Virus record (IMG/VR): IMGVR_UViG_3300034283_002160
Coordinates: 1 to 63,953 of that record
From: a virus
Strand: one strand, 5' to 3'
Length of the DNA: 63,953 nucleotides
This document shows positions 1-63,953 of this stretch, piece after piece. The notes beneath the pieces are model-generated. The model did no database searches and was not told where the DNA came from. It worked only from the letters and a program-made list of their open reading frames with translations. Position 1 is the first letter of the stretch; each line of letters starts with the position of its first letter. The position numbers were made by a program, and so were the translations under genes.

Positions 1-59
1 AGGCTGTTAAGCAGAATAATCATACTGTTCGTAATTTGTATAACAGCTAATCAATTTAT

Positions 60-368
60 ATGAGACAGTTTGTATTCGAAAACCCGCAAGAATTTAGTAC
101 TTTCTTTTCAGGAAAGAACGTAAAGATTACTAATGCTATCACCGCCGGCATCAGAGTAGCTGTCAAGGCTAGGAAGAAACACGCTGACTTATTTGAGGTT
201 AGCTTCGAAGGAGGAGATACTGCGTACGATATCAGTTTGCCATCTACCGAATGGCCGCAGGCTTTGGCTAAATGTTTAGAGTTCTACGAGGAGTCTCAGC
301 TCTACGATGATGCCATCGATACTTACCAGCTTATCAAGCAACTCTCAAATGAAAGAGATCTTATCTAA
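60..368 (+). CDS. Hypothetical early protein, 102 aa
   Basis: I do not recognise the family. The product is a soluble, mixed-charge protein with no membrane segment and no clear motif. It is the first gene in the window, so its promoter may lie outside. The leader is A/T-rich without a Shine-Dalgarno sequence. It overlaps the next gene, which suggests co-transcription and coupled translation. Confidence 0.6.
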   Translation: MRQFVFENPQEFSTFFSGKNVKITNAITAGIRVAVKARKKHADLFEVSFEGGDTAYDISLPSTEWPQALAKCLEFYEESQLYDDAIDTYQLIKQLSNERDLI

Positions 369-582
369 GACCCGGCTAGACGGCTCTACTATCACCTATT
401 TCATGTCCGATGATAAGAGGACTGTTACATCTGAACTATCTTACCCCAGGTCATTCAGGAATACCTATGAGGAGTTAGAGCATAGAAATGAAGGACTACC
501 TAAGACCAAGCGTCAGTACATGACTGATGAAGGTAAGGTGGTAGGGTATCTTACTGCAAAAAAGTTAGGAATTATTACTTAG
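349..582 (+). CDS. Hypothetical early protein, 77 aa
   Basis: Unrecognised small basic protein. The frame is open from 307, but I choose the ATG at 349 (MKEILSKTRLDG...). It gives a modest 20-nt overlap with the upstream gene instead of a 62-nt one, and the residues before it look like out-of-frame sequence. It ends just before the strong promoter at 588. Confidence 0.5.
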   Translation: MKEILSKTRLDGSTITYFMSDDKRTVTSELSYPRSFRNTYEELEHRNEGLPKTKRQYMTDEGKVVGYLTAKKLGIIT

Positions 583-587
583 GTTAG

Positions 588-618
588 TTGGATCTAATCA
601 AGTTAGTTCCTATCTTTA
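588..618 (+). promoter_or_regulatory. Early promoter for the DUF932 gene
   Basis: TTGG at 588-591, a 19-nt spacer, and TATCTTTA at 611-618. It is followed by the A-rich leader shared by the early genes. Confidence 0.8.
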
Positions 619-642
619 AGTATAATTAAAAACAAAATGGTT

Positions 643-1464
643 ATGATGATTTCAGATAGCAAGCAAGACCGCGTAATGTCAATAGAAGATTTAAAGAAGG
701 TAGTACCTTTTGCCTTCATTGATAAACCTACCCGAGAGGTATCAGATAAGTACGTTCACGTACCTACTAGCCGGGTGATAGAAGACTTAATGAGTATGGG
801 TTGGGAGCCAGTCCAGGCAGCTCAGCGCCGAGGAAGAGCCGGGAAGGTTTCGATCTTCTCCAAGCATATGATCAAGTTCCAGAATCCTAATTTAGTTATC
901 AAAGGTGCTCAAGGTGATGATGTATTTCCTCAGATCATTCTTACTAACTCTCATGATGGAACTCAGTCGTTTAAGTTCATGATGGGGCTATATCGCCTTG
1001 TCTGTAGCAATGGACTGGTAGTTGCTGATGAGCAGTTTGCTAACTTCAAGATCCGGCATATGGGATATAGCTTTGAAGACCTTCAGAAGCTTATCGAGAC
1101 TGCAGTAGTAGCGCTACCTAAGAAGGTAGAGGTTATCAATATGATGAAGGAAGTACAGATGACGGAGGTGCAGCAGAAAGACTTCGCTATGAAGGCTTAC
1201 TTGCTTCGACGTGGTATCGAGATGAGCGATGAAGTTCAGGTAGAGGATGAGGTGTTAGAGGGTATTCTTTCTAGCCGCCGGACCCAAGACCAGGGCGATG
1301 ATCTGTGGCTGACCTTTAATCGCATCCAAGAAGCTATCACCCAAGGAGGATTCAAAGGAGCTTTGAACGGAGCTAAGGTACGTCAGGTGCGTAAGATTAG
1401 GTCGTTTGAGAAAGATCTTAAGATCAATCAGGACTTATTCCAGCTAGCGTTACAGTATGCGTAA
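643..1464 (+). CDS. DUF932-family (phage/plasmid-type) protein, 273 aa
   Basis: The central part (FPQIILTNSHDGTQSFKF followed by GLYRLVCSNGLVV) is the hallmark of DUF932, a family common on phages and plasmids with no settled biochemical role. The frame also has an ATG at 637. I choose 643 because the leader shared by neighbouring early genes always ends GGTT-ATG, and that puts the start here. It has its own promoter and overlaps the following small gene by 8 nt. Function is unknown; a role in early takeover is only suggested by position. Confidence 0.8.
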   Translation: MMISDSKQDRVMSIEDLKKVVPFAFIDKPTREVSDKYVHVPTSRVIEDLMSMGWEPVQAAQRRGRAGKVSIFSKHMIKFQNPNLVIKGAQGDDVFPQIILTNSHDGTQSFKFMMGLYRLVCSNGLVVADEQFANFKIRHMGYSFEDLQKLIETAVVALPKKVEVINMMKEVQMTEVQQKDFAMKAYLLRRGIEMSDEVQVEDEVLEGILSSRRTQDQGDDLWLTFNRIQEAITQGGFKGALNGAKVRQVRKIRSFEKDLKINQDLFQLALQYA

Positions 1465-1621
1465 GATAAGAGATAAGAAAGCCACCGCACCTGTCCGTTT
1501 CGAGAGAGACGGGCAGCTGTGGGAGGTAGTCTACAAGACAGCCGATATGGCTTATGCCGTTAAGCTCAATAAGAAAGGCTCTCCGGTTGGTATCATTGAA
1601 AGGTTTTATGAGCAGGTCTAG
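1457..1621 (+). CDS. Small hypothetical protein, 54 aa
   Basis: MRKIRDKKATAP... ends YEQV. It starts inside the last codons of the DUF932 gene (8-nt overlap), typical of translational coupling. It is basic at the N-terminus, with no recognised domain. The 135 bases after it are GC-rich and hold two small hairpins (near 1666-1679 and 1698-1711) but no gene I can support. Confidence 0.55.
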   Translation: MRKIRDKKATAPVRFERDGQLWEVVYKTADMAYAVKLNKKGSPVGIIERFYEQV

Positions 1622-1697
1622 GGCAGGGAGGCCGAGGGGCGAGCGGAGGGGCGTTTCCCTCTCTCGCACCGAAGGTGCCACGCGCATTCTCATCAAA

Positions 1698-1711
1698 AGC
1701 CCTACCGGGCT
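1698..1711 (+). terminator. Short hairpin, possible weak terminator
   Basis: AGCCC-TACC-GGGCT forms a 5-bp stem with a 4-nt loop, followed by an A-rich rather than T-rich stretch. Termination is therefore uncertain. Confidence 0.3.
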
Positions 1712-1756
1712 TGGAAAAATTTAGATAAAAGGATTAATAAAAAACAAATAAGAGTT

Positions 1757-1990
1757 ATGGAGTACGGAAGTATAAGATGGAGGCCGTGGGTGTGTCTGCT
1801 AAAAGATGATGAAGGTATCACGGATGTTAAGAGGTTTGATAACTTCCAGGACATGCTACAGTGGAGGTTAGAGAACATAAGGAAGGGTTTGAATGCCGTC
1901 TCTATGACAGAAGAATACTACCTCGGTCTTGAGACCGATGAACATGCGGAGTGGTGGAAGAGTGTTAAACAGTTAATTGCATCTTTATGA
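1757..1990 (+). CDS. Hypothetical early protein, 77 aa
   Basis: Acidic, Trp-rich protein (RWRPWVC..., EWWKSVKQL). Unrecognised. The leader ends AGAGTT-ATG, like the other early genes, but I found no TTG-N19-TATMTTTA promoter upstream. It ends in an ATGA overlap with the next gene. Confidence 0.6.
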   Translation: MEYGSIRWRPWVCLLKDDEGITDVKRFDNFQDMLQWRLENIRKGLNAVSMTEEYYLGLETDEHAEWWKSVKQLIASL

Positions 1991-2121
1991 GTAAGAGAAT
2001 ACCTTTAGACCAGGACCCTGCATTCCGGGACCTTAATTGGGACCTTCCTTTGAATAAGGATTGGGATGGCACGTTACAAGACGGACTAGAAAATGAAGAG
2101 TGGGATGATGAAGAAGAGTGA
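1987..2121 (+). CDS. Very acidic hypothetical protein, 44 aa
   Basis: Begins MSKRIPLDQDPAF and ends in an acidic run (EEWDDEEE). Its start overlaps the previous stop in ATGA. Small highly acidic phage proteins are often DNA mimics or host-protein binders, but nothing here shows that directly. Confidence 0.5.
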   Translation: MSKRIPLDQDPAFRDLNWDLPLNKDWDGTLQDGLENEEWDDEEE

Positions 2122-2290
2122 ACAGGAGTGGGATCATTACTCGGGAATACCTTCACCGTTAGCCTACCAGAAAAGAGAGCTAGAAAAGAAGCTAGAGAGG
2201 GAGTACGATGATGATGATTCTCAGGATGATGATAGAGAGTATAACCCCGGTAAGAGGACTTACAGTGATAGCCTTGAGGATGAAGAATAA
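2108..2290 (+). CDS. Charged hypothetical protein, 60 aa
   Basis: The frame is open from 2093; the ATGs at 2105 and 2108 give the shorter overlap with the upstream gene. The product has a Glu/Lys-rich middle and an Asp-rich run (YDDDDSQDDDREY). No family recognised. Confidence 0.45.
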   Translation: MKKSEQEWDHYSGIPSPLAYQKRELEKKLEREYDDDDSQDDDREYNPGKRTYSDSLEDEE

Positions 2291-2558
2291 CTTTTTATAC
2301 AAAGTACTTATGAAAGACGGCAAGAGTAAAGGACAATGGCAGGACTGGGATAAGGCATATGCAAAGACTAGGTCGGTGATATGGAGCTGTAACAAGGAAG
2401 AGCATCTGGAGGCAGGACTGAGGATGGTGATAAACTATGAGAGACTAATGCAAAACTTCGGCCCTACTTCGGTACAAGGCCGGAGGATTGGAGCCGGGAC
2501 AGTTGATGATCTCCTTTCTCTCATTAGGTTAAAACGTAAGATGATTAGGAGAGGATGA
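2280..2558 (+). CDS. Hypothetical early protein, 92 aa
   Basis: The start at 2280 (MKNNFLYKVLMKDG) overlaps the preceding gene by 11 nt. Longer readings from 2208 add a Met/Ile-rich stretch that looks like out-of-frame sequence over the Asp codons of the previous gene. It has a Trp-containing N-terminal half and a basic tail (LIRLKRKMIRRG). Unrecognised. Confidence 0.55.
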   Translation: MKNNFLYKVLMKDGKSKGQWQDWDKAYAKTRSVIWSCNKEEHLEAGLRMVINYERLMQNFGPTSVQGRRIGAGTVDDLLSLIRLKRKMIRRG

Positions 2559-2580
2559 TGAAGGGAGTAAACCGTAGCGT

Positions 2581-2617
2581 ATATAAAGATATTTGTATAG
2601 AGTGATATAAAGATATT
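2581..2617 (+). repeat. Direct repeat ATATAAAGATATT, two copies
   Basis: Identical 13-mers lie at 2581-2593 and 2605-2617, 24 bp apart, in an A/T-rich stretch between the early genes and the octamer array. Confidence 0.55.
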
Positions 2618-2656
2618 AAGATATAAATTATGTATAAACTTAAAGCAAAGAGTGAA

Positions 2657-2674
2657 GTTAAAGCAAAGCTTTAA
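2657..2674. repeat. Dyad copy 1
   Basis: GTTAAAGCAAAGCTTTAA. Imperfect left arm; right arm CTTTAA. Confidence 0.55.
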
Positions 2675-2737
2675 TAGCTAGTACCTGCCTCCCTCCCTTG
2701 CAACTTTTCTTCTATAGAAAATTATTATTTTTCAAAC

Positions 2738-2756
2738 CTTAAAGTAAAGCTTTAAG
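2738..2756. repeat. Dyad copy 2 (perfect arms)
   Basis: CTTAAAGTAAAGCTTTAAG: 7-nt inverted arms (CTTAAAG/CTTTAAG) around a 5-nt centre. It sits just left of the dense octamer block. Confidence 0.65.
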
Positions 2757-2798
2757 TATTCAGTAAACCGTAGATAAAACCGTAGACTAGTAAACCGT

Positions 2799-2981
2799 AT
2801 GCAGAAAACCGTCCATGCAATCATCAGTGCTTTAACCGGCAGAAAACCGTACCTACTAGGTAACCGTCCAGAGGAAACCGTACAAGGTAACCGTAGGGAG
2901 AAAATCGTAGAGAGTACCGTACAGCCGTCTGTAAGGCTGGTTATAAACCTGGAGACTGGAACAGTTAAAGTAAAGCTTTAA
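2799..2981 (+). CDS. Possible 60-aa ORF inside the octamer array
   Basis: An open frame lies across the octamer array and ends within dyad copy 3 (last residues VKVKL). It has no promoter or leader of the type used by neighbouring genes, and its composition (many Arg/Thr/Val from ACCGTA triplets) follows from the repeats. It may be non-coding, or the repeats may be degenerate coding sequence. I keep it at low confidence. Confidence 0.2.
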   Translation: MQKTVHAIISALTGRKPYLLGNRPEETVQGNRREKIVESTVQPSVRLVINLETGTVKVKL

Positions 2982-2982
2982 G
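2964..2982. repeat. Dyad copy 3
   Basis: GTTAAAGTAAAGCTTTAAG, differing from copy 2 only in the first base. Confidence 0.65.
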
Positions 2983-3045
2983 GTTTTAGAAAACCGTACG
3001 GAGGTAACCGTCTGGTAAACCGTAGGGAAAAAACCGTCCTGAAAG

Positions 3046-3076
3046 TTGTCTCCTGCTCTAAGGGTTCGTATCTTTA
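3046..3076 (+). promoter_or_regulatory. Early promoter for the membrane protein at 3094
   Basis: TTGT 3046-3049, 19-nt spacer, TATCTTTA 3069-3076. It begins 7 bp after the last AAACCGTC octamer. Confidence 0.75.
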
Positions 3077-3093
3077 GATGAAAGAAAAAGGTT

Positions 3094-3441
3094 ATGACAA
3101 AGTTGGTAAAAGATTTGAGCGGGATAGCGCTAGTGGTGATGCTGCTAGTAGGAGGAGTTTTTGGCTGGGTCTACTCCCTAGCTACTTTACTGTCCAGTAG
3201 AGAGGACCTGCCCGGGGTACTAAAGGCTAGCTTCAGAGGAAGCCTTATAGGAGTAGTAGCGCTAATCTACTTAGGGGTAACATACCCAGACGCCTCTTCG
3301 GATATGTGGCTGGTGATCGCCCCGGGCTTCTGTGCTTCGGTCTGGTATCTGCTAGGGCCGGAGTTAGATAAAAAGCTAAAGGCAGGTATAGGTCTAGCCA
3401 TAGCAGTAGGTGTACTAGCCTACATGGTGACTGCAGTCTAG
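3094..3441 (+). CDS. Multi-pass membrane protein, 115 aa
   Basis: About four hydrophobic segments (near residues 9-31, 50-65, 73-88 and 97-113) are joined by short charged loops, so this is an inner-membrane protein. The start follows the shared AAGGTT-ATG leader. The gene lies between the octamer array and two dyads that begin right after its stop codon, so its expression may be tied to those elements. It could be a holin-like or superinfection-exclusion protein, but neither can be shown from the sequence. Confidence 0.7.
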   Translation: MTKLVKDLSGIALVVMLLVGGVFGWVYSLATLLSSREDLPGVLKASFRGSLIGVVALIYLGVTYPDASSDMWLVIAPGFCASVWYLLGPELDKKLKAGIGLAIAVGVLAYMVTAV

Positions 3442-3442
3442 A

Positions 3443-3479
3443 CTTCAAGCAAAGCTTTAAGTTAAAGTAAAGCTTTAAG
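3443..3479. repeat. Dyad copies 4 and 5 in tandem
   Basis: CTTCAAGCAAAGCTTTAAG (3443-3461) and GTTAAAGTAAAGCTTTAAG (3461-3479) share one base and sit directly after the stop of the membrane protein gene. The following 110 bases (3480-3590) hold no gene I can support. Confidence 0.65.
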
Positions 3480-3590
3480 GTTTGAGTATAAGGTACCGGC
3501 CCGTCTACTCTTCCGCCTCTCTTCCAAGGGCAGGCCCGTCAACCATCCTAAATGTACGAAAAAATCTTTTAGTGACAAACTTTATTTTAG

Positions 3591-3621
3591 TTGGATTGAA
3601 AATAGTTTGTACCTATCTTTA
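3591..3621 (+). promoter_or_regulatory. Early promoter for the gene at 3648
   Basis: TTGG 3591-3594, N19, TATCTTTA 3614-3621. Confidence 0.8.
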
Positions 3622-3647
3622 GGTATAATTAAAAACAAACAACGGTT

Positions 3648-3803
3648 ATGTATTCATTAGATTGTAGCTATTTTAAAGCAGAATTTGAAACATTAGAGGA
3701 ATTAATAGAGTCTGTCATAATTAATGGAATGGATCCGAGTTATGAGGTAACATTTAATGGAGAAGGTACAGGAGAACAAATATTTGATTTGATTCAGATT
3801 TGA
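3648..3803 (+). CDS. Small acidic hypothetical protein, 51 aa
   Basis: MYSLDCSYFKAEFETLEELI... ends FDLIQI. The start is fixed by the promoter and by the shared AACGGTT-ATG leader. Its stop lies on the -33 element of the next promoter. No family recognised. Confidence 0.65.
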   Translation: MYSLDCSYFKAEFETLEELIESVIINGMDPSYEVTFNGEGTGEQIFDLIQI

Positions 3804-3804
3804 T

Positions 3805-3835
3805 TTGGTTACCCAAAATATAGTTCGTATATTTA
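3805..3835 (+). promoter_or_regulatory. Early promoter for the gene at 3862
   Basis: TTGG 3805-3808, N19, TATATTTA 3828-3835. It begins 2 bp after the preceding stop codon. Confidence 0.8.
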
Positions 3836-3861
3836 GGTATAATTAAAAACAAACAACGGTT

Positions 3862-4272
3862 ATGAATAAGTTAGTAAACAATATTGCAAATAGGGATCTT
3901 CAGGTCTTCCATAAAGAATCTACCGATATGTGCGGTAAGGGAAAATATCGGGTGATTGTAAAGTGTCAGGCCGGATTTATGACTACCAGTACTACTGAGG
4001 CGGAATCAGCCATTGAGGTCTTTCGTCGGTATAAGTTAAAATCAGTCCATTCTATCGCTAAGGTTATAAATGATGACTTTGATTCAACGGTCTATGCCCG
4101 GGTAGGGAAGAAGATCTGGATTTCAGAAGGTCTACTAGTTGAGATTAAGGTGGGGGATATCAATCAGGATCTCTATAAGACTGCTTTGTATAGTCAGTAT
4201 CAGTATAAGTCCGTCAATGCGAATTCATGGGAAAGCTACGCCTACCAGATGAATGAGGAGGTTGCTGCTTAA
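3862..4272 (+). CDS. Hypothetical early protein, 136 aa
   Basis: Unrecognised. The N-terminal half resembles a small alpha/beta fold (GKYRVIVKCQAGFMTTSTT) and the rest is Tyr-rich (LYSQYQYKSV). It is single-cistron, with its own promoter and leader. It is followed by an A-run and a hairpin that overlaps the next promoter. Confidence 0.65.
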   Translation: MNKLVNNIANRDLQVFHKESTDMCGKGKYRVIVKCQAGFMTTSTTEAESAIEVFRRYKLKSVHSIAKVINDDFDSTVYARVGKKIWISEGLLVEIKVGDINQDLYKTALYSQYQYKSVNANSWESYAYQMNEEVAA

Positions 4273-4292
4273 AAAAAAAGTTTAGGAGGGGG

Positions 4293-4323
4293 TTGGTTTA
4301 ACTAACCTTCCTTCTTATCTTTA
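4293..4323 (+). promoter_or_regulatory. Early promoter for the gene at 4348, inside a hairpin
   Basis: TTGG 4293-4296, N19, TATCTTTA 4316-4323. The -33 box is part of an inverted repeat (GGTTGG.../...CTAACC, 4291-4307). Confidence 0.8.
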
Positions 4324-4347
4324 GGTATAATTAAAAAACAAACGGTT

Positions 4348-4542
4348 ATGGAATCAGTAGAAGTTAAAAATCAGACTATCAATTATACTATCAAATTTGG
4401 TGGTAATATATATAACCTCTTCTATTACGAAGATTTAATGTCCTATTCAGAGGAATTGACTGAGGCAGTCTCAGGGTTACCGGTATTAGATGAAGATGAA
4501 TATGAGGAGGTAATGAATTTCTTTGCGGATAATCGCAAATGA
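4348..4542 (+). CDS. Acidic hypothetical protein, 64 aa
   Basis: Unrecognised, strongly acidic C-terminal half (PVLDEDEYEEVMNFF). The start is fixed by the leader. The stop overlaps the start of the next small gene, so the two are probably translated together. Confidence 0.65.
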   Translation: MESVEVKNQTINYTIKFGGNIYNLFYYEDLMSYSEELTEAVSGLPVLDEDEYEEVMNFFADNRK

Positions 4543-4697
4543 GAATGAGTACTCAGTACCGGGTACAGGTGTATATGCAGGGTCCGGGTTATACTAACAC
4601 ATACCTGGTTAATAAAAAAGACTGTACAGTAGGTCTGTACATCAATGCTTACACTCCTGAAGGGGCGATAGAGAGGTACAGAAAGTTTATGAAGTAG
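4539..4697 (+). CDS. Small basic hypothetical protein, 52 aa
   Basis: MRMSTQYRVQVYMQGPGY... ends ERYRKFMK. The start overlaps the previous stop as ATGA-type coupling; an alternative start is two codons later. The basic charge contrasts with its acidic partner. Unrecognised. Confidence 0.5.
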   Translation: MRMSTQYRVQVYMQGPGYTNTYLVNKKDCTVGLYINAYTPEGAIERYRKFMK

Positions 4698-4728
4698 TTG
4701 CTTAATTGAAATTTAGTTCGTATATTTA
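4698..4728 (+). promoter_or_regulatory. Early promoter for the gene at 4752
   Basis: TTGC 4698-4701, N19, TATATTTA 4721-4728. It begins at the base after the preceding stop. The spacer is nearly identical to that of the next promoter (5046-5076), which suggests duplication of the promoter. Confidence 0.8.
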
Positions 4729-4751
4729 GATACAAATTAAAAATAAAGGTT

Positions 4752-5024
4752 ATGAAAGGCTTAGGAAGTAGTTTCAAATTTAAAATCGGTGATAACTTAG
4801 TAACTTATGGGGGTGAGGAAGAAGTTATAGTATTAGGTGTAAAACCTAATTTAAAGGAAGCTTTAACAAATACTGAAGATCCTATTACAGTTGAATTACT
4901 TCAGCGAGATTTAGATGAAAATTGTATAAATAAGGAAGATGAAGACAAACCATTTTATTTAGTAAAATCAGAATCCTTCCCAGGAAATAAATACTATGTA
5001 GAATCTGAATTAGAAGGAAAGTAG
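4752..5024 (+). CDS. Hypothetical early protein, 90 aa
   Basis: The N-terminal stretch FKIGDNLVTYGGEEEVIVLGV suggests a small SH3-like or KOW-like barrel. The middle is acidic and the C-terminus reads FYLVKSESFPGNKYYVES. No family assigned. It has its own promoter and leader, in AT-rich codon usage typical of this block. Confidence 0.6.
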   Translation: MKGLGSSFKFKIGDNLVTYGGEEEVIVLGVKPNLKEALTNTEDPITVELLQRDLDENCINKEDEDKPFYLVKSESFPGNKYYVESELEGK

Positions 5025-5045
5025 TATGAAATAAAATAAAGGTAG

Positions 5046-5076
5046 TTGCTTAATTGAAATATCGTTCGTATATTTA
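5046..5076 (+). promoter_or_regulatory. Early promoter for the gene at 5100
   Basis: TTGC 5046-5049, N19, TATATTTA 5069-5076. Confidence 0.8.
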
Positions 5077-5099
5077 GATACAAATTAAAAATAAAGGTT

Positions 5100-5342
5100 A
5101 TGAATATAAAGTTAAAAGATAATGTATTTGGATTCACTTGGAATTATGAAACAGGTGAAGTAGAAGAAGTATTTACTGAGCAGCTTACTGCAAAGGAAAT
5201 CCAGTTGATGGGCCGTGTTATGGGAAAAGATATCTGTTTGATACTAGAAGATGCTGATATCGAATTGGTGTTTGGTGAAGATATCGAAACCCGGGACGAC
5301 TTAGAGGAGATGGAATTAGCAGAAGTATTGGAATTTGTTTAA
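5100..5342 (+). CDS. Acidic hypothetical protein, 80 aa
   Basis: Unrecognised, very acidic (EDADIELVFGEDIETRDD). The start is set by the AAGGTT-ATG leader. It stands alone between two promoters. Confidence 0.6.
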   Translation: MNIKLKDNVFGFTWNYETGEVEEVFTEQLTAKEIQLMGRVMGKDICLILEDADIELVFGEDIETRDDLEEMELAEVLEFV

Positions 5343-5360
5343 TAAAAGTTAGTTAGGGGG

Positions 5361-5391
5361 TTGGTTATACTGACCCTCTTTCTTATCTTTA
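5361..5391 (+). promoter_or_regulatory. Early promoter for the gene at 5418
   Basis: TTGG 5361-5364, N19, TATCTTTA 5384-5391. Confidence 0.8.
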
Positions 5392-5417
5392 GGTATAATT
5401 AAAAACAAACAAAGGTT

Positions 5418-5564
5418 ATGAAGACAGTAGTAGACTACTTAGACACCCTCCCTAAATCTGTAATAGCTTCTTTTGAGGAAGATTATGGAATAAATGGATG
5501 GGATTTGCTAATGAGTAGCACAATAGAAGAAGCAAAAGATTTATTGGAGCAATATATAAAATAA
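5418..5564 (+). CDS. Small acidic hypothetical protein, 48 aa
   Basis: MKTVVDYLDTLPKSVIASFE... ends LLEQYIK. The predicted helical content is high. It is followed at once by a strong terminator hairpin, so it is a complete one-gene transcription unit. Confidence 0.6.
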   Translation: MKTVVDYLDTLPKSVIASFEEDYGINGWDLLMSSTIEEAKDLLEQYIK

Positions 5565-5571
5565 ATTTTAG

Positions 5572-5597
5572 GGGAGGAAGTTGGTTCCTCCCTTTTT
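5572..5597 (+). terminator. Rho-independent terminator overlapping the next promoter
   Basis: GGGAGGAA (5572-5579), loop GTTGG, TTCCTCCC (5585-5592), then five T. The loop contains the TTGG box of the next promoter and the T-run lies in its spacer. Confidence 0.8.
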
Positions 5598-5611
5598 ATT
5601 TACTATATTTA
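5581..5611 (+). promoter_or_regulatory. Early promoter for the gene at 5634
   Basis: TTGG 5581-5584 (in the terminator loop), N19, TATATTTA 5604-5611. Confidence 0.8.
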
Positions 5612-5633
5612 GGTATAATTAAAAACAACGGTT

Positions 5634-5744
5634 ATGGATGTACGTGATGTACTTGCTCAAAATGAATTTGGAATGGACTACGACCAGCTAGGTCCAGGTG
5701 AGAAGGAATGGGTGAATGATGAAATTGATAACCTCCCCAGTTAG
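5634..5744 (+). CDS. Very small hypothetical protein, 36 aa
   Basis: MDVRDVLAQNEFGMDYDQ... ends IDNLPS. Supported by its own promoter and by the AACGGTT-ATG leader rather than by homology. Confidence 0.5.
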   Translation: MDVRDVLAQNEFGMDYDQLGPGEKEWVNDEIDNLPS

Positions 5745-5770
5745 TAGTAGTATCCTACCAGTATAGTTCG

Positions 5771-5778
5771 TATCTTTA
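5771..5778 (+). promoter_or_regulatory. -7 box of a degenerate early promoter for the gene at 5805
   Basis: TATCTTTA followed by the standard leader, but the -33 position (5748-5751) reads TAGT. This is the only copy of this leader/promoter unit that lacks the TTG. Confidence 0.55.
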
Positions 5779-5804
5779 GGTATAATTAAAAACAAACAAA
5801 GGTT

Positions 5805-5951
5805 ATGGAAATTAAAACAATAAGAGAGTTAAAAGAAACTTTACAGTTTAATCTAATTACTTACTTAGATGGACATGATGATAAAGTCCTTGATACTATT
5901 TGTAAAATAGTAATTGATACAGTCAATAATTACGAAGTAAATAAAAAATAA
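5805..5951 (+). CDS. Small hypothetical protein, 48 aa
   Basis: MEIKTIRELKETLQFN... ends NNYEVNKK. Predicted helical. It is followed after 5 nt by the next start, so the two genes form a short operon. Confidence 0.55.
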   Translation: MEIKTIRELKETLQFNLITYLDGHDDKVLDTICKIVIDTVNNYEVNKK

Positions 5952-5956
5952 AGGTT

Positions 5957-6124
5957 ATGGCAAATATGAGTTACTGTCGATTCGAGAATACGTATAGCGA
6001 TCTTTTAGATTGTTTAGCGAATATTTCAGATGTAGCTGGAAATGAAAGAGATGAACGATATAGGATTCGTTTGATTCAGCTTCTAAAAGAAAATAAAGAT
6101 TTGATTGAGGAGTTGGAAGATTAG
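5957..6124 (+). CDS. MSYCRFENT-type conserved small phage protein, 55 aa
   Basis: The N-terminus reads MANMSYCRFENTYSDLLDCL. This opening is shared by a widespread family of small phage proteins of unknown function, often annotated only as hypothetical. Start 5957 has the AAGGTT-ATG context; an internal ATG at 5966 would give the typical MSYCRFENT start. It has no promoter of its own and is second gene of a two-gene unit. Confidence 0.7.
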   Translation: MANMSYCRFENTYSDLLDCLANISDVAGNERDERYRIRLIQLLKENKDLIEELED

Positions 6125-6143
6125 AATATAGTTCGTATCTTTA
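6113..6143 (+). promoter_or_regulatory. Early promoter for the gene at 6170
   Basis: TTGG 6113-6116, inside the last codons of the previous gene; N19; TATCTTTA 6136-6143. Confidence 0.8.
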
Positions 6144-6169
6144 GATATAATTAAAAACAAACAAAGGTT

Positions 6170-6373
6170 ATGGAAATACTAAAAACAACCACGGAGGTTC
6201 AAAAGGTAATCGAGACAATTGTTCAAGACGGCTCAAGCGTTTACATTGTAAAAGATTACTACCAGGCAGATAGCGATAAGATTATTGATACGGTAATAAC
6301 CACAAAAGATGGTTACGCGGTCGATGACCCTGCTGAATTCGAGTCTATTATCGAATTCCTCGAAGAAAATTAA
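6170..6373 (+). CDS. Hypothetical early protein, 67 aa
   Basis: Unrecognised acidic protein with regular hydrophobic spacing. The start is given by the conserved leader. Single-gene unit. Confidence 0.6.
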   Translation: MEILKTTTEVQKVIETIVQDGSSVYIVKDYYQADSDKIIDTVITTKDGYAVDDPAEFESIIEFLEEN

Positions 6374-6381
6374 AATAAAAG

Positions 6382-6412
6382 TTGGTTCGTGTTAACTTAG
6401 TTCGTATATTTA
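6382..6412 (+). promoter_or_regulatory. Early promoter for the gene at 6439
   Basis: TTGG 6382-6385, N19, TATATTTA 6405-6412. A second TTCG motif follows the TTGG directly. Confidence 0.8.
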
Positions 6413-6438
6413 GGTATAATTAAAAACAAACAAAGGTT

Positions 6439-6939
6439 ATGAAAGCAAATGAATTAAATGAAGGGGTTTACGAAGTATTAACTCGCATTACTTACGCCCG
6501 AAAAGTGAATAGTTTTAGCGAATCTACTGCTAGCATGTTTATACATCTGTCAGATGAAACCAAAGCGGCTATAAAATCCTTCCCGGTTTTGGATTTCGAT
6601 GATGATGTTGATTTGATGGATATTTTTACTCTTGATGGAGATCAGCAGTTTTATGTATTTCATAATACGACTACCGATGGATATTTCTTAGTTGATACCC
6701 AGGGCTATAATTACCCCCGGTATATCACCCGACTATGGGGTTTCATGAATGAACAAACCGATGATCAAATCGATGATACATTCCTGCGAATGGATGGGCT
6801 GGTTCGAATTGCTGATGTTGCGATTTTAAGATCTGTGGTTAAGAGTTTGGCTTTTGATTTGCAGGAAGAAGGATTTGATAGAGCAGATATCATCAATTTC
6901 ATCGATGCTCAAATCCACGGAGCACTTTTTGAAAAATAG
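6439..6939 (+). CDS. Hypothetical early protein, 166 aa
   Basis: Unrecognised. One of the larger early products, acidic, with a Tyr/Phe-rich middle (FYVFHNTTTDGYFLVDTQGY) and a helical C-terminus. No signal peptide or membrane segment. It has its own promoter. Confidence 0.65.
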   Translation: MKANELNEGVYEVLTRITYARKVNSFSESTASMFIHLSDETKAAIKSFPVLDFDDDVDLMDIFTLDGDQQFYVFHNTTTDGYFLVDTQGYNYPRYITRLWGFMNEQTDDQIDDTFLRMDGLVRIADVAILRSVVKSLAFDLQEEGFDRADIINFIDAQIHGALFEK

Positions 6940-6970
6940 TTGTCTCCTAAGATCTTAGTTCGTATATTTA
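6940..6970 (+). promoter_or_regulatory. Early promoter for the gene at 6997
   Basis: TTGT 6940-6943, N19, TATATTTA 6963-6970. It begins at the base after the preceding stop. Confidence 0.8.
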
Positions 6971-6996
6971 GGTATAATTAAAAACAAACAAAGGTT

Positions 6997-7188
6997 ATGA
7001 AAGATAATAAAGTTATAGTAGATACAGTAATTGATTTGCTAATTGATATCGATTGTGATGGCGAAACGATGGAGTTTATCCTTCATAAAGTAGGAATGGA
7101 ATATCAGATGCTAAGGCAGTTGATATTAAGTATGCCTTTAGAGCAGGTAGAATATCTTTTGGAAGAACGAAAAGGGTTGGTTAGTTAA
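6997..7188 (+). CDS. Hypothetical early protein, 63 aa
   Basis: Mostly helical acidic protein (VDTVIDLLIDIDCDGETMEF). Unrecognised. Single-gene unit. Confidence 0.6.
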   Translation: MKDNKVIVDTVIDLLIDIDCDGETMEFILHKVGMEYQMLRQLILSMPLEQVEYLLEERKGLVS

Positions 7189-7207
7189 AAGTTAGTTCGT
7201 ATATTTA
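7177..7207 (+). promoter_or_regulatory. Early promoter for the gene at 7234
   Basis: TTGG 7177-7180 within the end of the previous gene, N19, TATATTTA 7200-7207. Confidence 0.8.
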
Positions 7208-7233
7208 GGTATAATTAAAAACAAACAAAGGTT

Positions 7234-7986
7234 ATGATAAATGAAATTCAAGATCCCAATCAGCTTACTCTCGGTATTGAAAACCAAGTATTGACTGTTG
7301 AGCAAATAGCGCGAGTAGAAGCATTCAAAGAGCGATTGACTAAGAGTAATGAAAATACTAAAGCTTCTTTGCTCCGTAAGCAGGCTCTACTGCTAGAAAA
7401 TGGCTTTATCGAAGGTAAGGATTTTAGCTTCTCTATGGAGGAGGTAAATGAAGACGCAGATGTTAATGCCAATGGCTGGAATGATAATGAGGTGATAGTT
7501 ACTGTAGATGTTCGGCGGGTTAATGGTAAGTGTGTGCTACTCTACGATCGTTATGAAGCTACTTCTGATATGATTGTTCAGTCGATAGCAGGTTTTAGTG
7601 TCGAGCTAAATAAAGTAGAGTGCCATACTATTAACGGTAATGGCCGGTGGGTTACCTTCCGGAAGCTGAAAGAGAACTTAGCTGAAAAGAACTCAAGTGC
7701 TCAATGGGAGATGAGTTCTGCTCGAAATAATAAGTCAGTGCTTAGCTATACTGCTGAAAAGTATCGGAAGCTTGCTCCTGGGGCTGAAGTGACGGTGAGC
7801 CGTGAAGGTGCGTCTAGTGGCCGTAGGTACTACTCCTTCGATACTGTGACTGTGAAGTTTCAAAATGGAAATCTATTAGTTGTTGCGCCCAGAAGGAATA
7901 ATGATGAGGAGTTAGTTCATCGCTTTATCGATGTAACGACTGCTAATAAGAGTGCTGAAGAGCTAGTCCAGTACCTCGGTAAATGA
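7234..7986 (+). CDS. Hypothetical early protein, 250 aa
   Basis: The second-largest early product. An N-terminal helical part (to about residue 70) is followed by a beta-rich region (VIVTVDVRRVNGKCVLLYDRY, about 86-106) and a basic Ser-rich stretch near residue 190 (VSREGASSGRRYYSF). I do not recognise the family. The stop overlaps the next start in ATGA. Confidence 0.65.
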   Translation: MINEIQDPNQLTLGIENQVLTVEQIARVEAFKERLTKSNENTKASLLRKQALLLENGFIEGKDFSFSMEEVNEDADVNANGWNDNEVIVTVDVRRVNGKCVLLYDRYEATSDMIVQSIAGFSVELNKVECHTINGNGRWVTFRKLKENLAEKNSSAQWEMSSARNNKSVLSYTAEKYRKLAPGAEVTVSREGASSGRRYYSFDTVTVKFQNGNLLVVAPRRNNDEELVHRFIDVTTANKSAEELVQYLGK

Positions 7987-8150
7987 AGACTAAGCTAAAG
8001 AGGGTATCAGCTGAGCTGGCGGAGAACCTAAGGAAGTGGGAGCCGGATTTACTCCGGCCCTACTCCGCCGAGAGGAAGCAAGGACCTAAGTACTTTACCT
8101 CCATCAAGCAGAAAGATGGATGGGATGAGATAAGCTACTATATAGATTAG
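7983..8150 (+). CDS. Small basic hypothetical protein, 55 aa
   Basis: MKTKLKRVSAELAENLRKWE... ends EISYYID. Coupled to the preceding gene through an ATGA overlap, which fixes the start. Higher GC than its partner. Unrecognised. Confidence 0.55.
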   Translation: MKTKLKRVSAELAENLRKWEPDLLRPYSAERKQGPKYFTSIKQKDGWDEISYYID

Positions 8151-8162
8151 ATAAGTTAGCCT

Positions 8163-8189
8163 CCTGGGTAGGGCGCTAATACACCCAGG
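8163..8189 (+). terminator. Hairpin after the 7234-8150 unit
   Basis: CCTGGGT (8163-8169) pairs with ACCCAGG (8183-8189), followed by T-rich GTTTGTTTGTC. It is a likely terminator. The sequence to 8240 holds one more small hairpin (GGTCCTTCGGGATC) and no gene. Confidence 0.55.
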
Positions 8190-8240
8190 GTTTGTTTGTC
8201 TGGGTTGAGGTCCTTCGGGATCTCTTCCTGGTTACAATAG

Positions 8241-8271
8241 TTGCCTCCAGAGGATTTAGTTCGTATATTTA
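8241..8271 (+). promoter_or_regulatory. Early promoter for the gene at 8298
   Basis: TTGC 8241-8244, N19, TATATTTA 8264-8271. Confidence 0.8.
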
Positions 8272-8297
8272 GGTATAATTAAAAACAAATAAAAGTT

Positions 8298-8480
8298 ATG
8301 TCATCAGTTACAGAAAACGCACTTAGGGAAATCGCTTCAGCTTACGCCCAGGCAGTAGGTGTCCTAGAAGCTAGTATTAAGATCACACTCGAGAGAGGTG
8401 CTAGCCTATCTACCCAGGAGAGGGAAGACCTACTAAAGAGAGGTCTAGAGAAATCTAAGGAGATAATCGATAACGCATAA
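8298..8480 (+). CDS. Helical hypothetical protein, 60 aa
   Basis: Almost fully helical by pattern (ENALREIASAYAQAVGVLEA...). Unrecognised. It is followed after 5 nt by a TTCG tetraloop hairpin that also holds the next promoter's -33 box. Confidence 0.6.
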   Translation: MSSVTENALREIASAYAQAVGVLEASIKITLERGASLSTQEREDLLKRGLEKSKEIIDNA

Positions 8481-8483
8481 GGG

Positions 8484-8514
8484 TTGGTCCTTCGGGACCT
8501 TCTTCTTATCTTTA
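8484..8514 (+). promoter_or_regulatory. Early promoter for the gene at 8541, fused to a hairpin
   Basis: TTGG 8484-8487, N19, TATCTTTA 8507-8514. The hairpin GGTCC-TTCG-GGACC (8486-8499) starts on the GG of the -33 box and fills most of the spacer. Confidence 0.8.
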
Positions 8515-8540
8515 AGTATAATTAAAAACAAACAACGGTT

Positions 8541-8762
8541 ATGAAAAGTAAAAAAGGTACAGTAAGTCCAATTATGGAAGTCGTTCTAATCAATGCTCTA
8601 AAGCTATGGCAGTCAAGCTTCATTCAGGAGCTAGATCAAATGAAGGCAGAGGGTAAGCGTCCAATGTTTCATCCTAACTGGACCTCGCTCATGATGCAGG
8701 ACTTCGGTATCGAGTTCGGGATTGAGGAGCTTAAAAATACTCAACCCATCTTAGGGGATTAA
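8541..8762 (+). CDS. Hypothetical early protein, 73 aa
   Basis: Unrecognised. A helical N-terminal half is followed by GKRPMFHPNWTSLMMQDFG. The stop codon lies at the foot of a long RNA hairpin (8752-8816). Confidence 0.6.
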   Translation: MKSKKGTVSPIMEVVLINALKLWQSSFIQELDQMKAEGKRPMFHPNWTSLMMQDFGIEFGIEELKNTQPILGD

Positions 8763-8816
8763 GAGTACTCCTGGGTTCAGTTTGTCTTCGCGACCAGCCC
8801 AGGATACTCTCCCCTA
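8752..8816 (+). other. Long bulged hairpin, possible structured RNA
   Basis: Three paired blocks: TAGGGG/CCCCTA, AGAGTA/TACTCT and TCCTGGG/CCCAGGA, with a single bulged C (8768) and a 4-nt bulge. The apical loop is 22 nt and can itself form GTC/GAC around TTCGC. It has no T-run, so it is not a plain terminator. Confidence 0.6.
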
Positions 8817-8823
8817 TTAAGAG

Positions 8824-8854
8824 TTGGCCCTTCGGGGCCTTCTTCTTATCTTTA
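8824..8854 (+). promoter_or_regulatory. Early promoter for the gene at 8882, fused to a hairpin
   Basis: TTGG 8824-8827, N19, TATCTTTA 8847-8854. GGCCC-TTCG-GGGCC (8826-8839) sits in the same place as the hairpin in the 8484 promoter. Confidence 0.8.
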
Positions 8855-8881
8855 GATATAATAAACAAACAAACAAAGGTT

Positions 8882-9151
8882 ATGAAAGCAAAAGAAATCA
8901 AAGCAATGATGACGGCTCTTAAGAGTAAGGGCATAATGGTATCAGGTACAGCATCAGAGTTCTACGGTGCTAAGGCTTCTAATGAGGGTATATGGGTGGC
9001 TGCTGAGTATACCCCCAGTCTATTTGACTACTATAGCGAGGTGTGGGGTGATACATTCGGTGTAGAGCCTAAGCTGAATCAGATGGTGGAAGATAACGGC
9101 TGGTACTTTGAATGGCATGACGCCGGTACGATGATGGTCTGGGAGGCCTGA
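8882..9151 (+). CDS. Hypothetical early protein, 89 aa
   Basis: Trp/Tyr-rich C-terminal half (YTPSLFDYYSEVWGD, GWYFEWHDAGTMMVWEA). No family recognised. Last gene of the rightward early block; a strong terminator follows. Confidence 0.65.
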   Translation: MKAKEIKAMMTALKSKGIMVSGTASEFYGAKASNEGIWVAAEYTPSLFDYYSEVWGDTFGVEPKLNQMVEDNGWYFEWHDAGTMMVWEA

Positions 9152-9166
9152 AATTAGAAACTAGGT

Positions 9167-9192
9167 AGGGGCCTTCGGGCCTCTTTTTTTTT
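9167..9192 (+). terminator. Strong rho-independent terminator closing the early block
   Basis: AGGGGCC-TTCG-GGCCTCT stem-loop followed by a run of T. It ends rightward early transcription in front of the convergent minus-strand gene. Confidence 0.85.
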
Positions 9193-9197
9193 CCCGG

Positions 9198-9235
9198 AGG
9201 TCGGATGGAGGTCAAGGGTAGGTCAGGGCTAGGTC
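9198..9235 (+). repeat. Four AGGTC repeats with an exact 11-bp period
   Basis: AGGTC starts at 9198, 9209, 9220 and 9231. The second, third and fourth units also share flanking GGG/TAGG bases. Beyond it, 9240-9399 is A/T-rich (for example near 9340-9375) with two reverse AAACCGTA-like octamers (9280-9287, 9292-9299) and no gene. Confidence 0.7.
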
Positions 9236-9399
9236 ACTGTTACTGCACTGTGCGATAACCATGCTAGTATATTTCACTATACGGTTTTCTCGACGGTATT
9301 CTCCAGCTAGTTAAAATAATGCATCGCTGATAGATTTTAAGGTATACTAATATATATTTATATATAGTAAATAAGGGTACAAGTACTTCAACGGGTTAA

Positions 9400-9678
9400 T
9401 TAATTAGATTTAGTTGAGGTAAGATCCTTCAACTCCCTTTTTGTTTTTTCTTCAAGCTTATCCACCCTACTGTCAACATGACGGTAGACTGCCTCCAGGT
9501 CCCGCCTTATAGCGTTATCCTGTTCATTACTAAATTCGTATAACCTTTGCTCAGCCTTCTCAAAATTCGATACTTCTTTGATAAGGTTTTTAATTGCCAT
9601 GTAATTCATAAACGTAACCGCAACTACTACCGAAGTAATAACAGCACCTACACCTAAAAGAAATGATATTGTTTCCAT
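9400..9678 (-). CDS. Membrane-anchored coiled-coil protein, 92 aa (only minus-strand gene)
   Basis: The N-terminus has one transmembrane segment (about residues 4-25) followed by a charged coiled coil (KAEQRLYEFSNEQDNAIRRD... to VDKLEEKTKRELKDL). This fits a protein anchored in the inner membrane with a helical rod facing inside or outside. It is the only gene I can support on the minus strand. The evidence that it is real is an exact TTGG-N19-TATATTAA promoter reading leftward just upstream. It could be an i-spanin-like or membrane-scaffold protein; family unknown. Confidence 0.7.
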   Translation of the reverse strand: METISFLLGVGAVITSVVVAVTFMNYMAIKNLIKEVSNFEKAEQRLYEFSNEQDNAIRRDLEAVYRHVDSRVDKLEEKTKRELKDLTSTKSN

Positions 9679-9728
9679 ATTATATATTTTATATATGTCA
9701 AAGCACTTGTAGCACCCTTACTACGGTT

Positions 9729-9759
9729 TTAATATAAGAACTTTTGGGGGTAAAACCAA
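9729..9759 (-). promoter_or_regulatory. Leftward promoter for the minus-strand gene
   Basis: On the minus strand: TTGG (9759-9756), 19-nt spacer, TATATTAA (9736-9729), followed by an AAACCGTA octamer overlapping the -7 box. Confidence 0.75.
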
Positions 9760-9768
9760 CTATTGACG

Positions 9769-9780
9769 GGAAAATTTTCC
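9769..9780. promoter_or_regulatory. GGAAAATTTTCC palindrome between divergent promoters
   Basis: A perfect 12-bp palindrome lies 9 bp behind the leftward -33 box and 22 bp before the rightward one. It is placed like an operator for both. Confidence 0.5.
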
Positions 9781-9802
9781 GGAAAAAAATTCTACTATAC
9801 AG

Positions 9803-9833
9803 TTGCCTATATAAGTATATCTTTATATATTTA
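9803..9833 (+). promoter_or_regulatory. Rightward early-type promoter for the gene at 9869
   Basis: TTGC 9803-9806, N19, TATATTTA 9826-9833. It is back to back with the leftward promoter. Confidence 0.7.
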
Positions 9834-9851
9834 ATATTATAGGAGAATCTC

Positions 9852-9859
9852 TATTTATA
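9852..9859 (+). promoter_or_regulatory. Candidate late promoter motif (9869 gene)
   Basis: TATTTATA preceded by C, 9 nt before the ATG. This gene has both promoter types. Confidence 0.5.
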
Positions 9860-9868
9860 TAAAAAACT

Positions 9869-10279
9869 ATGAAACTCATCTCTGCTTTACTCCAGGAATC
9901 TATCTCGGGTCTTTTTACCAACAGTATTAAGGACTTTGGCAATGATGAATATAATGTTTTTGCTACAGGCTACAGGATGTTAGGTGGGGAGATTACCTCC
10001 GGTGATGGTTTTTTGCAGGGATCTCGTGAGAATATGATAGATTTTAAGTTTACACCCAGTATCGTATCACCGGATTACGGTCATTTTGCTTTTGATAACG
10101 TATCTTTACTTAATTACATCAAGACTAAGTTGATGGATACGGATTTGCGTAGGAAGATGGGGAAGGAATTCAATATTGCACCCGTTGCTAAGGATTTCGA
10201 GAGACAGATCCTTATAGCAGCCGGTAATAGCGCCGTTGATATCGTCTCAAGACTAGGCCGGCATAAGAAGGTGAACTAA
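9869..10279 (+). CDS. Hypothetical protein with capsid-targeting-like N-terminus, 136 aa
   Basis: It begins MKLISALLQE|S, a short amphipathic helix ending in L-x-E, like several late proteins further right. The rest (residues 11-136) is unrecognised, with a helical basic C-terminus. If the L-x-E is cut by the phage protease, the mature protein starts at Ser11. It is joined to the next gene by a TAATG overlap. Confidence 0.65.
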   Translation: MKLISALLQESISGLFTNSIKDFGNDEYNVFATGYRMLGGEITSGDGFLQGSRENMIDFKFTPSIVSPDYGHFAFDNVSLLNYIKTKLMDTDLRRKMGKEFNIAPVAKDFERQILIAAGNSAVDIVSRLGRHKKVN

Positions 10280-10713
10280 TGAAACCTCTATCCCCTACCC
10301 TGTTTGAGCTCTTTGACTACGATGATCAGAACGATCTCCGGCAGGAAGGCTTGACGGGTGCGGTTTTGGATTACACCCAGCACCCGTACATCATCTTCGG
10401 GACCTTCATTCGGTCGGTTGAAAACTTCTATATCATCTGCCAGACATACCGCAATACATACGGGGAGAAATTTGATAAAATTGAGGAGCGCTTAAAGCAC
10501 CAGTACTTTAATAGAGTGTACGGGTTCCTAGAAAGGTTCGATGAGACGCAATTGGAACACATAATTGAGGCCCGGCAGTTCACCGACTCAGAGATACTCT
10601 ATGCAGTCAAGTCCGTGCTAGATTTTTATGAGTCTATAGAAGATTACAGAAAATGTGATAGGCTATGGAAAATACTTCTGCTAACGGTAGGAGAAAAAGT
10701 TGGTAGAACCTAA
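10279..10713 (+). CDS. Hypothetical protein, 144 aa
   Basis: Start overlaps the previous stop (TAATG). Mostly helical, rich in Tyr/Phe/Glu, no cleavage-type N-terminus. Unrecognised. Its last codons carry the -33 box of the next promoter. Confidence 0.6.
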   Translation: MKPLSPTLFELFDYDDQNDLRQEGLTGAVLDYTQHPYIIFGTFIRSVENFYIICQTYRNTYGEKFDKIEERLKHQYFNRVYGFLERFDETQLEHIIEARQFTDSEILYAVKSVLDFYESIEDYRKCDRLWKILLLTVGEKVGRT

Positions 10714-10730
10714 ATACTTTCTTATCTTTA
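10700..10730 (+). promoter_or_regulatory. Early promoter for the gene at 10754
   Basis: TTGG 10700-10703, N19, TATCTTTA 10723-10730. Confidence 0.8.
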
Positions 10731-10753
10731 AGTATCAATAAAAAATAAAGGTT

Positions 10754-10945
10754 ATGTTTGGTATTATTATTTTATACTTGTTAATAGGAGTTACGTTTAA
10801 CTACCTGTGGGATGTTACTATCTCATATACCGGTTCGGAAGAGAATCGCTTCACTGTCAAAGAACGGCTTATTGTGTCTATGATCTGGCCTGTGGCTTTA
10901 GGGTTTGGTCTAGCAACGTTTATAGCCGCTCTCTTTAAAAAATAA
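10754..10945 (+). CDS. Two-span membrane protein, 63 aa
   Basis: Hydrophobic segments at about residues 2-20 and 41-60 flank a charged loop (SYTGSEENRFTVKERL). It has the size and topology of a small class II holin-like protein, but many phage membrane peptides look like this. The AAGGTT-ATG leader fixes the start. It is followed 3 nt later by the GIY-YIG gene. Confidence 0.6.
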   Translation: MFGIIILYLLIGVTFNYLWDVTISYTGSEENRFTVKERLIVSMIWPVALGFGLATFIAALFKK

Positions 10946-10948
10946 GTT

Positions 10949-11578
10949 ATGTCTTTAAAGAAGTTATCCTTTGACGAGGCTTTGGAGTTAGAATCCGAAT
11001 CTCTTATTACTATCTACGATTTTCATCCTGATGCTACTGAGCTCCAGTACCACGCTCGGGCCAAGGAATGGTTCCAGAATTACTCTGATGTCCGGTTTAA
11101 ATTCCGTCAGCATTCACCGTCCGAAGTCTCTAATATGTTAAACTGTGATTACCGCATTGATGTCCCGTTACCTTTTGAGCCTGAGACTAACACCCACGCC
11201 TGGAAATTCCTTTATGCCAAGTTAACTGAAGACCTTGTCAAGTTCAAGCAGTATCATTCTAAGGGCAGCTTTGTCTATGTTTTAACCAATCCCGCCTATC
11301 CGGACTATGTCAAGATCGGTAAGGCTGTTAATCCTTTACGGAGAGTGGAGCAGATCAACGGACCCGGTGTTGTTTCGGAATGGTCACTTCGGTACTCATT
11401 ACCGGTAGAGAATGACTATATGATAGAGCATTCCGTTCATGAGTATCTTGTCAATCACCGGCAGTCCACCGACCAGGGTTCCTCAAGAGAGTTTTTTAAC
11501 GTAACCCTAGACCGTGCCATCGAAGTAATTGAGATGATGGGGGAAAGAACCAAGACCGGTGCCGGGATATACTATTAG
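10949..11578 (+). CDS. T5orf172 / GIY-YIG-superfamily nuclease-like protein, 209 aa
   Basis: The C-terminal half (about residues 107-200) matches the T5orf172 domain, a branch of the GIY-YIG superfamily. It reads FVYVLTNPAYPDYVKIGKA, then RRVEQINGPG, and later SSREFFNVTLDRAIEVI. The N-terminal 100 residues are a separate unrecognised module. Such proteins are thought to cut or bind DNA and may act in host genome degradation or as mobile endonucleases; no target is visible here. It shares the operon of the small membrane protein. Confidence 0.75.
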   Translation: MSLKKLSFDEALELESESLITIYDFHPDATELQYHARAKEWFQNYSDVRFKFRQHSPSEVSNMLNCDYRIDVPLPFEPETNTHAWKFLYAKLTEDLVKFKQYHSKGSFVYVLTNPAYPDYVKIGKAVNPLRRVEQINGPGVVSEWSLRYSLPVENDYMIEHSVHEYLVNHRQSTDQGSSREFFNVTLDRAIEVIEMMGERTKTGAGIYY

Positions 11579-11642
11579 TAGGGATTTGCGGGTCGACTTG
11601 GTGCGCGGCGCGGCGCGTGTTAAAACCTTTTTTCTAAACCAG

Positions 11643-11673
11643 TTGTTTCGCATTGATCTAGTTCGTATATTAA
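11643..11673 (+). promoter_or_regulatory. Early-type promoter for the gene at 11787
   Basis: TTGT 11643-11646, N19, TATATTAA 11666-11673. The leader to the ATG is about 110 nt, purine-rich then extremely A/T-rich, unlike the short standard leader. The gap 11579-11786 also holds a GC-rich patch (11604-11619) and no other gene. Confidence 0.65.
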
Positions 11674-11786
11674 AAACGAAGGGGAAGAGAAAAAGGGAGA
11701 AGGGAAATATACTTAATATATTATAATATACTAGATATAGATAATATAAATTAATAATATATTTTAATAATAATTAGTAAGCAGAT

Positions 11787-11969
11787 ATGAAAAATAAAAC
11801 TATATACCAAGACAAGATAAGTCGACTTGAATCTCAAATTAGGAAGATCGAGCACAACGTTGCAACACTTAATCGTGATGCAGCTTACGTAGAACTTGAT
11901 AAAGCAAGAGAGATTCTTAGAGATATGCAAAGTATGGTTAACCGAGAAGAAGAATATTTTAAATCCTAA
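11787..11969 (+). CDS. Coiled-coil hypothetical protein, 60 aa
   Basis: Heptad-like throughout (KISRLESQIRKIEHNVATLN...). It may be a small structural chaperone or regulator. Unrecognised. It is followed 2 nt later by the HD-domain gene. Confidence 0.6.
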   Translation: MKNKTIYQDKISRLESQIRKIEHNVATLNRDAAYVELDKAREILRDMQSMVNREEEYFKS

Positions 11970-11971
11970 CT

Positions 11972-12709
11972 ATGATACTTACACCCGAACAGGTAGAAGC
12001 TAATTGGACCCGTCATCTTCAATATATTGAGGACTATATCACCGGAGACCGTAAGGAAAAACTTAAAAGTACCTATCAAGCACTAGCAGACCACATGGTC
12101 CTTGCTCCTGCCTCCTCTAAAACATGGTATCACAACGCTTTCCCCGGTGGATACATCGAGCATGTCAATAGAGTTGTTGAATTATCGCTAAGGACTATGA
12201 AGTTCTGGGGTGTTTCCGGTGCAGAAATCGATTTTACCGAAGAAGAACTTGTTTTTGCTGCTCTAAACCACGATTTAGGTAAGATCGGTGACGGAGAACA
12301 GGATGGTTACCTACCTCAAACCGATAATTGGAGGAGAGATAAGCTAAAAGAGGAGTATTCTATCAATACTTCCCTAGATTTTATGCTTATTCAAGACCGA
12401 TCCCTATATCTCCTCCAGAAATACGGTATTTCCATGTCTCAGAAAGAGTATTTAGGTATCAGACTACATGATGGCATCTTCGATGATGCAAATAAAGCGT
12501 ATTTCTTCAATCATAACCCGGATTCTAGGTTCAAAACCAACATAGTCTTCGTTCTACACCAGGCCGATTTCATGGCTTCTAAGATAGAATACGATAGATG
12601 GTTGAAAACAGGGGGTAAAACAGCTCCTAACAACGAAAAACTTAAGACTTCTACAGGAAAAACTGTTAAATCTTCAGAAGGCCTCAGTAATTTACTTAAA
12701 AATATATAA
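11972..12709 (+). CDS. HD-domain phosphohydrolase, 245 aa
   Basis: The metal-binding HD pattern is present: His64 (YIEHV), His100-Asp101 (NHDLGKIGD) and a later Asp in HQADFMAS near residue 198. HD enzymes hydrolyse phosphate esters, often of nucleotides or cyclic nucleotides. T4-type phages carry HD proteins of this general kind whose substrates are mostly unknown. It could act in nucleotide supply or in removing a defence signal nucleotide; the sequence does not decide. It is co-oriented with the coiled-coil gene before it and the membrane protein after it. Confidence 0.75.
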   Translation: MILTPEQVEANWTRHLQYIEDYITGDRKEKLKSTYQALADHMVLAPASSKTWYHNAFPGGYIEHVNRVVELSLRTMKFWGVSGAEIDFTEEELVFAALNHDLGKIGDGEQDGYLPQTDNWRRDKLKEEYSINTSLDFMLIQDRSLYLLQKYGISMSQKEYLGIRLHDGIFDDANKAYFFNHNPDSRFKTNIVFVLHQADFMASKIEYDRWLKTGGKTAPNNEKLKTSTGKTVKSSEGLSNLLKNI

Positions 12710-12712
12710 AAA

Positions 12713-12982
12713 ATGTTGGTTTTAATCATTTTATTAGCTATATTAGTGGGAGTCCTCGGGTTCTCTACATGGAATCTCCTTAAAAAACTAGAGAAACTAG
12801 AGGATACCGTTCAAAATCAACAGAAATACGTTGAGGATATCTCCAATGTTCTCGAGGATTCAAGCAAAAGGTTACGTGAAATCGACAGTAAGGGGAGCTT
12901 TAGCTCCGATGACGAGGTGGGTTTCTTCTTTGAAAACTTAAAACAAATACAGAGTGTCCTCGATGCCTACATCCTTAAGTAA
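12713..12982 (+). CDS. Membrane-anchored coiled-coil protein, 89 aa
   Basis: One N-terminal transmembrane helix (MLVLIILLAILVGVLGFS) is followed by a coiled coil (KKLEKLEDTVQNQQKYVEDI). The layout is the same as that of the minus-strand protein at 9400-9678, with no clear sequence identity. It lies directly in front of the late sigma gene. Confidence 0.65.
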   Translation: MLVLIILLAILVGVLGFSTWNLLKKLEKLEDTVQNQQKYVEDISNVLEDSSKRLREIDSKGSFSSDDEVGFFFENLKQIQSVLDAYILK

Positions 12983-12985
12983 TAC

Positions 12986-13687
12986 ATGGGCAGAAAGAAA
13001 AGTGATACTAACTATTTCACGCAAGACACCGAAGACGCAATTGTAGCGTACAATAACTCGAAAGATGTAACCTTTCGTCAGAAGATTTTCACGGATAAAA
13101 TCTATTATCCGTTCTACAAACTAGTAGAAAACATTATTCACACCTTTAGATTCTACTACACCGATGTGGAAGACCTAGAGGACTTAAAGCACGAGGTTAT
13201 CTCCCTACTTATTGAGGAGAAGATACATATGTTTGATTCAACCCGTGGTGCGAAAGCATACTCTTACTTCGGGACTATCGTCAAAAGGCATCTTATTAAC
13301 TATAACAATAAGAATTATAAGCGTTTAAAGTCTCTAGCACCGGTTGAAGACTTTAACGGCACCTATGACTTAGATACAGCCGATGTAAGACCTTACGCAT
13401 TTACACTCAGGCAGATCTTTGACATATATATCGAGAGGACTTATGATAAGTTAGATGACCTTTTTCCTAAAGAGTCCGACCGCAAGGTCGCTGATGCGAT
13501 ACTCATTCTCTTTAAGAAGCGTTATGATTTAGATATCTTCAAGAAGAAGGCTTTATATATTTATATCCGAGAGATGACAGGTACCGAGACTCCGTACCTC
13601 ACCAAAGTCATCAACGTACTCAAGACAGAATTCTACCAACTATACAACGGACTAGAAGAACAAGGATTAATTGATCTAAAAAACTAA
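12986..13687 (+). CDS. Late sigma factor, T4 gp55-like, 233 aa
   Basis: It has the size and pattern of phage late sigma factors. A region-2-like helical core carries DLEDLKHEVISLLIEE and ...SRGAKAYSYFGTIVKRHLIN-like residues (FDSTRGAKAYSYFG), the segment that in gp55 and sigma-70 binds RNA polymerase and melts the -10. No region 4 (-35 reader) is obvious. It is expected to direct host RNA polymerase to late genes, and the repeated TATTTATA motif is the candidate target. It lies at the border between early-type and structural genes, as a switch gene should. The assignment is by pattern, not by a search. Confidence 0.65.
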   Translation: MGRKKSDTNYFTQDTEDAIVAYNNSKDVTFRQKIFTDKIYYPFYKLVENIIHTFRFYYTDVEDLEDLKHEVISLLIEEKIHMFDSTRGAKAYSYFGTIVKRHLINYNNKNYKRLKSLAPVEDFNGTYDLDTADVRPYAFTLRQIFDIYIERTYDKLDDLFPKESDRKVADAILILFKKRYDLDIFKKKALYIYIREMTGTETPYLTKVINVLKTEFYQLYNGLEEQGLIDLKN

Positions 13688-13693
13688 CCTTTC

Positions 13694-13701
13694 TATTTAT
13701 A
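13694..13701 (+). promoter_or_regulatory. Candidate late promoter motif (baseplate operon)
   Basis: TATTTATA in context TTC-TATTTATA-AAGAAAAGG, 10 nt before the ATG of the first gene of the structural block. Confidence 0.6.
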
Positions 13702-13711
13702 AAGAAAAGGC

Positions 13712-14050
13712 ATGGCACTAGACAAGACTTTGTTTAAGGATAAGACTTTCTCCGACGTCTTAGAAGAGATATATAATAACTCAAAAAAGAAGGATAAGCA
13801 GATCACCGCTCTAATTGGAGAGCTTAAGCCGCTGGTTGAAAATATCGGTGACGCTACCCTAGTAGTCCCTATGATCGCTAACTACCTAGAGATAGGAGTT
13901 AAGAACGATGAAATGCTAGTAAAGATGCTCACCATAGTCCAGAGGATGGACAACGCTAAATCATCAGGCGATACTGCAGGGTTTGAGTTAGGTGCTGAAG
14001 AACTTGCACAGATTCTAGACCAGGCCAATGCCCTGGCACAGGAGAAGTAA
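13712..14050 (+). CDS. Conserved structural-region protein, 112 aa
   Basis: Helical, acidic protein, first gene of the baseplate block and joined to the spike gene by a TAATG overlap. Small helical proteins in this position are seen in marine T4-like phages, but I cannot name the function. It could be a baseplate hub component or chaperone. Confidence 0.6.
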   Translation: MALDKTLFKDKTFSDVLEEIYNNSKKKDKQITALIGELKPLVENIGDATLVVPMIANYLEIGVKNDEMLVKMLTIVQRMDNAKSSGDTAGFELGAEELAQILDQANALAQEK

Positions 14051-15159
14051 TGGTTGATACTAGAAATAGCTTAGGCTTATTCGTTAGGTCAGCAAACCCA
14101 GCAGTAGCTAGAGGATCTAAACAAGCTTTCCAAGCCGGGAGAGTTGTAAAAGTTAACCTCGATCCAAACTTTCCCGATTTAGTAGGAAGCGTACATTATA
14201 AGATTCTCGGAAAAGTAACTGACAATCTACCCGCCGAGCAGTACCCCATCGCTTTTCCTCTCCAGTCTCATATCAGACACCTGCCGCTAGTTAACGAAAT
14301 CGTACTTTTAGTTTCAGCAGCATCAAAAAATCTAGATAGTTTAGCTATTAGTAAAACGGTCTACTACTTAGATGTAGTAAATATATGGAACTCTCCTCAT
14401 TTTACTGGCTTCCCCGAAGACACATCTTCCGACCCCAAGCTCGGGGAGTACTTTGAGGAAAAAGTAGATATAAATCCAATGCTACCATACGAAGGAGATG
14501 TCATACTAGAAGGTAGAAACGGGCAATCACTTAGACTCTCTCAGACAGTACCTAATCTCACGCCCTGGGGAGGTACAGTGAAAGGAGACCCTATAACCAT
14601 TCTGAGTAACGGACAGGTAGCAACTACAAACGGGTTTGAGTTTATTACTGAAAATATAAACGAGGATTTTAGTTCAATATATTTAACTTCAACTCAAACA
14701 ATCCCCTTAGTAGAGAGCAGCGTTAACAGAAAATCATACTCTCAAAAACCAACTGAGACTAAAGCCTACAAAGGTAACCAGGTACTGCTTAGTAGCGGTA
14801 GAATTTACCTAAACGCCTCTACTGACCACATACTACTATCCTCCCCTCTATCAATAGGACTATCAGGAGATACGATTAACATCGATTCCACTAGCACCAC
14901 TATTATTGAGGCAAATAAAATTGAGCTAGGGAAAAACGCTCAAGAACCTGTACTCCTCGGGAGTAGAACTACCGCACTACTTGAAGATCTACTCAATCAA
15001 CTCTTATCTTTATCAATTGATTTGCAAGCTGCAATCTCTCTACCAACCGGAGGGCCGATAGTTCAGCTACAGAAAGCAGGAGTTGATATGGCAAGTAAAG
15101 TAAGCACGCTGAAAGGGCAGCTTGAAGGTTTAAAGTCGAAAAAAACCTTTACAAAGTAA
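14050..15159 (+). CDS. Baseplate central spike / hub protein, gp5-like without lysozyme, 369 aa
   Basis: An N-terminal OB-like region (AGRVVKVNLDPNFPDLVG...) is followed by a repetitive beta segment (YLNASTDHILLSSPLSIGL, INIDSTSTTIIEANKIELG), typical of the gp5/VgrG spike with its intertwined beta-helix. A helical tail follows. The lysozyme domain of T4 gp5 is absent. The protein is expected to form the membrane-puncturing tip. It is flanked by other baseplate genes and ends in a TAATG overlap. Confidence 0.65.
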   Translation: MVDTRNSLGLFVRSANPAVARGSKQAFQAGRVVKVNLDPNFPDLVGSVHYKILGKVTDNLPAEQYPIAFPLQSHIRHLPLVNEIVLLVSAASKNLDSLAISKTVYYLDVVNIWNSPHFTGFPEDTSSDPKLGEYFEEKVDINPMLPYEGDVILEGRNGQSLRLSQTVPNLTPWGGTVKGDPITILSNGQVATTNGFEFITENINEDFSSIYLTSTQTIPLVESSVNRKSYSQKPTETKAYKGNQVLLSSGRIYLNASTDHILLSSPLSIGLSGDTINIDSTSTTIIEANKIELGKNAQEPVLLGSRTTALLEDLLNQLLSLSIDLQAAISLPTGGPIVQLQKAGVDMASKVSTLKGQLEGLKSKKTFTK

Positions 15160-15923
15160 TGGCACTACAGGGTTTATTTGGAGTACTTCTAAGCCAGCGT
15201 GCTAAGCTAGAGCAGACCGTCATCTCACAGCTCAGTGTTTTATTAGAGCCCTATCAAGAGTTTTTAGATTCTACAAAGGACCCTGAAAGCCTTAGACAAT
15301 TCTGTCCCACACCAGAACAGCTCCTGATACTGATAGCAACCAAAGATAACATAGAGAGCTCAGTAATAGCATTACAGCGGAGAGTCACTTCCCTACAGAC
15401 CATCTTACAGCGAGTGCAGGTAGTTTTGATAGCTATACCTCCGATTATCACTATTATAAAAGCCCTACCCACTCCTAATCAGTTTACTACTACAGGCTTT
15501 GTTCTCACCCTTGGTGATAGACTGGAGAAGGTAAAAGAGCTCTCGCAAAAATACCGTGGAGAGGTTGCTGCAGGAACCTTCGTACTATCTACGATTAACA
15601 GCACCTTTGCTACGATTCTAGGACTATTGCAGAGCTTAGATAGAATAATCGAGATTTGTGCCCCCAACCTTGTTAGTGAAAATGAAGAAATTAGAGCACT
15701 CTCTCAATCCCTTAATCAATCCATCACCCAGTTTAACAATTCCTACAAAGAGTATAAAATAGAGATAAGGATAGTGGATAGGCAAGCCGTAGCTCCGCAG
15801 CGCTACGCAGTAGCTATCGACCGGTTAGGGGTAGTGGTGCTAGAGGGTAGACCGTCCTTTAGCTCATCAACACAAGTACTTGTAGATGAAATTAAGTTTA
15901 GAATTGATCAACTAATTATCTAA
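15159..15923 (+). CDS. Helical baseplate-region protein, 254 aa
   Basis: Long predicted helices, with a central hydrophobic stretch (VVLIAIPPIITIIKALP, about residues 88-104) that could be a membrane-active or buried segment. It is tightly coupled to the spike gene. The length and a central hydrophobic patch allow a tape-measure-cap or hub role (gp27/gp29 neighbourhood in T4), but no family is recognised. Confidence 0.5.
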   Translation: MALQGLFGVLLSQRAKLEQTVISQLSVLLEPYQEFLDSTKDPESLRQFCPTPEQLLILIATKDNIESSVIALQRRVTSLQTILQRVQVVLIAIPPIITIIKALPTPNQFTTTGFVLTLGDRLEKVKELSQKYRGEVAAGTFVLSTINSTFATILGLLQSLDRIIEICAPNLVSENEEIRALSQSLNQSITQFNNSYKEYKIEIRIVDRQAVAPQRYAVAIDRLGVVVLEGRPSFSSSTQVLVDEIKFRIDQLII

Positions 15924-15926
15924 ATC

Positions 15927-15934
15927 TATTTATA
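15927..15934 (+). promoter_or_regulatory. Candidate late promoter motif, only 3 nt from an ATG
   Basis: CTATTTATAATT-ATG. If this motif works like a -10 box, the transcript would start at or after the start codon. Confidence 0.35.
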
Positions 15935-15937
15935 ATT

Positions 15938-16411
15938 ATGAAAGCCAGTGAATTTAAAGAAATAATTAAAGAGGCAGTAAGAGAAGCTATTCAAGAGGAG
16001 TTAAAAACCATCCTCTCTGAAGCAGTGCATACCCCTAAGTCCTCAGTCTCTAGTCCTGCTTTTGAGAGCGTTTACCAAGCACCCAAGCAGCAACCCTTGC
16101 AGTTTACAAGCGGTAATCCGCTTATGGAAGCACTTAATATGACAAGCAGAGCCATGACTTCTGAAGACTACCAGAGCGGTAATACTCAGTCACCGAGCAC
16201 CGTTAGAGCTAATATGTCTGAGATGTTTGCAGGTAGTTCTTACTCCGCCAAACCGACTTACAAACCAGTCTCTGAAGACCCCAGGGCAGTAGCATCAGCA
16301 ATCGCTGCAGCACCTAAAGTAGGATTAGATCTCTCTCAGTTGGGTTTTGTTAACAAAGCAGCCGCTATCGTAAAGCTAGCTGATAAGAAGAGCCAACCAT
16401 ATGGCTTTTAA
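15938..16411 (+). CDS. Protein with cleavage-type N-terminal helix, 157 aa
   Basis: A long amphipathic N-terminal helix (MKASEFKEIIKEAVREAIQE...) ends in ILSE|A at about residue 30, matching the I/L-x-E rule. The rest is Ser/Pro/Gln-rich and probably flexible. It lies between two baseplate genes and overlaps the gp25-like gene by 11 nt. It may be an internal head protein or a baseplate accessory; unrecognised. Confidence 0.6.
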   Translation: MKASEFKEIIKEAVREAIQEELKTILSEAVHTPKSSVSSPAFESVYQAPKQQPLQFTSGNPLMEALNMTSRAMTSEDYQSGNTQSPSTVRANMSEMFAGSSYSAKPTYKPVSEDPRAVASAIAAAPKVGLDLSQLGFVNKAAAIVKLADKKSQPYGF

Positions 16412-16811
16412 CGTACGTAGGATTAACCCACTCGATCTACAGCCTAGAAAAGCTGTAGGAGTAGCTCTCCCCTTCCAGGGCAGAGCTGTTTTTAACTCTA
16501 CCTACACCACTAAAGATGCCACCAGGACAAATTTAATAAATTTCTTTTTAACAGGGCAGAATGAGAGAGTTTTTAATCCTAGATTTGGATCTGGAATTAG
16601 AAATTTACTTTTTGAAAACTTAACTCAAGAGAGTATTGATATTGCTACCGAGAATATTACGCAAGGCTTGCAGATATATTTCCCGCAGGTCGAGATAAGG
16701 AATTTGCAATTAGTTCCAATTTACGATGAAAACCTTGTAAACTTTGAGCTAAAATACGCTATTAGAGAGACGGGAATAACTGACGAGCTTACAATAAATT
16801 TTGAACTATAA
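16401..16811 (+). CDS. gp25: Baseplate wedge protein, gp25-like, 136 aa
   Basis: It matches the compact gp25/lysozyme-like wedge family: FRGRAVFNST-like opening (FQGRAVFNSTYTTKDATRTN), the central NPRFGSGIRNLLFE motif and C-terminal ...LVNFELKYAIRETG. In T4 and contractile injection systems this protein clamps the gp6 wedge dimer and contacts the first sheath ring. Usual length is about 130 aa, as here. It is coupled to the gp6-like gene by a TAATG overlap, the standard neighbour. Confidence 0.88.
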   Translation: MAFNVRRINPLDLQPRKAVGVALPFQGRAVFNSTYTTKDATRTNLINFFLTGQNERVFNPRFGSGIRNLLFENLTQESIDIATENITQGLQIYFPQVEIRNLQLVPIYDENLVNFELKYAIRETGITDELTINFEL

Positions 16812-18640
16812 TGGCAGAGGAAAGAGACATAAAGTACATTAACAAGTCGTTTAGTAGCTTCAAACAAGAGCTAATAAACTACACTAAGAATTACTTCCCA
16901 GACACATACAACGATTTCTCACCAACTTCGCCCGGTACGATGTTTATAGAGATGGCTGCTTACGTAGGAGATGTACTAGCCTTCTACCAAGACACCCAGC
17001 TACAAGAAACCTACCTACAGTACGCCCAGGAAAGTAAGAACCTTTACGCACTCGCATATGCGATGGGATACCGTCCAAAAGTAAGCACAGCATCACAAGT
17101 GATTCTAGATGTTTACCAAACTGTACCTGCTAAGCTAGTAGGAGGCCAGCAAGTACCTAATTACGACCAAGCTCTAACAGTACTAGGCAACACACAACTT
17201 CAGTCAACTACAGGGTCTCCTGTAAAGTTTTTAATTGAGGATACAGTAAACTTCGGATTTTCAAGCTCCTACGATCCAACTGAAGTTAGTATCGACTCAT
17301 CAACCGGCAATACGATTAATCTTTTTCTACTAAAAAAACAAGTAAAAGCTATCTCTGCAGAAGTAAAGACCCTAACCCTGCCAGTAGGTGCGCCTGAGAA
17401 GTTTAAGACTGTAAATATAACTGATGATAATATCTTAGGTGTTTTAGACATCGTGGAGACCGGGAATACCAGATGGTACGAAGTACCTTATCTAGGTCAA
17501 GATACTACATTTGTAGAGCAGACGAATCTAAGCTCCGACGCCAGCACCACACCCTACAGCTTGCAGGTACAAAAAGTACCTCGAAGATTTGTTACCAGGT
17601 TTACGTCTACAGGCACTCTTCAGGTACAGTTCGGAGCAGGTACATCAGGACAGAGCGACTCCATAATAACACCAGACCCTACTAATGTAGGCTTAGGAGA
17701 TCAGATTATAGGTGTGTCAAAAATCGACACCGCCTATGATCCCTCCAACTTTATGTATACTGGAGCTTACGGATTAGCACCCGCAAACACAACTCTTACC
17801 ATCAGATATCTTACAGGCGGTGGTGTTGAAGCTAACGTACCTTCAGATACCATCACAACTATACTAGCCTCCTCAGTAACAGCAACTGTGACAGGTTCAG
17901 CAAATAGTCTCCTTTTTACAAATCCTAATCCTGCAGACGGTGGTAGGGATGGAGATACTTCTGAAGAAATCAGGCAAAACTCACTTAGAAGTTTTAACGA
18001 ACAGTTAAGAACAGTAACAAGAGATGATTATGCTATCCGCGCTCTTTCAATGCCTCCTAAATTTGGTACAGTAGCTAAAACTTATGTAACACAAGATCAG
18101 CTAACGAGTAGTAATTCTACGACTGATAGCATAATTGACAGTAATCCTCTTTCCCTATCTCTTTACATCCTATCATACGATGGGAATAAAAAACTCGCTA
18201 CATCTAGCGCTACTTTAAAGTCCAATTTAAAGACTTACTTAGGTCAGTATAAGATGATTACGGATGCAGTTAATATAAAAGATGCTTTTATAGTGAATAT
18301 AGGAATTACTTACGAGATTATAGTATTACCTAATTTTGCAGGAAGAGATGTACTATTTAACTGCACCAAAGTTCTTAAAGATTTTTTTGCAATAGAAAAA
18401 TGGAATATTAACCAAAGCATCAACCTATCTAGTCTCTTCCCGTTACTAGACAGAGTCAAAGGAGTCCAAACAGTCCAGAGTATACAAGTCACTAACAAGG
18501 TTGGAGGTAGCTACTCTCAGTACGGATACGATATCAAAGGAGCAACCAGAAACAATACCGTTTATCCCTCCTACGATCCCTGCATCTTTGAAGTAAAATT
18601 CCCAGACACCGATATAATCGGACGAGTAACTTCATTATAG
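16811..18640 (+). CDS. gp6: Baseplate wedge protein, gp6-like (baseplate J), 609 aa
   Basis: The N-terminus is characteristic (INYTKNYFPDTYNDFSPTSP then GTMFIEMAAYVGDVLAFYQD, about residues 22-62). The middle and C-terminus (GGRDGDTSEEIRQNSLRSF, TVTRDDYAIRALSM) match the baseplate_J/gp6 family. It forms the inner baseplate ring that changes shape on contraction. Length is close to T4 gp6 (660 aa). It directly follows gp25, as in other myoviruses. Confidence 0.88.
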   Translation: MAEERDIKYINKSFSSFKQELINYTKNYFPDTYNDFSPTSPGTMFIEMAAYVGDVLAFYQDTQLQETYLQYAQESKNLYALAYAMGYRPKVSTASQVILDVYQTVPAKLVGGQQVPNYDQALTVLGNTQLQSTTGSPVKFLIEDTVNFGFSSSYDPTEVSIDSSTGNTINLFLLKKQVKAISAEVKTLTLPVGAPEKFKTVNITDDNILGVLDIVETGNTRWYEVPYLGQDTTFVEQTNLSSDASTTPYSLQVQKVPRRFVTRFTSTGTLQVQFGAGTSGQSDSIITPDPTNVGLGDQIIGVSKIDTAYDPSNFMYTGAYGLAPANTTLTIRYLTGGGVEANVPSDTITTILASSVTATVTGSANSLLFTNPNPADGGRDGDTSEEIRQNSLRSFNEQLRTVTRDDYAIRALSMPPKFGTVAKTYVTQDQLTSSNSTTDSIIDSNPLSLSLYILSYDGNKKLATSSATLKSNLKTYLGQYKMITDAVNIKDAFIVNIGITYEIIVLPNFAGRDVLFNCTKVLKDFFAIEKWNINQSINLSSLFPLLDRVKGVQTVQSIQVTNKVGGSYSQYGYDIKGATRNNTVYPSYDPCIFEVKFPDTDIIGRVTSL

Positions 18641-18642
18641 GG

Positions 18643-18650
18643 TATTTATT
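18643..18650 (+). promoter_or_regulatory. Candidate late promoter motif (variant)
   Basis: TATTTATT, 7 nt before the ATG of the 18658 gene. Confidence 0.45.
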
Positions 18651-18657
18651 ATAAACT

Positions 18658-19824
18658 ATGGCAATCTATAGAATTTTTCCCGACAAAACAGCAACTCTCT
18701 ATTCAAGGTACCCGCTTTTCAATACCGGTCTTGATGAGATAATGGAAGTAGACTCCTACTTCGTAGGAGATATCGGGTATGTAGCTAGAACTGTCATAGC
18801 ATTTAATACCCAGGAGCAGAAAGATTTAATCAACAACGAGATATCTTCTTCTCTTGCAACTAAAGGACTTAATCTTCTTAATTTCTCTTCTTCATTAAGA
18901 GCATATTTAGCTGAAGGTAAAGAAGTTCCTATCGAGTATAAAGTAGAAGCTTATCCTCTGTTTGATAGCTGGGCTAGAGGAACCGGAAAGTTTGGCGATG
19001 TTCCTTATGCAACTGATGGAGTAACTTGGACCCTAACCAACCCCCCTACCAGCTGGACTAACCCTCCAGCAGCCAATACCACAGCTTCGTATTCCGGAAG
19101 CGGAGCTGTAGAGGGAGGACTATGGTACACCGGCTCCAACGGGATTAGCTTATATCATTCCCAAACCCATACCGTCAACTCTACCCACGACCTAGATATA
19201 GACGTTACTAATTCAGTAAAGCTACACTACTCTCATTCAATAGGTCAGACCCAATACGGTCTACCAAACAACGGTTTTATATTAAAGCTTACCGGAAGCT
19301 TAGAGTTTGGAACCGGGAGTTTAGTGTTTCAAACCAGTAGGAATATGTTCCTAAAGTACTTTTCCGCCACCACCCATACCATCTACCCGCCCGCTTTAGA
19401 GTTTAAATGGGACGATACTGTTAGGAGTACCACCTTAACTCAAGTCACGGATGATAACCCCGTCATCACTTTGAGCAATAATAAAGGCAACTACACTAAC
19501 GAAGGTAAGCAAAGATTCAGACTAAGTGTAAGGCCGAAGTACCCCACTAGAACCTTTGCAACTAGCTCAAGCTACCTAACAAATTATGTTCTTCCCGCCA
19601 CTTCGTACTGGGGCCTTAGAGATGAGAACACTGAAGAGATGGTAATAGATTTCGATACTACATTTACTAAAATTAGCGCTGATAATACCGGCAACTACTT
19701 TGATGTATATATGAGCGGCATTCAGCCTGAACGTCACTACAGGGTCCTTATTAAGACTGAGATCAGCGGTACTACTACTATAAATGATGGCTCAAATACT
19801 TTTAAAGTTGTAAGAAATGGCTGA
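18658..19824 (+). CDS. Baseplate/tail structural protein, 388 aa
   Basis: Beta-rich and rich in Ser/Thr/Gly/Asn. The region around residues 120-170 (TNPPTSWTNPPAANTT...) looks like a surface-exposed lectin-like or fibre-connector fold. It sits between gp6 and the large wedge protein, where T4 has gp7/gp8. I do not see clear gp8 motifs. It is a probable wedge or fibre-attachment subunit. Confidence 0.55.
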   Translation: MAIYRIFPDKTATLYSRYPLFNTGLDEIMEVDSYFVGDIGYVARTVIAFNTQEQKDLINNEISSSLATKGLNLLNFSSSLRAYLAEGKEVPIEYKVEAYPLFDSWARGTGKFGDVPYATDGVTWTLTNPPTSWTNPPAANTTASYSGSGAVEGGLWYTGSNGISLYHSQTHTVNSTHDLDIDVTNSVKLHYSHSIGQTQYGLPNNGFILKLTGSLEFGTGSLVFQTSRNMFLKYFSATTHTIYPPALEFKWDDTVRSTTLTQVTDDNPVITLSNNKGNYTNEGKQRFRLSVRPKYPTRTFATSSSYLTNYVLPATSYWGLRDENTEEMVIDFDTTFTKISADNTGNYFDVYMSGIQPERHYRVLIKTEISGTTTINDGSNTFKVVRNG

Positions 19825-20170
19825 AGAAGTACGTCTAAGTAGGACTGTTTTAGATCGCAATAAATTTAACGCAGTCGTTGACAGGTCTTTCAAAACCTTT
19901 GTAGAACCAGTTCCTGAACAGGATCCAGACACAGTACAAGAACTGTTTAGACTTTACGATAAGTTATTCTTTACTATTCCCATAAGGGGAGAAACCAACT
20001 CCCACGAACACCTAGTAAAGAGAAGCTCAGAAGTATACTCTTCTGAGGATAAGTCAGCTGAAATTCAACCCTTACTAGACGAGATTGCACAACTCCGTCA
20101 GGAGCTTTTAGAAAGCAGTACTGAAATAGTAAAACTTAGTGCACAGGCAGTTCAACAATCAGAAGTCTAA
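19817..20170 (+). CDS. Baseplate-region coiled-coil protein, 117 aa
   Basis: It overlaps the previous gene by 8 nt and the next by TAATG. The C-terminal third is a coiled coil (LDEIAQLRQELLESSTEIVK). It is probably a small structural linker. Unrecognised. Confidence 0.55.
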   Translation: MAEEVRLSRTVLDRNKFNAVVDRSFKTFVEPVPEQDPDTVQELFRLYDKLFFTIPIRGETNSHEHLVKRSSEVYSSEDKSAEIQPLLDEIAQLRQELLESSTEIVKLSAQAVQQSEV

Positions 20171-22719
20171 TGGCAGAAACTACATACATATTAACTGAAG
20201 AAGTTCCAAATGTAGAAGGAATTAACAGCTACTCAGCCGAAGATACAGGGTTAGTAGATCAGTATATTATTAATTCTGAGTTTAACTCTACAACTGACCT
20301 TATCGAGCTATCGATATACGCTCAAGACAACACCCTACTCCAGTTAATCCCAAACTACACCGGGTATAAAGAGCTAGGTAACTCAGCAAGCGCAGGTAAG
20401 GAAGGAACTAGCGTTCTCTATATTGACCCTATTCAAGATAGTCAAACTCTAGGTTACAACCAAGGAGGAGTCTCTTTACTCTACAACTTCTTAAGAAACA
20501 TCTCAGATGTAAGCCTATTCATTTCAGAAATTTCTCCCGATAGAACGGAAATAAAAGCTAAGACTCTAGAAGAAGTCCCCGAGCTGTTGCTTGCTATAGC
20601 TGAGCTTCAAAAAAAGCTAAATACATCAACCTACTTTTACGACTTTAGGTTAAATTTTTTAAACGGCACCCTTTTAATAGGGATAAATGTAAATGTAGAT
20701 AGCGATAGAAACATCGTAATAAAGCTCTACGAACCCCTGCCAGCTTCAATTAACACTAAAGTAAACTTTAGATTAGTAGAAGTAGTAAGCGATAGTGTAA
20801 ATTACAGTATTGAAGCTGTAACGCAGCCGGATGCAGAAGTATTCCCCATACTGAGAGGTCCCAACTTCACATCAGAACTTGATGGACAATCAGCTCAACC
20901 AACTGAATTTCTAGATTATAATCAACTATATCTCTTTCCAGTTACTAGTAGTTACTACAGGTTATTAAATCAAGTAAGTCAGAGCGGAGCCGAAATTAAT
21001 ATTGACTATGCTGACTACAATAACTTCGTTCACTTCTCCTCAGCTCAAGAGAGGTTAAACAATTTTGCATATAAACTTGAATTAATACAAACTTACACTA
21101 GTGCATCTAACGCAATCAGTACAGCACTCAGCACAACCGCATCCCTAGCTTCCTCTACAAGCGTAACGTTCTACCAAAACTTAGTTAAGGGCGTAATAGA
21201 GAAATTTGATGGGTACGATAACTACCTATTTTTTGAAAGCTCTAGCTCTACTTGGCCAAAATCAGGAAGCACCTTACCGTACGTAAACTTTCCAGTTAGC
21301 AACGCCACAGCGATTAACTGGTTTAATTCACAGTCACTAGTCGCCTCACTTTATGATGAGGTAAATCAGAGTAGCCTAGTCTACACGGTTCCTGAATTTA
21401 TTAGACAAGACACTTCTAATGCTCCGTATTCATTATTCTTAAATATGCTGGGACAGCATTTTGATAGCTTATGGGTATATGCTAGAGCTGTAACCGATAA
21501 GTACAATGCTGATAATAGAATAGACTACGGGATATCAAAAGACCTAATAGGGGAGGTACTGAAGAGCTTTGGAGTTAAACTTTATAGCTCAAATTTTTCA
21601 ATCGCTAATTTAAGCTCGCTATTCTTAGGTGAGTTTTACGATAGCGGATCCGAGCAGATAAGTTCATTTGTAACTGCATCAAACCTCCCCACACCCGATA
21701 GAGATCTGCTTGCAGAGACTTACAAAAGAATCTACCACAACTTACCTTACCTTATTAAATCAAAAGGTACTGAAAGAGGTTTAAGAGCCCTTATCAATTG
21801 TTTCGGTATTCCAAGTGGGTCACTTCAAGTAAGAACTTACGGAGGTGTAAATACTCTAACCCCCACCCCCTACTTCGGACCTACTGCACTGACCGGCAGT
21901 AATATCAGGCTAGACAACACCGGAAGCATTACCTCAGGAAACACTCTATCATACTATTCTACAATTCAGCAAAACAGTAAGAAGTATACTCAAGATCTAA
22001 ACATCGTAGAGGTAGGATTCTCTCCCGCTTACAATTTAGATAATTTTATAAGCAGCAGTATAACTTCGAGCTTTGATTTAGATCAATACATTGGTGACCC
22101 TAGGTACCTATACCAACCCGGATATAATAACGATACGTACGGAAATTTAAACAGAGTAGCAGAAACAATACTCTCAGGCTCTTCAGCCTACGACGTACGT
22201 GACTTCGTGAGGTTAATAAAATTCTTCGATAATCAACTTTTTAAGATGGTTAAAGATTTTGTACCTGCCCGGGATATCACATCCTCGGGTATAATTATAA
22301 AACCTCATATCCTAAACAGAAGCAAGGTAAAATCCGTGCAATCCTCAGGAACAAGACCTGAATACACAGGTTCGATAGATACTGCATTTATCACAGGATC
22401 AAACGGAGGAGTGCTAGCTGACTACAGCACCGCCCACAGTCAAAGTCTGCGAACTCCATCAGGGCTATTAGTAAAGGTCTTTAATGCTAATGAAGAGACT
22501 ATCAACGGTGAATTAGGGGGATCAAATTTAAGATTATATACCGGTAGTTTAAATCCCAATAATCCGTTTAAAAAGTTAGAACAGCCCCTTTTAACTTTTG
22601 ATATTATTAACACAACCAGCCCAACATCATTAGCGGGCAGTATTCCAGCTGGAGATATTTATATCTGGATTGAATCTAACACAATCCTCTCAGAAGAACC
22701 GCCAGCTCCCCCAGCCTAA
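20170..22719 (+). CDS. Large baseplate wedge-type protein, 849 aa
   Basis: A motif at about residues 520-560 (IYHNLPYLIKSKGTERGLRA and LINCFGIPSGSLQVRTYGG) is shared by P2 gpI-like and T4 gp7-region tail proteins and lies at the inner wedge. The rest is beta-rich and Ser/Thr-rich, with an Asn/Tyr-rich C-terminal part ending in a Pro-rich tail (EEPPAPPA). By position and size it stands in for T4 gp7 (1032 aa). The exact equivalence is inference. Confidence 0.6.
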   Translation: MAETTYILTEEVPNVEGINSYSAEDTGLVDQYIINSEFNSTTDLIELSIYAQDNTLLQLIPNYTGYKELGNSASAGKEGTSVLYIDPIQDSQTLGYNQGGVSLLYNFLRNISDVSLFISEISPDRTEIKAKTLEEVPELLLAIAELQKKLNTSTYFYDFRLNFLNGTLLIGINVNVDSDRNIVIKLYEPLPASINTKVNFRLVEVVSDSVNYSIEAVTQPDAEVFPILRGPNFTSELDGQSAQPTEFLDYNQLYLFPVTSSYYRLLNQVSQSGAEINIDYADYNNFVHFSSAQERLNNFAYKLELIQTYTSASNAISTALSTTASLASSTSVTFYQNLVKGVIEKFDGYDNYLFFESSSSTWPKSGSTLPYVNFPVSNATAINWFNSQSLVASLYDEVNQSSLVYTVPEFIRQDTSNAPYSLFLNMLGQHFDSLWVYARAVTDKYNADNRIDYGISKDLIGEVLKSFGVKLYSSNFSIANLSSLFLGEFYDSGSEQISSFVTASNLPTPDRDLLAETYKRIYHNLPYLIKSKGTERGLRALINCFGIPSGSLQVRTYGGVNTLTPTPYFGPTALTGSNIRLDNTGSITSGNTLSYYSTIQQNSKKYTQDLNIVEVGFSPAYNLDNFISSSITSSFDLDQYIGDPRYLYQPGYNNDTYGNLNRVAETILSGSSAYDVRDFVRLIKFFDNQLFKMVKDFVPARDITSSGIIIKPHILNRSKVKSVQSSGTRPEYTGSIDTAFITGSNGGVLADYSTAHSQSLRTPSGLLVKVFNANEETINGELGGSNLRLYTGSLNPNNPFKKLEQPLLTFDIINTTSPTSLAGSIPAGDIYIWIESNTILSEEPPAPPA

Positions 22720-22738
22720 GCATAAAGAGTAAACATAA

Positions 22739-24631
22739 ATGCCTGCTATAGAAACATATTTTACCGTTCGGAAACTTAGGATTAGTAAAACTAGTGCTAA
22801 CGGAGTTGATATTACAAGACAACTCGAGAACGTTGAAGAAATTATTATACCCCACACCAGTGCTGTAGGTAATACTCCGTCCGCCACTCTTACCTATACA
22901 ATTTTTGGAAGGCAGGAACTAAGCGACTCCTACATCTTTGACGTAACAGTCGGTGGCAATAATATTTCCGGATCAGATCAAACTGTAGTTAGTACTATCT
23001 TTGAACCTTTTACTTCGGAAAACTTTGATAACTCTGACTTTAACGCCCTCTTCAACAACGCCGTTACCCCAGCTAACACCGCTAACGTTCAAAAAGTTGA
23101 TTATTCTACCAATCCAAACATTCCTGTAAACATAGTTGCAATAAGAAACAATATAGCCGAGCGAGCGGACGTTCAAGAACTCCTCCACACAAGCCCGGGT
23201 CTAATCAGCGGCCGGTACGGAGGTAAGCAGCTAACTGGACAGTTCATTAATGAATTTAGAAACGGGGATAAGTCTTATGGTAAAACCCCAGTTATCGAGC
23301 ACACCACCCCCTACTTCTGTATATTTGACTACATATCCGGCTTCTCACCCGAGCACAACAAAGCCAACGCTATTGTAATATCTTACATTGTAGACGAATT
23401 AGGAAACCTAACAACCCCCGACTCACCCACCGCCCTGCCGATCTTACAGCAAGGATTCCCTTCAGACTCTAAGTTTGAGATATCAATACAATCTTCAGCC
23501 ATAGGAGGAACAGAGGCAAAGTTACTGGGGATGAACGAAGTTTTACGGTCAGGAGTAAGGGTTGAACCTATACTCTACAGCTATACAGCCTCCCAGTATC
23601 TAAAGCCAGCATACTCCGCCTCACACCAGCTTGAGTTCGATGTTGATGATAGTCTTCAGACATACGATGCCGCAGCATCAGGATCAGGTACTCAATCTCC
23701 ATCAACCTCATACCCGGTTACAACTGCCGTTACTTTTTCACTCGAAAGTAAAGACGACCTAAGTAATTACAACACAGGCACCTCTAGGTATTCATTTTCT
23801 CAAGATACTCAACAGCCGGTAAAATTCTCAGCTTATATTGAACATGAAGGAACTGCCTACGATACCGGCTACGGATTCGTAGCAGCACAAGTGAATTATA
23901 GGATAGAGGTTAGCAGTGACGGAACTTTTAATTCAAACACGATATCTACTTTAGCAGCGCAGACAGCTACCTACACTTCTAGCACACCGTCTGGAGATAT
24001 CGATCTTCAAAGCAACTTTAGTAATTTTAATAGCGGATCGGTAGTCCGGGTAGTAGTACAGCCTAGAGATTCAAACCTAGACACCCTACAACTATTTGGA
24101 AGATCTTTCCAAGCAACTAGTTTTGCATCCGGATCAACGTTTGTAGCTCAATCAGATAACGGACAAGGATTCTTCTTCGCTACAGGAAGTGCTGCAACCA
24201 ATACTACCTTAACCGCCAGTATTAGTCTTTCTTCAAAATATGATAATTTATATATTGGAATAAGAAACGCAACTGCAGCAAACCAAGGATTCAACACAGT
24301 AACCCTTCCTTTTACGGTCCAGCCCGGTGACGAAATTAAATTTAATAACGATGAAGCTAGAACTTTTCTAGTAACAGCCGTACAGGAACCCTCACAGAAC
24401 ACCGAACAGCTTCTTTATATAACTTTAGACTCTAAACCAAATAAAGCAGCCAACAAGGACTTCTTTGCCATTCGCAGGTACATCCCCTCCAGTAATATGA
24501 TATTAATGAAAACTGACAGAGTAAGAGGAACTCAGAGTAACGGAATATTATTCCCTGAATACCCTTCTGCTAGACTAAAAGCAAACTACGAAAGAATAAT
24601 CTCCGACCTTAAAAACAAAGGTATTTTATAA
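22739..24631 (+). CDS. Beta-rich structural (tail fibre/wedge) protein, 630 aa
   Basis: Ser/Thr/Asn-rich with regular beta patterns. It contains a stretch of low complexity near residues 310-325 (AAASGSGTQSPSTSYP). The C-terminus (NGILFPEYPSARLKANYERI) is helical. There is no tail-sheath signature, although the sheath is otherwise missing from the window. Likely a fibre or wedge-periphery subunit. Confidence 0.55.
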   Translation: MPAIETYFTVRKLRISKTSANGVDITRQLENVEEIIIPHTSAVGNTPSATLTYTIFGRQELSDSYIFDVTVGGNNISGSDQTVVSTIFEPFTSENFDNSDFNALFNNAVTPANTANVQKVDYSTNPNIPVNIVAIRNNIAERADVQELLHTSPGLISGRYGGKQLTGQFINEFRNGDKSYGKTPVIEHTTPYFCIFDYISGFSPEHNKANAIVISYIVDELGNLTTPDSPTALPILQQGFPSDSKFEISIQSSAIGGTEAKLLGMNEVLRSGVRVEPILYSYTASQYLKPAYSASHQLEFDVDDSLQTYDAAASGSGTQSPSTSYPVTTAVTFSLESKDDLSNYNTGTSRYSFSQDTQQPVKFSAYIEHEGTAYDTGYGFVAAQVNYRIEVSSDGTFNSNTISTLAAQTATYTSSTPSGDIDLQSNFSNFNSGSVVRVVVQPRDSNLDTLQLFGRSFQATSFASGSTFVAQSDNGQGFFFATGSAATNTTLTASISLSSKYDNLYIGIRNATAANQGFNTVTLPFTVQPGDEIKFNNDEARTFLVTAVQEPSQNTEQLLYITLDSKPNKAANKDFFAIRRYIPSSNMILMKTDRVRGTQSNGILFPEYPSARLKANYERIISDLKNKGIL

Positions 24632-24637
24632 AAGACA

Positions 24638-24645
24638 TATTTATT
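24638..24645 (+). promoter_or_regulatory. Candidate late promoter motif (variant)
   Basis: TATTTATT in context CA-TATTTATT-AGTATAAA, 18 nt before the ATG. Confidence 0.45.
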
Positions 24646-24663
24646 AGTATAAACCACTAAAAC

Positions 24664-25320
24664 ATGGCATATTTAAACAACTCTGTAGTAACAGTAGATG
24701 CTATCCTAACCAAGAAAGGTAGAGAGCTTCTAGCAAGAGGCGATGGATCGTTCAGGATCACGCAATTCGCTCTATCTGACGATGAAATCGACTACACCCT
24801 TTACAATGTAACTCATCCTTCAGGATCCTCGTATTACGGCGAGGCTATAGAGAATATGCCGCTACTTGAAGCATTCCCGGATGAGACTCAAATTATGAAG
24901 TATAAGCTCGTGACTCTTCCTAGAGGTACAGCTCGTCTACCGGTCCTCAACATTGGCTACTCTACGATTACGCTAAAGCAAGGAGCCTCTCTAGCAATTA
25001 CTCCTCAGACTCTTAATTTCTTAGGAGCTAATCAAACCTTTGAACCAAGTGGCTACACAGCCACTATTGCAGACGTAAGAGTTCTTGCAACATTTAACGG
25101 AGTAGGTATTAATACTGAAGAAGCAAACAGGTTGAACACCACCACGACTCTCGGTACTAATGTATCTAAGACAGTGATCGGTACTTCAATTAATCTCTCA
25201 GCTACAACAGTTAATACATTGTTTGGCACTACTACTCAACTACAGACTACCCTCACGTTAATAGGTAGAGATTCTGGAGCAAGACTTACCATTCCAGTAA
25301 CCATCACTAAATCAAACTAA
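24664..25320 (+). CDS. Conserved tail structural protein, 218 aa
   Basis: The N-terminus VVTVDAILTKKGRELLARGD followed by FRITQFALSDDEIDYTLYN is a recurring opening of tail/fibre proteins in T4-like marine phages. The rest is a beta-sandwich-like Thr-rich region. It probably forms part of the baseplate-fibre interface. The name is not settled. Confidence 0.65.
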   Translation: MAYLNNSVVTVDAILTKKGRELLARGDGSFRITQFALSDDEIDYTLYNVTHPSGSSYYGEAIENMPLLEAFPDETQIMKYKLVTLPRGTARLPVLNIGYSTITLKQGASLAITPQTLNFLGANQTFEPSGYTATIADVRVLATFNGVGINTEEANRLNTTTTLGTNVSKTVIGTSINLSATTVNTLFGTTTQLQTTLTLIGRDSGARLTIPVTITKSN

Positions 25321-25326
25321 TAAGAT

Positions 25327-26355
25327 ATGTCATTTAAGAGATTCGAAGCTGACGATTTAGTAGTAAGCGCTGAGCCAGTATCAGCTCCAGTTTGGAGTAC
25401 AAACACTCCAATACTTTCAACTTTTTTCACCTCCTCAACCCAACCCACCTCCACCTCCGGGAACTACTACCTAGATATTTATCAGACCGGATCACAGCTC
25501 AACGGCTCAGAAGTACAGTTAGCAATAGCTTATGGTGACGCTGCTGGCCTAGGAACCGCACCCTATAACAGCGCAGTTCCGGGCTACTCCCCAACCAAAA
25601 CAGTCTACGGGCAATACCGGACATTGGTATTAGGTGATGAAGAGAGCTCATTTAAGTTCGGAGGTAGTATTACCAGCGACTACTTCTACGCAATCAGTAT
25701 CGACAGAGATAGGTATAGAGAATCCCTATTACCAGGAACCTTCAACCTAACGCTTACTAATGGCGCAAACACCCTTAAGCTTACTGACAACAGTGCAGCT
25801 ACATCTACTATTCAATTCAATGATGCAGGAAGAGTTTTTGAAGTAGTAAGCGGATCAAACGGAACTCCCACTACAGTGGTAAACTCAACAGGCTTTACAT
25901 TAGCATCAGGATCTTACGGATTTTTCTTACCAGATATCGGTACGATACTTTTGAGCGGTTTAGCATTAAGCGGATCAGCAGCTCAAGGCGGAATCGGACT
26001 ATCGATCAATAGAGGAACCACAGCCCCAGCCGTCACCGCTACTAACATGGCCAAGCTCTACGATGCTATTAAGGCAGGAGCAGCATTCCAGCTTAATTAC
26101 CGAGAGACAGTATCTTCACAGTTTGTATTTACAAGGGTAAGAAACAGTGAGTTTAACTACTCCACTAACCCCTCTTACGTCACCGGGTCAGGAGATCTAA
26201 GGATCAGTAATATGGTAAACGCACCTCAGAGCTACATCACTTCAGTTGGTATGTACAATGACAACAACGAACTGCTAGCGGTTGCAAAGCTATCAAGACC
26301 CCTACTAAAGGACTTCACTAAAGAAGCATTAATTAGAATCAAGCTTGATTTCTAA
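25327..26355 (+). CDS. Fibre-like structural protein, paralog A, 342 aa
   Basis: The C-terminal 75 residues (NSEFNYSTNPSYVTGSG... YITSVGMYNDNNELLAVAKL) are clearly related to those of the next gene. The N-terminal parts share the layout but have diverged. Beta-rich with Ser/Thr/Gly. The pair probably arose by tandem duplication and forms distal or peripheral tail parts. Confidence 0.6.
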   Translation: MSFKRFEADDLVVSAEPVSAPVWSTNTPILSTFFTSSTQPTSTSGNYYLDIYQTGSQLNGSEVQLAIAYGDAAGLGTAPYNSAVPGYSPTKTVYGQYRTLVLGDEESSFKFGGSITSDYFYAISIDRDRYRESLLPGTFNLTLTNGANTLKLTDNSAATSTIQFNDAGRVFEVVSGSNGTPTTVVNSTGFTLASGSYGFFLPDIGTILLSGLALSGSAAQGGIGLSINRGTTAPAVTATNMAKLYDAIKAGAAFQLNYRETVSSQFVFTRVRNSEFNYSTNPSYVTGSGDLRISNMVNAPQSYITSVGMYNDNNELLAVAKLSRPLLKDFTKEALIRIKLDF

Positions 26356-26359
26356 ATGA

Positions 26360-27520
26360 ATGAGTGCATTTATACGACTAAACAAGCAGGATGCATTCGT
26401 AGTACCTTATACTGCGCATAAATCATTTTCCTTACCGTACTTCAGCGACAGCGGGAGTGCAGGTGTAGAGTTCTATATCGGAACTAGGGATAGAACATCC
26501 CTTTTCTCTTCGTCATCCTTAAAGACACAAAATCAATACTCTAGCTTAGTATTTGATTCTATAAATCATCTATATTATTCGAATTTCAGTTCTTCAGTCG
26601 AAAGCGGTAGTTTTGAAAATTACAACCAATCTACTCTGTTCTACTCCCGGAGCCTGACTCTCACCGACAGCACAGACATCTTTGTAGTAGATATTCGAAG
26701 GGATAGATTCGGAGAAGCAATCAAGCCTTCAAGCTTCACTCTTATAACAGGTTCGATAACTATCGCCGACGACGGAGAAGGGAATTTGCAAATTGCAACC
26801 GACACCACGTTAACAATCCCGGTACTAACCTTCTATTCTGAATCAGCCCAGTTTGTAAGTTTTGACGGCTCCGCTCAAATCACCTTAGATCCAACTACCC
26901 CTCCTGCACAGTATACATTTGCCTCAGCGTCATGGCAAGGATCAGCAATCAAAAGCCCTTTCTACTTGGTAAGTTCTACCCAGATACAAGAGATTGATAG
27001 CCGAGGGATTATCTATGATGCAACTACAGGAGTAATGACAACTGATAGCTCAGTTTATGAGTTTGCTGATCCAACAACTGACATAGGGCCAGTAGAGATA
27101 CTTTTTGTTTCAAGCTCTAATGTAGATTATACTATAGGGGGAGGTACTAACGTAGGTAATATTTTCTACCCGCACGGGGTAGGCGTTATCAGCAAAACCG
27201 ATCAACTAGTATCCTTGTTAAAAAATTCTGTTGGTTACGGTACTAATGTAAACTGGCAAGCCTCCCACACCATCTTCCAGCATCAGTACCGCTGCCGGGT
27301 GAATGAAAGTAGTTTAAACTACTCTCAGAACCCTTCCATCAAATCAGGCAGCAACGGAGAAACTTACAACTTCGCAACCGGGAGCTACTTCCAGCCCTAC
27401 ATCACAACGGTAGGACTTTACAACGATTCAAACGAACTCATAGCAGTAGCTAAGCTAGGTCAACCGATACCTAAATCCAGGTACACGGATATGACTTTTG
27501 TTATCGCACTAGATATTTAA
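26360..27520 (+). CDS. Fibre-like structural protein, paralog B, 386 aa
   Basis: The C-terminus (ESSLNYSQNPSIKSGSNG... YITTVGLYNDSNELIAVAKL) matches paralog A at most positions. I start at 26360 (MSAFIRLNKQDAF); an ATG 4 nt earlier is out of frame. Last gene of the baseplate block before the GIY-YIG insertion. Confidence 0.6.
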   Translation: MSAFIRLNKQDAFVVPYTAHKSFSLPYFSDSGSAGVEFYIGTRDRTSLFSSSSLKTQNQYSSLVFDSINHLYYSNFSSSVESGSFENYNQSTLFYSRSLTLTDSTDIFVVDIRRDRFGEAIKPSSFTLITGSITIADDGEGNLQIATDTTLTIPVLTFYSESAQFVSFDGSAQITLDPTTPPAQYTFASASWQGSAIKSPFYLVSSTQIQEIDSRGIIYDATTGVMTTDSSVYEFADPTTDIGPVEILFVSSSNVDYTIGGGTNVGNIFYPHGVGVISKTDQLVSLLKNSVGYGTNVNWQASHTIFQHQYRCRVNESSLNYSQNPSIKSGSNGETYNFATGSYFQPYITTVGLYNDSNELIAVAKLGQPIPKSRYTDMTFVIALDI

Positions 27521-27524
27521 TATC

Positions 27525-27977
27525 ATGACAGAACCTACCTGGACTTACAAGGGTAGGATGATCACTAAAATTTCCGATATGCCGGAAGGCACTTACGGAT
27601 TTATCTACCAGATCACCCACACCCCTACCAACAAAAAATATATCGGCAAGAAAGTCATGTACTTTACCCGGAAGGTTAAGCTCACCAAAAAAGAGATCGC
27701 CGAACAGACTGGCCCTGGCCGCAAGCCTATCACCAAATTAGTCACCAAAGAAAGTGACTGGGCTAGTTACTACGGATCCAACAAAGAGTTCTTATCTTTA
27801 ACCAGAACCTTCCCTAAAGAAGAGTTCCATAAAGAGATTCTAGAGCTTGCTACCGGTAAAAAGATGCTTACCTACTATGAGTGTAAATATTTATTTAAAT
27901 ACGGTGCCATTGAGAATAACGAGTTATACTACAACGATAACATATTAGGTAAATTCTACAGGAAAGATTTTATATGA
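27525..27977 (+). CDS. GIY-YIG endonuclease, Seg-like, 150 aa
   Basis: The GIY-YIG core is visible at residues 24-43 (YGFIYQITHTPTNKKYIGKK), followed by a Lys-rich middle and an acidic/aromatic tail. Single-domain enzymes of this kind in T4-like phages are free-standing homing endonucleases or host-DNA nucleases. It is wedged between the structural block and the cargo block, and its stop overlaps the next start (ATGA). The catalytic Arg and Glu cannot be assigned with certainty by eye. Confidence 0.75.
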   Translation: MTEPTWTYKGRMITKISDMPEGTYGFIYQITHTPTNKKYIGKKVMYFTRKVKLTKKEIAEQTGPGRKPITKLVTKESDWASYYGSNKEFLSLTRTFPKEEFHKEILELATGKKMLTYYECKYLFKYGAIENNELYYNDNILGKFYRKDFI

Positions 27978-28513
27978 AACTAATCCAAGCACTTCTTACT
28001 GAGAGCACTTACTCTAAAATTAAAGATGCTTTTAAAGCAGCTGGAGCTACTGATGTAGGAGTAGGATCTCAAGGGGTTGTTTATAGTGCACCCAAACCTG
28101 TACCGGAATTAGAGTACGAACCTAGAGAAGGGTACCTTGTAAAAATCACCCAGGATGACATCGAAATGGAGGCTATGATTAAAGCCCAGGGTAAAAAATT
28201 TAAATACCTGGCAAACATCGGTAAGGCAGTAAAGATGGAAAAAGGAGGCTGGTACCAAATCGAAAACCTACAGCCGGTCTCTCAAGAATACTCTGAGGAA
28301 ATTGAGAAGAACGTTCATATATTAGATCAGTTCTTTAGCGAAGGAGATAAGAGCCTGCTTTCAGACCTATCCCCGTACCTGCAGAAGGTCTTTATCGGTG
28401 CAAGGCAGGAGCTGGTTCAAACCGGCATTGATCCTGAAGAAGTTGATATGTTCGGAGATGACAACAACGTAATGGCAACCGCCGATGGTGATATAAAGCT
28501 TATCGACTATTAA
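27974..28513 (+). CDS. Kinase-fold-like protein with cleavable N-terminus, 179 aa
   Basis: It begins MKLIQALLTE|S, a cleavage-type leader. Then comes a glycine-rich loop (GVGSQGVVY, 29-37), a Lys in a strand (YLVKIT, Lys57), acidic residues after it (Glu64/Glu66), and at the very end DDNNVMATADGDIKLIDY. That ending resembles the catalytic-loop Asn and the DFG-type Asp of protein or aminoglycoside kinases. The chain stops right there, so the activation segment and C-lobe are missing. It may be a minimal or inactive kinase fold. Coupled to the GIY-YIG gene by ATGA. Confidence 0.55.
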   Translation: MKLIQALLTESTYSKIKDAFKAAGATDVGVGSQGVVYSAPKPVPELEYEPREGYLVKITQDDIEMEAMIKAQGKKFKYLANIGKAVKMEKGGWYQIENLQPVSQEYSEEIEKNVHILDQFFSEGDKSLLSDLSPYLQKVFIGARQELVQTGIDPEEVDMFGDDNNVMATADGDIKLIDY

Positions 28514-28514
28514 G

Positions 28515-28545
28515 TTGGTTACAAGCGGTTTCGTTCTTATATTAA
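28515..28545 (+). promoter_or_regulatory. Early-type promoter for primase
   Basis: TTGG 28515-28518, N19, TATATTAA 28538-28545. It stands far from the early block, in the middle of late genes. Confidence 0.7.
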
Positions 28546-28570
28546 GGTTATAACTATGTAATGCCTCCGC

Positions 28571-29494
28571 ATGGAGAATCCTATACTGCTAAGCGCAATC
28601 GAGAACGTACTGGGGAAATCTAATAAGAGGGCCCGGGATAACTATGCATTTAGTTGTCCGTTCTGCAACCATCGCAAACCCAAGCTTGAGATCAAGCTGA
28701 GTACTAACGAGAAGGGGGAGAATCCGTGGGAGTGCTGGGTTTGTAGTGCTAGAGGTAGGACTGTTAAGTCTCTGCTAAGGCAGATGAAGCTTGGTAAGGA
28801 TGAAGCTAACCAGGTCTTAAGACTTGTCAGGAAAGGAGAGACAGCTGACTACGAAGTCACGTTTGTAGAACTTCCTAAAGAGTTTCAGGCATTGACTACC
28901 GCCACCCGGACTTCCGTTATTGCAAACAAGATCAGGAACTACCTCTACAATAGAGGTCTTACCGAGAACGACTTTTTAAAATATAACATCGGCTACTGCA
29001 CCACCGGAGATTATGCTGGAAGAATCATCGTACCTTCATACGATGAAAATAATCAGCTAAACTTTTTCGTTGGCAGGACCTTTGAGAATAATTATTTTAA
29101 GTACAAGAATCCTCCCGCATCCAAGGATGTGATAGGATTTGAGAATTTAATTAACTGGGACCAGCCCGTCATCTTAGTTGAAGGAGTCTTCGATGCCATG
29201 GCTGTTAAACGTAATGCTGTCCCGATCCTAGGTAAGTCCTTATCTAAGAGTTTAATGTTAAAATTAGTGTCAAACAAGGTTCAAGACATTTATATAGCAT
29301 TGGATAAAGATGCTTTAAAAAGTGCGCTACGGTACTCTGAGCAATTCCTTGCTATGGGTAAACGAGTGTTCCTTGTTGACATGATCGATAAAGATCCTTC
29401 ACAGATGGGTTTTACTACTTTCACCCACCATATTCAACAGTCCCAGGAGCTGACTTTCAGTGACCTCCTCCGACACAAATTAGCTTTCGTATGA
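28571..29494 (+). CDS. DNA primase, T4 gp61-like / DnaG-type, 307 aa
   Basis: An N-terminal zinc-binding module has Cys29, Cys32, Cys55 and Cys58 (CPFC...CWVC). A TOPRIM region follows: PVILVEGVFDAMAVKRN (about 198-214), then IYIALDKDA with acidic metal ligands. It would make RNA primers for lagging-strand synthesis with a helicase that is not in this window. ATG 28571 is preferred over upstream ATGs, which are in other frames. It has its own early-type promoter and its stop overlaps the nuclease start (ATGA). Confidence 0.85.
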   Translation: MENPILLSAIENVLGKSNKRARDNYAFSCPFCNHRKPKLEIKLSTNEKGENPWECWVCSARGRTVKSLLRQMKLGKDEANQVLRLVRKGETADYEVTFVELPKEFQALTTATRTSVIANKIRNYLYNRGLTENDFLKYNIGYCTTGDYAGRIIVPSYDENNQLNFFVGRTFENNYFKYKNPPASKDVIGFENLINWDQPVILVEGVFDAMAVKRNAVPILGKSLSKSLMLKLVSNKVQDIYIALDKDALKSALRYSEQFLAMGKRVFLVDMIDKDPSQMGFTTFTHHIQQSQELTFSDLLRHKLAFV

Positions 29495-30273
29495 TTTATC
29501 CAGGTTCCAATTTTCTTTTAGAGCATAAGCAAAAACGCATTCAGTTCGACGGAGAGCTAAAGCAGATCACTCTGCCGGACCGCCGGGTTTACAGAAGAGG
29601 CGAAGGCATTTATTACCCCTCCGTTACTACGATCCTGCAGTACATGCCCAAAAATAAGTTCTTTGAGCAGTGGATTAAGGACGTAGGGCATAATGCCGAT
29701 CTCATCATGAGAAGGGCAGGTGAAGAAGGGACGGCAGTCCACAATGCAGCCGAGGAGCTGATCAAAGGCGGGGAAGTCCAGTGGATGGATGATTACGGCA
29801 AGGCTAAGTACTCGCTGCTGGTATGGCAGATGATCAATAAGTTCGTTGAAGCTTGGAAGGCCATGGACCCTGACGTCATTGCTACCGAAGAATTTACCTT
29901 CTCAGACGTCCATAAGTATGCCGGTACTGCTGATATCATTGCCAAGATCGGTGATGAGGTTTGGTTGCTGGATATTAAGACTTCTAATTCTTTGCATAAG
30001 TCTCACGAGTTACAGCTATCGGCTTACGCCAAGGCCTGGGAAGAGATGTACGGGCAGAAGATCGACCGGACAGGTATTATCTGGCTAAAATCAACTAAGA
30101 GAACTGCCTCTAGCAAGGACGGAGCATTCCAGGGTAAGGGATGGGAGCTTAAAGTAGTTGATAACATCGATGAGAACTTTGAACTATTCCAACTCATCTA
30201 TAAACTCTACCTTTTAGAGCATCCTGCCGATGAACCATCCTTTCAGACATATCCTTTATCGGTAAAGTTGTAA
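29491..30273 (+). CDS. PD-(D/E)XK exonuclease, RecB/Cas4-like, 260 aa
   Basis: The three RecB-family motifs are in order: AGTAD (Asp148), LLDIKTS (Asp161-x-Lys163) and QLSAY (175-179, the QxxxY motif). An upstream conserved His may lie in GTAVHNAAEEL. No Fe-S cysteine cluster is obvious. It probably processes DNA ends in recombination or replication. It is translationally coupled to the primase, so the pair forms a small replication operon. Confidence 0.8.
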   Translation: MIYPGSNFLLEHKQKRIQFDGELKQITLPDRRVYRRGEGIYYPSVTTILQYMPKNKFFEQWIKDVGHNADLIMRRAGEEGTAVHNAAEELIKGGEVQWMDDYGKAKYSLLVWQMINKFVEAWKAMDPDVIATEEFTFSDVHKYAGTADIIAKIGDEVWLLDIKTSNSLHKSHELQLSAYAKAWEEMYGQKIDRTGIIWLKSTKRTASSKDGAFQGKGWELKVVDNIDENFELFQLIYKLYLLEHPADEPSFQTYPLSVKL

Positions 30274-30298
30274 GCTATTTATAAAGAGCCTATCTTTA
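30268..30298 (+). promoter_or_regulatory. Early-type promoter before the nucleotidyltransferase genes
   Basis: TTGT 30268-30271, N19, TATCTTTA 30291-30298. A TATTTATA late motif (30276-30283) lies inside its spacer. Confidence 0.65.
30276..30283 (+). promoter_or_regulatory. Candidate late promoter motif inside an early promoter
   Basis: TATTTATA preceded by C and followed by AAG, 36 nt before the ATG at 30320. Confidence 0.5.
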
Positions 30299-30319
30299 GG
30301 TAGATAAATAGTAAAAAAA

Positions 30320-31231
30320 ATGGGAGGAAACGTATTTGGAACTACAGATAAGATTAACAGGGAGGATATCAAACCTACCCTGCTTAACTTTTTAAAAGAA
30401 TTCAAAAGGTTATTCCCCGCAGCCGAACCGCACTTCAGGCAGATGCAGACCCTAGGCTCTGCCGGCAAGAAAGAGGTATCTGGAGATATCGATTTAGCGA
30501 TCTCAGACCAAAGCTTTGATAAGATCCAGGACTGGGGTTTAGATCAGAAGCACGTTCAGGAGCTCTTTGAACTTTTTAAGAAGAGATCTAGGACAGCCTC
30601 TGAAGACCAGCTTATGAAAAGAGCAGTGATCGTAGCTATTGCCGAAAAAATCCAAGAGTCTGATACCAACCTTGCTGTTGATGTAAAAGGATCTTCCGCA
30701 GGAGCGCTATTCCTCCAAGCCCCTCAGTTCAACGAGGCAGGAGAGCAATTAGAGAAGAACGTTCAGATTGATATAAACGTAGGAGATATAGACTGGCTTA
30801 AGTTCGCTTATTATTCTAGCGTTTATTCCGGTAACGTTAAGGGCCTGCATAGGACCCAGCTCCTGGTAGCTTTATTTGCTAACAAAGGATATATCTTCTC
30901 CCATAACTACGGAGTTAAGAACAAAGACACCCAGGAAGTAGAAGCTAAAACTCCTGCCCAGGCCATCGAGCTACTAAACAAACTCTACGGCGCTGATTTC
31001 AGCAATGAGATATTAGAGAACTATTTTAGCATCATTGAATCCCTTAAGAAGAACTTAAGTGAGCAGGACCTTAACAGAGTCTACGACATCTACCTTAAGA
31101 TACTTGACAGCACCCGGGCCGATATCCCGGAAGATCTTCAGGATTACTGGATCGCCAGCCAGGAGAGGTTACAGCTAAAGGGTAAATTCTTACCCGAGGA
31201 TTCAAATCTTATAAAGTACCAGATTAAATGA
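30320..31231 (+). CDS. Nucleotidyltransferase-fold protein (Pol beta superfamily), 303 aa
   Basis: The signature GSAGKKEVSGDIDLAI (about residues 46-61) is the G-S-x(n)-D-x-D motif of the Pol beta-type fold. A third acid lies in VQIDINVGDIDWL. Such proteins transfer NMP to proteins, RNA or small molecules, or act as toxins; the target is unknown. It is followed by an ATGA overlap with a second protein of the same fold. Confidence 0.7.
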   Translation: MGGNVFGTTDKINREDIKPTLLNFLKEFKRLFPAAEPHFRQMQTLGSAGKKEVSGDIDLAISDQSFDKIQDWGLDQKHVQELFELFKKRSRTASEDQLMKRAVIVAIAEKIQESDTNLAVDVKGSSAGALFLQAPQFNEAGEQLEKNVQIDINVGDIDWLKFAYYSSVYSGNVKGLHRTQLLVALFANKGYIFSHNYGVKNKDTQEVEAKTPAQAIELLNKLYGADFSNEILENYFSIIESLKKNLSEQDLNRVYDIYLKILDSTRADIPEDLQDYWIASQERLQLKGKFLPEDSNLIKYQIK

Positions 31232-34071
31232 GCGGTGTAGCAGGAGGAAATAGAATCAAGAGACAGAACGTCCAGGATACGTTTAACGATTTTACTGAGA
31301 AGGTACTCAGTAAGATCCCGGGCTATAAAGTCTCTAGTCTTTCCGGGAGCGTGAAAGCAGGTTCAAAGCCTGACTTCGGTGACCTAGACATTATCGCTAC
31401 CTTTGAGTATGATGATAAGAAAGTAGCCAAGCAGGCGATCATCGATACGGTATCAAAGATGCCGGACTCCTTGATTATACCTTTTAAGAGCGAGAGGTAT
31501 GCCGGTAAAAGATTCTACAATTCAGGAGAGATCATCTCAGTACTGTATCCTATCAAAGGAGCACCCGGTGAATCTATTCAGGTAGATATCATGGTATCGC
31601 TTTCAGAAGTAGAGCATCAGTTTAAGAACTCATTCCTAGACCTACCCGCAGAAGTGCAGGGTTTGATCTTAGGATTAGTTAAGACTGCGCTGCTGGAGCA
31701 GGATCCGGCCGAAGTATTTGCCCGTCTGGGAATCAAGAACGTACCGCCTTTAGAAGCAAATCAGGAATATGAATTCAACCTCTCTAGTGTAAATTTAACC
31801 CTTAGAAAAGTAACTCTGGATAACTTTAAAGAAGTAGCTAGAGAAGAGATTTGGAAATCCAATAACTGGGAGGATATTAAAAACCTTCTTAAGGACTTTG
31901 ATTTAAGCCAGCCTTTTGAAAAACTTTTAGACCAGGTCACAAGCTCGCTAAAAAATCCTAGAAGCAAGAACCGCGTAGCGGGAATCTTCCGCTCAATGGT
32001 ATCGGTTAAGTCCGGGGAAGTAGGTACTCCTAAAGGAGATAATAAAGAGAAGGCTTTAGCGGCCGTTGCTCAAACGCTAACTGAAGCAGAAGGAACTGTG
32101 ATCGGACTTTATGGGGGCGGCTTTAAGCCACCTCACCGCGGTCACTTCCACATCGCTAAAGAGCTAGGCAAGGATGTAGATTTAATTAAGATTTACATCG
32201 GTGGTAGGATCAGAGAAGGAGAAATAATCACAGCTCAGCAGTCAAAAGAGATCTGGGAGGTATATGCAAAGTACTTAGGTAAGCCTACCGAGATTGAAAT
32301 CGCTCCGATCACACCTATCCTTTCAATCTACCAGGAGATCGAAGCTAACCCAAAGCAAGACTACGTAGTAGGTTCTTCTAGCGATCCGGGAGATGCAGGT
32401 AAATTTAAAGCTTTACAGCTCAACAAAGACAATTTCTACGATAAAGCAAAATTAAAAATTGTGTCAACGATCAACGAAGAAAAACTATCTGCTACCACAG
32501 TCAGAACAGATGCCGACTACCTAAAAACAGGTCAATGGATGCCTGAAGAACTTTCAGCAGACGATAAAAAAGTAGTACTCGGAATTTTAAAAGCAACTCC
32601 TGAGTACAAAATGGCTGAAGCCATCGATGATGTATTTAGTAACTTCCTAGGAGAAAGCAAAAAAGAAAAAGCTGAAAAGCAAGAAGAGACTTCGGAAGTT
32701 AGTATGGGTACCCCCGTCACCCCGATCTCGGTCGTCCCATCGGTAGTCCGTCAAAGGATGCAAGACCTTACGGTTTACTTTCGGGATTTAGCCCCGGATG
32801 ATGTCATCGTTGATTTCAACGGTCAGTCGATCGTCATTACCCCGATGATCTACAACAAGGCTGAACCGACAGGACCTGCTGACTTTACACCCCAGCAAAA
32901 ACCCATCAACGAATTAGGAACGTACTTCAACTACGTACCGTATATCGCCGGGATACTGGAGCATATGATAACTAAAGGTATGAAGGTAGTCCCGCTACCG
33001 GAGATCAAAACCAGACAAGATGAAGAAAACGCTGCTAAGACTTTTGGTAAGACTGCTACGTATGATCCTGGTAAGAAAGAAGTCGTGCTGTATGTGACAG
33101 GCCGTCACCCCAAAGACGTCATGAGGTCTTTTTGTCATGAGATGATTCATCATATGCAGAATCTAGAAGGACGTCTGCCGATGATTGCTACCACCAACAC
33201 CCAGGAGGATTCAGCGTTAAACGAGATTGAAAAAGAGGCACATTTTAAAGGAAGTATGCTTATGAGGGAGTATGAGGATTCGATCAAAAATCAAGATACC
33301 CTAGAAGAAGGTACTAAATACCGCTCCATCGTTGCTGATGTTAGACAGGCTGTTAACGATGCTTTAAACGTTTTAATATCGGGTAAAAAGCTAAAAGGGT
33401 ATAACCTTAAGACCTTAAGAGAACCTAAGAAGAAAGACGTTGAAACTGCCAAGGAATACGGGATGTCTCCTTTAGGAGTTATGCTATCAACTGAATACCA
33501 GACCGCTTACCTGGGCAAGTTCACAAGCCAGAGTGAGAAAGGTACAAGAACAGAAGACGGTAAACCGATCACTGTAGAAGTTAACCTAAAGTTTGCTCAA
33601 TCTAATGAGGTCAAGCCCGGGGAGTACTACATCGACGGAGAAGCTTCATCAGAAGACGGAGAACTAGATATTATTCTAGCGTTTAATCCCGGTGACGGTG
33701 CTAGCATCCTTCAAAAGATCCAATCTACTTTGACCGATCTTATCCGTCATGAGACCGAACACCTTACCCAGTCCGGAGCTCAGCTCCAGCCCACCAAATG
33801 GATGAGGGGTGACCTAGCCATGCGCAAGAGGATCAGACAGAATCCAGAGACATTCTACAAGTACTTCATGCTACCTAAAGAAGTGGATGCAAACATCCAA
33901 GGACTTTACATGAAAGCAAACTACGACAAGACTGACTTTCAGTCAACTGTCGATCAGTACTTAGATAGCCTGGTTGATACCGGGGTAATATCGATAGAGA
34001 AGAGGAAAGAAGTCTACGATAAGTTTAAAGCCCGGATCCCTCAGATCGGAGGCATACCAAATCTTAACTAA
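31228..34071 (+). CDS. Four-domain putative polyprotein: nucleotidyltransferase, NMNAT-like, two zincin-like domains, 947 aa
   Basis: Domain 1 (1 to about 286) has a Pol beta-type motif (SGSVKAGSKPDFGDLDII). Domain 2 (287-476) is a cytidylyltransferase/NMNAT-like enzyme with GGGFKPPHRGHF (HxGH-type) and LSATTVR (SxTxxR-type). Domain 3 carries HEMIHH (637-642). Domain 4 carries HETEH (841-845). Both of the last two are HExxH zinc-protease-like motifs. The joints contain LTE|A (286/287), LGE|S (476/477) and LEE|G (694/695), which fit the gp21-type protease rule. It may be cut into four virion enzymes. Active sites look intact by motif, but activity is not shown. Confidence 0.72.
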   Translation: MSGVAGGNRIKRQNVQDTFNDFTEKVLSKIPGYKVSSLSGSVKAGSKPDFGDLDIIATFEYDDKKVAKQAIIDTVSKMPDSLIIPFKSERYAGKRFYNSGEIISVLYPIKGAPGESIQVDIMVSLSEVEHQFKNSFLDLPAEVQGLILGLVKTALLEQDPAEVFARLGIKNVPPLEANQEYEFNLSSVNLTLRKVTLDNFKEVAREEIWKSNNWEDIKNLLKDFDLSQPFEKLLDQVTSSLKNPRSKNRVAGIFRSMVSVKSGEVGTPKGDNKEKALAAVAQTLTEAEGTVIGLYGGGFKPPHRGHFHIAKELGKDVDLIKIYIGGRIREGEIITAQQSKEIWEVYAKYLGKPTEIEIAPITPILSIYQEIEANPKQDYVVGSSSDPGDAGKFKALQLNKDNFYDKAKLKIVSTINEEKLSATTVRTDADYLKTGQWMPEELSADDKKVVLGILKATPEYKMAEAIDDVFSNFLGESKKEKAEKQEETSEVSMGTPVTPISVVPSVVRQRMQDLTVYFRDLAPDDVIVDFNGQSIVITPMIYNKAEPTGPADFTPQQKPINELGTYFNYVPYIAGILEHMITKGMKVVPLPEIKTRQDEENAAKTFGKTATYDPGKKEVVLYVTGRHPKDVMRSFCHEMIHHMQNLEGRLPMIATTNTQEDSALNEIEKEAHFKGSMLMREYEDSIKNQDTLEEGTKYRSIVADVRQAVNDALNVLISGKKLKGYNLKTLREPKKKDVETAKEYGMSPLGVMLSTEYQTAYLGKFTSQSEKGTRTEDGKPITVEVNLKFAQSNEVKPGEYYIDGEASSEDGELDIILAFNPGDGASILQKIQSTLTDLIRHETEHLTQSGAQLQPTKWMRGDLAMRKRIRQNPETFYKYFMLPKEVDANIQGLYMKANYDKTDFQSTVDQYLDSLVDTGVISIEKRKEVYDKFKARIPQIGGIPNLN

Positions 34072-34073
34072 AG

Positions 34074-34634
34074 ATGGGAATATTAGCAGATTTACTACTT
34101 ACTGAAGAAGAGCAGAATCCAAAACCTAAAGGCAAGCTCTACTGTGATATGGACGGAGTGCTGACAGACTTCGATCAGAGGTTTGATCACTACTTTGAAA
34201 TGCTTCCAGCCGAGTATGAAGAACGGAGAGGCAAGGCAGGGTTCTGGAGTGCCATCGCCCCGATCGGGCAGATCTTCTGGGAAGGAATGGAATGGACCCC
34301 TTACGGGAAAGTTTTATGGAAGCACATCCAGGATTTTAACCCTACTTTACTTACCGCTCCTTCATCCGAGCAATCATCCAGAGACGGGAAAGTCGAGTGG
34401 GCGAATAGAGAACTTGATCCTATCCCTCCTATCATCTTTAGACAAGCTAAAGAAAAGCACCTAGAATGCTCCGGACCCGATGACATCTTGATCGATGACC
34501 GGGAAGATACTATCGAGAGATGGAAAGATGCCGGAGGAATAGGAATTTATCACCCCAAGAACGGGGATCCCACCTTAATTATCAGAAGATTAGAAACACT
34601 AGGTTATGTCAAGCCATCTAAAGAAGGAATTTGA
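34074..34634 (+). CDS. HAD-superfamily 5'(3')-nucleotidase-like protein, 186 aa
   Basis: The HAD motif I is clear: LYCDMDGVLTDFD with Asp25 and Asp27. A later DDILIDDRED matches motif IV. This family includes 5'(3')-deoxyribonucleotidases. The N-terminus MGILADLLLTE|E (residue 11) looks like a cleavable leader, which is unusual for a nucleotidase and hints at packaging. It overlaps the following gene by 29 nt. Confidence 0.75.
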   Translation: MGILADLLLTEEEQNPKPKGKLYCDMDGVLTDFDQRFDHYFEMLPAEYEERRGKAGFWSAIAPIGQIFWEGMEWTPYGKVLWKHIQDFNPTLLTAPSSEQSSRDGKVEWANRELDPIPPIIFRQAKEKHLECSGPDDILIDDREDTIERWKDAGGIGIYHPKNGDPTLIIRRLETLGYVKPSKEGI

Positions 34635-35178
34635 TGAGAGGGCTGTAAACAGAGCCCGGAACCTCATCACTAAAAATTTTAACAGCCGGACCATGGTCGG
34701 TTTAGGGTACGAGAAGGTAAAGCAAAAGCATACCGAGGGCGAAACCTGGCTAGAAGATGGTAGGACCTGGACCATTAAAAACGGTGTTAGACAGAATGTC
34801 ACCAAACTCGACGGTGCTAAGAAGCTAGCTCAGACCCCGCTCATCTGCCCTAAATGCAGCGGTTCTATGAACCATCACCTGGCTAAAAAAATGTATAAGA
34901 TCCACGGCTTTTGCTTTGATTGTACCATCGATATGGAGGCAGGTCTTAGACGAGCCGGGTTATACCAGGAGTATGAAAAGCAGATGATGCAAGGCAACAT
35001 GCAGGGCTGGGCTGAGGGTCTGCAGCAATGGATGATCGAGCAGCTAGGAGAGTCAATCTCCTTCGTTACCGAGGACGGTACAGTAGAGGACTGGGGAAAC
35101 AATCCTGCCCGGCAAAAAGCCGAAATCATCAAGAACGTCAATCAATATCTTGACCACCTGAAGAAGCACCTGGAGTAA
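34606..35178 (+). CDS. Zinc-ribbon protein, conserved in T4-like phages, 190 aa
   Basis: A CPKC motif with a later CFDC (CPKCSGSMNHH...GFCFDC, about 86-110) makes a zinc ribbon. The flanking helices are basic (N-terminal) and acidic (C-terminal). The N-terminal part includes MVGLGYEKVKQKHTEGETW. Proteins like this occur in marine T4-like phages without known function. The start inside the HAD gene is supported by the continuous coding pattern. Confidence 0.6.
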   Translation: MSSHLKKEFDERAVNRARNLITKNFNSRTMVGLGYEKVKQKHTEGETWLEDGRTWTIKNGVRQNVTKLDGAKKLAQTPLICPKCSGSMNHHLAKKMYKIHGFCFDCTIDMEAGLRRAGLYQEYEKQMMQGNMQGWAEGLQQWMIEQLGESISFVTEDGTVEDWGNNPARQKAEIIKNVNQYLDHLKKHLE

Positions 35179-35179
35179 C

Positions 35180-35187
35180 TATTTATA
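35180..35187 (+). promoter_or_regulatory. Candidate late promoter motif
   Basis: TATTTATA in context AAC-TATTTATA-AAGAAAC, 11 nt before the ATG at 35199. Confidence 0.6.
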
Positions 35188-35198
35188 AAGAAACTTGA

Positions 35199-36128
35199 AT
35201 GATTTTAACTGAGTCAAAAGTTACGACAGTACTAACGGAAGGTCTTCGCTACCATTTGCAGACCGGCAATCCTTTATACGAGAATATTTACCGTCCAGGG
35301 TCAGAGGAATACTTCAACACTATTCGTCAGGCACGTCTGCTTATGAACGAAGGTCTGCTACAGAATCTATGTCTAGAAGATATGGAGCTTTTGTTTGAAA
35401 CCCAGGTAGGTGAGTATGCAGAATTCGAAGGTAAAAAAGTACCTTTAGACTTCCCGATGCTAGAGGAGATTACTTTTGTAATCCCCGACGCTGAAGCAAC
35501 CTGGCTTCAAGCCTCTACAAATCCTCAGATCTTTAAGATGGGAGAACAGCAGTGGAAAAAGCTTTCTGATATATCCAAAGCGTCCGGAGGATTCGGATAT
35601 ACTGCAAAGTACTCCGACATCGACCCCGTTATGGAAGATCCGGCAACAGGTGAGCTAGTTACTTTTACTGACAGTGATCAGGTCCAGATGCCCGTAGTCC
35701 TGAAGTACCAGGAGGCAGGAGTAGTAAAGTACGAGATCGTAGTAGGAGAAGATATCCTTCACAGCCTGATTGACTCAGGTACCAATCCCGACCCCGATAT
35801 CTGGGTTGTGGACATTACAAGCGAGGCACTAGCCGAGGCTAAGTACCAGGGCAAGGAAGTAGCTTTGAATAAACCTAAAAGAGGAGGACCTAAGAAGTTC
35901 TTCGTTTACACCCGCAACCCTAAGACCGGCAAAACTATCAAAGTTAACTTCGGAGGCACTACAGGACTGACCGCTAAGATCAACAATCCTGAAGCACGCC
36001 GTAACTTTGCCAGCCGTCACAACTGCGATCAGAAAAACGATAAAACCAAGCCCGGGTACTGGTCTTGCAGACTCCCAAGGTACGCCAAGTTGATTGGACT
36101 TAAATCAAGCTTTGGTGGTTTCTGGTGA
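35199..36128 (+). CDS. Virion-associated-type protein with RHNCD/YWSCR C-terminal domain, 309 aa
   Basis: The N-terminus MILTESKVTTVLTE|G has two L-T-E sites. The C-terminal domain (FVYTRNPKTGKTIKVNFGG, RRNFASRHNCDQK, PGYWSCRLPRYAK) is a well-conserved module of T4-like phage proteins, of the kind catalogued as DUF5872; function unknown. I infer that it is packaged in or on the head. It follows a late motif at good distance. Confidence 0.65.
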   Translation: MILTESKVTTVLTEGLRYHLQTGNPLYENIYRPGSEEYFNTIRQARLLMNEGLLQNLCLEDMELLFETQVGEYAEFEGKKVPLDFPMLEEITFVIPDAEATWLQASTNPQIFKMGEQQWKKLSDISKASGGFGYTAKYSDIDPVMEDPATGELVTFTDSDQVQMPVVLKYQEAGVVKYEIVVGEDILHSLIDSGTNPDPDIWVVDITSEALAEAKYQGKEVALNKPKRGGPKKFFVYTRNPKTGKTIKVNFGGTTGLTAKINNPEARRNFASRHNCDQKNDKTKPGYWSCRLPRYAKLIGLKSSFGGFW

Positions 36129-36129
36129 T

Positions 36130-36609
36130 ATGATTAAGTTAATAGATCTTATAAAAGAAATAGGAGACTCAAGTTCTCAACCATATAAATTTGATTTTTA
36201 TGGTGATTATGATGTTATGAGAGTTTATGGATTTTATACTGAAAATTATCCATATACTGTAGAATTACAATATGATGATTTAGATTTCTATGACGAGGAT
36301 ACAACTAACGTATTAGGAGTAAGATTCTATGTCTCAGATGAAGATGAACCGGATTTGGAACGAGATGATATTGTAACAAATAAAGGTGAACTGTTTAGAG
36401 TTATGGCAACTGTAACAGCTATTATTAAAAAAGATATTCAAAATCACCCTGAAATTGATACTATAACATTCACCCCATCAAAAAAAGAAGGTGAAACTGC
36501 AAATGTATCTAGATTAAACCTTTACACACGGTATATTAAATATGAATTCCCTAATGCTATTGTAAAACCATATGGTACTAGTGGTGGTGTAATAGTAAAA
36601 CTCAAATGA
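36130..36609 (+). CDS. A/T-rich hypothetical protein with cleavage-type start, 159 aa
   Basis: Start 36130 (MIKLIDLIKE|I), 1 nt after the previous stop; an earlier ATG at 36094 would overlap the conserved end of the neighbour. Codon use is much more A/T-rich than on either side (AAT, GAT, TTA, ATA), which suggests separate origin. The product is acidic and Tyr-rich in its first half. Unrecognised. Confidence 0.6.
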   Translation: MIKLIDLIKEIGDSSSQPYKFDFYGDYDVMRVYGFYTENYPYTVELQYDDLDFYDEDTTNVLGVRFYVSDEDEPDLERDDIVTNKGELFRVMATVTAIIKKDIQNHPEIDTITFTPSKKEGETANVSRLNLYTRYIKYEFPNAIVKPYGTSGGVIVKLK

Positions 36610-36890
36610 GACCCTACACTGATCTAGAAGTTACAGACAAATACATCATCCGAGAATTTACCGAAAACATTGACCCAATAGAGTTAATGTGGCATAGGGA
36701 CGACGAAGATCGTACTGTAGAACCACTCTGCCCTAGTGATTGGCAGTTCCAAAGAGACAATGAAATGCCCATCCTTCTTAAAGAGGGTGAAAGGATATTT
36801 ATTAAGAAACACGAGTGGCATCGGGTCATTAAAGGTTCTGGTCATTTACTTATAAAAATTTTTAAACATGGCAAAGAAAAAGCATACTGA
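36606..36890 (+). CDS. Cupin-like small phage protein, 94 aa
   Basis: The pattern WHRDDEDRTVEPLCPSDWQF ... PILLKEGERIFIKKHEWHRV matches a small cupin-like family widespread in T4-like phages, with conserved Trp-His pairs. Its role is unknown. Start overlaps the previous stop (ATGA). Confidence 0.7.
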   Translation: MRPYTDLEVTDKYIIREFTENIDPIELMWHRDDEDRTVEPLCPSDWQFQRDNEMPILLKEGERIFIKKHEWHRVIKGSGHLLIKIFKHGKEKAY

Positions 36891-37131
36891 TAACGAGATT
36901 ATCGAAGAACTAGTAGCTGTAGCTACCCCGGAGATAACCCCGGAAATCGAATTGACTCCTGTAATTGAAGCAGCTCCTGTAGCTGTTACTGCCCCGGTTC
37001 TTACCCCAGGAGAGTACTACCAGGGAAAAAAGATTGAGAGATACGTCTCCAACCTAGGAAAGAAGGCCGTTGCAATCATCGAGGGAAAAAGAGTTAAAGT
37101 ACTCAAAGCGGACGTCGTCAAAGTCAAGTAA
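36868..37131 (+). CDS. Pro/Ala/Glu-rich small protein, 87 aa
   Basis: Basic start (MAKKKHTDNEI), a flexible Thr/Pro/Ala/Glu-rich middle, and a short beta-like basic end (GKKAVAIIEGKRVKVLKADV). It overlaps the cupin gene by 23 nt. Unrecognised. Confidence 0.55.
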   Translation: MAKKKHTDNEIIEELVAVATPEITPEIELTPVIEAAPVAVTAPVLTPGEYYQGKKIERYVSNLGKKAVAIIEGKRVKVLKADVVKVK

Positions 37132-37274
37132 TGGCTAAGATCAAGTCTCAAGCAGTATCAACATTTCAAGACAGGCCGAAGGTCAGCAGACCGGGGGTAC
37201 ATTCTAAGACCAAGACTTCAGTTCTTAAAACCAGCAAGAACTATACCAAGAAGTACCGTGGCCAAGGTAAGTAA
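37131..37274 (+). CDS. Very basic small protein, 47 aa
   Basis: MAKIKSQAVSTFQDRPKVSR... ends KKYRGQGK. About one residue in four is Lys or Arg, so DNA binding inside the head is plausible. Start overlaps the previous stop (TAATG). It overlaps the next gene by 17 nt. Confidence 0.55.
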   Translation: MAKIKSQAVSTFQDRPKVSRPGVHSKTKTSVLKTSKNYTKKYRGQGK

Positions 37275-37455
37275 ATCTGCTATGCACGCTTTCATGCGTG
37301 AGCTACTCCTAGAGGTAATCAAGGAGAAACCCGGACTATGGGCTAACATTAGAGCACAAAGAGCAAGGGGTGAAAAACCATCTCACCCTAACTCCAAGGC
37401 TTACAAAGATGCTGTTAAGGCTGGAAAAGAGATTCTTAAAAAAGAAAAGAAATGA
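37258..37455 (+). CDS. Basic small protein with cleavage-type N-terminus, 65 aa
   Basis: GTG start at 37258 (or ATG at 37282). The N-terminal helix AFMRELLLEVIKE|K ends in I-x-E. The rest (LWANIRAQRARGEKPSHPNS) belongs to a recurring small phage family with the ANIRAxRxRGEKP pattern. ATGA overlap with the next gene. Confidence 0.6.
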   Translation: MAKVSKSAMHAFMRELLLEVIKEKPGLWANIRAQRARGEKPSHPNSKAYKDAVKAGKEILKKEKK

Positions 37456-37673
37456 AACTAATAGACCTCCTCTTAGAAGCCAGCAACCCGGAGGACAAAG
37501 TTACTCTGGATATTCCCCTATTCATCAGACTTCTGGAGTACGCGAGAGAAGATGCCCAAGCAGACGTAGACCTACACTTTATAGCCGATAACGCTATCAG
37601 ACTCTCCACAGAAGGTGAAACTCTAACAATGGATCATTACGATCAAATCGTCAAGCAAGATGAAGCTAAGTAA
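37452..37673 (+). CDS. Conserved small protein with cleavage-type N-terminus, 73 aa
   Basis: It begins MKLIDLLLE|A. The mature part (DIPLFIRLLEYAREDAQADV ... LTMDHYDQIV) resembles a conserved small family of marine T4-like phages; function unknown. Acidic and helical. It overlaps the next gene by 14 nt. Confidence 0.65.
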   Translation: MKLIDLLLEASNPEDKVTLDIPLFIRLLEYAREDAQADVDLHFIADNAIRLSTEGETLTMDHYDQIVKQDEAK

Positions 37674-38073
37674 ACTTATCAGCGAAGCGGAGGTTAAATG
37701 TCCTCCCGCAACCCAAGACATCGACCTCAATCTTGAGAACAGACAGAAAGCTATTGACGAATACGGATACGGCCCTGCTGACCCTTCCCAAAAGAACGAA
37801 AAGTTCTGGAAGAAGAAGATGGATATGTGGCAGGTCGATACAGCTGAAGAGCTTAAGAATATGGTATGCGGTACTTGTGCTGCTTTCGATATCACGACCA
37901 AGACCCTAGACTGTATCGCCAAGGGCATCGGATCGGACATGGGTACGGAAGATCCTTACGATGTGATTGATGCCGGTGAGCTAGGATACTGCAGATTTCT
38001 AAAGTTTAAATGCGCAGCCTCTAGAACTTGCGATGCTTGGGTGGTAGGAGGACCGATCAAAGATAAGGAATAA
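37660..38073 (+). CDS. Cys-rich conserved protein with cleavage-type N-terminus, 137 aa
   Basis: It begins MKLSKLISE|A. The mature part has seven cysteines (CPP, MVCGTCAAFD, LDCIAKG, GYCRFLKFKCAASRTCDAW), suggesting a metal or disulphide-stabilised fold. The family recurs in T4-like phages without known role. It is joined to the next gene by TAATG. Confidence 0.65.
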   Translation: MKLSKLISEAEVKCPPATQDIDLNLENRQKAIDEYGYGPADPSQKNEKFWKKKMDMWQVDTAEELKNMVCGTCAAFDITTKTLDCIAKGIGSDMGTEDPYDVIDAGELGYCRFLKFKCAASRTCDAWVVGGPIKDKE

Positions 38074-38540
38074 TGCAAGACCAGCTCCAGGAGTGGATAA
38101 AGTATATCCAGGAGCCTGGCAAGCTTGGCAACGGTCCAATCTGTCCTTATGCCGCTAAAGCAGTCAAAGAGAAGAGAGTAGATATAACTGCTCTAACAAA
38201 CATAGAAGATTTAGAACTGCTAATCGACCGGGTAGATACTACCGAATTCGATGTAAGCATTTTCTATTTTAAGCAGTACACAGATTTTACTATAGAGGAG
38301 TTGGAGCAGAAGATAAAAGAACTTAACTTTATGTTTAAAGCTAAAGATAAAGTAATCTTAGACAACGATCCTCGCAATCCATTTACAGTAAACGGTCATC
38401 GAACAACCTTTAATGGGTGTTATTTATATGTAATACAGTCACTCAGTGACCTAACACAGGCGTCTAATAGATTAAAAACAGGAGATTACTATTCATACTG
38501 GACTCAGGCACAGTATGATGAAGTAGTAGGATGGAGATGA
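38073..38540 (+). CDS. Conserved hypothetical protein, 155 aa
   Basis: No cleavage-type leader. Contains NGPICPYAAKAVKEKRVD near the N-terminus and a Phe/Tyr-rich middle. Unrecognised. It differs from its neighbours in lacking the leader, so it may be a cytoplasmic partner. Confidence 0.6.
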   Translation: MQDQLQEWIKYIQEPGKLGNGPICPYAAKAVKEKRVDITALTNIEDLELLIDRVDTTEFDVSIFYFKQYTDFTIEELEQKIKELNFMFKAKDKVILDNDPRNPFTVNGHRTTFNGCYLYVIQSLSDLTQASNRLKTGDYYSYWTQAQYDEVVGWR

Positions 38541-38749
38541 AAAATACAGAATTCGCAAACCTAATACAGGAACTAGCAGCCGAAGTGCTGGCAGAAGGAA
38601 TTCACGATCCTATGAATCCAGGCATCCTCAAAAAGAGGCTAGGTAAGCTTTCATGTACAAAAGTAAGAGCGGCTAGGGGTAAACTTAAAGACAAAGGCAC
38701 TACGTATGCAAAAGCCCTGCAGAGGTACCTTAACTATCACTGTCAGTGA
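38537..38749 (+). CDS. Small basic protein with cleavage-type N-terminus, 70 aa
   Basis: I choose ATG 38537 because it makes the usual ATGA overlap; ATG 38531 is also in frame. The leader helix ANLIQELAAEVLAE|G is followed by a short basic mature chain (ILKKRLGKLSCTKVRAARGK). Unrecognised; DNA binding is possible. Confidence 0.6.
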   Translation: MKNTEFANLIQELAAEVLAEGIHDPMNPGILKKRLGKLSCTKVRAARGKLKDKGTTYAKALQRYLNYHCQ

Positions 38750-38751
38750 TC

Positions 38752-38759
38752 TATTTATA
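38752..38759 (+). promoter_or_regulatory. Candidate late promoter motif
   Basis: TATTTATA in context GATC-TATTTATA-AAGAAAA, 16 nt before the ATG at 38776. Confidence 0.6.
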
Positions 38760-38775
38760 AAGAAAAAACCTTACC

Positions 38776-39000
38776 ATGTCTAAAGTAACTTTCAACGGAG
38801 GCCTTTACCTAACAGGTACTTCCCCAGTATCAGGTAGCTGGAGAGCAATCACCTCAGTATCCTCAAGCACTGTAGTTCAATCTGTTACGTTTGCAGATGG
38901 CAGTACAGCCGCAAACCTACCGCTAGCAGCTGGTCTAAACCTAGATGTAAAGATCAGAGAAATCAAACTATCAGCAGGAGGAGCTTTCTTAGCTAAATAA
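38776..39000 (+). CDS. Small beta-rich structural-type protein, 74 aa
   Basis: Gly/Ser/Thr-rich strands throughout (VTFNGGLYLTGTSPVSGSWR..., LNLDVKIREIKLSAGGAFL). It has its own late motif, so it is probably abundant late. A head decoration or minor virion protein would fit; not proven. Confidence 0.6.
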   Translation: MSKVTFNGGLYLTGTSPVSGSWRAITSVSSSTVVQSVTFADGSTAANLPLAAGLNLDVKIREIKLSAGGAFLAK

Positions 39001-39001
39001 T

Positions 39002-40072
39002 ATGAAGCTGCAGGAAAGCGACTTAGGGGACCTTATTCTTCATGCGACTAACTCGGAAACCGTTGAAGATTTTCTAAAAAAAGTAAAAGACGATAAACTA
39101 ATAAGCAATCTCTCCACTAAAGAACTTAAAGATTTTTATAAGGAAAATAGAAATGTAGCTAAAAAAAAATCAAAGATGAATAAAGAAGCTATTTTAAAAG
39201 CCATTAAAGAAGTACTGACTGAAAAGAAAGCTACATATTGCGGAAGATGCGGACATACTCACGTCAAAGGAACCCCTTGCCCAAGACCTTTCAAAGAAGG
39301 GTTATCAACTTACGGCGATGATGCCTATTTCGTAGCACCAAACAAAGGAAAGATGAAAAAAGAAGATATTTTAAAAGCTATTAAAGAAGTGTTAACTGAA
39401 GTTGAGGTCACTGTAATAAGTGATCCAGAATCAAAAAAACGGGCAAAAGAAGCAGCAATGAGAGCTGGTGTAGCAAACCCTGACTTTTTAAAGCAAATTG
39501 ATAATGCTCAAAAAGGAGACACAATTACAGCCGAAGAAGCTATGATTCCTTCAGATGATCGAGTTAGTTATCTTGAAATTGCATTAGGGCGTGTTTGGAA
39601 TATGGGTCGTGGCAATAATAAGATTGATTTAAACTCAATGGCTCAAGAATTAGTTAACGATATGTTTGCTGAATCGTTAGATGAAGATTTAGACCTAGGA
39701 CATGAGGATCACGAACCGCATATGATTAAATCAGAGCTTTACCAGATCGCAAAATACGCTATCGAGCTTTATAAGATGGTAGACCAGTTTGACAGTGAGG
39801 CTGAAGTTGATTTTCCAGCCTGGTGGCAGTCTAAAATCACAAAAGCAAACTCAATGGTTAGCAGCGCCAAGCACTACCTTGAATTTGAACTAGCTAAACC
39901 TGCAATGGATCAGGCTTTGGCAGAAGAAAAAAAAGCTAAAGAACTAGACCCGGTCGGTCATGAAGATGAAGATATCGACAACGACGGCAAAGTAGACAAG
40001 ACTGATAAGTACCTCAAAGGTAGAAGAGTTAAGATCGGCGCAGCAATCGCCCAGCATTCTAAGAAGAAATGA
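39002..40072 (+). CDS. Protein with three cleavage-type sites and a zinc-ribbon segment, 356 aa
   Basis: MKLQE|S starts the chain. Two near-identical helices then follow: KEAILKAIKEVLTE (Glu74) and KEDILKAIKEVLTE (Glu133). Between them lies a short Cys/His segment (YCGRCGHTHVKGTPCP; Cys80, Cys83, Cys93). The C-terminal half is helical and ends with an Asp-rich EF-hand-like stretch (DEDIDNDGKVDKTD) and a basic tail. If each L-T-E is cut, several small peptides result. The duplicated helices point to an internal duplication. Confidence 0.65.
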   Translation: MKLQESDLGDLILHATNSETVEDFLKKVKDDKLISNLSTKELKDFYKENRNVAKKKSKMNKEAILKAIKEVLTEKKATYCGRCGHTHVKGTPCPRPFKEGLSTYGDDAYFVAPNKGKMKKEDILKAIKEVLTEVEVTVISDPESKKRAKEAAMRAGVANPDFLKQIDNAQKGDTITAEEAMIPSDDRVSYLEIALGRVWNMGRGNNKIDLNSMAQELVNDMFAESLDEDLDLGHEDHEPHMIKSELYQIAKYAIELYKMVDQFDSEAEVDFPAWWQSKITKANSMVSSAKHYLEFELAKPAMDQALAEEKKAKELDPVGHEDEDIDNDGKVDKTDKYLKGRRVKIGAAIAQHSKKK

Positions 40073-40638
40073 AACTAAATAAGCTTAAAGATATAATTCA
40101 AGAGGCATACTTTGAGGTGCTTATTGAGGCTGCCCAGCCCCCGGTCCAAGGACCGAAGAGGGACCAAACAGACCCTACATTGAATATTCTCGGTAAGTTT
40201 CCTACCCTCCAAAAGACTCTCACCCACCTCCTAACCCCTCAGTACATGCAATTTGTAGAGAAGGTAGGATGGATGTCCCCTAAACCCTCTACGTTCAAGG
40301 TAGAGTTTAAGTCCGGACAAGATATGGTCTTAAAGTGGATGGGTAAGAATTTTGAAGCCAATATCGAGGGCAAGCGCTACTACCTAGCCAACCTACCGGA
40401 GTACCAGCAGGCACTCGACAAGATCGGCATCATTCTCTCTCACGGTCCAATCCAGACAGGAATGGATGCATTAGGAGGAGAAGAGGGAGCAGGAGGAGAT
40501 GTATTCGCAGGAGCAGGAGCACCTGAACCGGCTGCTGATGCCGGTGCTGATGCCGGTGCTGAAGCAGGAGCCGAGACAGGAGCAGAAACCCCCGCAACTA
40601 CCCCCGGAGCTGGAGAGGACGTATTCGCAGGACTATAA
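40069..40638 (+). CDS. Protein with cleavage-type N-terminus and Ala/Gly/Glu-rich tail, 189 aa
   Basis: The leader KLKDIIQEAYFEVLIE|A ends in L-x-E. The middle (about 45-135) is a folded domain (TPQYMQFVEKVGWMSP...). The last 50 residues are Ala/Gly/Glu/Pro-rich and repetitive, ending DVFAGL; a DVFAG also starts that region. Likely a flexible internal or scaffold-like virion protein. Coupled on both sides (ATGA, TAATG). Confidence 0.6.
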   Translation: MKLNKLKDIIQEAYFEVLIEAAQPPVQGPKRDQTDPTLNILGKFPTLQKTLTHLLTPQYMQFVEKVGWMSPKPSTFKVEFKSGQDMVLKWMGKNFEANIEGKRYYLANLPEYQQALDKIGIILSHGPIQTGMDALGGEEGAGGDVFAGAGAPEPAADAGADAGAEAGAETGAETPATTPGAGEDVFAGL

Positions 40639-41693
40639 TGGATTTAGTCGACAAGATAATCAAGGAATGGTCTTGGAGATGTGCTAAGGGTTATCCGCAG
40701 TTGGACTCTGAGGAAGATCTTCGTATCTTAGAAGGATTATTTAAAATTAACCTTACTGAAGCATCTTTGAGAACCAATACTGAAATAGTAAAAGAAGAGG
40801 AGGAATCTGAAATCACCGTAGATGCTCTTATGGATCTCCTTAAGACTCGCAAAGACGATCTGCCTGCTGAATTCGTTAAGAATCTATACACTCAGATACA
40901 GGGCAAAGGTCAAGGAATATCTTCAAAAATATCTGAAATACTTACCGAAAAAGGTATGGAGGAAAGTAAGTACCTAGTACTAACAACTGCCCAGAGATTG
41001 AATGCTGAAGAAAAACTTCTTAAATTTCTTGAATCCGACTCCATGCCCGGCCTTAGTGATTTAAGAGCTAGTGCTGGAGGCAGTTTAGTTGATTTCTTTG
41101 TAAAGCAGACAAACCTACCTACGGAGCTGGTACAGCCAATAGTTGACTTCTCTTCTATCCGTACAAGCAAAGGAGTTGGCAAAGGTGAGTACGGCCTGGC
41201 TCTCTTTATGAAAGACGGGGTTAAAAGATCAGTAGGAGACGTAGATGTTGAAGGAGTTAGTATAGAAATTAAAGCTGACTCAGCTAGATTAGGAGAGCGT
41301 CACGGTAACTTAAAGCAGTTAATTGAATCCTTAGAACAGATAACGCAAATCCCGGAAGCAGTTAACCTCGCCAAGTACCTCGAACAGATCGGTAAAGCTA
41401 ATTTAGACCCTGCAACTTTGACAAAGGTCAGAGAGGCGGTGAATAGAGAATTCCAAGACGCTTTTGCAGGATCTGATTTTGCCAATATAGGTGAAATTCG
41501 CAACACGCTTTACGGATGGTATGTTGATAACTTCTACGCAACTGAACCCAGTGATTTAATTTTACTTTACATGCAAGGGAATTATAAGATATACTCCCGT
41601 GAAGAATTCAAAGCCGCAGTACTATCAGGTGATATCAAATTTAAGAACGACTTTACCAAAAGCAACAAAGCCCCTCAGCTACTAGGATTCTAA
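40638..41693 (+). CDS. PD-(D/E)XK-like protein with cleavage-type N-terminus, 351 aa
   Basis: Leader ends KINLTE|A (Glu41). The middle contains KGEYGLALF and GDVDVEGVSIEIKADSARLG, with Asp201/Asp203 and Glu210-x-Lys212, the spacing and context of the PD-(D/E)XK nuclease fold. Related sequences with a GKGE...E-x-K pattern occur in marine T4-like phages. A nuclease packaged in the head could enter with the DNA; this is inference. Confidence 0.6.
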   Translation: MDLVDKIIKEWSWRCAKGYPQLDSEEDLRILEGLFKINLTEASLRTNTEIVKEEEESEITVDALMDLLKTRKDDLPAEFVKNLYTQIQGKGQGISSKISEILTEKGMEESKYLVLTTAQRLNAEEKLLKFLESDSMPGLSDLRASAGGSLVDFFVKQTNLPTELVQPIVDFSSIRTSKGVGKGEYGLALFMKDGVKRSVGDVDVEGVSIEIKADSARLGERHGNLKQLIESLEQITQIPEAVNLAKYLEQIGKANLDPATLTKVREAVNREFQDAFAGSDFANIGEIRNTLYGWYVDNFYATEPSDLILLYMQGNYKIYSREEFKAAVLSGDIKFKNDFTKSNKAPQLLGF

Positions 41694-41701
41694 TCTAAGC
41701 T

Positions 41702-42043
41702 ATGAACAAATTACAATCAATTATCACAGTTATTGCAGTTGCACTAGCAATCCTTATGTTCACAGGTTTACTAAACCCTTACAAGAAAAAGTACTTGACT
41801 GAATTGAAGGCAGTAAGAGAGGCATCTGAAGCAAGAGAAGATTCTTTGAAGACGGTCGTTTTCTCTTTAGAGAATGAGGCACTAAGACTTCAAAACAGAG
41901 CCGACTCTACCCTCAAAGCATTAGAAGGAGAAGAAACAAAACGTAAAAAAGAAAGAGATGAATTCAATAAAAGGATGGCTGAGCTTAGCAAGCTTTCTAC
42001 TGCTGAGCTTGCCCGCTATTTCGCAGAGCGTTATAGTCGTTAA
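41702..42043 (+). CDS. i-spanin-like membrane protein, 113 aa
   Basis: One N-terminal transmembrane helix (about 6-24) is followed by a long charged coiled coil (SLENEALRLQNRADSTLKAL). This is the classic inner-membrane spanin layout (Rz-like). The following gene starts inside it in another frame and has a signal peptide, as Rz1-type genes do. No endolysin or holin is identified nearby, so the lysis role is inferred from topology and overlap only. Confidence 0.5.
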   Translation: MNKLQSIITVIAVALAILMFTGLLNPYKKKYLTELKAVREASEAREDSLKTVVFSLENEALRLQNRADSTLKALEGEETKRKKERDEFNKRMAELSKLSTAELARYFAERYSR

Positions 42044-42377
42044 TAAAGATACTTTAGTTTGCCTACCGGAGACGGTTACAAGAAAAGTAATTGCTGACCT
42101 GCAGGCAGGTGACCTTTGCAAGATCGAGCTTGAGAGCTGGATCAGAGAAGCTAAAGGGCTTAGAGATGTCATAGATATTCAGAAAGAGCAGATCGTTAAG
42201 AAAGACGGTATTACTAAAGCTCTCTATGAAACTATTACTGAAAAAGGGATTCAGCTAGAGACAAGAGAGAAAGAAATTGCAGTGTTGAAGGCCGGCAAAG
42301 CCGCCAACTACTGGAAAGGGTTATTAACCGGACTAGGGACGGGCGCTGCCCTGGTACTAGGACTGACGGTATTATGA
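41958..42377 (+). CDS. Secreted, C-terminally anchored protein, possible outer spanin partner, 139 aa
   Basis: Signal peptide about residues 1-23 (GWLSLASFLLLSLPAISQS), a helical middle (LETREKEIAVLKAG) and a hydrophobic C-terminus (about 119-139). The start lies 86 nt inside the previous gene. There is no lipobox Cys at the expected site, so it is not a textbook Rz1 lipoprotein. The C-terminal membrane segment recalls single-chain spanins. ATGA overlap with the terminase. Confidence 0.5.
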   Translation: MNSIKGWLSLASFLLLSLPAISQSVIVVNKDTLVCLPETVTRKVIADLQAGDLCKIELESWIREAKGLRDVIDIQKEQIVKKDGITKALYETITEKGIQLETREKEIAVLKAGKAANYWKGLLTGLGTGAALVLGLTVL

Positions 42378-43954
42378 GCGAACAGCCGCTGAATGTAAAA
42401 CAGTTAGTAATACAAGAATACGCCAAGTGTGCCCAAGACCCGGCATACTTTATGCGTAAGTATTGCTACATCCAGCATCCCCAGAGAGGCAGGATTCTTT
42501 TCAATCTATACCCTTTCCAGGATAAGGTCCTGCATCTGTTCAAAGATAATCAATTTCTGATTACTTTAAAATCTAGGCAGCTTGGGATCTCAACCCTAGC
42601 ATCAGGGTATGCGCTGTGGTTGATGATCTTCCATAAGGACAAGAACATCCTCGCATTAGCAACCACCCAGGCCACAGCCCGGAACCTAGTCACCAAGGTA
42701 CAGTTTATGTACGAGCAGCTTCCGAGCTGGTTGCGGCTTAAGTCCTTAGAGAAAAACAAACTTTCTTTACGGCTTGTAAACGGATCAAGGATCGCTGCTA
42801 AATCATCGAACTCCGATGCTGCTAGATCTGAGGCTGTATCGCTACTGATTATTGACGAAGCTGCGTTTATCGATAACATCGATGAGACTTTCGCTGCTGC
42901 ACAGCAGACCCTAGCAACAGGAGGACAGTGTATGGCTTTATCTACCCCGAACGGTGTAGGGAACTGGTTTCATCAGACCTGGGCTAAAGCAGAGATGTCA
43001 GAGAATTCTTTCATACCCATACGTCTGCCCTGGACCGTGCATCCGGAAAGAACCCAGGCCTGGAGAGACTTACAGGATAACGACCTAGGACCTAGGATGG
43101 CAGCACAGGAATGTGACTGTGACTTCCTTTCTTCAGGAGAAACAGTCTTTGAGCCTGAGTACCTCTCCTTCTACGAGCAGACCTACCGCAAGGACCCCAA
43201 CGAGAGAAGAGGAGTAGATAGCAATTTATGGATCTGGGAGTACCCTGATTACACTAAGTCTTATATGGTTGTGGCTGACGTAGCAAGAGGGGACGGAGCC
43301 GACTACAGCACCTTTCATATCATCGATATCGAAGCGGCTACGCAAATCGGTGAATATAGGAGCAAGGTATCTCCCCGTGACTTCGGAAACATATTAGTGG
43401 GCATAGCCTCAGAATATAACAACGCCTTGCTAGTGATTGAAAACGCATCCATGGGATGGGCTACCATCGAGCAGGTCCTAGACCGGGAATACCCCAACCT
43501 ATACTACTCCTCTAGATCAGACCAGGATACGGTCGAGAGCTATATGAATAAGTATGAGAAAGGGAATTTAGTCCCAGGCTTTACCATGTCTATGAAGACC
43601 CGTCCTCTAGTAATCGCTAAGATGATGGAATACATCAGAGATAAATCAGTCACTATTCAGTCCAAGAGACTGCTAGAGGAGATGAGAGTCTTTGTATGGA
43701 AAAACGGCAAAGCTCAAGCACAGAGCGGTTATAACGACGATCTCATAATCGCTTTTGCTACTGCGCTATACGTCCGAGATACAGCCCTAAGACTCCGCCA
43801 GCAAGGTATGGACCTGGCTAGAGCCCAGTTATCTTCCTTCTCAAGCCTAAATACCCGCCAGGCTCCTGTGTATAATGTTGGAGATATGAAAAATAATCCG
43901 TATACTATGGATACTCCGCACGGAAAAGAGGATTTAACCTGGTTACTCCGTTAG
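42374..43954 (+). CDS. terL: Terminase large subunit, gp17-like, 526 aa
   Basis: The packaging motor. ATPase: Walker-A-like KSRQLGIST (66-74), Walker B LLIIDE (157-162) and a coupling motif LSTPNG. Nuclease: MVVADVARGDGADYS with the first Asp, a middle acid in VIENASMGW, and NDDLIIAFA near the C-terminus. All expected motifs are present and the length is close to T4 gp17 (610 aa). It translocates DNA into the prohead and cuts it. No small terminase gene is recognised beside it. Confidence 0.93.
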   Translation: MSEQPLNVKQLVIQEYAKCAQDPAYFMRKYCYIQHPQRGRILFNLYPFQDKVLHLFKDNQFLITLKSRQLGISTLASGYALWLMIFHKDKNILALATTQATARNLVTKVQFMYEQLPSWLRLKSLEKNKLSLRLVNGSRIAAKSSNSDAARSEAVSLLIIDEAAFIDNIDETFAAAQQTLATGGQCMALSTPNGVGNWFHQTWAKAEMSENSFIPIRLPWTVHPERTQAWRDLQDNDLGPRMAAQECDCDFLSSGETVFEPEYLSFYEQTYRKDPNERRGVDSNLWIWEYPDYTKSYMVVADVARGDGADYSTFHIIDIEAATQIGEYRSKVSPRDFGNILVGIASEYNNALLVIENASMGWATIEQVLDREYPNLYYSSRSDQDTVESYMNKYEKGNLVPGFTMSMKTRPLVIAKMMEYIRDKSVTIQSKRLLEEMRVFVWKNGKAQAQSGYNDDLIIAFATALYVRDTALRLRQQGMDLARAQLSSFSSLNTRQAPVYNVGDMKNNPYTMDTPHGKEDLTWLLR

Positions 43955-43957
43955 GAC

Positions 43958-43965
43958 TATTTATA
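43958..43965 (+). promoter_or_regulatory. Candidate late promoter motif (portal)
   Basis: TATTTATA in context GAC-TATTTATA-CTTAAA, 16 nt before the portal ATG. Confidence 0.6.
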
Positions 43966-43981
43966 CTTAAACAGCTTTTGA

Positions 43982-45859
43982 ATGGCTAACACTTCTTTAT
44001 TTAGTAGACTACAGAGACTTTTCTCCACAGACGTCGTAATACGTAACGTTGGTGGGAATCAGTTAAAGATAGCAGACGTAAACCACATCCAGAGTACTGG
44101 ACGTTACGAGACCAATTCATTGGTTGACCGCTTCTCTAGACTTTACATCTACAATAACAAAAATATCTTCAACCCAAACCTTAACTATCAAACGTTAAGG
44201 ATTCAGCTCTACTCCGATTACGAGGCAATGGATACTGATCCGATCATCGCTTCAGCCCTTGATATTATCGCTGACGAGTCTTGCCTGAGAAATGATATGG
44301 GTGACATCTTGACGATAAAAACCTCGGATGAGAACGTAAAGAAGATTCTCAACAACTTATTCTACGACGTTTTAAACATTGAGTTTAACTTATGGTCATG
44401 GGCTAGGAATATGTGTAAGTATGGGGACTTCTTCCTTAAGCTAGAGATTGCTGAGACGTTCGGAGTTTACAACGTCCTCCCTTATACCGTCTATAGCATG
44501 GTTCGTCACGAGAGCCAGGACCCTAAAGCCCCAGCTAAGGTCACCTTCTCAATCGATCCTGACGGTATCGCTTCATCGACCGACCCTAATTACATCCCCA
44601 GACACAAAGACAAAATCATCCAGTTAGACAACTACGAAGTAGCACACTTCCGTCTTCTGTCTGATACTAACTTCCTACCCTACGGCAGGTCTTATCTAGA
44701 GCCAGCCCGGAAGGTATTCAAGCAGCTCATCCTTATGGAGGATGCAATGCTTATCCACAGGATCATGAGAGCTCCTGAGAAGAGGACCTTCTACATCAAC
44801 GTCGGTAACGTACCCCCTAACGAGGTGGAGCAGTTCATGCAGAAGACCATCAACCAGATGAAGAAGACCCCGTACGTAGATCCGCAAACCGGACAGTACA
44901 ATCTTCGCTTTAACATGCAGAATATGATCGAGGATTTCTATATCCCGGTCCGTGGAGGTGATACTTCAACCAGAATCGATACGACCAAGGGACTAGAGTA
45001 TGACGGAACCAACGACGTCTCTTACCTAAGAGATAAGATGTTTGCTGCCCTTAAGATACCCAAGGCATACTTCGGTTACGAAGGAGACTTGCAGGGCAAG
45101 GCAACTCTTGCTGCCGAGGATATTCGCTTTGCTAGAACAGTAGAGAGAATCCAGCGCATCCTAGAATCAGAGCTGACTAAGATTGCTCTTATACACCTTT
45201 ACACCCAGGGGTACAAAGGAGAGAGTCTTACTAACTTTGAACTAAAGCTAACAACTCCTTCTATCATCTACGAACAGGAGAAGGTAGCTCTACTCAAAGA
45301 AAAGATTGATCTAGCAACTCAGATGATGAGCAGTGCTTTATTCTCATCAGACTATATCTACGAAAATATCTTCAACCTATCCGAAGATCAGTACAACGAG
45401 ATGCGTGATTTGATTAGAGAGGATAAGAAGAGAACCTTCCGGACCACTCAAATTGAAAACGAAGGTAATGATCCTGTCAAGTCAGGGATATCCTACGGCA
45501 CACCTCACGACCTAGCCACTATGTACGGTAGGAAGGGTGTCGACGGACAGAAAGTACCCACCGGCTATGATGAGCTTGTAGGAGAAACTAATCCCGAGGG
45601 CAGACCAAGAACAAATATGTCCATCTACGGCACCCAGAACGATCCCCTAGGGAGAGACAGACTAGGTACCCACGATATGAAGGGCGGTTATGAATCACAG
45701 AACGATAAACTTAAAGAGGGTAGTCTAGCAACTAAATCAGTGTTCTTTCAAAATCAGGATTTATTCAAAGAGCGTAAAAAACTAATCTTTGAACAAGATC
45801 ATACTGCAGAAACTAGTACTTTACTAGATGAAAGCAATATTAAGGATTTAGAGAAGTAA
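43982..45859 (+). CDS. gp20: Portal protein, gp20-like, 625 aa
   Basis: Follows terL and precedes the prohead core and protease genes, as in T4. It has the typical gp20 patterns: DPIIASALDIIADESCLRND near residue 85, LPYGRSYLEPARKVFKQL, RIMRAPEKRTFYINVGN-type segments, YLRDKMFAALKIPKAYFGYE. It makes the dodecameric ring through which DNA passes. The C-terminal 100 residues are hydrophilic. Its own late motif lies upstream. Confidence 0.9.
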   Translation: MANTSLFSRLQRLFSTDVVIRNVGGNQLKIADVNHIQSTGRYETNSLVDRFSRLYIYNNKNIFNPNLNYQTLRIQLYSDYEAMDTDPIIASALDIIADESCLRNDMGDILTIKTSDENVKKILNNLFYDVLNIEFNLWSWARNMCKYGDFFLKLEIAETFGVYNVLPYTVYSMVRHESQDPKAPAKVTFSIDPDGIASSTDPNYIPRHKDKIIQLDNYEVAHFRLLSDTNFLPYGRSYLEPARKVFKQLILMEDAMLIHRIMRAPEKRTFYINVGNVPPNEVEQFMQKTINQMKKTPYVDPQTGQYNLRFNMQNMIEDFYIPVRGGDTSTRIDTTKGLEYDGTNDVSYLRDKMFAALKIPKAYFGYEGDLQGKATLAAEDIRFARTVERIQRILESELTKIALIHLYTQGYKGESLTNFELKLTTPSIIYEQEKVALLKEKIDLATQMMSSALFSSDYIYENIFNLSEDQYNEMRDLIREDKKRTFRTTQIENEGNDPVKSGISYGTPHDLATMYGRKGVDGQKVPTGYDELVGETNPEGRPRTNMSIYGTQNDPLGRDRLGTHDMKGGYESQNDKLKEGSLATKSVFFQNQDLFKERKKLIFEQDHTAETSTLLDESNIKDLEK

Positions 45860-45863
45860 CATA

Positions 45864-45871
45864 TATTTATA
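45864..45871 (+). promoter_or_regulatory. Candidate late promoter motif (prohead core)
   Basis: TATTTATA in context ACATA-TATTTATA-TCAG, 19 nt before the ATG at 45891. Confidence 0.6.
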
Positions 45872-45890
45872 TCAGTAGACTTACATACTC

Positions 45891-46745
45891 ATGAAAATTA
45901 AGCATTCGAAGTATAAAAACACAGGCCTTATTTTTGAGCTGTTGGTGAAGCAAATTGCTGCCGACACTCTATCGAGGAAAGACTCCCCGGCCGTGAAGGT
46001 ACTCAAGAAGTTCTACACAGGTAAAACATCGCTAGTTAGAGAGTTCAAGCTTTACGAATACATCCTTAAGAACAAAGGAGTATCCCAGCCCAAAGCCGAC
46101 ACCATCGTCTCCACTATCATCGAGATCTCAAACAAGTTAGATAGAACAGCTATCAAGAAGCAGAAGTACGATCTTATCAAAGAGATCAAAGAGTCTTACG
46201 ACCTAGAGGAGTTCTTCTCAATGAAGGTCCGGGACTACAAGCCGCTGGCTGCTCTGTACTGCTTGATGGAGACTCAAAGCTCTGAAGATCTTGCCGATCC
46301 TAAGTTCATCGTCGATAACAGAGTTACTATTCTAGAGCACTTGACTGCTAAGAAGCAAAACGAAGACGATGTTAAGGATGCGATGATCGAAGAGTTTTCA
46401 AAGTACGATAAGGATTTAAGATTACTTACTTACAAGATTCTCCTGGAGAAGTTTAACGGAGAGTATGAAAATTTCCTACCTCAGCAGAAAGATATCCTTA
46501 GAGAGTTTATCACCGCTTCTGAGTCACAGGTCAAGCTTAGGAATATGATCAACGAGGAGCTAGAGAAAATTTCTATAGAAGTTAATGCTCTTACCCCTAA
46601 GGTCAAAGACGAGATTATTAAGATCAAGATCGACGAAGTTCAAAAGCTTATCAAGCCTTTGGATAAGAAGACCCGGATTGATGACAATCACATCGTCAAT
46701 CTCCTTCAGTACTATGAACTTGTTAACGAGCTAAAGACTTTATGA
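45891..46745 (+). CDS. Prohead assembly-region protein, 284 aa
   Basis: Almost all helical and highly charged. It lies between portal and protease, the place of T4 gp67/gp68, and similar proteins of this length occur there in marine T4-like phages. The N-terminus KIKHSKYKNTGLIFELLVKQ is distinctive. Probably a core or portal-assembly factor. ATGA overlap with the next gene. Confidence 0.6.
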   Translation: MKIKHSKYKNTGLIFELLVKQIAADTLSRKDSPAVKVLKKFYTGKTSLVREFKLYEYILKNKGVSQPKADTIVSTIIEISNKLDRTAIKKQKYDLIKEIKESYDLEEFFSMKVRDYKPLAALYCLMETQSSEDLADPKFIVDNRVTILEHLTAKKQNEDDVKDAMIEEFSKYDKDLRLLTYKILLEKFNGEYENFLPQQKDILREFITASESQVKLRNMINEELEKISIEVNALTPKVKDEIIKIKIDEVQKLIKPLDKKTRIDDNHIVNLLQYYELVNELKTL

Positions 46746-46960
46746 AAAAGCATAAATTCACCGAGCTCCTCAGAGAACTTATCCTAGACCGGCTCAGCGA
46801 GATGAACGTCACCGGAGCGATAGGAGCGCCCCAAACCCCTTACGCTTTTTCGAAAGGGAAAAAAGACAACAGAGCCGTCACCGCAATGAAGAGCTTTGGT
46901 TACACTAAGACAGAGAGACCAAAGAGACCTTCCAACACTAAATTGTTTGATTTCAGATGA
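46742..46960 (+). CDS. Small prohead core-like protein, 72 aa
   Basis: The leader helix KFTELLRELILDRLSE|M ends in L-x-E. The mature chain is basic and Gly/Pro-containing (VTGAIGAPQTPYAFSKGKKD). Size, position and cleavage site resemble T4 gp67/PIP, which the protease degrades to internal peptides. ATGA overlap with the next gene. Confidence 0.6.
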   Translation: MKKHKFTELLRELILDRLSEMNVTGAIGAPQTPYAFSKGKKDNRAVTAMKSFGYTKTERPKRPSNTKLFDFR

Positions 46961-48264
46961 AAACACTACAAGAAAAATATAATGCTATTTTAGAAGGAAA
47001 CTTCTCTAAAGTACAATTCGTAAGAGATGCTAGACTAGCACACTCTAACCTCATTACCCAATTCAACAGCTTTGCAGACACCGTCGCTATCCTTAAGAAC
47101 AAGGGGATGGTGGTAGAGGCTAAGAAAGCTGAAGTAACAGCTTACAAGAAGCCAGAAGTAGATCCTATCGACATGGTTGCACCGGATCTTTTGGATCACG
47201 GTATTGAAGCCGAGCTTCATGCTGCAGGCATCACCGGTACTCCTTCAGAAGAAGAGTACGCAAAAGCAAAAGAGAAAGCTGCTAAAGAGCTTATCAAAGA
47301 TCCTCTTTGCTACAAGAACGCCCAGACCATGACCGAACCCGGTGAGAAGATGGAGAAAGCAAAGCTAAGTGAAGAGACTGCTCTAGACAGGGTTGAGAGA
47401 AACGCTTCTAGCAAAGTTCAAGATAAGCTAGGAGATATTGCTGATACAGTAGCTGAGAAACCAGCCTCCGTAGGAGCAGCTTTTAGAAAAAAAGTGCTTG
47501 CAAATCCTACACACTACGTTAAGATGTCTGCTCACGAACTTAAAAAAGAGTTTAACAAGTTTAAGCTTGAAGAGGGGTACGAAGATGAAGAGGAAGGATC
47601 TGGTTATTCGTACGAGTATAAAGAAGGTGACGGTGCATCTGAAAAGGAAATACAAGGAAATATAGACCACTATAAGAAAAATCCTTTGATTTGGAAAATG
47701 CAGGCAAAAAAAGATTTTGAAAATATGGCAGCTGGTGAGTCGGCTGATACAAAAACTGAACACTATCCAGAGTGGAAGAAGGAAGATTTTGAGAAAGTAC
47801 TTAAAGCCCTTGCAGAGAGTCCAAACATGAGTGAAGATGACGTTAACGAACCCGGTATCGATCCTCGAAGAACCACCACTACTGATTACGATTCATCTGC
47901 GAAACAAAAAGAAGACGGCACTTACGATATTTCAGGAACGATGAATGTACCCCGGCTCGAAGAAGGCGACGGTGCACCGGAGGAGGAACTTGAAAAACAC
48001 ATTATGGAGTTTGATATCTATAAAAATTCGTTAAAGAATAGTGGTAAACACGCTTATAATACAAAATTAAAAGATTTTAAAGATCTTGCAGCTGGTAAAT
48101 TAGGTGATATAAAAGACCAGCTCTTTCCCTCGTGGAAGAAAGAAGATTTCGCTAAAATAATTAAAGACCTTCCAGGTCCTTTTCTACTAGAATCTAACTC
48201 GCAGCAAGAAACCCAGCTCAAAGAAGCAGTAAAGTCTTTAATTAAGAAGACTCTAGAATCATAA
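46957..48264 (+). CDS. Prohead core/internal protein with duplicated domain, 435 aa
   Basis: It begins MKTLQEKYNAILE|G, close in style to T4 internal-protein leaders (MKTYQEF-type). It contains a repeated domain of about 65 residues (EEGDGA... WKKEDFEKVLKAL, near 218-290, and EEGDGAPEEEL... WKKEDFAKIIKDL, near 330-405). Acidic and Lys-rich, as expected for a core protein. It sits directly before the protease gene. Confidence 0.65.
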   Translation: MKTLQEKYNAILEGNFSKVQFVRDARLAHSNLITQFNSFADTVAILKNKGMVVEAKKAEVTAYKKPEVDPIDMVAPDLLDHGIEAELHAAGITGTPSEEEYAKAKEKAAKELIKDPLCYKNAQTMTEPGEKMEKAKLSEETALDRVERNASSKVQDKLGDIADTVAEKPASVGAAFRKKVLANPTHYVKMSAHELKKEFNKFKLEEGYEDEEEGSGYSYEYKEGDGASEKEIQGNIDHYKKNPLIWKMQAKKDFENMAAGESADTKTEHYPEWKKEDFEKVLKALAESPNMSEDDVNEPGIDPRRTTTTDYDSSAKQKEDGTYDISGTMNVPRLEEGDGAPEEELEKHIMEFDIYKNSLKNSGKHAYNTKLKDFKDLAAGKLGDIKDQLFPSWKKEDFAKIIKDLPGPFLLESNSQQETQLKEAVKSLIKKTLES

Positions 48265-48266
48265 TC

Positions 48267-48845
48267 ATGGCAAATCTCTTAATTGAATATACCCCTTTCC
48301 GTCCTACGATCACCGAGTCCGTAAAAAGACCCGGTATCTTCGAGGTTGTGGGTGTTATGCAGAGAGCCAATGCCAAGAACCAAAACGGAAGGATCTACGA
48401 AAAAGACATCCTTGCAAGAGAGGTCAAGAAGTACATGGAAGCTTTCGTTAAGGTGGGTAATGCATACGGGGAGTTAGATCACCCGGAATCACCTATCGTC
48501 TCACTAAAAAATGCTTCCCACGTGGTGAAGGATCTTTGGTGGGATGGAGATAACCTAATGGGTAAGGTTGAGTTACTGAACACCCCAGCTGGCAACATCG
48601 TGAAAGAAATCATCAAGGGCGGTCATACGATCGGTATCTCTTCAAGAGGCACAGGCTCAGTCCAGCCCATCGGTGAGAATACCTTAATGGTGAAGGACGA
48701 CTTCGAACTTGTGTGTTGGGATTTCGTATCGAATCCCTCCACTCACGGAGCATTTTTAAACCCCGTCTCCTTAAATGAGGTAAAGCAGGTAGTAGATCCT
48801 TACGCCCGGCTTCACAACATCATAGGTGACATTCTTAGAGCGTAA
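48267..48845 (+). CDS. gp21: Prohead core protease, gp21-like, 192 aa
   Basis: A serine protease of the herpesvirus/gp21 fold. The catalytic residues are visible as His72 (GELDHPESP) and Ser125 or Ser126 (TIGISSRGTG). The opening GVMQRANAKNQNGRIYEKDI and WWDGDNLMGKVELLNTPAG are typical. It removes scaffold and leader peptides after (I/L)-x-E during head maturation. Its length is close to T4 gp21 (212 aa). Its likely substrates are the many genes here that carry that site. Confidence 0.9.
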   Translation: MANLLIEYTPFRPTITESVKRPGIFEVVGVMQRANAKNQNGRIYEKDILAREVKKYMEAFVKVGNAYGELDHPESPIVSLKNASHVVKDLWWDGDNLMGKVELLNTPAGNIVKEIIKGGHTIGISSRGTGSVQPIGENTLMVKDDFELVCWDFVSNPSTHGAFLNPVSLNEVKQVVDPYARLHNIIGDILRA

Positions 48846-48865
48846 AAGTAAAAAATAAAAAAAAA

Positions 48866-49159
48866 ATGAACAATTTCGATTTAAAAAAATTCTTAGTAGA
48901 GAACAAACTCACTACTAACTCTAAGGCGCTAAGTGTAAACGAAGCGGCCGAAATGAAAGACGGGGAATACATGGTTGACGGAAAACAGGTAAACTTTGAT
49001 TCTATTGAACTAGGTAAAGACGACTTTGGAAACGGACTAGAGTGGTTCATCGATAAGGCCACCTTTGTTGACGGAACCGAACTAACCCCAGATCAGCTAG
49101 AAGAGCTAACCGACCTATACTACCCTAACGGTAGACACGTATCCATGGAGGATATGTAA
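48866..49159 (+). CDS. Small acidic head-region protein, 97 aa
   Basis: The N-terminus MNNFDLKKFLVENKLTTNSK is an opening I recognise from small proteins of marine T4-like phages, and may be another targeting leader (FLVE|N). The rest is acidic (DDFGNGLEWFIDKATFVDG...). Function unknown. It lies between the protease and the histone-like gene. Confidence 0.6.
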   Translation: MNNFDLKKFLVENKLTTNSKALSVNEAAEMKDGEYMVDGKQVNFDSIELGKDDFGNGLEWFIDKATFVDGTELTPDQLEELTDLYYPNGRHVSMEDM

Positions 49160-49201
49160 ACTAAGGGAATACCCTAAACATTAATTTTAATTATATTTGT
49201 T

Positions 49202-49375
49202 ATGACATCACAAGAGTTATTCGAAAAAATTGATACTTTGTATCAAGAGTTTGTAATCAATCACGGTAAAGAAACTAAGGCTGCCAAGGCAAGAGCCCGA
49301 AAGTCTTTAGGAGAGCTTAAGAAGCTCGTGACTGAATACAGAAAAGTTTCTACAGCCGAAAGCAAGGCCAAGTAA
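49202..49375 (+). CDS. Histone H1-like (Hc1-type) protein, 57 aa
   Basis: MTSQELFEKIDTLYQEFVIN then HGKETKAAKARARKSLGELK. This matches the short Hc1-like DNA-binding proteins of chlamydiae and Bacteroidota (pattern YxxxxxGxKAAxxRxRKxxxxLK). It may compact DNA in the head or on the host nucleoid. Start 49202 is the first ATG; TAATG overlap with the next basic gene. Confidence 0.7.
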   Translation: MTSQELFEKIDTLYQEFVINHGKETKAAKARARKSLGELKKLVTEYRKVSTAESKAK

Positions 49376-49497
49376 TGGCAGGGTCAGCTAAAAAAAGAAA
49401 AGCGGCATTTAAGCCCTTAAGTCGGAGCACCAAGCTCAAATTTAAGAAAAGAATGCTAGCCAATCTTAAGACCTTAGCTAGGCTAGAGACTAAATAA
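49375..49497 (+). CDS. Very basic small protein, 40 aa
   Basis: MAGSAKKRKAAFKPLSRSTK... ends LARLETK. More than a third of residues are Lys/Arg. It is coupled to the Hc1-like gene and may be a DNA-condensing partner. No family recognised. Confidence 0.55.
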   Translation: MAGSAKKRKAAFKPLSRSTKLKFKKRMLANLKTLARLETK

Positions 49498-49526
49498 ATT
49501 TTCCCCTAGGGCGCTACCTTTGGGAG

Positions 49527-49552
49527 CCCCGGTCGAAAGACTGGGGTTTTTT
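49527..49552 (+). terminator. Rho-independent terminator
   Basis: CCCCGGTC-GAAA-GACTGGGG stem-loop followed by TTTTTT. It separates the protease/histone unit from the scaffold/capsid unit. Confidence 0.85.
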
Positions 49553-49570
49553 GTTTTTATAACTTATTTG

Positions 49571-49578
49571 TATTTATA
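49571..49578 (+). promoter_or_regulatory. Candidate late promoter motif (scaffold/capsid)
   Basis: TATTTATA right after the terminator, with an unusually long 96-nt leader to the scaffold ATG. Confidence 0.55.
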
Positions 49579-49674
49579 TAAGAATATATCGTGAATGATA
49601 CGATATTTAAAGTAAAAAAAATTACTATTACGCCCCACAAAATATAATGGGTGTACAAATCCAAAGTTAACATT

Positions 49675-51051
49675 ATGGCTAACAAAGATTTATTTAAGCA
49701 GGCTATCGCCGACGCTAAATCAATTCGTGAAGCTGCTATCGCTAACGCAAAACTTGCTTTGGAAGAGTCTCTTACTCCTCAACTTAAAGAGCTTTTAGCT
49801 CAACGTCTCACAGAGATGGAAGAAGAGGATGCACCCACCACCGTTATTTCTGAAGAAGAAGTAGCTGAGGAGGTTCAAGAAGAGACCCTTGAAGAAGCAA
49901 TCGGAGCGGAAGAGGAGCACTCAGAAGAAGGTGAAGTAGAAGGAGATGAAGCCGGCGAAGAAGCTGAGGTTGATTCTGAAGAATCAGAAGACGAGGCTGA
50001 AGAAGAGGTAGGAGAGATGAGTGTTGAAGACCTTAAGGACTTGATCCGGGACGTACTTATGCAAGTAATGGGCGACCAGGAACAAGGAGAAGAGGACGAA
50101 TTAGAAGCCGACGCTATGGACATGACGGGAGATGATATGACAGCTGTAACTGATACAGAAATCAATATCGACGAACTTATGGCCGAGCTAGCGACTCTTA
50201 ACAACCCCCAGGGACTTACAGCACACGGTAACGTTGCAGAAGTAGAAGAAGCAGCTGATCCTCTTAGAGAATCAGCAATTGCCGAACTAAAGAAGCATAT
50301 GAAGCCCGGAACTATGGAAGGTATGAGAACATATGCTGAAGCAAAAGGCATGGACGTTCATGAAGTCCTAGGAAAGATGGTTGAATACGGAACTACCGCT
50401 GAAGTTAAGAAAGTCGCTGAACTGATGGGAGTTGCTGAAGCCTTGGGCGAAGCTGCTTACCACAGAATAATGGAAAGACTAACTTCCGAGATGAAGCACG
50501 CTCCAGAAATGGAAGAGAACGTCATGGCAGATCTAGCTATTTTCTCAGCTCAAAACCCAGAGCAAGTAATGGCAGCTATTTTAGCAGCTGTTCCCGCTCT
50601 TGCTGCTGCCGGAATGGGAGTTGAAAAGATCGTTCAAAAAATCAGAGGCGGAGCAAAAGACGCAGCGAAAGCTGGCGAAGAAGCTCCTACTGCCGACGAC
50701 CTTATGGAAGCTCTATCAACCATCGAAACTCTTCGAAACGATTTAAACGAGACTAACTTGCTTAACGCTAAGTTACTCTACGTCAATAAAGTTTTTAAAG
50801 CCAGCAACCTATCTGAATCGCAGAAAGCCAGCGTCATTGCTGCTTTTGATAAAGCCGAGACAGTGAAGGAAGTGAAGCTAGTATACGAAACAGTTAGTGA
50901 AAATGTTTCTTCTGTAGGTAAGAAAGAAGTAGTGAGGGAAGCCAAGGGCTTTGCCTCTGCTGCTGCAGGAATCTCTACCAAACCAGGAGTAATCACAGAA
51001 ACTAACCAGGCTGTATTGCGTATGCAAAAACTTGCAGGAATTATTAAATAA
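49675..51051 (+). CDS. gp22: Prohead scaffold protein, gp22-like, 458 aa
   Basis: I choose ATG 49675 (MANKDLFKQAIADAKSIREA) over the GTG at 49651, because this opening is typical of gp22 proteins. A cleavage-type site QRLTE|M is at residues 44-48. A very acidic stretch follows (about 50-140). The C-terminus (VITETNQAVLRMQKLAGIIK) is the conserved end. It builds the core inside the prohead and is degraded by the protease. It lies directly before the capsid gene, as in T4. Confidence 0.85.
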   Translation: MANKDLFKQAIADAKSIREAAIANAKLALEESLTPQLKELLAQRLTEMEEEDAPTTVISEEEVAEEVQEETLEEAIGAEEEHSEEGEVEGDEAGEEAEVDSEESEDEAEEEVGEMSVEDLKDLIRDVLMQVMGDQEQGEEDELEADAMDMTGDDMTAVTDTEINIDELMAELATLNNPQGLTAHGNVAEVEEAADPLRESAIAELKKHMKPGTMEGMRTYAEAKGMDVHEVLGKMVEYGTTAEVKKVAELMGVAEALGEAAYHRIMERLTSEMKHAPEMEENVMADLAIFSAQNPEQVMAAILAAVPALAAAGMGVEKIVQKIRGGAKDAAKAGEEAPTADDLMEALSTIETLRNDLNETNLLNAKLLYVNKVFKASNLSESQKASVIAAFDKAETVKEVKLVYETVSENVSSVGKKEVVREAKGFASAAAGISTKPGVITETNQAVLRMQKLAGIIK

Positions 51052-51068
51052 CATATAAAAATTTCAAA

Positions 51069-52655
51069 ATGGAATTAAACACTCTTTTAAACGAATCAGC
51101 TCAAGGCTTTAAGTCTTTGCAAGCTGACGCCGGTAGACTCGCTGACAAGTGGTCTGCAACCGGTCTTCTTGAGGGTCTATCAAACGACATCGACAAGAAC
51201 AACATGGCTATGGTGCTTGAAAACCAAGCCAAGCAAATCATCAAGGAAGCTAACGCTACCGGAGGCGGTGCCATCGGTACTGCTACAGGTAATGCTGAGC
51301 AGTGGGCTGGTGTAGCTTTGCCACTTGTAAGAAAGGTATTCGCTCAAATCGCTGCTAAAGATTTCGTATCTGTACAGCCTATGAACCTTCCTTCAGGTCT
51401 GGTTTTCTACCTTGACTTTAAGTACGGTAACAATGCTAACGGCTTTACTGCCGACAGCAATATGTACGGTAACGTATCAACTGCCAACAGCAAAATCGGC
51501 GTTGACACTGAAGTAGCTGGAGGCCTTTACGGTGCCGGTCGCTTTGGATACACCATCAACTCAGCTTCTTTAGCTATCACTCAGTCTACTGGTGCTGCTA
51601 CTTCAGCTTCTATCGCTTATCAAGACGGCATTCTGCCTGCTTCATACAAGACTGTAACTGTTAGTATGAGTGGTCTTTCTGCTGATCTAAAAGGTGCAAG
51701 AGCTTTCCGCCTGATTTCTGGTTCAACCGACGTAACTACTAACCCAGAACTTACTACTGTATCTGGTAACAACGTTATCTTCGTAGTATCTGGTTCTGCC
51801 CTTACCGTAACTGCCGAGATCACAGGATCAGTTATGTACCACAAGCAGCCTACTGACAACACGAGAGGTGACTTCGAATTCACTGGCGGTGCTGGAGACA
51901 CTACTCCTGCTATCCCAGAGATCAACGTATCCCTAGCTTCTGAAGCTATTGTTGCTAAGACTCGTAAGTTGAAGGCTCAATGGTCACCAGAATTCGCTCA
52001 GGACTTGAACGCTTACCACAGCATCGACGCTGAGGCCGAGTTGACTTCAATGCTTTCTGAGTACATTTCTATGGAGATCGATCTCGAGCTTCTTGACATG
52101 CTTATCCAAGACGCAGTTACTACTGAGCGTTGGTCAGCTGAGAACAACAAGATTTGGAACGGTACTAACTGGACCACTTCTACTTCAGATTTCTACAACA
52201 CACAAGGTCAGTGGTTCCAAACCCTCGGTACTAAAGTACAGAAGGTATCCAACAAGATCCACCAGAAGACTTTGCGTGGAGGTGCTAACTTCCTAGTAGT
52301 TTCTCCAACTGTTGCAACTATCCTCGAGTCAATCCCAGGATATGCTGCTGACACAGACGGCGACAAAATGGATTTTGCAATGGGCGTTCAGAAAGTAGGT
52401 CAACTTAACAGCCGCTACCGCGTCTACAAGAACCCATACATGACTGAAAACGTAATCCTTATGGGCTACAGAGGTTCACAGTTCCTAGAGACAGGAGCCG
52501 TTTACGCTCCTTACATTCCTCTTATGATGACACCTTTGGTGTACGATCCACAGAACTTCTCACCAGTGAAAGGTATCATGACTCGTTACGCTAAGAAGAT
52601 GGTTCGTCCAGAATTCTACGGTAAGATCTTCGTCTCTGACGTAGCTACTATCTAA
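51069..52655 (+). CDS. gp23: Major capsid protein, gp23-like, 528 aa
   Basis: Strong gp23 patterns: SGLVFYLDFKYG, RKLKAQWSPEFAQDLNAYHS, ELLDMLIQDA, GANFLVVSPTVATILESIPG, FSPVKGIMTRYAKKMVRPEF. The N-terminal 60 residues end IIKE|A, so the mature protein would start at Ala61, close to the T4 cut after residue 65. This site is the best calibration of the cleavage rule in this phage. It forms the hexamers of the head and is followed by a strong terminator. Confidence 0.95.
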   Translation: MELNTLLNESAQGFKSLQADAGRLADKWSATGLLEGLSNDIDKNNMAMVLENQAKQIIKEANATGGGAIGTATGNAEQWAGVALPLVRKVFAQIAAKDFVSVQPMNLPSGLVFYLDFKYGNNANGFTADSNMYGNVSTANSKIGVDTEVAGGLYGAGRFGYTINSASLAITQSTGAATSASIAYQDGILPASYKTVTVSMSGLSADLKGARAFRLISGSTDVTTNPELTTVSGNNVIFVVSGSALTVTAEITGSVMYHKQPTDNTRGDFEFTGGAGDTTPAIPEINVSLASEAIVAKTRKLKAQWSPEFAQDLNAYHSIDAEAELTSMLSEYISMEIDLELLDMLIQDAVTTERWSAENNKIWNGTNWTTSTSDFYNTQGQWFQTLGTKVQKVSNKIHQKTLRGGANFLVVSPTVATILESIPGYAADTDGDKMDFAMGVQKVGQLNSRYRVYKNPYMTENVILMGYRGSQFLETGAVYAPYIPLMMTPLVYDPQNFSPVKGIMTRYAKKMVRPEFYGKIFVSDVATI

Positions 52656-52682
52656 TAGAATCTTAGTAAGATGATATAGAGA

Positions 52683-52704
52683 GGGGCCTTCGGGCCCCTT
52701 TTTT
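52683..52704 (+). terminator. Rho-independent terminator after the capsid gene
   Basis: GGGGCC-TTCG-GGCCCC followed by six T. Confidence 0.9.
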
Positions 52705-52709
52705 ATTTC

Positions 52710-52717
52710 TATTTATT
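52710..52717 (+). promoter_or_regulatory. Candidate late promoter motif (phoH, variant)
   Basis: TATTTATT, 24 nt before the phoH ATG and right after the capsid terminator. Confidence 0.45.
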
Positions 52718-52741
52718 GACATATTAACTAACGTTACGTGC

Positions 52742-53428
52742 ATGTCCTCAAATCATCATGAAGACGAAGTCTTCAAAGCAAAGAGACGTCCAAAGAATCC
52801 TATCAAGTTTAACATCACGTTAAACGAAGAGCAGAAGGCCGCCAAAGAAGTAATTCTAAGTAACCCCGTAACAGTATTAAGAGGTATGGCCGGTAGCGGT
52901 AAGACCTTGGTGGCTGTACAGACGGCGTTAGACCTGCTCTTTACCGGACAGGTGGAGAAGATTATCATCACCCGGCCTACGGTCTCTAAAGAAGATATCG
53001 GTTTTCTACCCGGTGATATCAGAGAAAAGATGGACCCGTGGCTTGCCCCGATCTACCACAACCTATACCTGCTATACGATAAGGTGAAAGTCGACCGTGA
53101 GGTAGAAGATGGAAGGATAGAGATTCTACCCTTTGCGTTTATGAGAGGTAGGACATTTATCAATGCATTTGTGATTGTAGATGAAGCCCAGAACGTAACC
53201 CACACCCAGATGGAGATGGTGCTAGGAAGACTAGGTAAGAACAGCTGGATGTCCATATGCGGGGATCTAGCCCAGATCGACCTCAAGACCAAAAAAGAGA
53301 CAGGTCTTTCATTTTTAACCCGGGTCGAAGAGCAGGTTAAGGGCGTACGTGTTGTTACACTTAAACAGAACCACAGACACCCAATCGTTGAGCCGATCTT
53401 AAAGGTATACGAGACCTTTAGAGATTGA
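52742..53428 (+). CDS. phoH: PhoH-like P-loop ATPase, 228 aa
   Basis: Walker A GMAGSGKT (48-55), Walker B FVIVDEAQN and a downstream Q-rich motif with LKQNHRHP. This is the PhoH family, common in marine phages. The role in infection is unresolved (RNA or phosphate-stress links have been proposed for bacterial PhoH). It sits unusually between capsid and neck genes. Confidence 0.88.
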   Translation: MSSNHHEDEVFKAKRRPKNPIKFNITLNEEQKAAKEVILSNPVTVLRGMAGSGKTLVAVQTALDLLFTGQVEKIIITRPTVSKEDIGFLPGDIREKMDPWLAPIYHNLYLLYDKVKVDREVEDGRIEILPFAFMRGRTFINAFVIVDEAQNVTHTQMEMVLGRLGKNSWMSICGDLAQIDLKTKKETGLSFLTRVEEQVKGVRVVTLKQNHRHPIVEPILKVYETFRD

Positions 53429-53439
53429 ACTGTCACTGC

Positions 53440-53447
53440 TATTTATA
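53440..53447 (+). promoter_or_regulatory. Candidate late promoter motif (neck operon)
   Basis: TATTTATA in context TGC-TATTTATA-TTTAAA, 14 nt before the ATG at 53462. Confidence 0.6.
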
Positions 53448-53461
53448 TTTAAACTGTAGAC

Positions 53462-54604
53462 ATGGCAGATATTCAGATTTGGAACGGAACTTCTAACTTT
53501 TCAGCTGGTCAAACTCCATTCGGTTTCTACGACACCGATACTGAGTTTGTTACTGATGCTAACAGAGTTGCTAAGTTCTGTGGCCAGAGACTAGGCTACC
53601 CTTTGATGGATGTAGAGCTGCAGTCAGGATCATTCTTTGCCTGCTTTGAAGAAGCAGTAACAACTTACGGCAACGAAGTATTCCAGTATAAAGTTAGAGA
53701 GAACTACCTCTCGATGGAAGGAGCCTCAAAAGCAGGAAGCTTTAACAATACTTTGATCCAGCCAACCTTAGGAAGGGTGATGGAGATCACTGAAAACTAC
53801 GGAACTGAAGCAGGAGTAGGAGGAAACGTAACTAAGTACACCGGTTCGCTTTACGTCTCGGGCGGGGTACAGGTTTATGACTTAGATCAATGGGCTACAG
53901 CTCAAGGAATCACCGGAGGAATAGAGATTAGAAGAGTTTTCTTCGAAGCACCACCAGCAATCCTGCGTTACTTTGATCCTTACGCCGGTACGGGCACAGG
54001 CATCCAATCACTTATGGATGCATTTGACTTCGGATCATACTCTCCCGGTATTAACTTCCTGTTAATGCCCGCATACTACGATCTTTTAAAGGTTCAAGCT
54101 ATTGAACTTAATGATCAGATCAGAAGATCAGCTTACACATTTGAACTTATCAACAATAAGCTAAGACTCTTCCCGGTCCCCAAGACGGACGGCTATATGA
54201 TGTTCGAATATTTTAAGACAGATGATAGAAGAGCTGCAGTTTCCGGCTCCGGGGCTAACCTGATTACCAATATAGGGGAAGTTCCTTACGGTAACCCTAC
54301 TTATGAAGGCATCAATTCAGTAGGCAGACAGTGGATATACAAATATACCTTAGCTCTATCTAAAGAATTGCTAGGATATATCCGGGGAAAGTACCAGCAA
54401 ATCCCAGTTCCGGGGTCAAACACTGCTTTAAACCAGGCTGACCTGCTTTCGGATGCAAGGACAGAAAAAACCGAACTACTTACCCAGCTCAGAGATATGC
54501 TTGAGCAAACCTCCAGACGCAATCAGTTAGAGAGAAAGGCCAACGAAAGTGAATTTATTAAAACAACACTTCAGAGTGTGCCGCTAACTATTTTTGTAGG
54601 ATGA
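53462..54604 (+). CDS. Neck/head-completion protein, gp13-like, 380 aa
   Basis: The opening FVTDANRVAKFCGQRLGYPL then MDVELQSGSFFACFEEAV has the adaptor-type layout of phage neck proteins: a short helical start, then a helical bundle binding the portal. The order gp13-, gp14-, gp15-like after the head genes agrees. It is longer than T4 gp13 (309 aa). Coupled to the next gene through ATGA. Confidence 0.6.
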   Translation: MADIQIWNGTSNFSAGQTPFGFYDTDTEFVTDANRVAKFCGQRLGYPLMDVELQSGSFFACFEEAVTTYGNEVFQYKVRENYLSMEGASKAGSFNNTLIQPTLGRVMEITENYGTEAGVGGNVTKYTGSLYVSGGVQVYDLDQWATAQGITGGIEIRRVFFEAPPAILRYFDPYAGTGTGIQSLMDAFDFGSYSPGINFLLMPAYYDLLKVQAIELNDQIRRSAYTFELINNKLRLFPVPKTDGYMMFEYFKTDDRRAAVSGSGANLITNIGEVPYGNPTYEGINSVGRQWIYKYTLALSKELLGYIRGKYQQIPVPGSNTALNQADLLSDARTEKTELLTQLRDMLEQTSRRNQLERKANESEFIKTTLQSVPLTIFVG

Positions 54605-54915
54605 TACTGCTAGAAGAACTTTTAAGTGAGGTAGAATTCAGGATGTACAAGACTTATGTCTATGTAGAGTTCAATCCTGATACCGACATTACTACCATCG
54701 CCCAGCTAATCAGAAGCGTAGACAAGGTCGCAGTCGTGAATAACAAATCTAATAAGGAGGATGACAGACCAAGGGGTCTGCTATTGATAAAAATTATCAC
54801 CACTAAGCCAGCCCTTGAGACCTTCCAGGAATTACAAAGAGCTGCAATGACTACAATCCCTGACCTAAAAAAATTCCAATTCTCTGAACGTCACATCGAG
54901 CAATCTGAGATATGA
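54601..54915 (+). CDS. Small protein with cleavage-type N-terminus in the neck operon, 104 aa
   Basis: MILLEELLSE|V matches the leader pattern. The mature part is a small alpha/beta fold (YKTYVYVEFNPDTDITTIAQ...LLLIKIITTKPALETFQEL). A similar gene is seen at this place in related phages; function unknown. Overlaps both neighbours by 4 nt. Confidence 0.6.
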   Translation: MILLEELLSEVEFRMYKTYVYVEFNPDTDITTIAQLIRSVDKVAVVNNKSNKEDDRPRGLLLIKIITTKPALETFQELQRAAMTTIPDLKKFQFSERHIEQSEI

Positions 54916-55397
54916 GTTTATTCGGCAGTCAAAACGATTTTAAACTGATCCGGAAAATGAACCGGGCCCTGCTTAGAGACATCATCCAGCAGGAAGCAGT
55001 TTACTATAAAATTTCATTAGAGGATACCCAGTCCAATATCTACGGAGAATCTCTTCATAAGACTTTCTTACCGCCTGTTCTTATCAATTGCCTACTAACG
55101 ACCTCAGATCAGACAGCTACCGCAGATGAATTCGGTCCTGATATTCAGAGAACTCTTTCATTTGCTTTTCTGAGAGACGATCTAGTGGACGCAAGCCTGG
55201 TACCGGAGATCGGAGATATTATAATGCTATATGAGAACTACTACGAAGTAGATCTTGTAAAAGAAAATCAGTACTTCTTCGGTAAGGACGATTCTTACAA
55301 CTACGGAAGAGGGGATAAGCACGGAGAGAGTATTTCAATAATCTGTGAGACTCATCTAACAAGAGCCGACAAGCTCGGAATACTACCGACTAGATAA
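54912..55397 (+). CDS. Neck protein, gp14-like, 161 aa
   Basis: Placed between gp13-like and gp15-like genes. Contains EAVYYKISLEDTQSNIYGES and a beta-rich end with VPEIGDIIMLYENYYEVD. The pattern of a small head-tail connector (gp14 or head-completion) fits. Homology is inferred from position and short motifs only. Confidence 0.55.
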   Translation: MSLFGSQNDFKLIRKMNRALLRDIIQQEAVYYKISLEDTQSNIYGESLHKTFLPPVLINCLLTTSDQTATADEFGPDIQRTLSFAFLRDDLVDASLVPEIGDIIMLYENYYEVDLVKENQYFFGKDDSYNYGRGDKHGESISIICETHLTRADKLGILPTR

Positions 55398-56650
55398 TGG
55401 CACAGCAGAAATCCAACAAACCTATTCCTAAAACTCAGTCCGAACTGACTAGGGAGCAGATCACTCCCTATGATGGACGAGGATTAGCTCCTGCTTCTAA
55501 TAAGCAGAGCCGTGCGAACCAAATTTCTCTAAAAGACGATACGGTAAAGCTACCGATAATCGGGTTAAAAGATATTGATGAGGCTATCGTATTCTATTTT
55601 AAGAATGTAATAAAGCCATCGGTAATTCAAAACGGCGCTAAGATTGACGTACCGGTACTCTACGGATCACCTGAGAGATGGTCTTCAGTCCAGAAAGACG
55701 GCTTCTACAGAGACAAAGACGGAAAACTGCAAGTACCTCTTATCATGTTCAAGAAAAGTAACATCGAGAAGAATAGGAACCTAGGCAATAAGTTAGACGG
55801 TAACGAGGTTAACAACTTTGTGATTTATCAGAAAAAGTATTCAAAGAGAAATATATACGACAGGTTTTCACTCCTTGGGAACAGGAATCCTTCTGAAGAA
55901 CTTTACGGAGTAGTCATTCCTGACTATGTTACGGTAACTTACCAGTGCGTTGTTTTCACCGACTACGTCGAGCAGTGTGATAAACTCATTGAGGCTTTGA
56001 ACTTTGCTTCGGACTCATACTGGGGGGATAAAGACCGGTACAGGTTCCGGGCTATGATCGATTCTTTTACTCCTACTATTGAGATGGTCCAGGGCCAAGA
56101 CCGAGGAGTAAAAGCTACTTTTAGCATTAAGTTAAATGGATATATAATTACAGATACGTATAATAGAGATAAGGCTAACCTTAAGAAATTTTACTCTAAA
56201 TCCCAGCTCCTCTTTAGTGCTGAGACTGTAACCGATGTTAATGGAACACAGGTACAGTCTACGTCTTTTGAAAATAAAGGAGCAGTAAGATTCTACGATG
56301 GTCAGCTTAATGCACCTCAAATAATAACACAAATCGTAGCCGGTATGACAGCAGAAGAAATAGTGTACGTTTCGCTAAGAAATGCAACGATAGCGAATTC
56401 TAAATCCGGCAGTACTGCTACATTTACTAATAGAACGATTGTAACACCTCCAAGCGGATTTGCTGCAATTACAACTAAGGATTTTGAAGTTTATATTAAC
56501 GGTAGAAGAGTGCCAGATTCTCAAATCACCTCAGTCACTCAAGTAGGTGCTGATATTGACGTATTACTTGATGTTGCAGGATTCTTTGAACAAGCTGGTG
56601 CAGTTTTACAGACAGTAGATGAAGTTTTACTTATAGGAAAGTTTAATTAA
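55397..56650 (+). CDS. Tail completion / sheath stabiliser, gp15-like, 417 aa
   Basis: It shares with T4 gp15 an early IDVPVLYGSPERW block (T4 has IxVPIxYxSxxH) and a later stretch with a Tyr-rich strand, FTDYVEQCDKLIEALN, and an ending FSIKLNGYI that corresponds to the T4 FEVNGW end. It would cap the tail tube/sheath and join the neck. It is longer than T4 gp15 (272 aa); the extra C-terminal part (about 275-417) is beta-rich, Thr/Ser-rich and fibre-like. Confidence 0.6.
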   Translation: MAQQKSNKPIPKTQSELTREQITPYDGRGLAPASNKQSRANQISLKDDTVKLPIIGLKDIDEAIVFYFKNVIKPSVIQNGAKIDVPVLYGSPERWSSVQKDGFYRDKDGKLQVPLIMFKKSNIEKNRNLGNKLDGNEVNNFVIYQKKYSKRNIYDRFSLLGNRNPSEELYGVVIPDYVTVTYQCVVFTDYVEQCDKLIEALNFASDSYWGDKDRYRFRAMIDSFTPTIEMVQGQDRGVKATFSIKLNGYIITDTYNRDKANLKKFYSKSQLLFSAETVTDVNGTQVQSTSFENKGAVRFYDGQLNAPQIITQIVAGMTAEEIVYVSLRNATIANSKSGSTATFTNRTIVTPPSGFAAITTKDFEVYINGRRVPDSQITSVTQVGADIDVLLDVAGFFEQAGAVLQTVDEVLLIGKFN

Positions 56651-56651
56651 A

Positions 56652-56906
56652 ATGTCAAGGATAGGCCTAAGAGAATTAGATCCATCAGGATCGTTAAATA
56701 TAACAGGATCCTTCTCAGTTCAAGGGCAAACCGTACTGTATCAAACTGCAGTAAGCCAGAGTGCCTTGATAGTCTCAGGAGCTATAGAGATCGTAAAAGC
56801 ACAGATTCAATCCCAAGTAGTTTCAGCCAGCCTAACAATTCAGAACCTAGGCACCCTTGCAGATCGAAGCAGTAATGCTAATTTAGATTTAGGAGGTTTT
56901 TATTGA
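56652..56906 (+). CDS. Small fibre-type protein, 84 aa
   Basis: RELDPSGSLNITGSFSVQGQ and SALIVSGAIEIVKAQIQSQV are the G-S-L-N-I-x-G type repeats of phage fibres. It is probably a small fibre or connector subunit. The C-terminus reads SNANLDLGGFY. Confidence 0.55.
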   Translation: MSRIGLRELDPSGSLNITGSFSVQGQTVLYQTAVSQSALIVSGAIEIVKAQIQSQVVSASLTIQNLGTLADRSSNANLDLGGFY

Positions 56907-56914
56907 TATTTATA
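56907..56914 (+). promoter_or_regulatory. Candidate late promoter motif (fibre)
   Basis: TATTTATA in context TTGA-TATTTATA-TTAAG, directly after the previous stop and 25 nt before the ATG. Confidence 0.6.
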
Positions 56915-56939
56915 TTAAGACTCAAACAGCACCACAAAA

Positions 56940-58919
56940 ATGGCACAAAAAATATTATTACGTAGAGGCGGTATAGGAAACATTGGCAGCACCATCGCTG
57001 TAACGAAGGGTGAACTAATCTTTGCTTCAGGAAGTTCTGGCGGAGTAGAGAACATAGTTTTCATTGCTAATGCAGACGGCAACAATACCTTCACTCCTGT
57101 AAGCAGATTAGCCCAAGGTACTGCAGCAGCAAACTCGTTTAACTCTACACTAAACGGAACACCTTACTACAAGACTGACTCCCAGGCTCTCTTCATTCTT
57201 AATAATGCCGGCAGTACTGCATTAGACCTTTCAGGTAACTTAGAGGGTACTACTATCTCTAGCATCACTGCTACGGGTTCATTCAGCGGATCATTTACAG
57301 GCAACGGTTCAGGATTAACGAACCTCTCTCTAGCCAGCATCACCGCACCGGGCAGTACCACTGAAGTACTTTTTAACAACGCAGGAGCTATCGCAGCAAC
57401 AAGTAACTTAAAAGTTACTGGAACAGCTTTAGATGCTACGACTTTAAATATTAATACAACCGGAAACATTACCGGTTCTAATTTAAAGCTAACCGGCAAC
57501 GCTGAGATTAGCGGTAACGTAGTAATCGGAGGTAACATTACAGTAGGTGATGCCAATACCGACTTTATTAGCTTTGGAGGAGAGATATCTTCTTCAATTG
57601 TACCGGACATTGATAGTGCATTTGACCTGGGTAGTACTTCAAAAAGGTGGTTAAATATCTTCGGAGATAACGTAAGCGGGTCTACAGCTGTATTTGCAAC
57701 AGGTATATCCTCTTCAGGATATCTCTATGCAGCAGGAGCTCTAGATATAGACGGCAACGCTACTATTGCAGGAACTCTAGCTGTAGCTACGGGAATCTCT
57801 TCCTCAACGTATCTTTACGCCGGAGGCAACCTAGACGTAGAAGGAACTTCAACATTAACAGGAAATACAACGGTAGGAGCTACACTAACCGTTACTACAG
57901 GAGTTTCTTCTTCGGGATATCTCTACGCTGGTGGCAACCTAGATGTAGATGGTAATACAGACCTAACAGGCACCCTTACAGTAGGAGGTCAAACAAACCT
58001 AAACGGAAATATTAACTTAGGAGATGCTGCAACAGATGTTATAGCATTCAAGGCCGATGTAAGTTCAAGTATTATTCCTTCTGTTAATGCCACCTTTAAC
58101 ATCGGTGGACCCTCAGATAAATGGTTACAGGGATACTTCGTAAGCGCCTCTATCGATAGCTTATTAGTCGGCGGAGTTAACCCAATGGCAATGACTCTTG
58201 ACGACGTCATGAACAATGGTAATACTACCAACAATGATTTTGTCTTAAACAATAACGGTAACCAGTCCATCACCCACACCGGTGCTACTGGCAACCTATC
58301 GATATCTTCTCAAAACGGTAGCACCTTAATCGAAGGCACAACGTTTGCAGGCAACAACGTAACCATCCCCGGCAACCTCACGGTACAGGGTACGACTACG
58401 ACGATCGATTCAACTACTGTCAACATCGGTGATAACATCATCGTTCTGAATGCTGTAGGAACAGTAGCTGACGGAGGTATACAGGTAGTAGATACAACAG
58501 GAACTGCCGGAACCGGTTCACTCCTTTGGAACGCTACTTCAGACTACTGGTATGCAGGGGTAAGCGGATCAACTCATTACAGGCTAACTACTTACGATAA
58601 CGCTTCTCCTGCTGCTAACAGCATTCAGAAAGTAGACAGTAACGGAAGGTTAGTAGCATCATTAATAACCGACAACGGAAGTATTGTAACTGTAGCAGGA
58701 GCTATCAGCGGTAGTACAATCACTGCTTCTACAGGATTTGTAGCAACCGGATTAACAGGAGTTATTGATACTTCTTCTAGAGTAATCTTTAGAGACGGAT
58801 CAAACAGATTAGGAGCTCTTGCAAACACAGACTCAGCTATAGAAGTATCAACACTAGTTGGATATAAAGCTGACGGAACTTTCGTAGCAACTTCGGTAAT
58901 CGACGGAGGAACGTTCTAA
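56940..58919 (+). CDS. Tail fibre protein with repeated beta modules, 659 aa
   Basis: It opens LLRRGGIGNIGSTIAVTKGE, typical of T4-like marine fibre proteins. It then shows repeated modules of the form GISSSGYLYAAGALDIDGNA (three copies, about residues 245-350) and NxGGPSDKWLQGYF-type segments. The Ser/Thr/Gly/Asn-rich beta-helix is expected to form a trimeric fibre. No C-terminal chaperone domain is seen. It ends with a hairpin terminator. Confidence 0.75.
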   Translation: MAQKILLRRGGIGNIGSTIAVTKGELIFASGSSGGVENIVFIANADGNNTFTPVSRLAQGTAAANSFNSTLNGTPYYKTDSQALFILNNAGSTALDLSGNLEGTTISSITATGSFSGSFTGNGSGLTNLSLASITAPGSTTEVLFNNAGAIAATSNLKVTGTALDATTLNINTTGNITGSNLKLTGNAEISGNVVIGGNITVGDANTDFISFGGEISSSIVPDIDSAFDLGSTSKRWLNIFGDNVSGSTAVFATGISSSGYLYAAGALDIDGNATIAGTLAVATGISSSTYLYAGGNLDVEGTSTLTGNTTVGATLTVTTGVSSSGYLYAGGNLDVDGNTDLTGTLTVGGQTNLNGNINLGDAATDVIAFKADVSSSIIPSVNATFNIGGPSDKWLQGYFVSASIDSLLVGGVNPMAMTLDDVMNNGNTTNNDFVLNNNGNQSITHTGATGNLSISSQNGSTLIEGTTFAGNNVTIPGNLTVQGTTTTIDSTTVNIGDNIIVLNAVGTVADGGIQVVDTTGTAGTGSLLWNATSDYWYAGVSGSTHYRLTTYDNASPAANSIQKVDSNGRLVASLITDNGSIVTVAGAISGSTITASTGFVATGLTGVIDTSSRVIFRDGSNRLGALANTDSAIEVSTLVGYKADGTFVATSVIDGGTF

Positions 58920-58942
58920 AGAAACTTATTATAGATTAAGAG

Positions 58943-58960
58943 AGCCGGCAACAGCCGGCT
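58943..58960 (+). terminator. Hairpin terminator after the fibre gene
   Basis: AGCCGGC-AACA-GCCGGCT, 7-bp stem, followed by TTCC rather than a long T-run. Confidence 0.65.
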
Positions 58961-58964
58961 TTCC

Positions 58965-58972
58965 TATTTATA
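58965..58972 (+). promoter_or_regulatory. Candidate late promoter motif
   Basis: TATTTATA 5 nt after the terminator stem, 53 nt before the ATG at 59026. Confidence 0.5.
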
Positions 58973-59025
58973 AGAGTCTATATAGACATTTGCAGGTAAA
59001 TACCCTTTAAAGAAGTTCCATCTCT

Positions 59026-59580
59026 ATGGCCCAGAACATAAAACTGAAAAGATCTTCAGTATCAGGCAAAGTCCCTACCACCGCCCAGCTAGAGCCCGGT
59101 GAAATAGCCATCAACACCGCCGACGGTAAGCTATACTTTGAAAGAGACGATTCCAGCATCCAGACCATCGTCACTACTAATGCACTAATCACCGGTAGCT
59201 TAAATATTAACGGATCAGTAAATGTATCCGGAAGTTTAATAGCTTCAGGAAGCTTAACCGTTAGAGGAAGCGCTGCGGTAGTACAGGAGGGTATTTTAGT
59301 ATCCGGTACGACTACCCTTACCGTTAAATCCATTAGTACAGGTTCATATGAAGGAGCCTTCTTAGACTACTTAATTGTAAGTGGAAGCAACAAAAGAGCC
59401 GGCACTCTGACCTCGGTCTGGACCGTTTCGGATATCGAATGGAAGGATGTCTCTACCCTAGATTTAGGGAGTACTGAAGGTGCAGAATTCACTCCGACTC
59501 TTGCCGGATCTAATGCTAACATAGTCTTAGCAGTACCGGCCGGAACCTGGACAGTAAAGGGTCACCTAAGATATATGTAA
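59026..59580 (+). CDS. Short fibre-like protein, 184 aa
   Basis: The opening IKLKRSSVSGKVPTTAQLEP then GEIAINTADGKLYFERDD is the conserved N-terminal module of many phage fibre proteins. After it come SGSLNINGSVNVSGSLIASG-type repeats and a small C-terminal domain. Likely a short fibre or fibre adaptor. Confidence 0.7.
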   Translation: MAQNIKLKRSSVSGKVPTTAQLEPGEIAINTADGKLYFERDDSSIQTIVTTNALITGSLNINGSVNVSGSLIASGSLTVRGSAAVVQEGILVSGTTTLTVKSISTGSYEGAFLDYLIVSGSNKRAGTLTSVWTVSDIEWKDVSTLDLGSTEGAEFTPTLAGSNANIVLAVPAGTWTVKGHLRYM

Positions 59581-59582
59581 CA

Positions 59583-59590
59583 TATTTATA
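59583..59590 (+). promoter_or_regulatory. Candidate late promoter motif (collagen-like gene)
   Basis: TATTTATA right after the previous stop, 45 nt before the ATG at 59636. The leader also has AAAAAGGAG near 59621-59629, a rare Shine-Dalgarno-like sequence here. Confidence 0.5.
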
Positions 59591-59635
59591 TGAACAATAA
59601 CAACCGTCCTTTGGATAGAGAAAAAGGAGTAAACT

Positions 59636-62600
59636 ATGGCTAATAATAAGTTTGTTGCCCGGAACGGCATCCTATCGAAAGATGACTCGGTAATTTCCGG
59701 TAGCCTAGCTATCTCAGGAAGTCTTTCAGTCAGTATTGTCCCGGTTGATAACGCCTTAACTAGCTTCTTAGTACTAGCCGCAGACGGAACAGTTAAGACT
59801 CGGTCAACTGGAGCACAAGGTATTCAAGGTATTCAAGGTACCCAAGGTACCCAAGGCACACAAGGTACGACAGGTACTCAAGGTACTCAAGGAATTCAAG
59901 GTATAACAGGCACCCAAGGTATTCAAGGAAGACAAGGTACCACTGGTACTCAAGGTATAACAGGTACCCAAGGTATTCAAGGAACTCAAGGTACTACTGG
60001 TACTCAAGGCACAACGGGTGCTCAAGGTATTCAAGGTATCCAAGGTATTACTGGTACTCAAGGTACTCAAGGAATTCAAGGGACCCAAGGTACAACAGGT
60101 ACCCAAGGAATCCAAGGCATAACAGGTACCCAAGGTATTCAAGGAAGACAGGGTATAACAGGTACTCAAGGTACTACTGGTACTCAAGGTATTCAAGGTA
60201 CCCAAGGTACTCAAGGTACTATCGGAACTCAAGGTATTCAAGGTACCCAAGGTACTCAAGGTACTATCGGAACTCAAGGTACTACTGGTACTCAAGGTAT
60301 CCAAGGTATTCAAGGTACTACCGGAACTCAAGGTACTACTGGTACTCAAGGTATCCAAGGTATTCAAGGTACTACCGGAACTCAAGGCACTACTGGTACT
60401 CAAGGTACAACAGGTACCCAAGGTATACAAGGTATAACTGGTACTCAAGGTATCCAAGGCATAACAGGTACCCAAGGTATTCAAGGAAGACAGGGTATAA
60501 CAGGTACTCAAGGTACTACCGGAACTCAAGGCATTCAAGGTACTCAAGGTATTCAAGGTATTCAAGGGACTCAAGGTATTACTGGTAATCAAGGCACAAC
60601 AGGTACCCAAGGTACTACCGGAACTCAAGGTACCCAAGGTACAACAGGTACTCAAGGTATCACCGGTACCCAAGGAATTCAAGGAAGACAAGGTATAACC
60701 GGAACTCAAGGCACTACCGGAACTCAAGGTATCCAAGGTATAACTGGTACTCAAGGTATTACTGGTACCCAAGGGACTACCGGAACTCAAGGTACAACAG
60801 GTACTCAAGGTATCCAAGGTACTCAAGGTATCCAAGGTACTCAAGGTATCCAAGGACCTGGATTTACTACAATTACTAATTTCTCTAGTAGCAGGGTTCT
60901 AACTTCAACAGGTGCTAATACAGCCAACGCTGAGGTTAACTTAACTTTTGACGGCAGTATTTTAAGAGTAACAGGAAGTGAAATTATAAAAGGCGGAGCT
61001 AACGTTCTGCTAGTTCAAGGTTCAGGATCTACAGCAAATACAACAGTTTTTGCCGTAGACGGAAACAGTGGCAGGTTATTCGAAATTACTGATGATCTAA
61101 CAGGAGATATCTTTACAGTCTCAGATATATCAGGTACACCATTCCTTAACGTAGATGCAAGCGGTAATATCGAAGCAGGTATTTCCGGATCAACTACTAC
61201 CGTCTCAGGAAGTTTAAAGCTTGAGACTCCTCTCACAGATAATGCATTAACAGATTTTCTTGTAAGAGCTTCAGACGGTACACTAAAGACTAGAACTTCA
61301 GGAGCACAGGGTATTCAAGGTACTCAAGGAACTACTGGAACCCAGGGTACCACTGGTACTCAAGGTACCCAAGGTACTCAAGGTACTCAAGGTACTCAAG
61401 GCACTACTGGAACTCAAGGTACTACTGGTACCCAAGGTATCCAAGGTATAACTGGTACTCAAGGTATTCAAGGAAGACAAGGTATCACTGGTAACCAAGG
61501 CACAACAGGTACCCAAGGGACTACCGGAACTCAAGGTACTACCGGAACTCAAGGTATCCAAGGCATAACAGGTACTCAAGGTATAACAGGTACTCAAGGT
61601 ATAACCGGAACTCAAGGAACTACCGGAACTCAAGGTACCCAAGGTACAACAGGTACTCAAGGTACTACTGGTACTCAAGGTACTACTGGTACCCAAGGTA
61701 CAACAGGTACTCAAGGTACTACTGGTACTCAAGGTACAACAGGTACCCAAGGTATACAAGGCATAACTGGTACTCAAGGTATCCAAGGAAGACAAGGTAC
61801 AACTGGTAACCAAGGTATAACCGGAACTCAAGGTACTACCGGAACTCAAGGAACTACCGGAACTCAAGGTATCCAAGGCATAACAGGTACTCAAGGTACT
61901 ACTGGTACTCAAGGTACTACTGGTACCCAAGGTACAACAGGTACCCAAGGTATACAAGGCATAACTGGTAACCAAGGTACTACCGGAACTCAAGGTACTA
62001 CCGGAACTCAAGGAACTACCGGAACTCAAGGAACTACCGGAACTCAAGGAACTACCGGAACTCAAGGTATCCAAGGCATAACAGGTACTCAAGGTATAAC
62101 CGGAACTCAAGGTACTACCGGAACTCAAGGTAATACTGGTACCCAAGGAATTCAAGGTACTACTGGTACTCAAGGTACTACTGGTACCCAAGGTACAACA
62201 GGTACCCAAGGTATACAAGGCATAACTGGTACTCAAGGTATCCAAGGAAGACAAGGTACAACTGGTAACCAAGGTACTACCGGAACTCAAGGTACTACCG
62301 GAACTCAAGGAACTACTGGTACTCAAGGTACTACCGGAACTCAAGGAGTACAAGGTATTCAAGGTCCGGGATTTTCAACTGTATCAGGAGCAGCTAATAA
62401 CCGGATATTAACTTCTGACGGATCTTCTAACGCAGCAGTCGCTGAAGCGAACCTAAGCTTTGACGGAAGTAAACTAACTGTAACCGGTTCAGCCGAAATT
62501 TTTAAGTCAGGTTCTACAGTCTTTAAAGTAGACGGGTCAGCAGGCACTCTATTCTCAGTCGATGATTCACTTGTAGGATCTCTCTTCTCAGTAAACGATA

Positions 62601-63953
62601 TCTCAGGTATTCCGATCCTAGAAGTATTCTCTGATGACAGAGTGTTAATGGGAACATTTGGAGCTGAGGCAGTAAGAGTTTCAGGATCTAATTTATTCTT
62701 AGATAATCTAGCTAATGAGAGTTCTACAGTAGCTCTTACCTATAACACAACTACTAAGAAAGTCTCCTTCAATACTATAGCTGGCCCTCAAGGTATCCAA
62801 GGTACCCAAGGTATCCAAGGTACCCAAGGTACAACAGGTACTCAAGGTACAACAGGTACCCAAGGCACTACTGGTACTCAAGGCACTACTGGTACTCAAG
62901 GCACTACTGGTACTCAAGGCACTACTGGTACTCAAGGCACTACTGGTACTCAAGGTATTCAAGGCATAACTGGCACTCAAGGTATTCAAGGAAGACAGGG
63001 CATAACAGGTACTCAAGGCACTACTGGTACTCAAGGAATTCAAGGTACTACTGGTACTCAAGGCACTACTGGTACTCAAGGTACTACTGGTACTCAAGGC
63101 ACTACTGGTACTCAAGGCACTACTGGTACTCAAGGCACTACTGGTACTCAAGGCACTACTGGTACTCAAGGTACTACCGGAACTCAAGGAACTCAAGGTA
63201 CCCAAGGTATTCAAGGTCCGGGATTTTCAACTATAACAGGAGCGGTTAACAACCGAGTATTAACTTCTGACGGAACTTCGAATGCAGCAGTCGCAGAAGC
63301 AGGGCTTACTTTTGATGGAGCAAAACTCCTAGTAAGTGCATCTTCAGCTGAAGTACTAAGGGTAGTAGGTTCAGGCTCATCCGCTAATTCAACCATATTT
63401 GCAGTAGACGGAAACAACGGAAGGTTATTTGAGATTAGCGATGATCTTTCCAACTCTTTATTCTCAGTTAACACTATCGCCGGACTACCTGTGATAGAAG
63501 CATTTGCTGACAACACAGTTAAGATTGGTAAGTTCAATCAGGAGAATATTATTGCAGCAGGAGACACTCAGATCAGCGGATCAATTAGACTTATAACACT
63601 TCCTTCAGCTGCAGATACCAACATAGTGGTATTTAATACCTCTACTAAGGTTATTGGGTACAATACTTCTCTAAGCTTGCAAGGTATTCAAGGTACTCAA
63701 GGTACTACCGGTACTGCAACACAAGGTATCCAAGGTACTCAAGGTACTACCGGTACTGCAACACAAGGTATCCAAGGTATAACTGGTACTGCAACTCAAG
63801 GTACTCAAGGTACTCAAGGTACTACCGGTACTGCAACTCAAGGTACTCAAGGTACTCAAGGTACTACCGGTACTGCAACACAAGGTATCCAAGGTACTCA
63901 AGGTACTACCGGTACTGCAACACAAGGTATCCAAGGTACTCAAGGTACTACCG
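59636..63953 (+). CDS. Giant collagen-like fibre protein (3' end outside window), at least 1,439 aa
   Basis: A single + strand frame runs from ATG 59636 to the window end without a stop. The first 58 residues (MANNKFVARNGILSKDDSVI...) are a fibre-type head. Four blocks of Gly-x-y triplets follow, mainly GTQ, GTT, GIQ and GIT with a recurring GRQ (about 59813-60855, 61308-62368, 62784-63217, 63679 onward). Three beta-rich spacers of 140-155 residues separate them, two or more starting GPGF and containing VFAVDGNSGRLFEI-like repeats. It should form a long trimeric collagen-like rod. There is almost no proline, unlike animal collagen. Confidence 0.85.
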   Translation, partial: MANNKFVARNGILSKDDSVISGSLAISGSLSVSIVPVDNALTSFLVLAADGTVKTRSTGAQGIQGIQGTQGTQGTQGTTGTQGTQGIQGITGTQGIQGRQGTTGTQGITGTQGIQGTQGTTGTQGTTGAQGIQGIQGITGTQGTQGIQGTQGTTGTQGIQGITGTQGIQGRQGITGTQGTTGTQGIQGTQGTQGTIGTQGIQGTQGTQGTIGTQGTTGTQGIQGIQGTTGTQGTTGTQGIQGIQGTTGTQGTTGTQGTTGTQGIQGITGTQGIQGITGTQGIQGRQGITGTQGTTGTQGIQGTQGIQGIQGTQGITGNQGTTGTQGTTGTQGTQGTTGTQGITGTQGIQGRQGITGTQGTTGTQGIQGITGTQGITGTQGTTGTQGTTGTQGIQGTQGIQGTQGIQGPGFTTITNFSSSRVLTSTGANTANAEVNLTFDGSILRVTGSEIIKGGANVLLVQGSGSTANTTVFAVDGNSGRLFEITDDLTGDIFTVSDISGTPFLNVDASGNIEAGISGSTTTVSGSLKLETPLTDNALTDFLVRASDGTLKTRTSGAQGIQGTQGTTGTQGTTGTQGTQGTQGTQGTQGTTGTQGTTGTQGIQGITGTQGIQGRQGITGNQGTTGTQGTTGTQGTTGTQGIQGITGTQGITGTQGITGTQGTTGTQGTQGTTGTQGTTGTQGTTGTQGTTGTQGTTGTQGTTGTQGIQGITGTQGIQGRQGTTGNQGITGTQGTTGTQGTTGTQGIQGITGTQGTTGTQGTTGTQGTTGTQGIQGITGNQGTTGTQGTTGTQGTTGTQGTTGTQGTTGTQGIQGITGTQGITGTQGTTGTQGNTGTQGIQGTTGTQGTTGTQGTTGTQGIQGITGTQGIQGRQGTTGNQGTTGTQGTTGTQGTTGTQGTTGTQGVQGIQGPGFSTVSGAANNRILTSDGSSNAAVAEANLSFDGSKLTVTGSAEIFKSGSTVFKVDGSAGTLFSVDDSLVGSLFSVNDISGIPILEVFSDDRVLMGTFGAEAVRVSGSNLFLDNLANESSTVALTYNTTTKKVSFNTIAGPQGIQGTQGIQGTQGTTGTQGTTGTQGTTGTQGTTGTQGTTGTQGTTGTQGTTGTQGIQGITGTQGIQGRQGITGTQGTTGTQGIQGTTGTQGTTGTQGTTGTQGTTGTQGTTGTQGTTGTQGTTGTQGTTGTQGTQGTQGIQGPGFSTITGAVNNRVLTSDGTSNAAVAEAGLTFDGAKLLVSASSAEVLRVVGSGSSANSTIFAVDGNNGRLFEISDDLSNSLFSVNTIAGLPVIEAFADNTVKIGKFNQENIIAAGDTQISGSIRLITLPSAADTNIVVFNTSTKVIGYNTSLSLQGIQGTQGTTGTATQGIQGTQGTTGTATQGIQGITGTATQGTQGTQGTTGTATQGTQGTQGTTGTATQGIQGTQGTTGTATQGIQGTQGTT
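59813..60855 (+). repeat. Collagen-like triplet block 1
   Basis: About 347 Gly-x-y codon triplets built from 9-nt DNA repeats such as GGTACTCAA and GGTATTCAA. The minus strand is open in the same register as a by-product. Confidence 0.85.
61308..62368 (+). repeat. Collagen-like triplet block 2
   Basis: Same triplet types, with higher-order repeats ending in ATCCAAGGAAGACAA (IQGRQ). Confidence 0.85.
62784..63217 (+). repeat. Collagen-like triplet block 3
   Basis: Highly uniform 18-nt units GGCACTACTGGTACTCAA repeated many times, probably recently expanded. Confidence 0.85.
63679..63953 (+). repeat. Collagen-like block 4 with regular interruptions
   Basis: The units contain GTTGTATQ: the residue pair TQ breaks the Gly-x-y register once per unit of about 14-17 residues. 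It runs off the window end. Confidence 0.8.

Follow-up and report, generated by a model that had tools for sequence, protein, structure and literature searches.

Many unrelated late proteins encoded by the 63,953-nucleotide viral sequence analysed here (the window) begin with a short leader ending in a hydrophobic residue, any residue and Glu. This observation is confirmed, and the leaders are probably capsid-targeting sequences of the T4 kind that the window-encoded gp21 protease would remove, with the cargo leaving alongside the DNA. A preliminary description had proposed gp21-type leaders on many unrelated late proteins as marks of an injected arsenal; sequence supports the leaders, whereas the arsenal is a partly supported proposal, from which the proteins at 46742 and 46957 probably drop out, and a leader on 40638 is doubtful. 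The leaders fall into classes that we defined by regular expressions: class A (about 9–11 residues, MKLIxxLLxE), class B (about 20 residues forming a two-turn helix) and class C (the near-invariant FDLKKFLVENKLTxNS[RK]xLxE, its window copy being at 48866). The predicted leaders and associated features are as follows, genes being named by their start and a slash marking the predicted cut.

9869..9898, + strand: class A leader MKLISALLQE/S of a 136-residue protein (gene 9869-10279)
15938..16021, + strand: class B long-helix leader MKASEFKEIIKEAVREAIQEELKTILSE/A (gene 15938-16411)
27974..28003, + strand: class A leader MKLIQALLTE/S of a kinase-like protein (gene 27974-28513)
34074..34106, + strand: leader MGILADLLLTE/E before a 5'(3')-deoxyribonucleotidase (gene 34074-34634)
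35199..35240, + strand: leader MILTESKVTTVLTE/G (gene 35199-36128)
36130..36159, + strand: class A leader MIKLIDLIKE/I (ATG inside ORF 36094-36609)
37282..37326, + strand: leader MHAFMRELLLEVIKE/K (ORF 37258-37455, ATG at 37282)
37452..37478, + strand: class A leader MKLIDLLLE/A (gene 37452-37673)
37660..37686, + strand: class A leader MKLSKLISE/A of a cysteine-rich, HiPIP-annotated protein (gene 37660-38073)
38537..38596, + strand: class B leader MKNTEFANLIQELAAEVLAE/G (gene 38531/38537-38749)
39176..39223, + strand: internal leader copy MNKEAILKAIKEVLTE/K ahead of a Cys-rich stretch (gene 39002-40072)
39353..39400, + strand: second internal leader copy MKKEDILKAIKEVLTE/V (gene 39002-40072)
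40069..40128, + strand: class B leader MKLNKLKDIIQEAYFEVLIE/A (gene 40069-40638)
40638..41693, + strand: PD-(D/E)xK nuclease-like protein, leader doubtful
46742..46801, + strand: class B leader MKKHKFTELLRELILDRLSE/M of a small protein at the T4 gp67/68 position
46957..46995, + strand: leader MKTLQEKYNAILE/G at the T4 gp67/68 position
48267..48845, + strand: gp21 prohead protease (Peptidase_S77), by profile match
48866..48943, + strand: class C leader MNNFDLKKFLVENKLTTNSKALSVNE/A (gene 48866-49159)
49675..51051, + strand: putative scaffold in the gp22 position between gp21 and gp23, by position only
51069..51248, + strand: gp23 propeptide with a leader-like start, MELNTLLNE/S, and an IKE/A cleavage site at residue 60
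54601..54630, + strand: class A leader MILLEELLSE/V (gene 54601-54915)

All 12 leader strings quoted earlier lie at their genes, and 11 place the Glu within the first 20 residues; the exception, NLTE/A of 40638, ends at residue 41 and is not at an N-terminal helix. That list was incomplete, having overlooked 36130, 37282, 48866 and the two internal copies in 39002. The check suggested with it, [IL]xE within 45 residues, yields an excess, but a weak one: 44 of 84 proteins have it, where 1000 whole-protein shuffles give 33.4±4.1 and at most 47. A tighter form, [ILVMF][ILVMFA]xE in residues 2–16, occurs in 23 of the 84 ORFs, a set that may include spurious ones, compared with 7.6±2.5 after shuffling (maximum 16), about seven of the 23 being expected by chance. 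When five gp21-bearing genomes are pooled, with the window late block taken as 9800–55500 from the preliminary description and the others set by gene anchors, the Glu pattern is found at 51/223 late N-termini and 26/632 elsewhere (p=7e-15). With one vote per family, hydrophobic-hydrophobic-x-Glu is present in 30/96 late-block families and 17/379 others (p=4e-12). The decisive control is residue-specific: repeating this N-terminal test with each of the other 19 residues in place of Glu reveals no enrichment (smallest p 0.13).

Could [IL]xE simply be frequent in Glu-rich, AT-rich phage proteins? The modest 45-residue result is in keeping with this, as is the comparison without a late/elsewhere split, where the genome-wide Glu excess over internal-Met pseudo-starts (85 vs 36) is equalled by other residues such as Ser (81 vs 25); the signal therefore resides in the late block. 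There, the residue-swap test at family level refutes chance as the explanation of the whole set, leaving it a very small probability; single members may still be chance matches. Glu occupies residue 10 in 16 of 57 late leaders and residue 9 in 10 of them. A scan of the DNA for MKLIxxLLxE[AS] gave 24 stretches and a shifted control also 24, hence no enrichment, and our general leader criterion misses T4 IPI, IPII and IPIII while matching T4 early genes.

The predicted protease is present, the gp21 homologue matching Peptidase_S77 at E 8.9e-32; its own N-terminus carries LLIE and resembles T4 gp21. The proposed IKE/A site in gp23 is likewise borne out, its Glu being kept in 30/30 aligned gp23 N-termini (29 distinct, picked by an M[ED][LI]N start) with Ile or Val at P3. 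The window gp23 is 74% identical to an immuto protein annotated gp23. Since 46742 and 46957 are located between the portal and gp21, the place of T4 core genes 67 and 68, they are probably head-core or assembly proteins rather than injected ones. At 46742, [ILVMF]xE persists in 46/46 diverged N-termini; at 46957 it does so in 3/3 by the loose form and 0/3 by the strict form.

The same location lends weight to a different account, in which gp21 does process the leaders, yet the carriers serve mostly in scaffold or core assembly, to be degraded and lost or kept in the head, with no injection. Similar motifs on gp21 and gp23 point the same way, as does the largest leader family, that of 46742, with 40 class B leaders among its 44 members, though the loci behind this count are mostly centred on gp21. 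Nucleotidase, kinase-like and cysteine-rich bodies, and a Zeta_toxin-family kinase in the relative G005 (PF06414, E 8.8e-13), are unlikely core components, and cyanophage enzymes detected in virions bear T4-type leaders. We regard this account as possible yet distinctly less probable than delivery with the DNA. Against delivery, class B helices could be structural.

Conservation focuses on the Glu. The [ILVMF]xE motif is present in 20/20 diverged N-termini at 54601 (identity down to 27%), in 4/4 at both 15938 and 37282 (for example MKKSQLIQLVREIIKE/KKRPGLWANI), in 46/49 distinct N-termini of the cysteine-rich 37660 family, in 27/28 at 40069 (strict form 21/28), and ahead of a conserved body in 8/10 at 38537 (strict 4/10). 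Among all matches to 34074 it is kept in 11/21. At 35199 it is kept in 5/9 (strict 3/9), which makes the leader assignment a weaker case, and some orthologues of 35199 and 38531 have either no leader or a different one. The leader of 9869 recurs in a 57.7% identical homologue (L235) and as MKLISALLSES in G003. Apart from an identical copy, 37452 has a single near-identical homologue (LLLE/E). The leader at 36130 is masked by an upstream TTG; in immuto, MIKLIDLLTE/S fronts a 141-residue protein located outside that phage's late block. The homologue of 39002 in L021 begins at a single leader of its own.

Amphipathic N-terminal helices are common, and ordinary docking or oligomerisation helices, for instance for tail or membrane, could carry the Glu incidentally; the conserved N-terminal domain of 40638 would suit such a reading. 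We consider it improbable for the set, given that enrichment at the site is confined to Glu among the 20 residues and that the P1 Glu persists while the helix varies. In the 27974 family, for example, the leader varies and the Glu is invariant in 13/13 aligned sequences.

Class C fronts 29 body families and 60 distinct proteins, families being defined by BLAST at 1e-3 with single linkage, so that remote kinship among them is possible. A second [ILVM]xE lies just behind the class C leader in 59/60 proteins (28/29 families) compared with 24.2±3.5 after shuffling (maximum 37). Among class C contigs tested, 14/24 contain an S77 protease, including 10/10 of those of 38 kb or more, which links the leader to the protease. 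Of 50,697 phage records searched, immuto alone had class C. Such N-termini might be recombination anchors or gene-shuffling relics reflecting DNA-level homology rather than targeting signals, and contig L184, with class C leaders at four places within 2 kb and different bodies behind them, fits that idea, which we rate a shade less probable still than the ordinary-helix reading. Against it, outside the searched pattern, proteins retain Ser (59/60) and Arg/Lys (56/60) through codons of different families, and the second [ILVM]xE persists in variable sequence. Homologous bodies also exchange leader classes, A and C substituting for each other. Within the pattern, the first two codon positions change little, but the search itself imposes this, so it does not count as evidence. 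Sequence alone establishes the leaders, their conservation specific to Glu, their modularity and their swapping.

The cargo bodies were partly as first described. The kinase-like protein 27974 has the fold (a query model of pLDDT 62 has protein kinases as its top Foldseek matches, E 2.6e-4) and a Gly-rich loop and Lys (G29, G31, G34 and K57, invariant in 13/13), but not the rest: in the alignment, read by eye, the HRD catalytic-loop Asp is not conserved, and the chain stops at the DFG-Asp position with no C-lobe beyond it. For these two reasons its kinase activity is doubtful. The nucleotidase-like assignment of 34074 holds, with phrog_2643 at E 7e-22 and a HAD DxD motif (DMDGV at residue 25); its Pfam matches fall below the Pfam cut-offs. 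The nuclease-like 40638 has its active-site signature E...GD...ExK, with E184, D201, E210 and K212 invariant in 8/8 aligned sequences (8 of 10 matches, plus the query). For a possible restriction-endonuclease-like fold, VIA gave Z 4.1–4.5 to HinP1I, MspI and HhaI, and Foldseek returned nothing with an E of 0.001 or lower. Its cleavable leader is doubtful, because E10-W11 appears to belong to a conserved N-terminal domain with invariant Trp, Arg, Gly and Pro. Pfam and PHROGs scans of the bodies returned no internal-protein family.

Related bodies elsewhere help to delimit the leaders. That of 34074 occurs in window-like and immuto-like phages; nucleotidase homologues in Phosso, Atu_ph07, OLIVR1, Cr30 and phiXF1 begin at the HAD motif, and those of the S77-positive Phosso, Atu_ph07, Cr30, phiM12 and phiXF1 have no leader. 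In favour of a link to the protease, the cysteine-rich body recurs in five distant phage records that yielded no S77 match, lacking the leader in four and being ambiguous in the fifth. Immuto shows the leader pattern in 12/53 late genes, chance matches and head proteins included. Against the reading, some gp21-bearing phages do not show the leaders: besides those S77-positive nucleotidase carriers, the pelagiphage HTVC008M has 7/187, close to its pseudo-start rate of 2.3%. S77-negative controls have 3–7% genome-wide (crAss001 7/100), overlapping the lowest gp21-bearing genome (G004, 5.8%). Our literature search found no proteomics of this phage or its relatives.

Cyanophage proteomes are informative here. 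SAM hydrolase, kinase, cytidylyltransferase and Cas9-like nuclease were reported in virions of S-CREM2, whose authors allow that such proteins may be lysate carry-over (PMC10665884), and NMNAT in those of S-SCSM1 (PMC9602691, in part). The pattern [FYL]..F[LIVMF].E in residues 1–35, picked after inspecting N-termini, occurs in 7/52 S-CREM2 virion proteins and 1/160 others (p=2.5e-4). The carriers include all four enzymes, the motif of the Cas9-like ORF12 ending at residue 25, and also the baseplate protein ORF122, which looks accidental. The general criterion, fixed earlier, gives 8/52 and 4/152 (p=0.0024), and the tight T4-spaced pattern counted from Met is not enriched (3/52 and 3/152). Endolysins, two of the six non-structural virion proteins, have no leader. 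An S-SCSM1 NMNAT homologue begins MKSFLQFLKE/A. The main text of PMC10665884 does not contain the words N-terminal, leader, targeting, cleavage or internal protein. Cyanophages and window share T4-type leaders on enzymes, with virion presence reported for the former, and differ in form, FxxF[LM]xE against mostly IxxLLxE. The leader-bearing virion enzymes of these two T4-like phages support the gp21-type reading.

In T4, targeting depends on residues 4 and 7 and processing on residues 8 and 10 (PMC9026906, in part). Class A aligns position by position with the T4 IPIII leader (MKTYQEFIAE/A against MKLIQALLTE/S), and its spacing (hydrophobic or aromatic at 4 and 7, Ile/Leu at 8, Glu at 10) recurs in 9869, 27974, 36130 and 54601; classes B and C also have the P3/P1 pair, but spaced differently. 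T4 IPI, IPII, IPIII and Alt share with the window the gp21 protease and a 10–19-residue propeptide ending in [LI]xE, and in T4 internal proteins, too, similar leaders precede bodies that are unrelated (PMC9026906 and PMC3012670, both in part). Unlike T4, the window clade has three leader classes, including the long class C, enzyme bodies, the two-tag protein 39002 and exchange of classes on homologous bodies, and the immuto count above, with its stated inclusions, exceeds T4's four named internal cargoes. T-even Ip proteins, of which related phages have at least 10, have only the N-terminal leader in common, and Ip1–3 inhibit GmrSD type IV restriction enzymes (PMC12373910, in part). The window virus, by contrast, appears to infect water-living bacteria, its hosts probably being flavobacteria, and its bodies, compared through Pfam and PHROGs profiles, match no Ip family. 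In phiKZ and SPN3US, the enzyme that cleaves head-protein propeptides behind Glu is a diverged gp21-type protease (PMC9026906, in part), of a different lineage from the window gp21 and likened here by description.

For this phage we infer docking, cutting, packaging and injection. During head assembly, the N-terminal helix would dock each protein to the scaffold core through hydrophobic or aromatic residues at about 4 and 7 and Ile, Leu or Val at P3. Inside the prohead, gp21 would cleave after [ILV]-x-Glu, and the body would stay loose in the head as DNA is packed. Accessory bodies (nucleotidase, kinase-like, cysteine-rich, hydrophobic), with a Zeta-toxin-type kinase in the relative, would then exit with the DNA and so reach the next cell. 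As a tag the leader is modular, classes A, B and C standing ahead of unrelated bodies and replacing one another on homologous ones.

We lean slightly towards a broader proposal: that T4-like phages infecting aquatic bacteria run a general protein-delivery system in which an exchangeable head-import tag of at least three classes accepts as cargo almost any enzyme or small protein, the head protease removes the tag, a dozen or so fast-changing effectors travel with the genome, and multi-tag polyproteins like 39002 are split into cargoes. In T4, we take only a handful of injected head proteins to be known, and targets of Ip2 and Ip3 were assigned only in 2025 (PMC12373910, in part). The tagging principle is known from T4; the tag types, their swapping and the many more cargoes appear to be new. 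The leaders could also serve, as they stand, as non-T4 tags with which to load proteins into phage heads. If the tags mean what they seem to, the injected proteins of uncultured T4-like phages could be listed from their genomes alone, cyanophage virion enzymes that their authors were unable to clear of carry-over would gain a packaging mechanism, and the injected repertoire would be larger than that of T4, enzymes included.

The window spans one entire IMG/VR virus record (63,953 bases) and by gene content is a piece of a T4-like myovirus. The gp21 prohead protease claimed in the preliminary description is confirmed at 48267-48845 by its Peptidase_S77 (S77) profile (E 8.9e-32). The closest named phage is Flavobacterium phage immuto (host Flavobacterium sp. 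LMO8), whose gp21 is 75.7% identical and five of whose anchor proteins are 51-76% identical; gp21 matches occur in 2,524 phage records, and the 2,520 outside immuto's all lie below 60% identity. Megablast of 24 kb of the window against phages gave no match. Since immuto is the nearest named phage, the host is probably a flavobacterium, as judged from sequence relatedness.

The preliminary description proposed that many late proteins carry leaders, short N-terminal stretches ending in [IL]xE and predicted to be cut by gp21 after the Glu, and all 12 strings that it quoted are found in the window. According to the accessible part of a published account, T4 gp21 recognizes L/I-x-E, with residues 4 and 7 serving targeting and residues 8 and 10 processing (PMC9026906). 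T4 IPII and IPIII begin with MKTYQEFIAE|A, and gp24 with MAKINELLRE|S (the bar marks the cut site); this spacing recurs in the window leaders MKLIQALLTE|S and MKLISALLQE|S. Among 29 distinct aligned gp23 N-termini, selected by an M[ED][LI]N start, [LI]xE falls at residue 8 or 9 and the cleavage Glu is kept in all rows, one of which (MEINELLSEST) is near the T4 gp24 start.

The check originally suggested, [IL]xE within the first 45 residues, is weak: 44/84 window proteins have the motif where shuffling of whole proteins yields 33.4±4.1, and by this measure many of the proposed members might have arisen by chance. A tighter pattern, two hydrophobics-x-Glu in residues 2-16, occurs in 23/84 proteins versus 7.6±2.5 after shuffling, and in 23/81 versus 7.3±2.1 in random internal windows of the window's own proteins. 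Applied genome-wide, our leader criterion selects 16/86 proteins of the window versus 11/258 internal Met pseudo-starts. Genome-wide rates for the window and its gp21-positive relatives span 5.8-18.6% (5.8-10.7% for the five relatives immuto, G001, G003, G004 and G005) and overlap those of crAss001, phi4:1 and phi14:2 (3.3-7.0%), Bacteroidetes phages that gave no S77 match; they therefore do not settle the question. S77-negative calls mean that the profile matched nowhere in those records, and the same model matched 17/19 records of another set. HTVC008M, a gp21-positive T4-like Pelagibacter phage (L115-L122), has few extra leaders (7/187). In T4 the criterion selects 26/255 proteins, taking in gp22, gp24 and Alt; it also matches early genes and misses IPI, IPII and IPIII, so for single genes it lacks both specificity and completeness. 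A DNA pattern for the short class A leaders (about 9-11 residues) matched 24 stretches of viral contigs, equal to the shifted control (24).

We instead used the position of leaders within each genome, with late blocks placed by gene anchors and that of the window (9800-55500) following the range of the preliminary description. Leaders occur in 12/53 late proteins versus 9/166 elsewhere in immuto, 13/48 versus 8/177 in G003, 13/49 versus 5/119 in G001 (almost identical to the window) and 7/29 versus 3/142 in G004, each enriched singly at p 7e-4 to 2e-5. The genome of G005 is permuted and reversed, and its block, placed accordingly, holds 11/55. Could chance or a general helix composition produce such a set? 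The Glu position was run through all 20 amino acids in the pooled window, immuto, G003, G005 and G004. Glu was found in 51/223 late proteins versus 26/632 elsewhere (p=7e-15), and the runner-up residue reached p=0.15; counting each protein family once gave 30/96 versus 17/379 (p=4e-12; runner-up 0.13). This Glu-specific late-block enrichment rules out both sources for the set as a whole.

Window gene 48866, absent from the preliminary list, begins MNNFDLKKFLVENKLTTNSKALSVNE. A search of the viral collection with a degenerate DNA pattern for DLKKFLVENKLT, the class C leader, returned 66 stretches, which comprise 60 distinct proteins with 29 body families (grouped by single linkage, blastp 1e-3 from residue 29 on); one contig (L184) has four matches inside 2 kb. 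At positions that the search did not fix, 59/60 proteins retain Ser and 56/60 retain Arg or Lys, encoded by several codon families. A third-codon-position test was dropped, as the search pattern biases it, and kept for positions outside the pattern only. Behind the leader, another [ILVM]xE lies at a near-fixed position in 59/60 proteins, versus 24.2±3.5 shuffled (2000 shuffles, maximum 37), and in 28/29 body families. S77 was present on 14/24 contigs tested, including 10/10 of at least 38 kb; the ten without it are fragments of 15-37 kb. By tblastn (E up to 1) against 50,697 phage records, the class C leader appeared in four immuto records only, with four class C hits in immuto, and Pfam gave nothing over cut-off for ten class C proteins. 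A longer protein of L195 (6641-7246) has a class C leader in its interior, with LQE|G in front.

Leaders also change on related bodies. Sixteen homologous hydrophobic proteins carry class C on 5 and other leaders on 11 (MKIADIILEN, MKLSQIIFEN, MKKSELVKLIKEEL), and a second homologous family (n=8) splits 2 to 6; the class labels are regular expressions, and class A is blurred with the roughly 20-residue helix of class B. Such swapping is expected if the classes share one function. In two contigs (L027, L055) the leader-swapping family member is the gene immediately 3' of gp21. Three leader proteins contain long hydrophobic stretches and may be ejection or membrane proteins; on some contigs they come right after gp21:
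L175, 7672-8343
L082, 22295-22867
L112, 7776-8378

In 7/13 leader families, versus 5/34 other late families, 70% or more of the diverged N-termini keep the strict motif, a comparison that shows conservation, not discovery, since leader families were chosen by motif. The site is kept in 20/20 diverged N-termini of the 54601 family. Weaker cases are 34074 (11/21 over all hits), 35199 (5/9) and the 38531 family, which keeps the loose motif in 8/10 and the strict one in 4/10. For genes 9869, 27974, 37452 and 37660, the first homologue set contained no more than one homologue each under 90% identity. For the cysteine-rich 37660 family, [ILVMF]xE is kept in 46/49 distinct N-termini from the best 80 of 290 loci, a ranking by similarity to the leader-bearing query that favors leaders; S77 was present in 12/20 contigs tested. 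Of six more distant phage records with a match, five were compared, and none of these five gave an S77 match: four have a cysteine-rich body without such a leader, and the fifth (ct2t2046) is ambiguous, as its IxE at residue 17 is preceded by a Pro.

Several bodies resemble enzymes. Gene 34074 encodes a deoxyribonucleotidase (phrog_2643, E 7e-22) whose leader is present in window-like and immuto-like phages. Six of the 12 N-termini read lack it (Phosso, Atu_ph07, phiXF1, phiM12, OLIVR1 and Cr30; 5/6 S77-positive); having the protease is thus not enough for a leader to be present. Homologues from Phosso, Atu_ph07, OLIVR1, Cr30 and phiXF1 start at the HAD motif, and that of phiM5 (S77 not found) has a long fused N-terminus. 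In the S77-positive Melnitz, HTVC008M and RHph_I1_18 the protein is extended at its N-terminus, and the extension contains an [ILV]xE open to either reading. The annotated start of the Rhizobium phage RHph_I1_18 protein (L096), MQVRILSE|A, is leader-like; an internal Met follows, leaving the start uncertain.

In the kinase-like family the leaders vary (MISIYNILKE, MKLFSLLKE, MIKLISILKE, MRLSHVILGE) and the Glu is invariant in 13/13 aligned. The 27974 model is a kinase-like N-lobe (AlphaFold pLDDT 62; Foldseek top hits protein kinases, E 2.6e-4) whose chain stops at the DFG-Asp position; by eye, it lacks a conserved catalytic Asp. Mini kinase-like proteins of ~142-179 aa stopping there occur at 32 viral loci (window 27974-28513; L274-L305), two of which have a broken frame. 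G005 encodes a Zeta_toxin-family kinase (PF06414, E 8.8e-13) with the leader MIKLTDLILE|S directly before its P-loop. Gene 40638, listed earlier among the leader-bearing proteins, is nuclease-like (PD-(D/E)xK signature in 8/8; restriction-endonuclease matches weak, Z 4.1-4.5); its leader is doubtful, as the N-terminus resembles a folded domain. Foldseek found no match for the 40638 model at E 0.001 or better, and a PDB sequence search with the nuclease- and kinase-like families gave nothing useful. PADLOC returned nothing for 9/10 proteins and weak ATPase matches for the tenth.

Genes 46742 and 46957, formerly counted in the injected arsenal, are better read as core proteins, as they sit where T4 has 67 and 68. 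Other window loci are as follows:
39002-40072, leader-like helix KKEDILKAIKEVLTE twice (slightly different), internal at 39176-39223 and 39353-39400
36094-36609, mechanical TTG start masking a probable ATG start at 36130
30320-34071, two neighboring genes with GS...DIDL nucleotidyltransferase-like motifs by eye and without a leader; by gene order, the larger corresponds to an immuto gene annotated NadR
The copies in 39002 flank a Cys-rich stretch and its L021 homologue begins at a single copy; by its sequence, the gene looks like a two-tag polyprotein.

Virion proteins with coordinates are tabulated for the S77-positive Synechococcus phage S-CREM2 (PMC10665884, section 18). Reading all 52 listed, with other ORFs called here, the general criterion selects 8/52 virion proteins versus 4/152 others (p=0.0024); the tight T4-spaced pattern showed no enrichment (3/52 versus 3/152). 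A looser pattern was picked after these N-termini were seen, [FYL]..F[LIVMF].E anywhere up to residue 35. Against 1/160 other ORFs and 3/795 internal tiles, it matches 7/52 virion proteins (p=2.5e-4):
SAM hydrolase, MKDFDSFLEE
APH/ChoK-like kinase, VKRFDAFLTE
cytidylyltransferase, MKNFSSFLTE|A
Cas9-like nuclease, RFASFMAE|A, ending at residue 25
ORF13, ORF136 and one baseplate protein, the last apparently accidental

Two endolysins lack the pattern. The authors of PMC10665884 allow that such virion proteins could be carry-over; the main text of that paper does not mention leaders, and the open-access literature apart from bioRxiv yielded no report of leaders on cyanophage enzymes. The NMNAT of S-SCSM1 is reported in virions, according to the part of PMC9602691 available, and the sole NMNAT homologue found in that phage starts MKSFLQFLKE|A. 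Homologues in S-SM2 and S-RIM2 start MKSFFQFLSEA and MKKFSAFLTEA; of four further cytidylyltransferase stretches, two (S-SCSM2R, S-PM2) end short of the N-terminus. The accessible portions of the S-CREM1 and S-SZBM1 papers contained no virion table with coordinates. By eye, the cyanophage leader proteins of L401, L403, L406 and S-CREM2 ORF12/ORF14 have a common second stretch behind the leader, ~LxLxxDGxGxWxDxxG, perhaps a further head-related module.

Taken together, these results make it likely that the leaders direct capsid targeting and gp21 cleavage. With its sequence-level features, the set would belong with the T4 internal proteins, and by analogy with T4 we lean toward the enzyme-like bodies, at the least, being injected. 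Ip1-3 act in counter-defence, according to the portion of PMC12373910 available; for the cargoes described here, a similar counter-defence role or early host takeover are our guesses.
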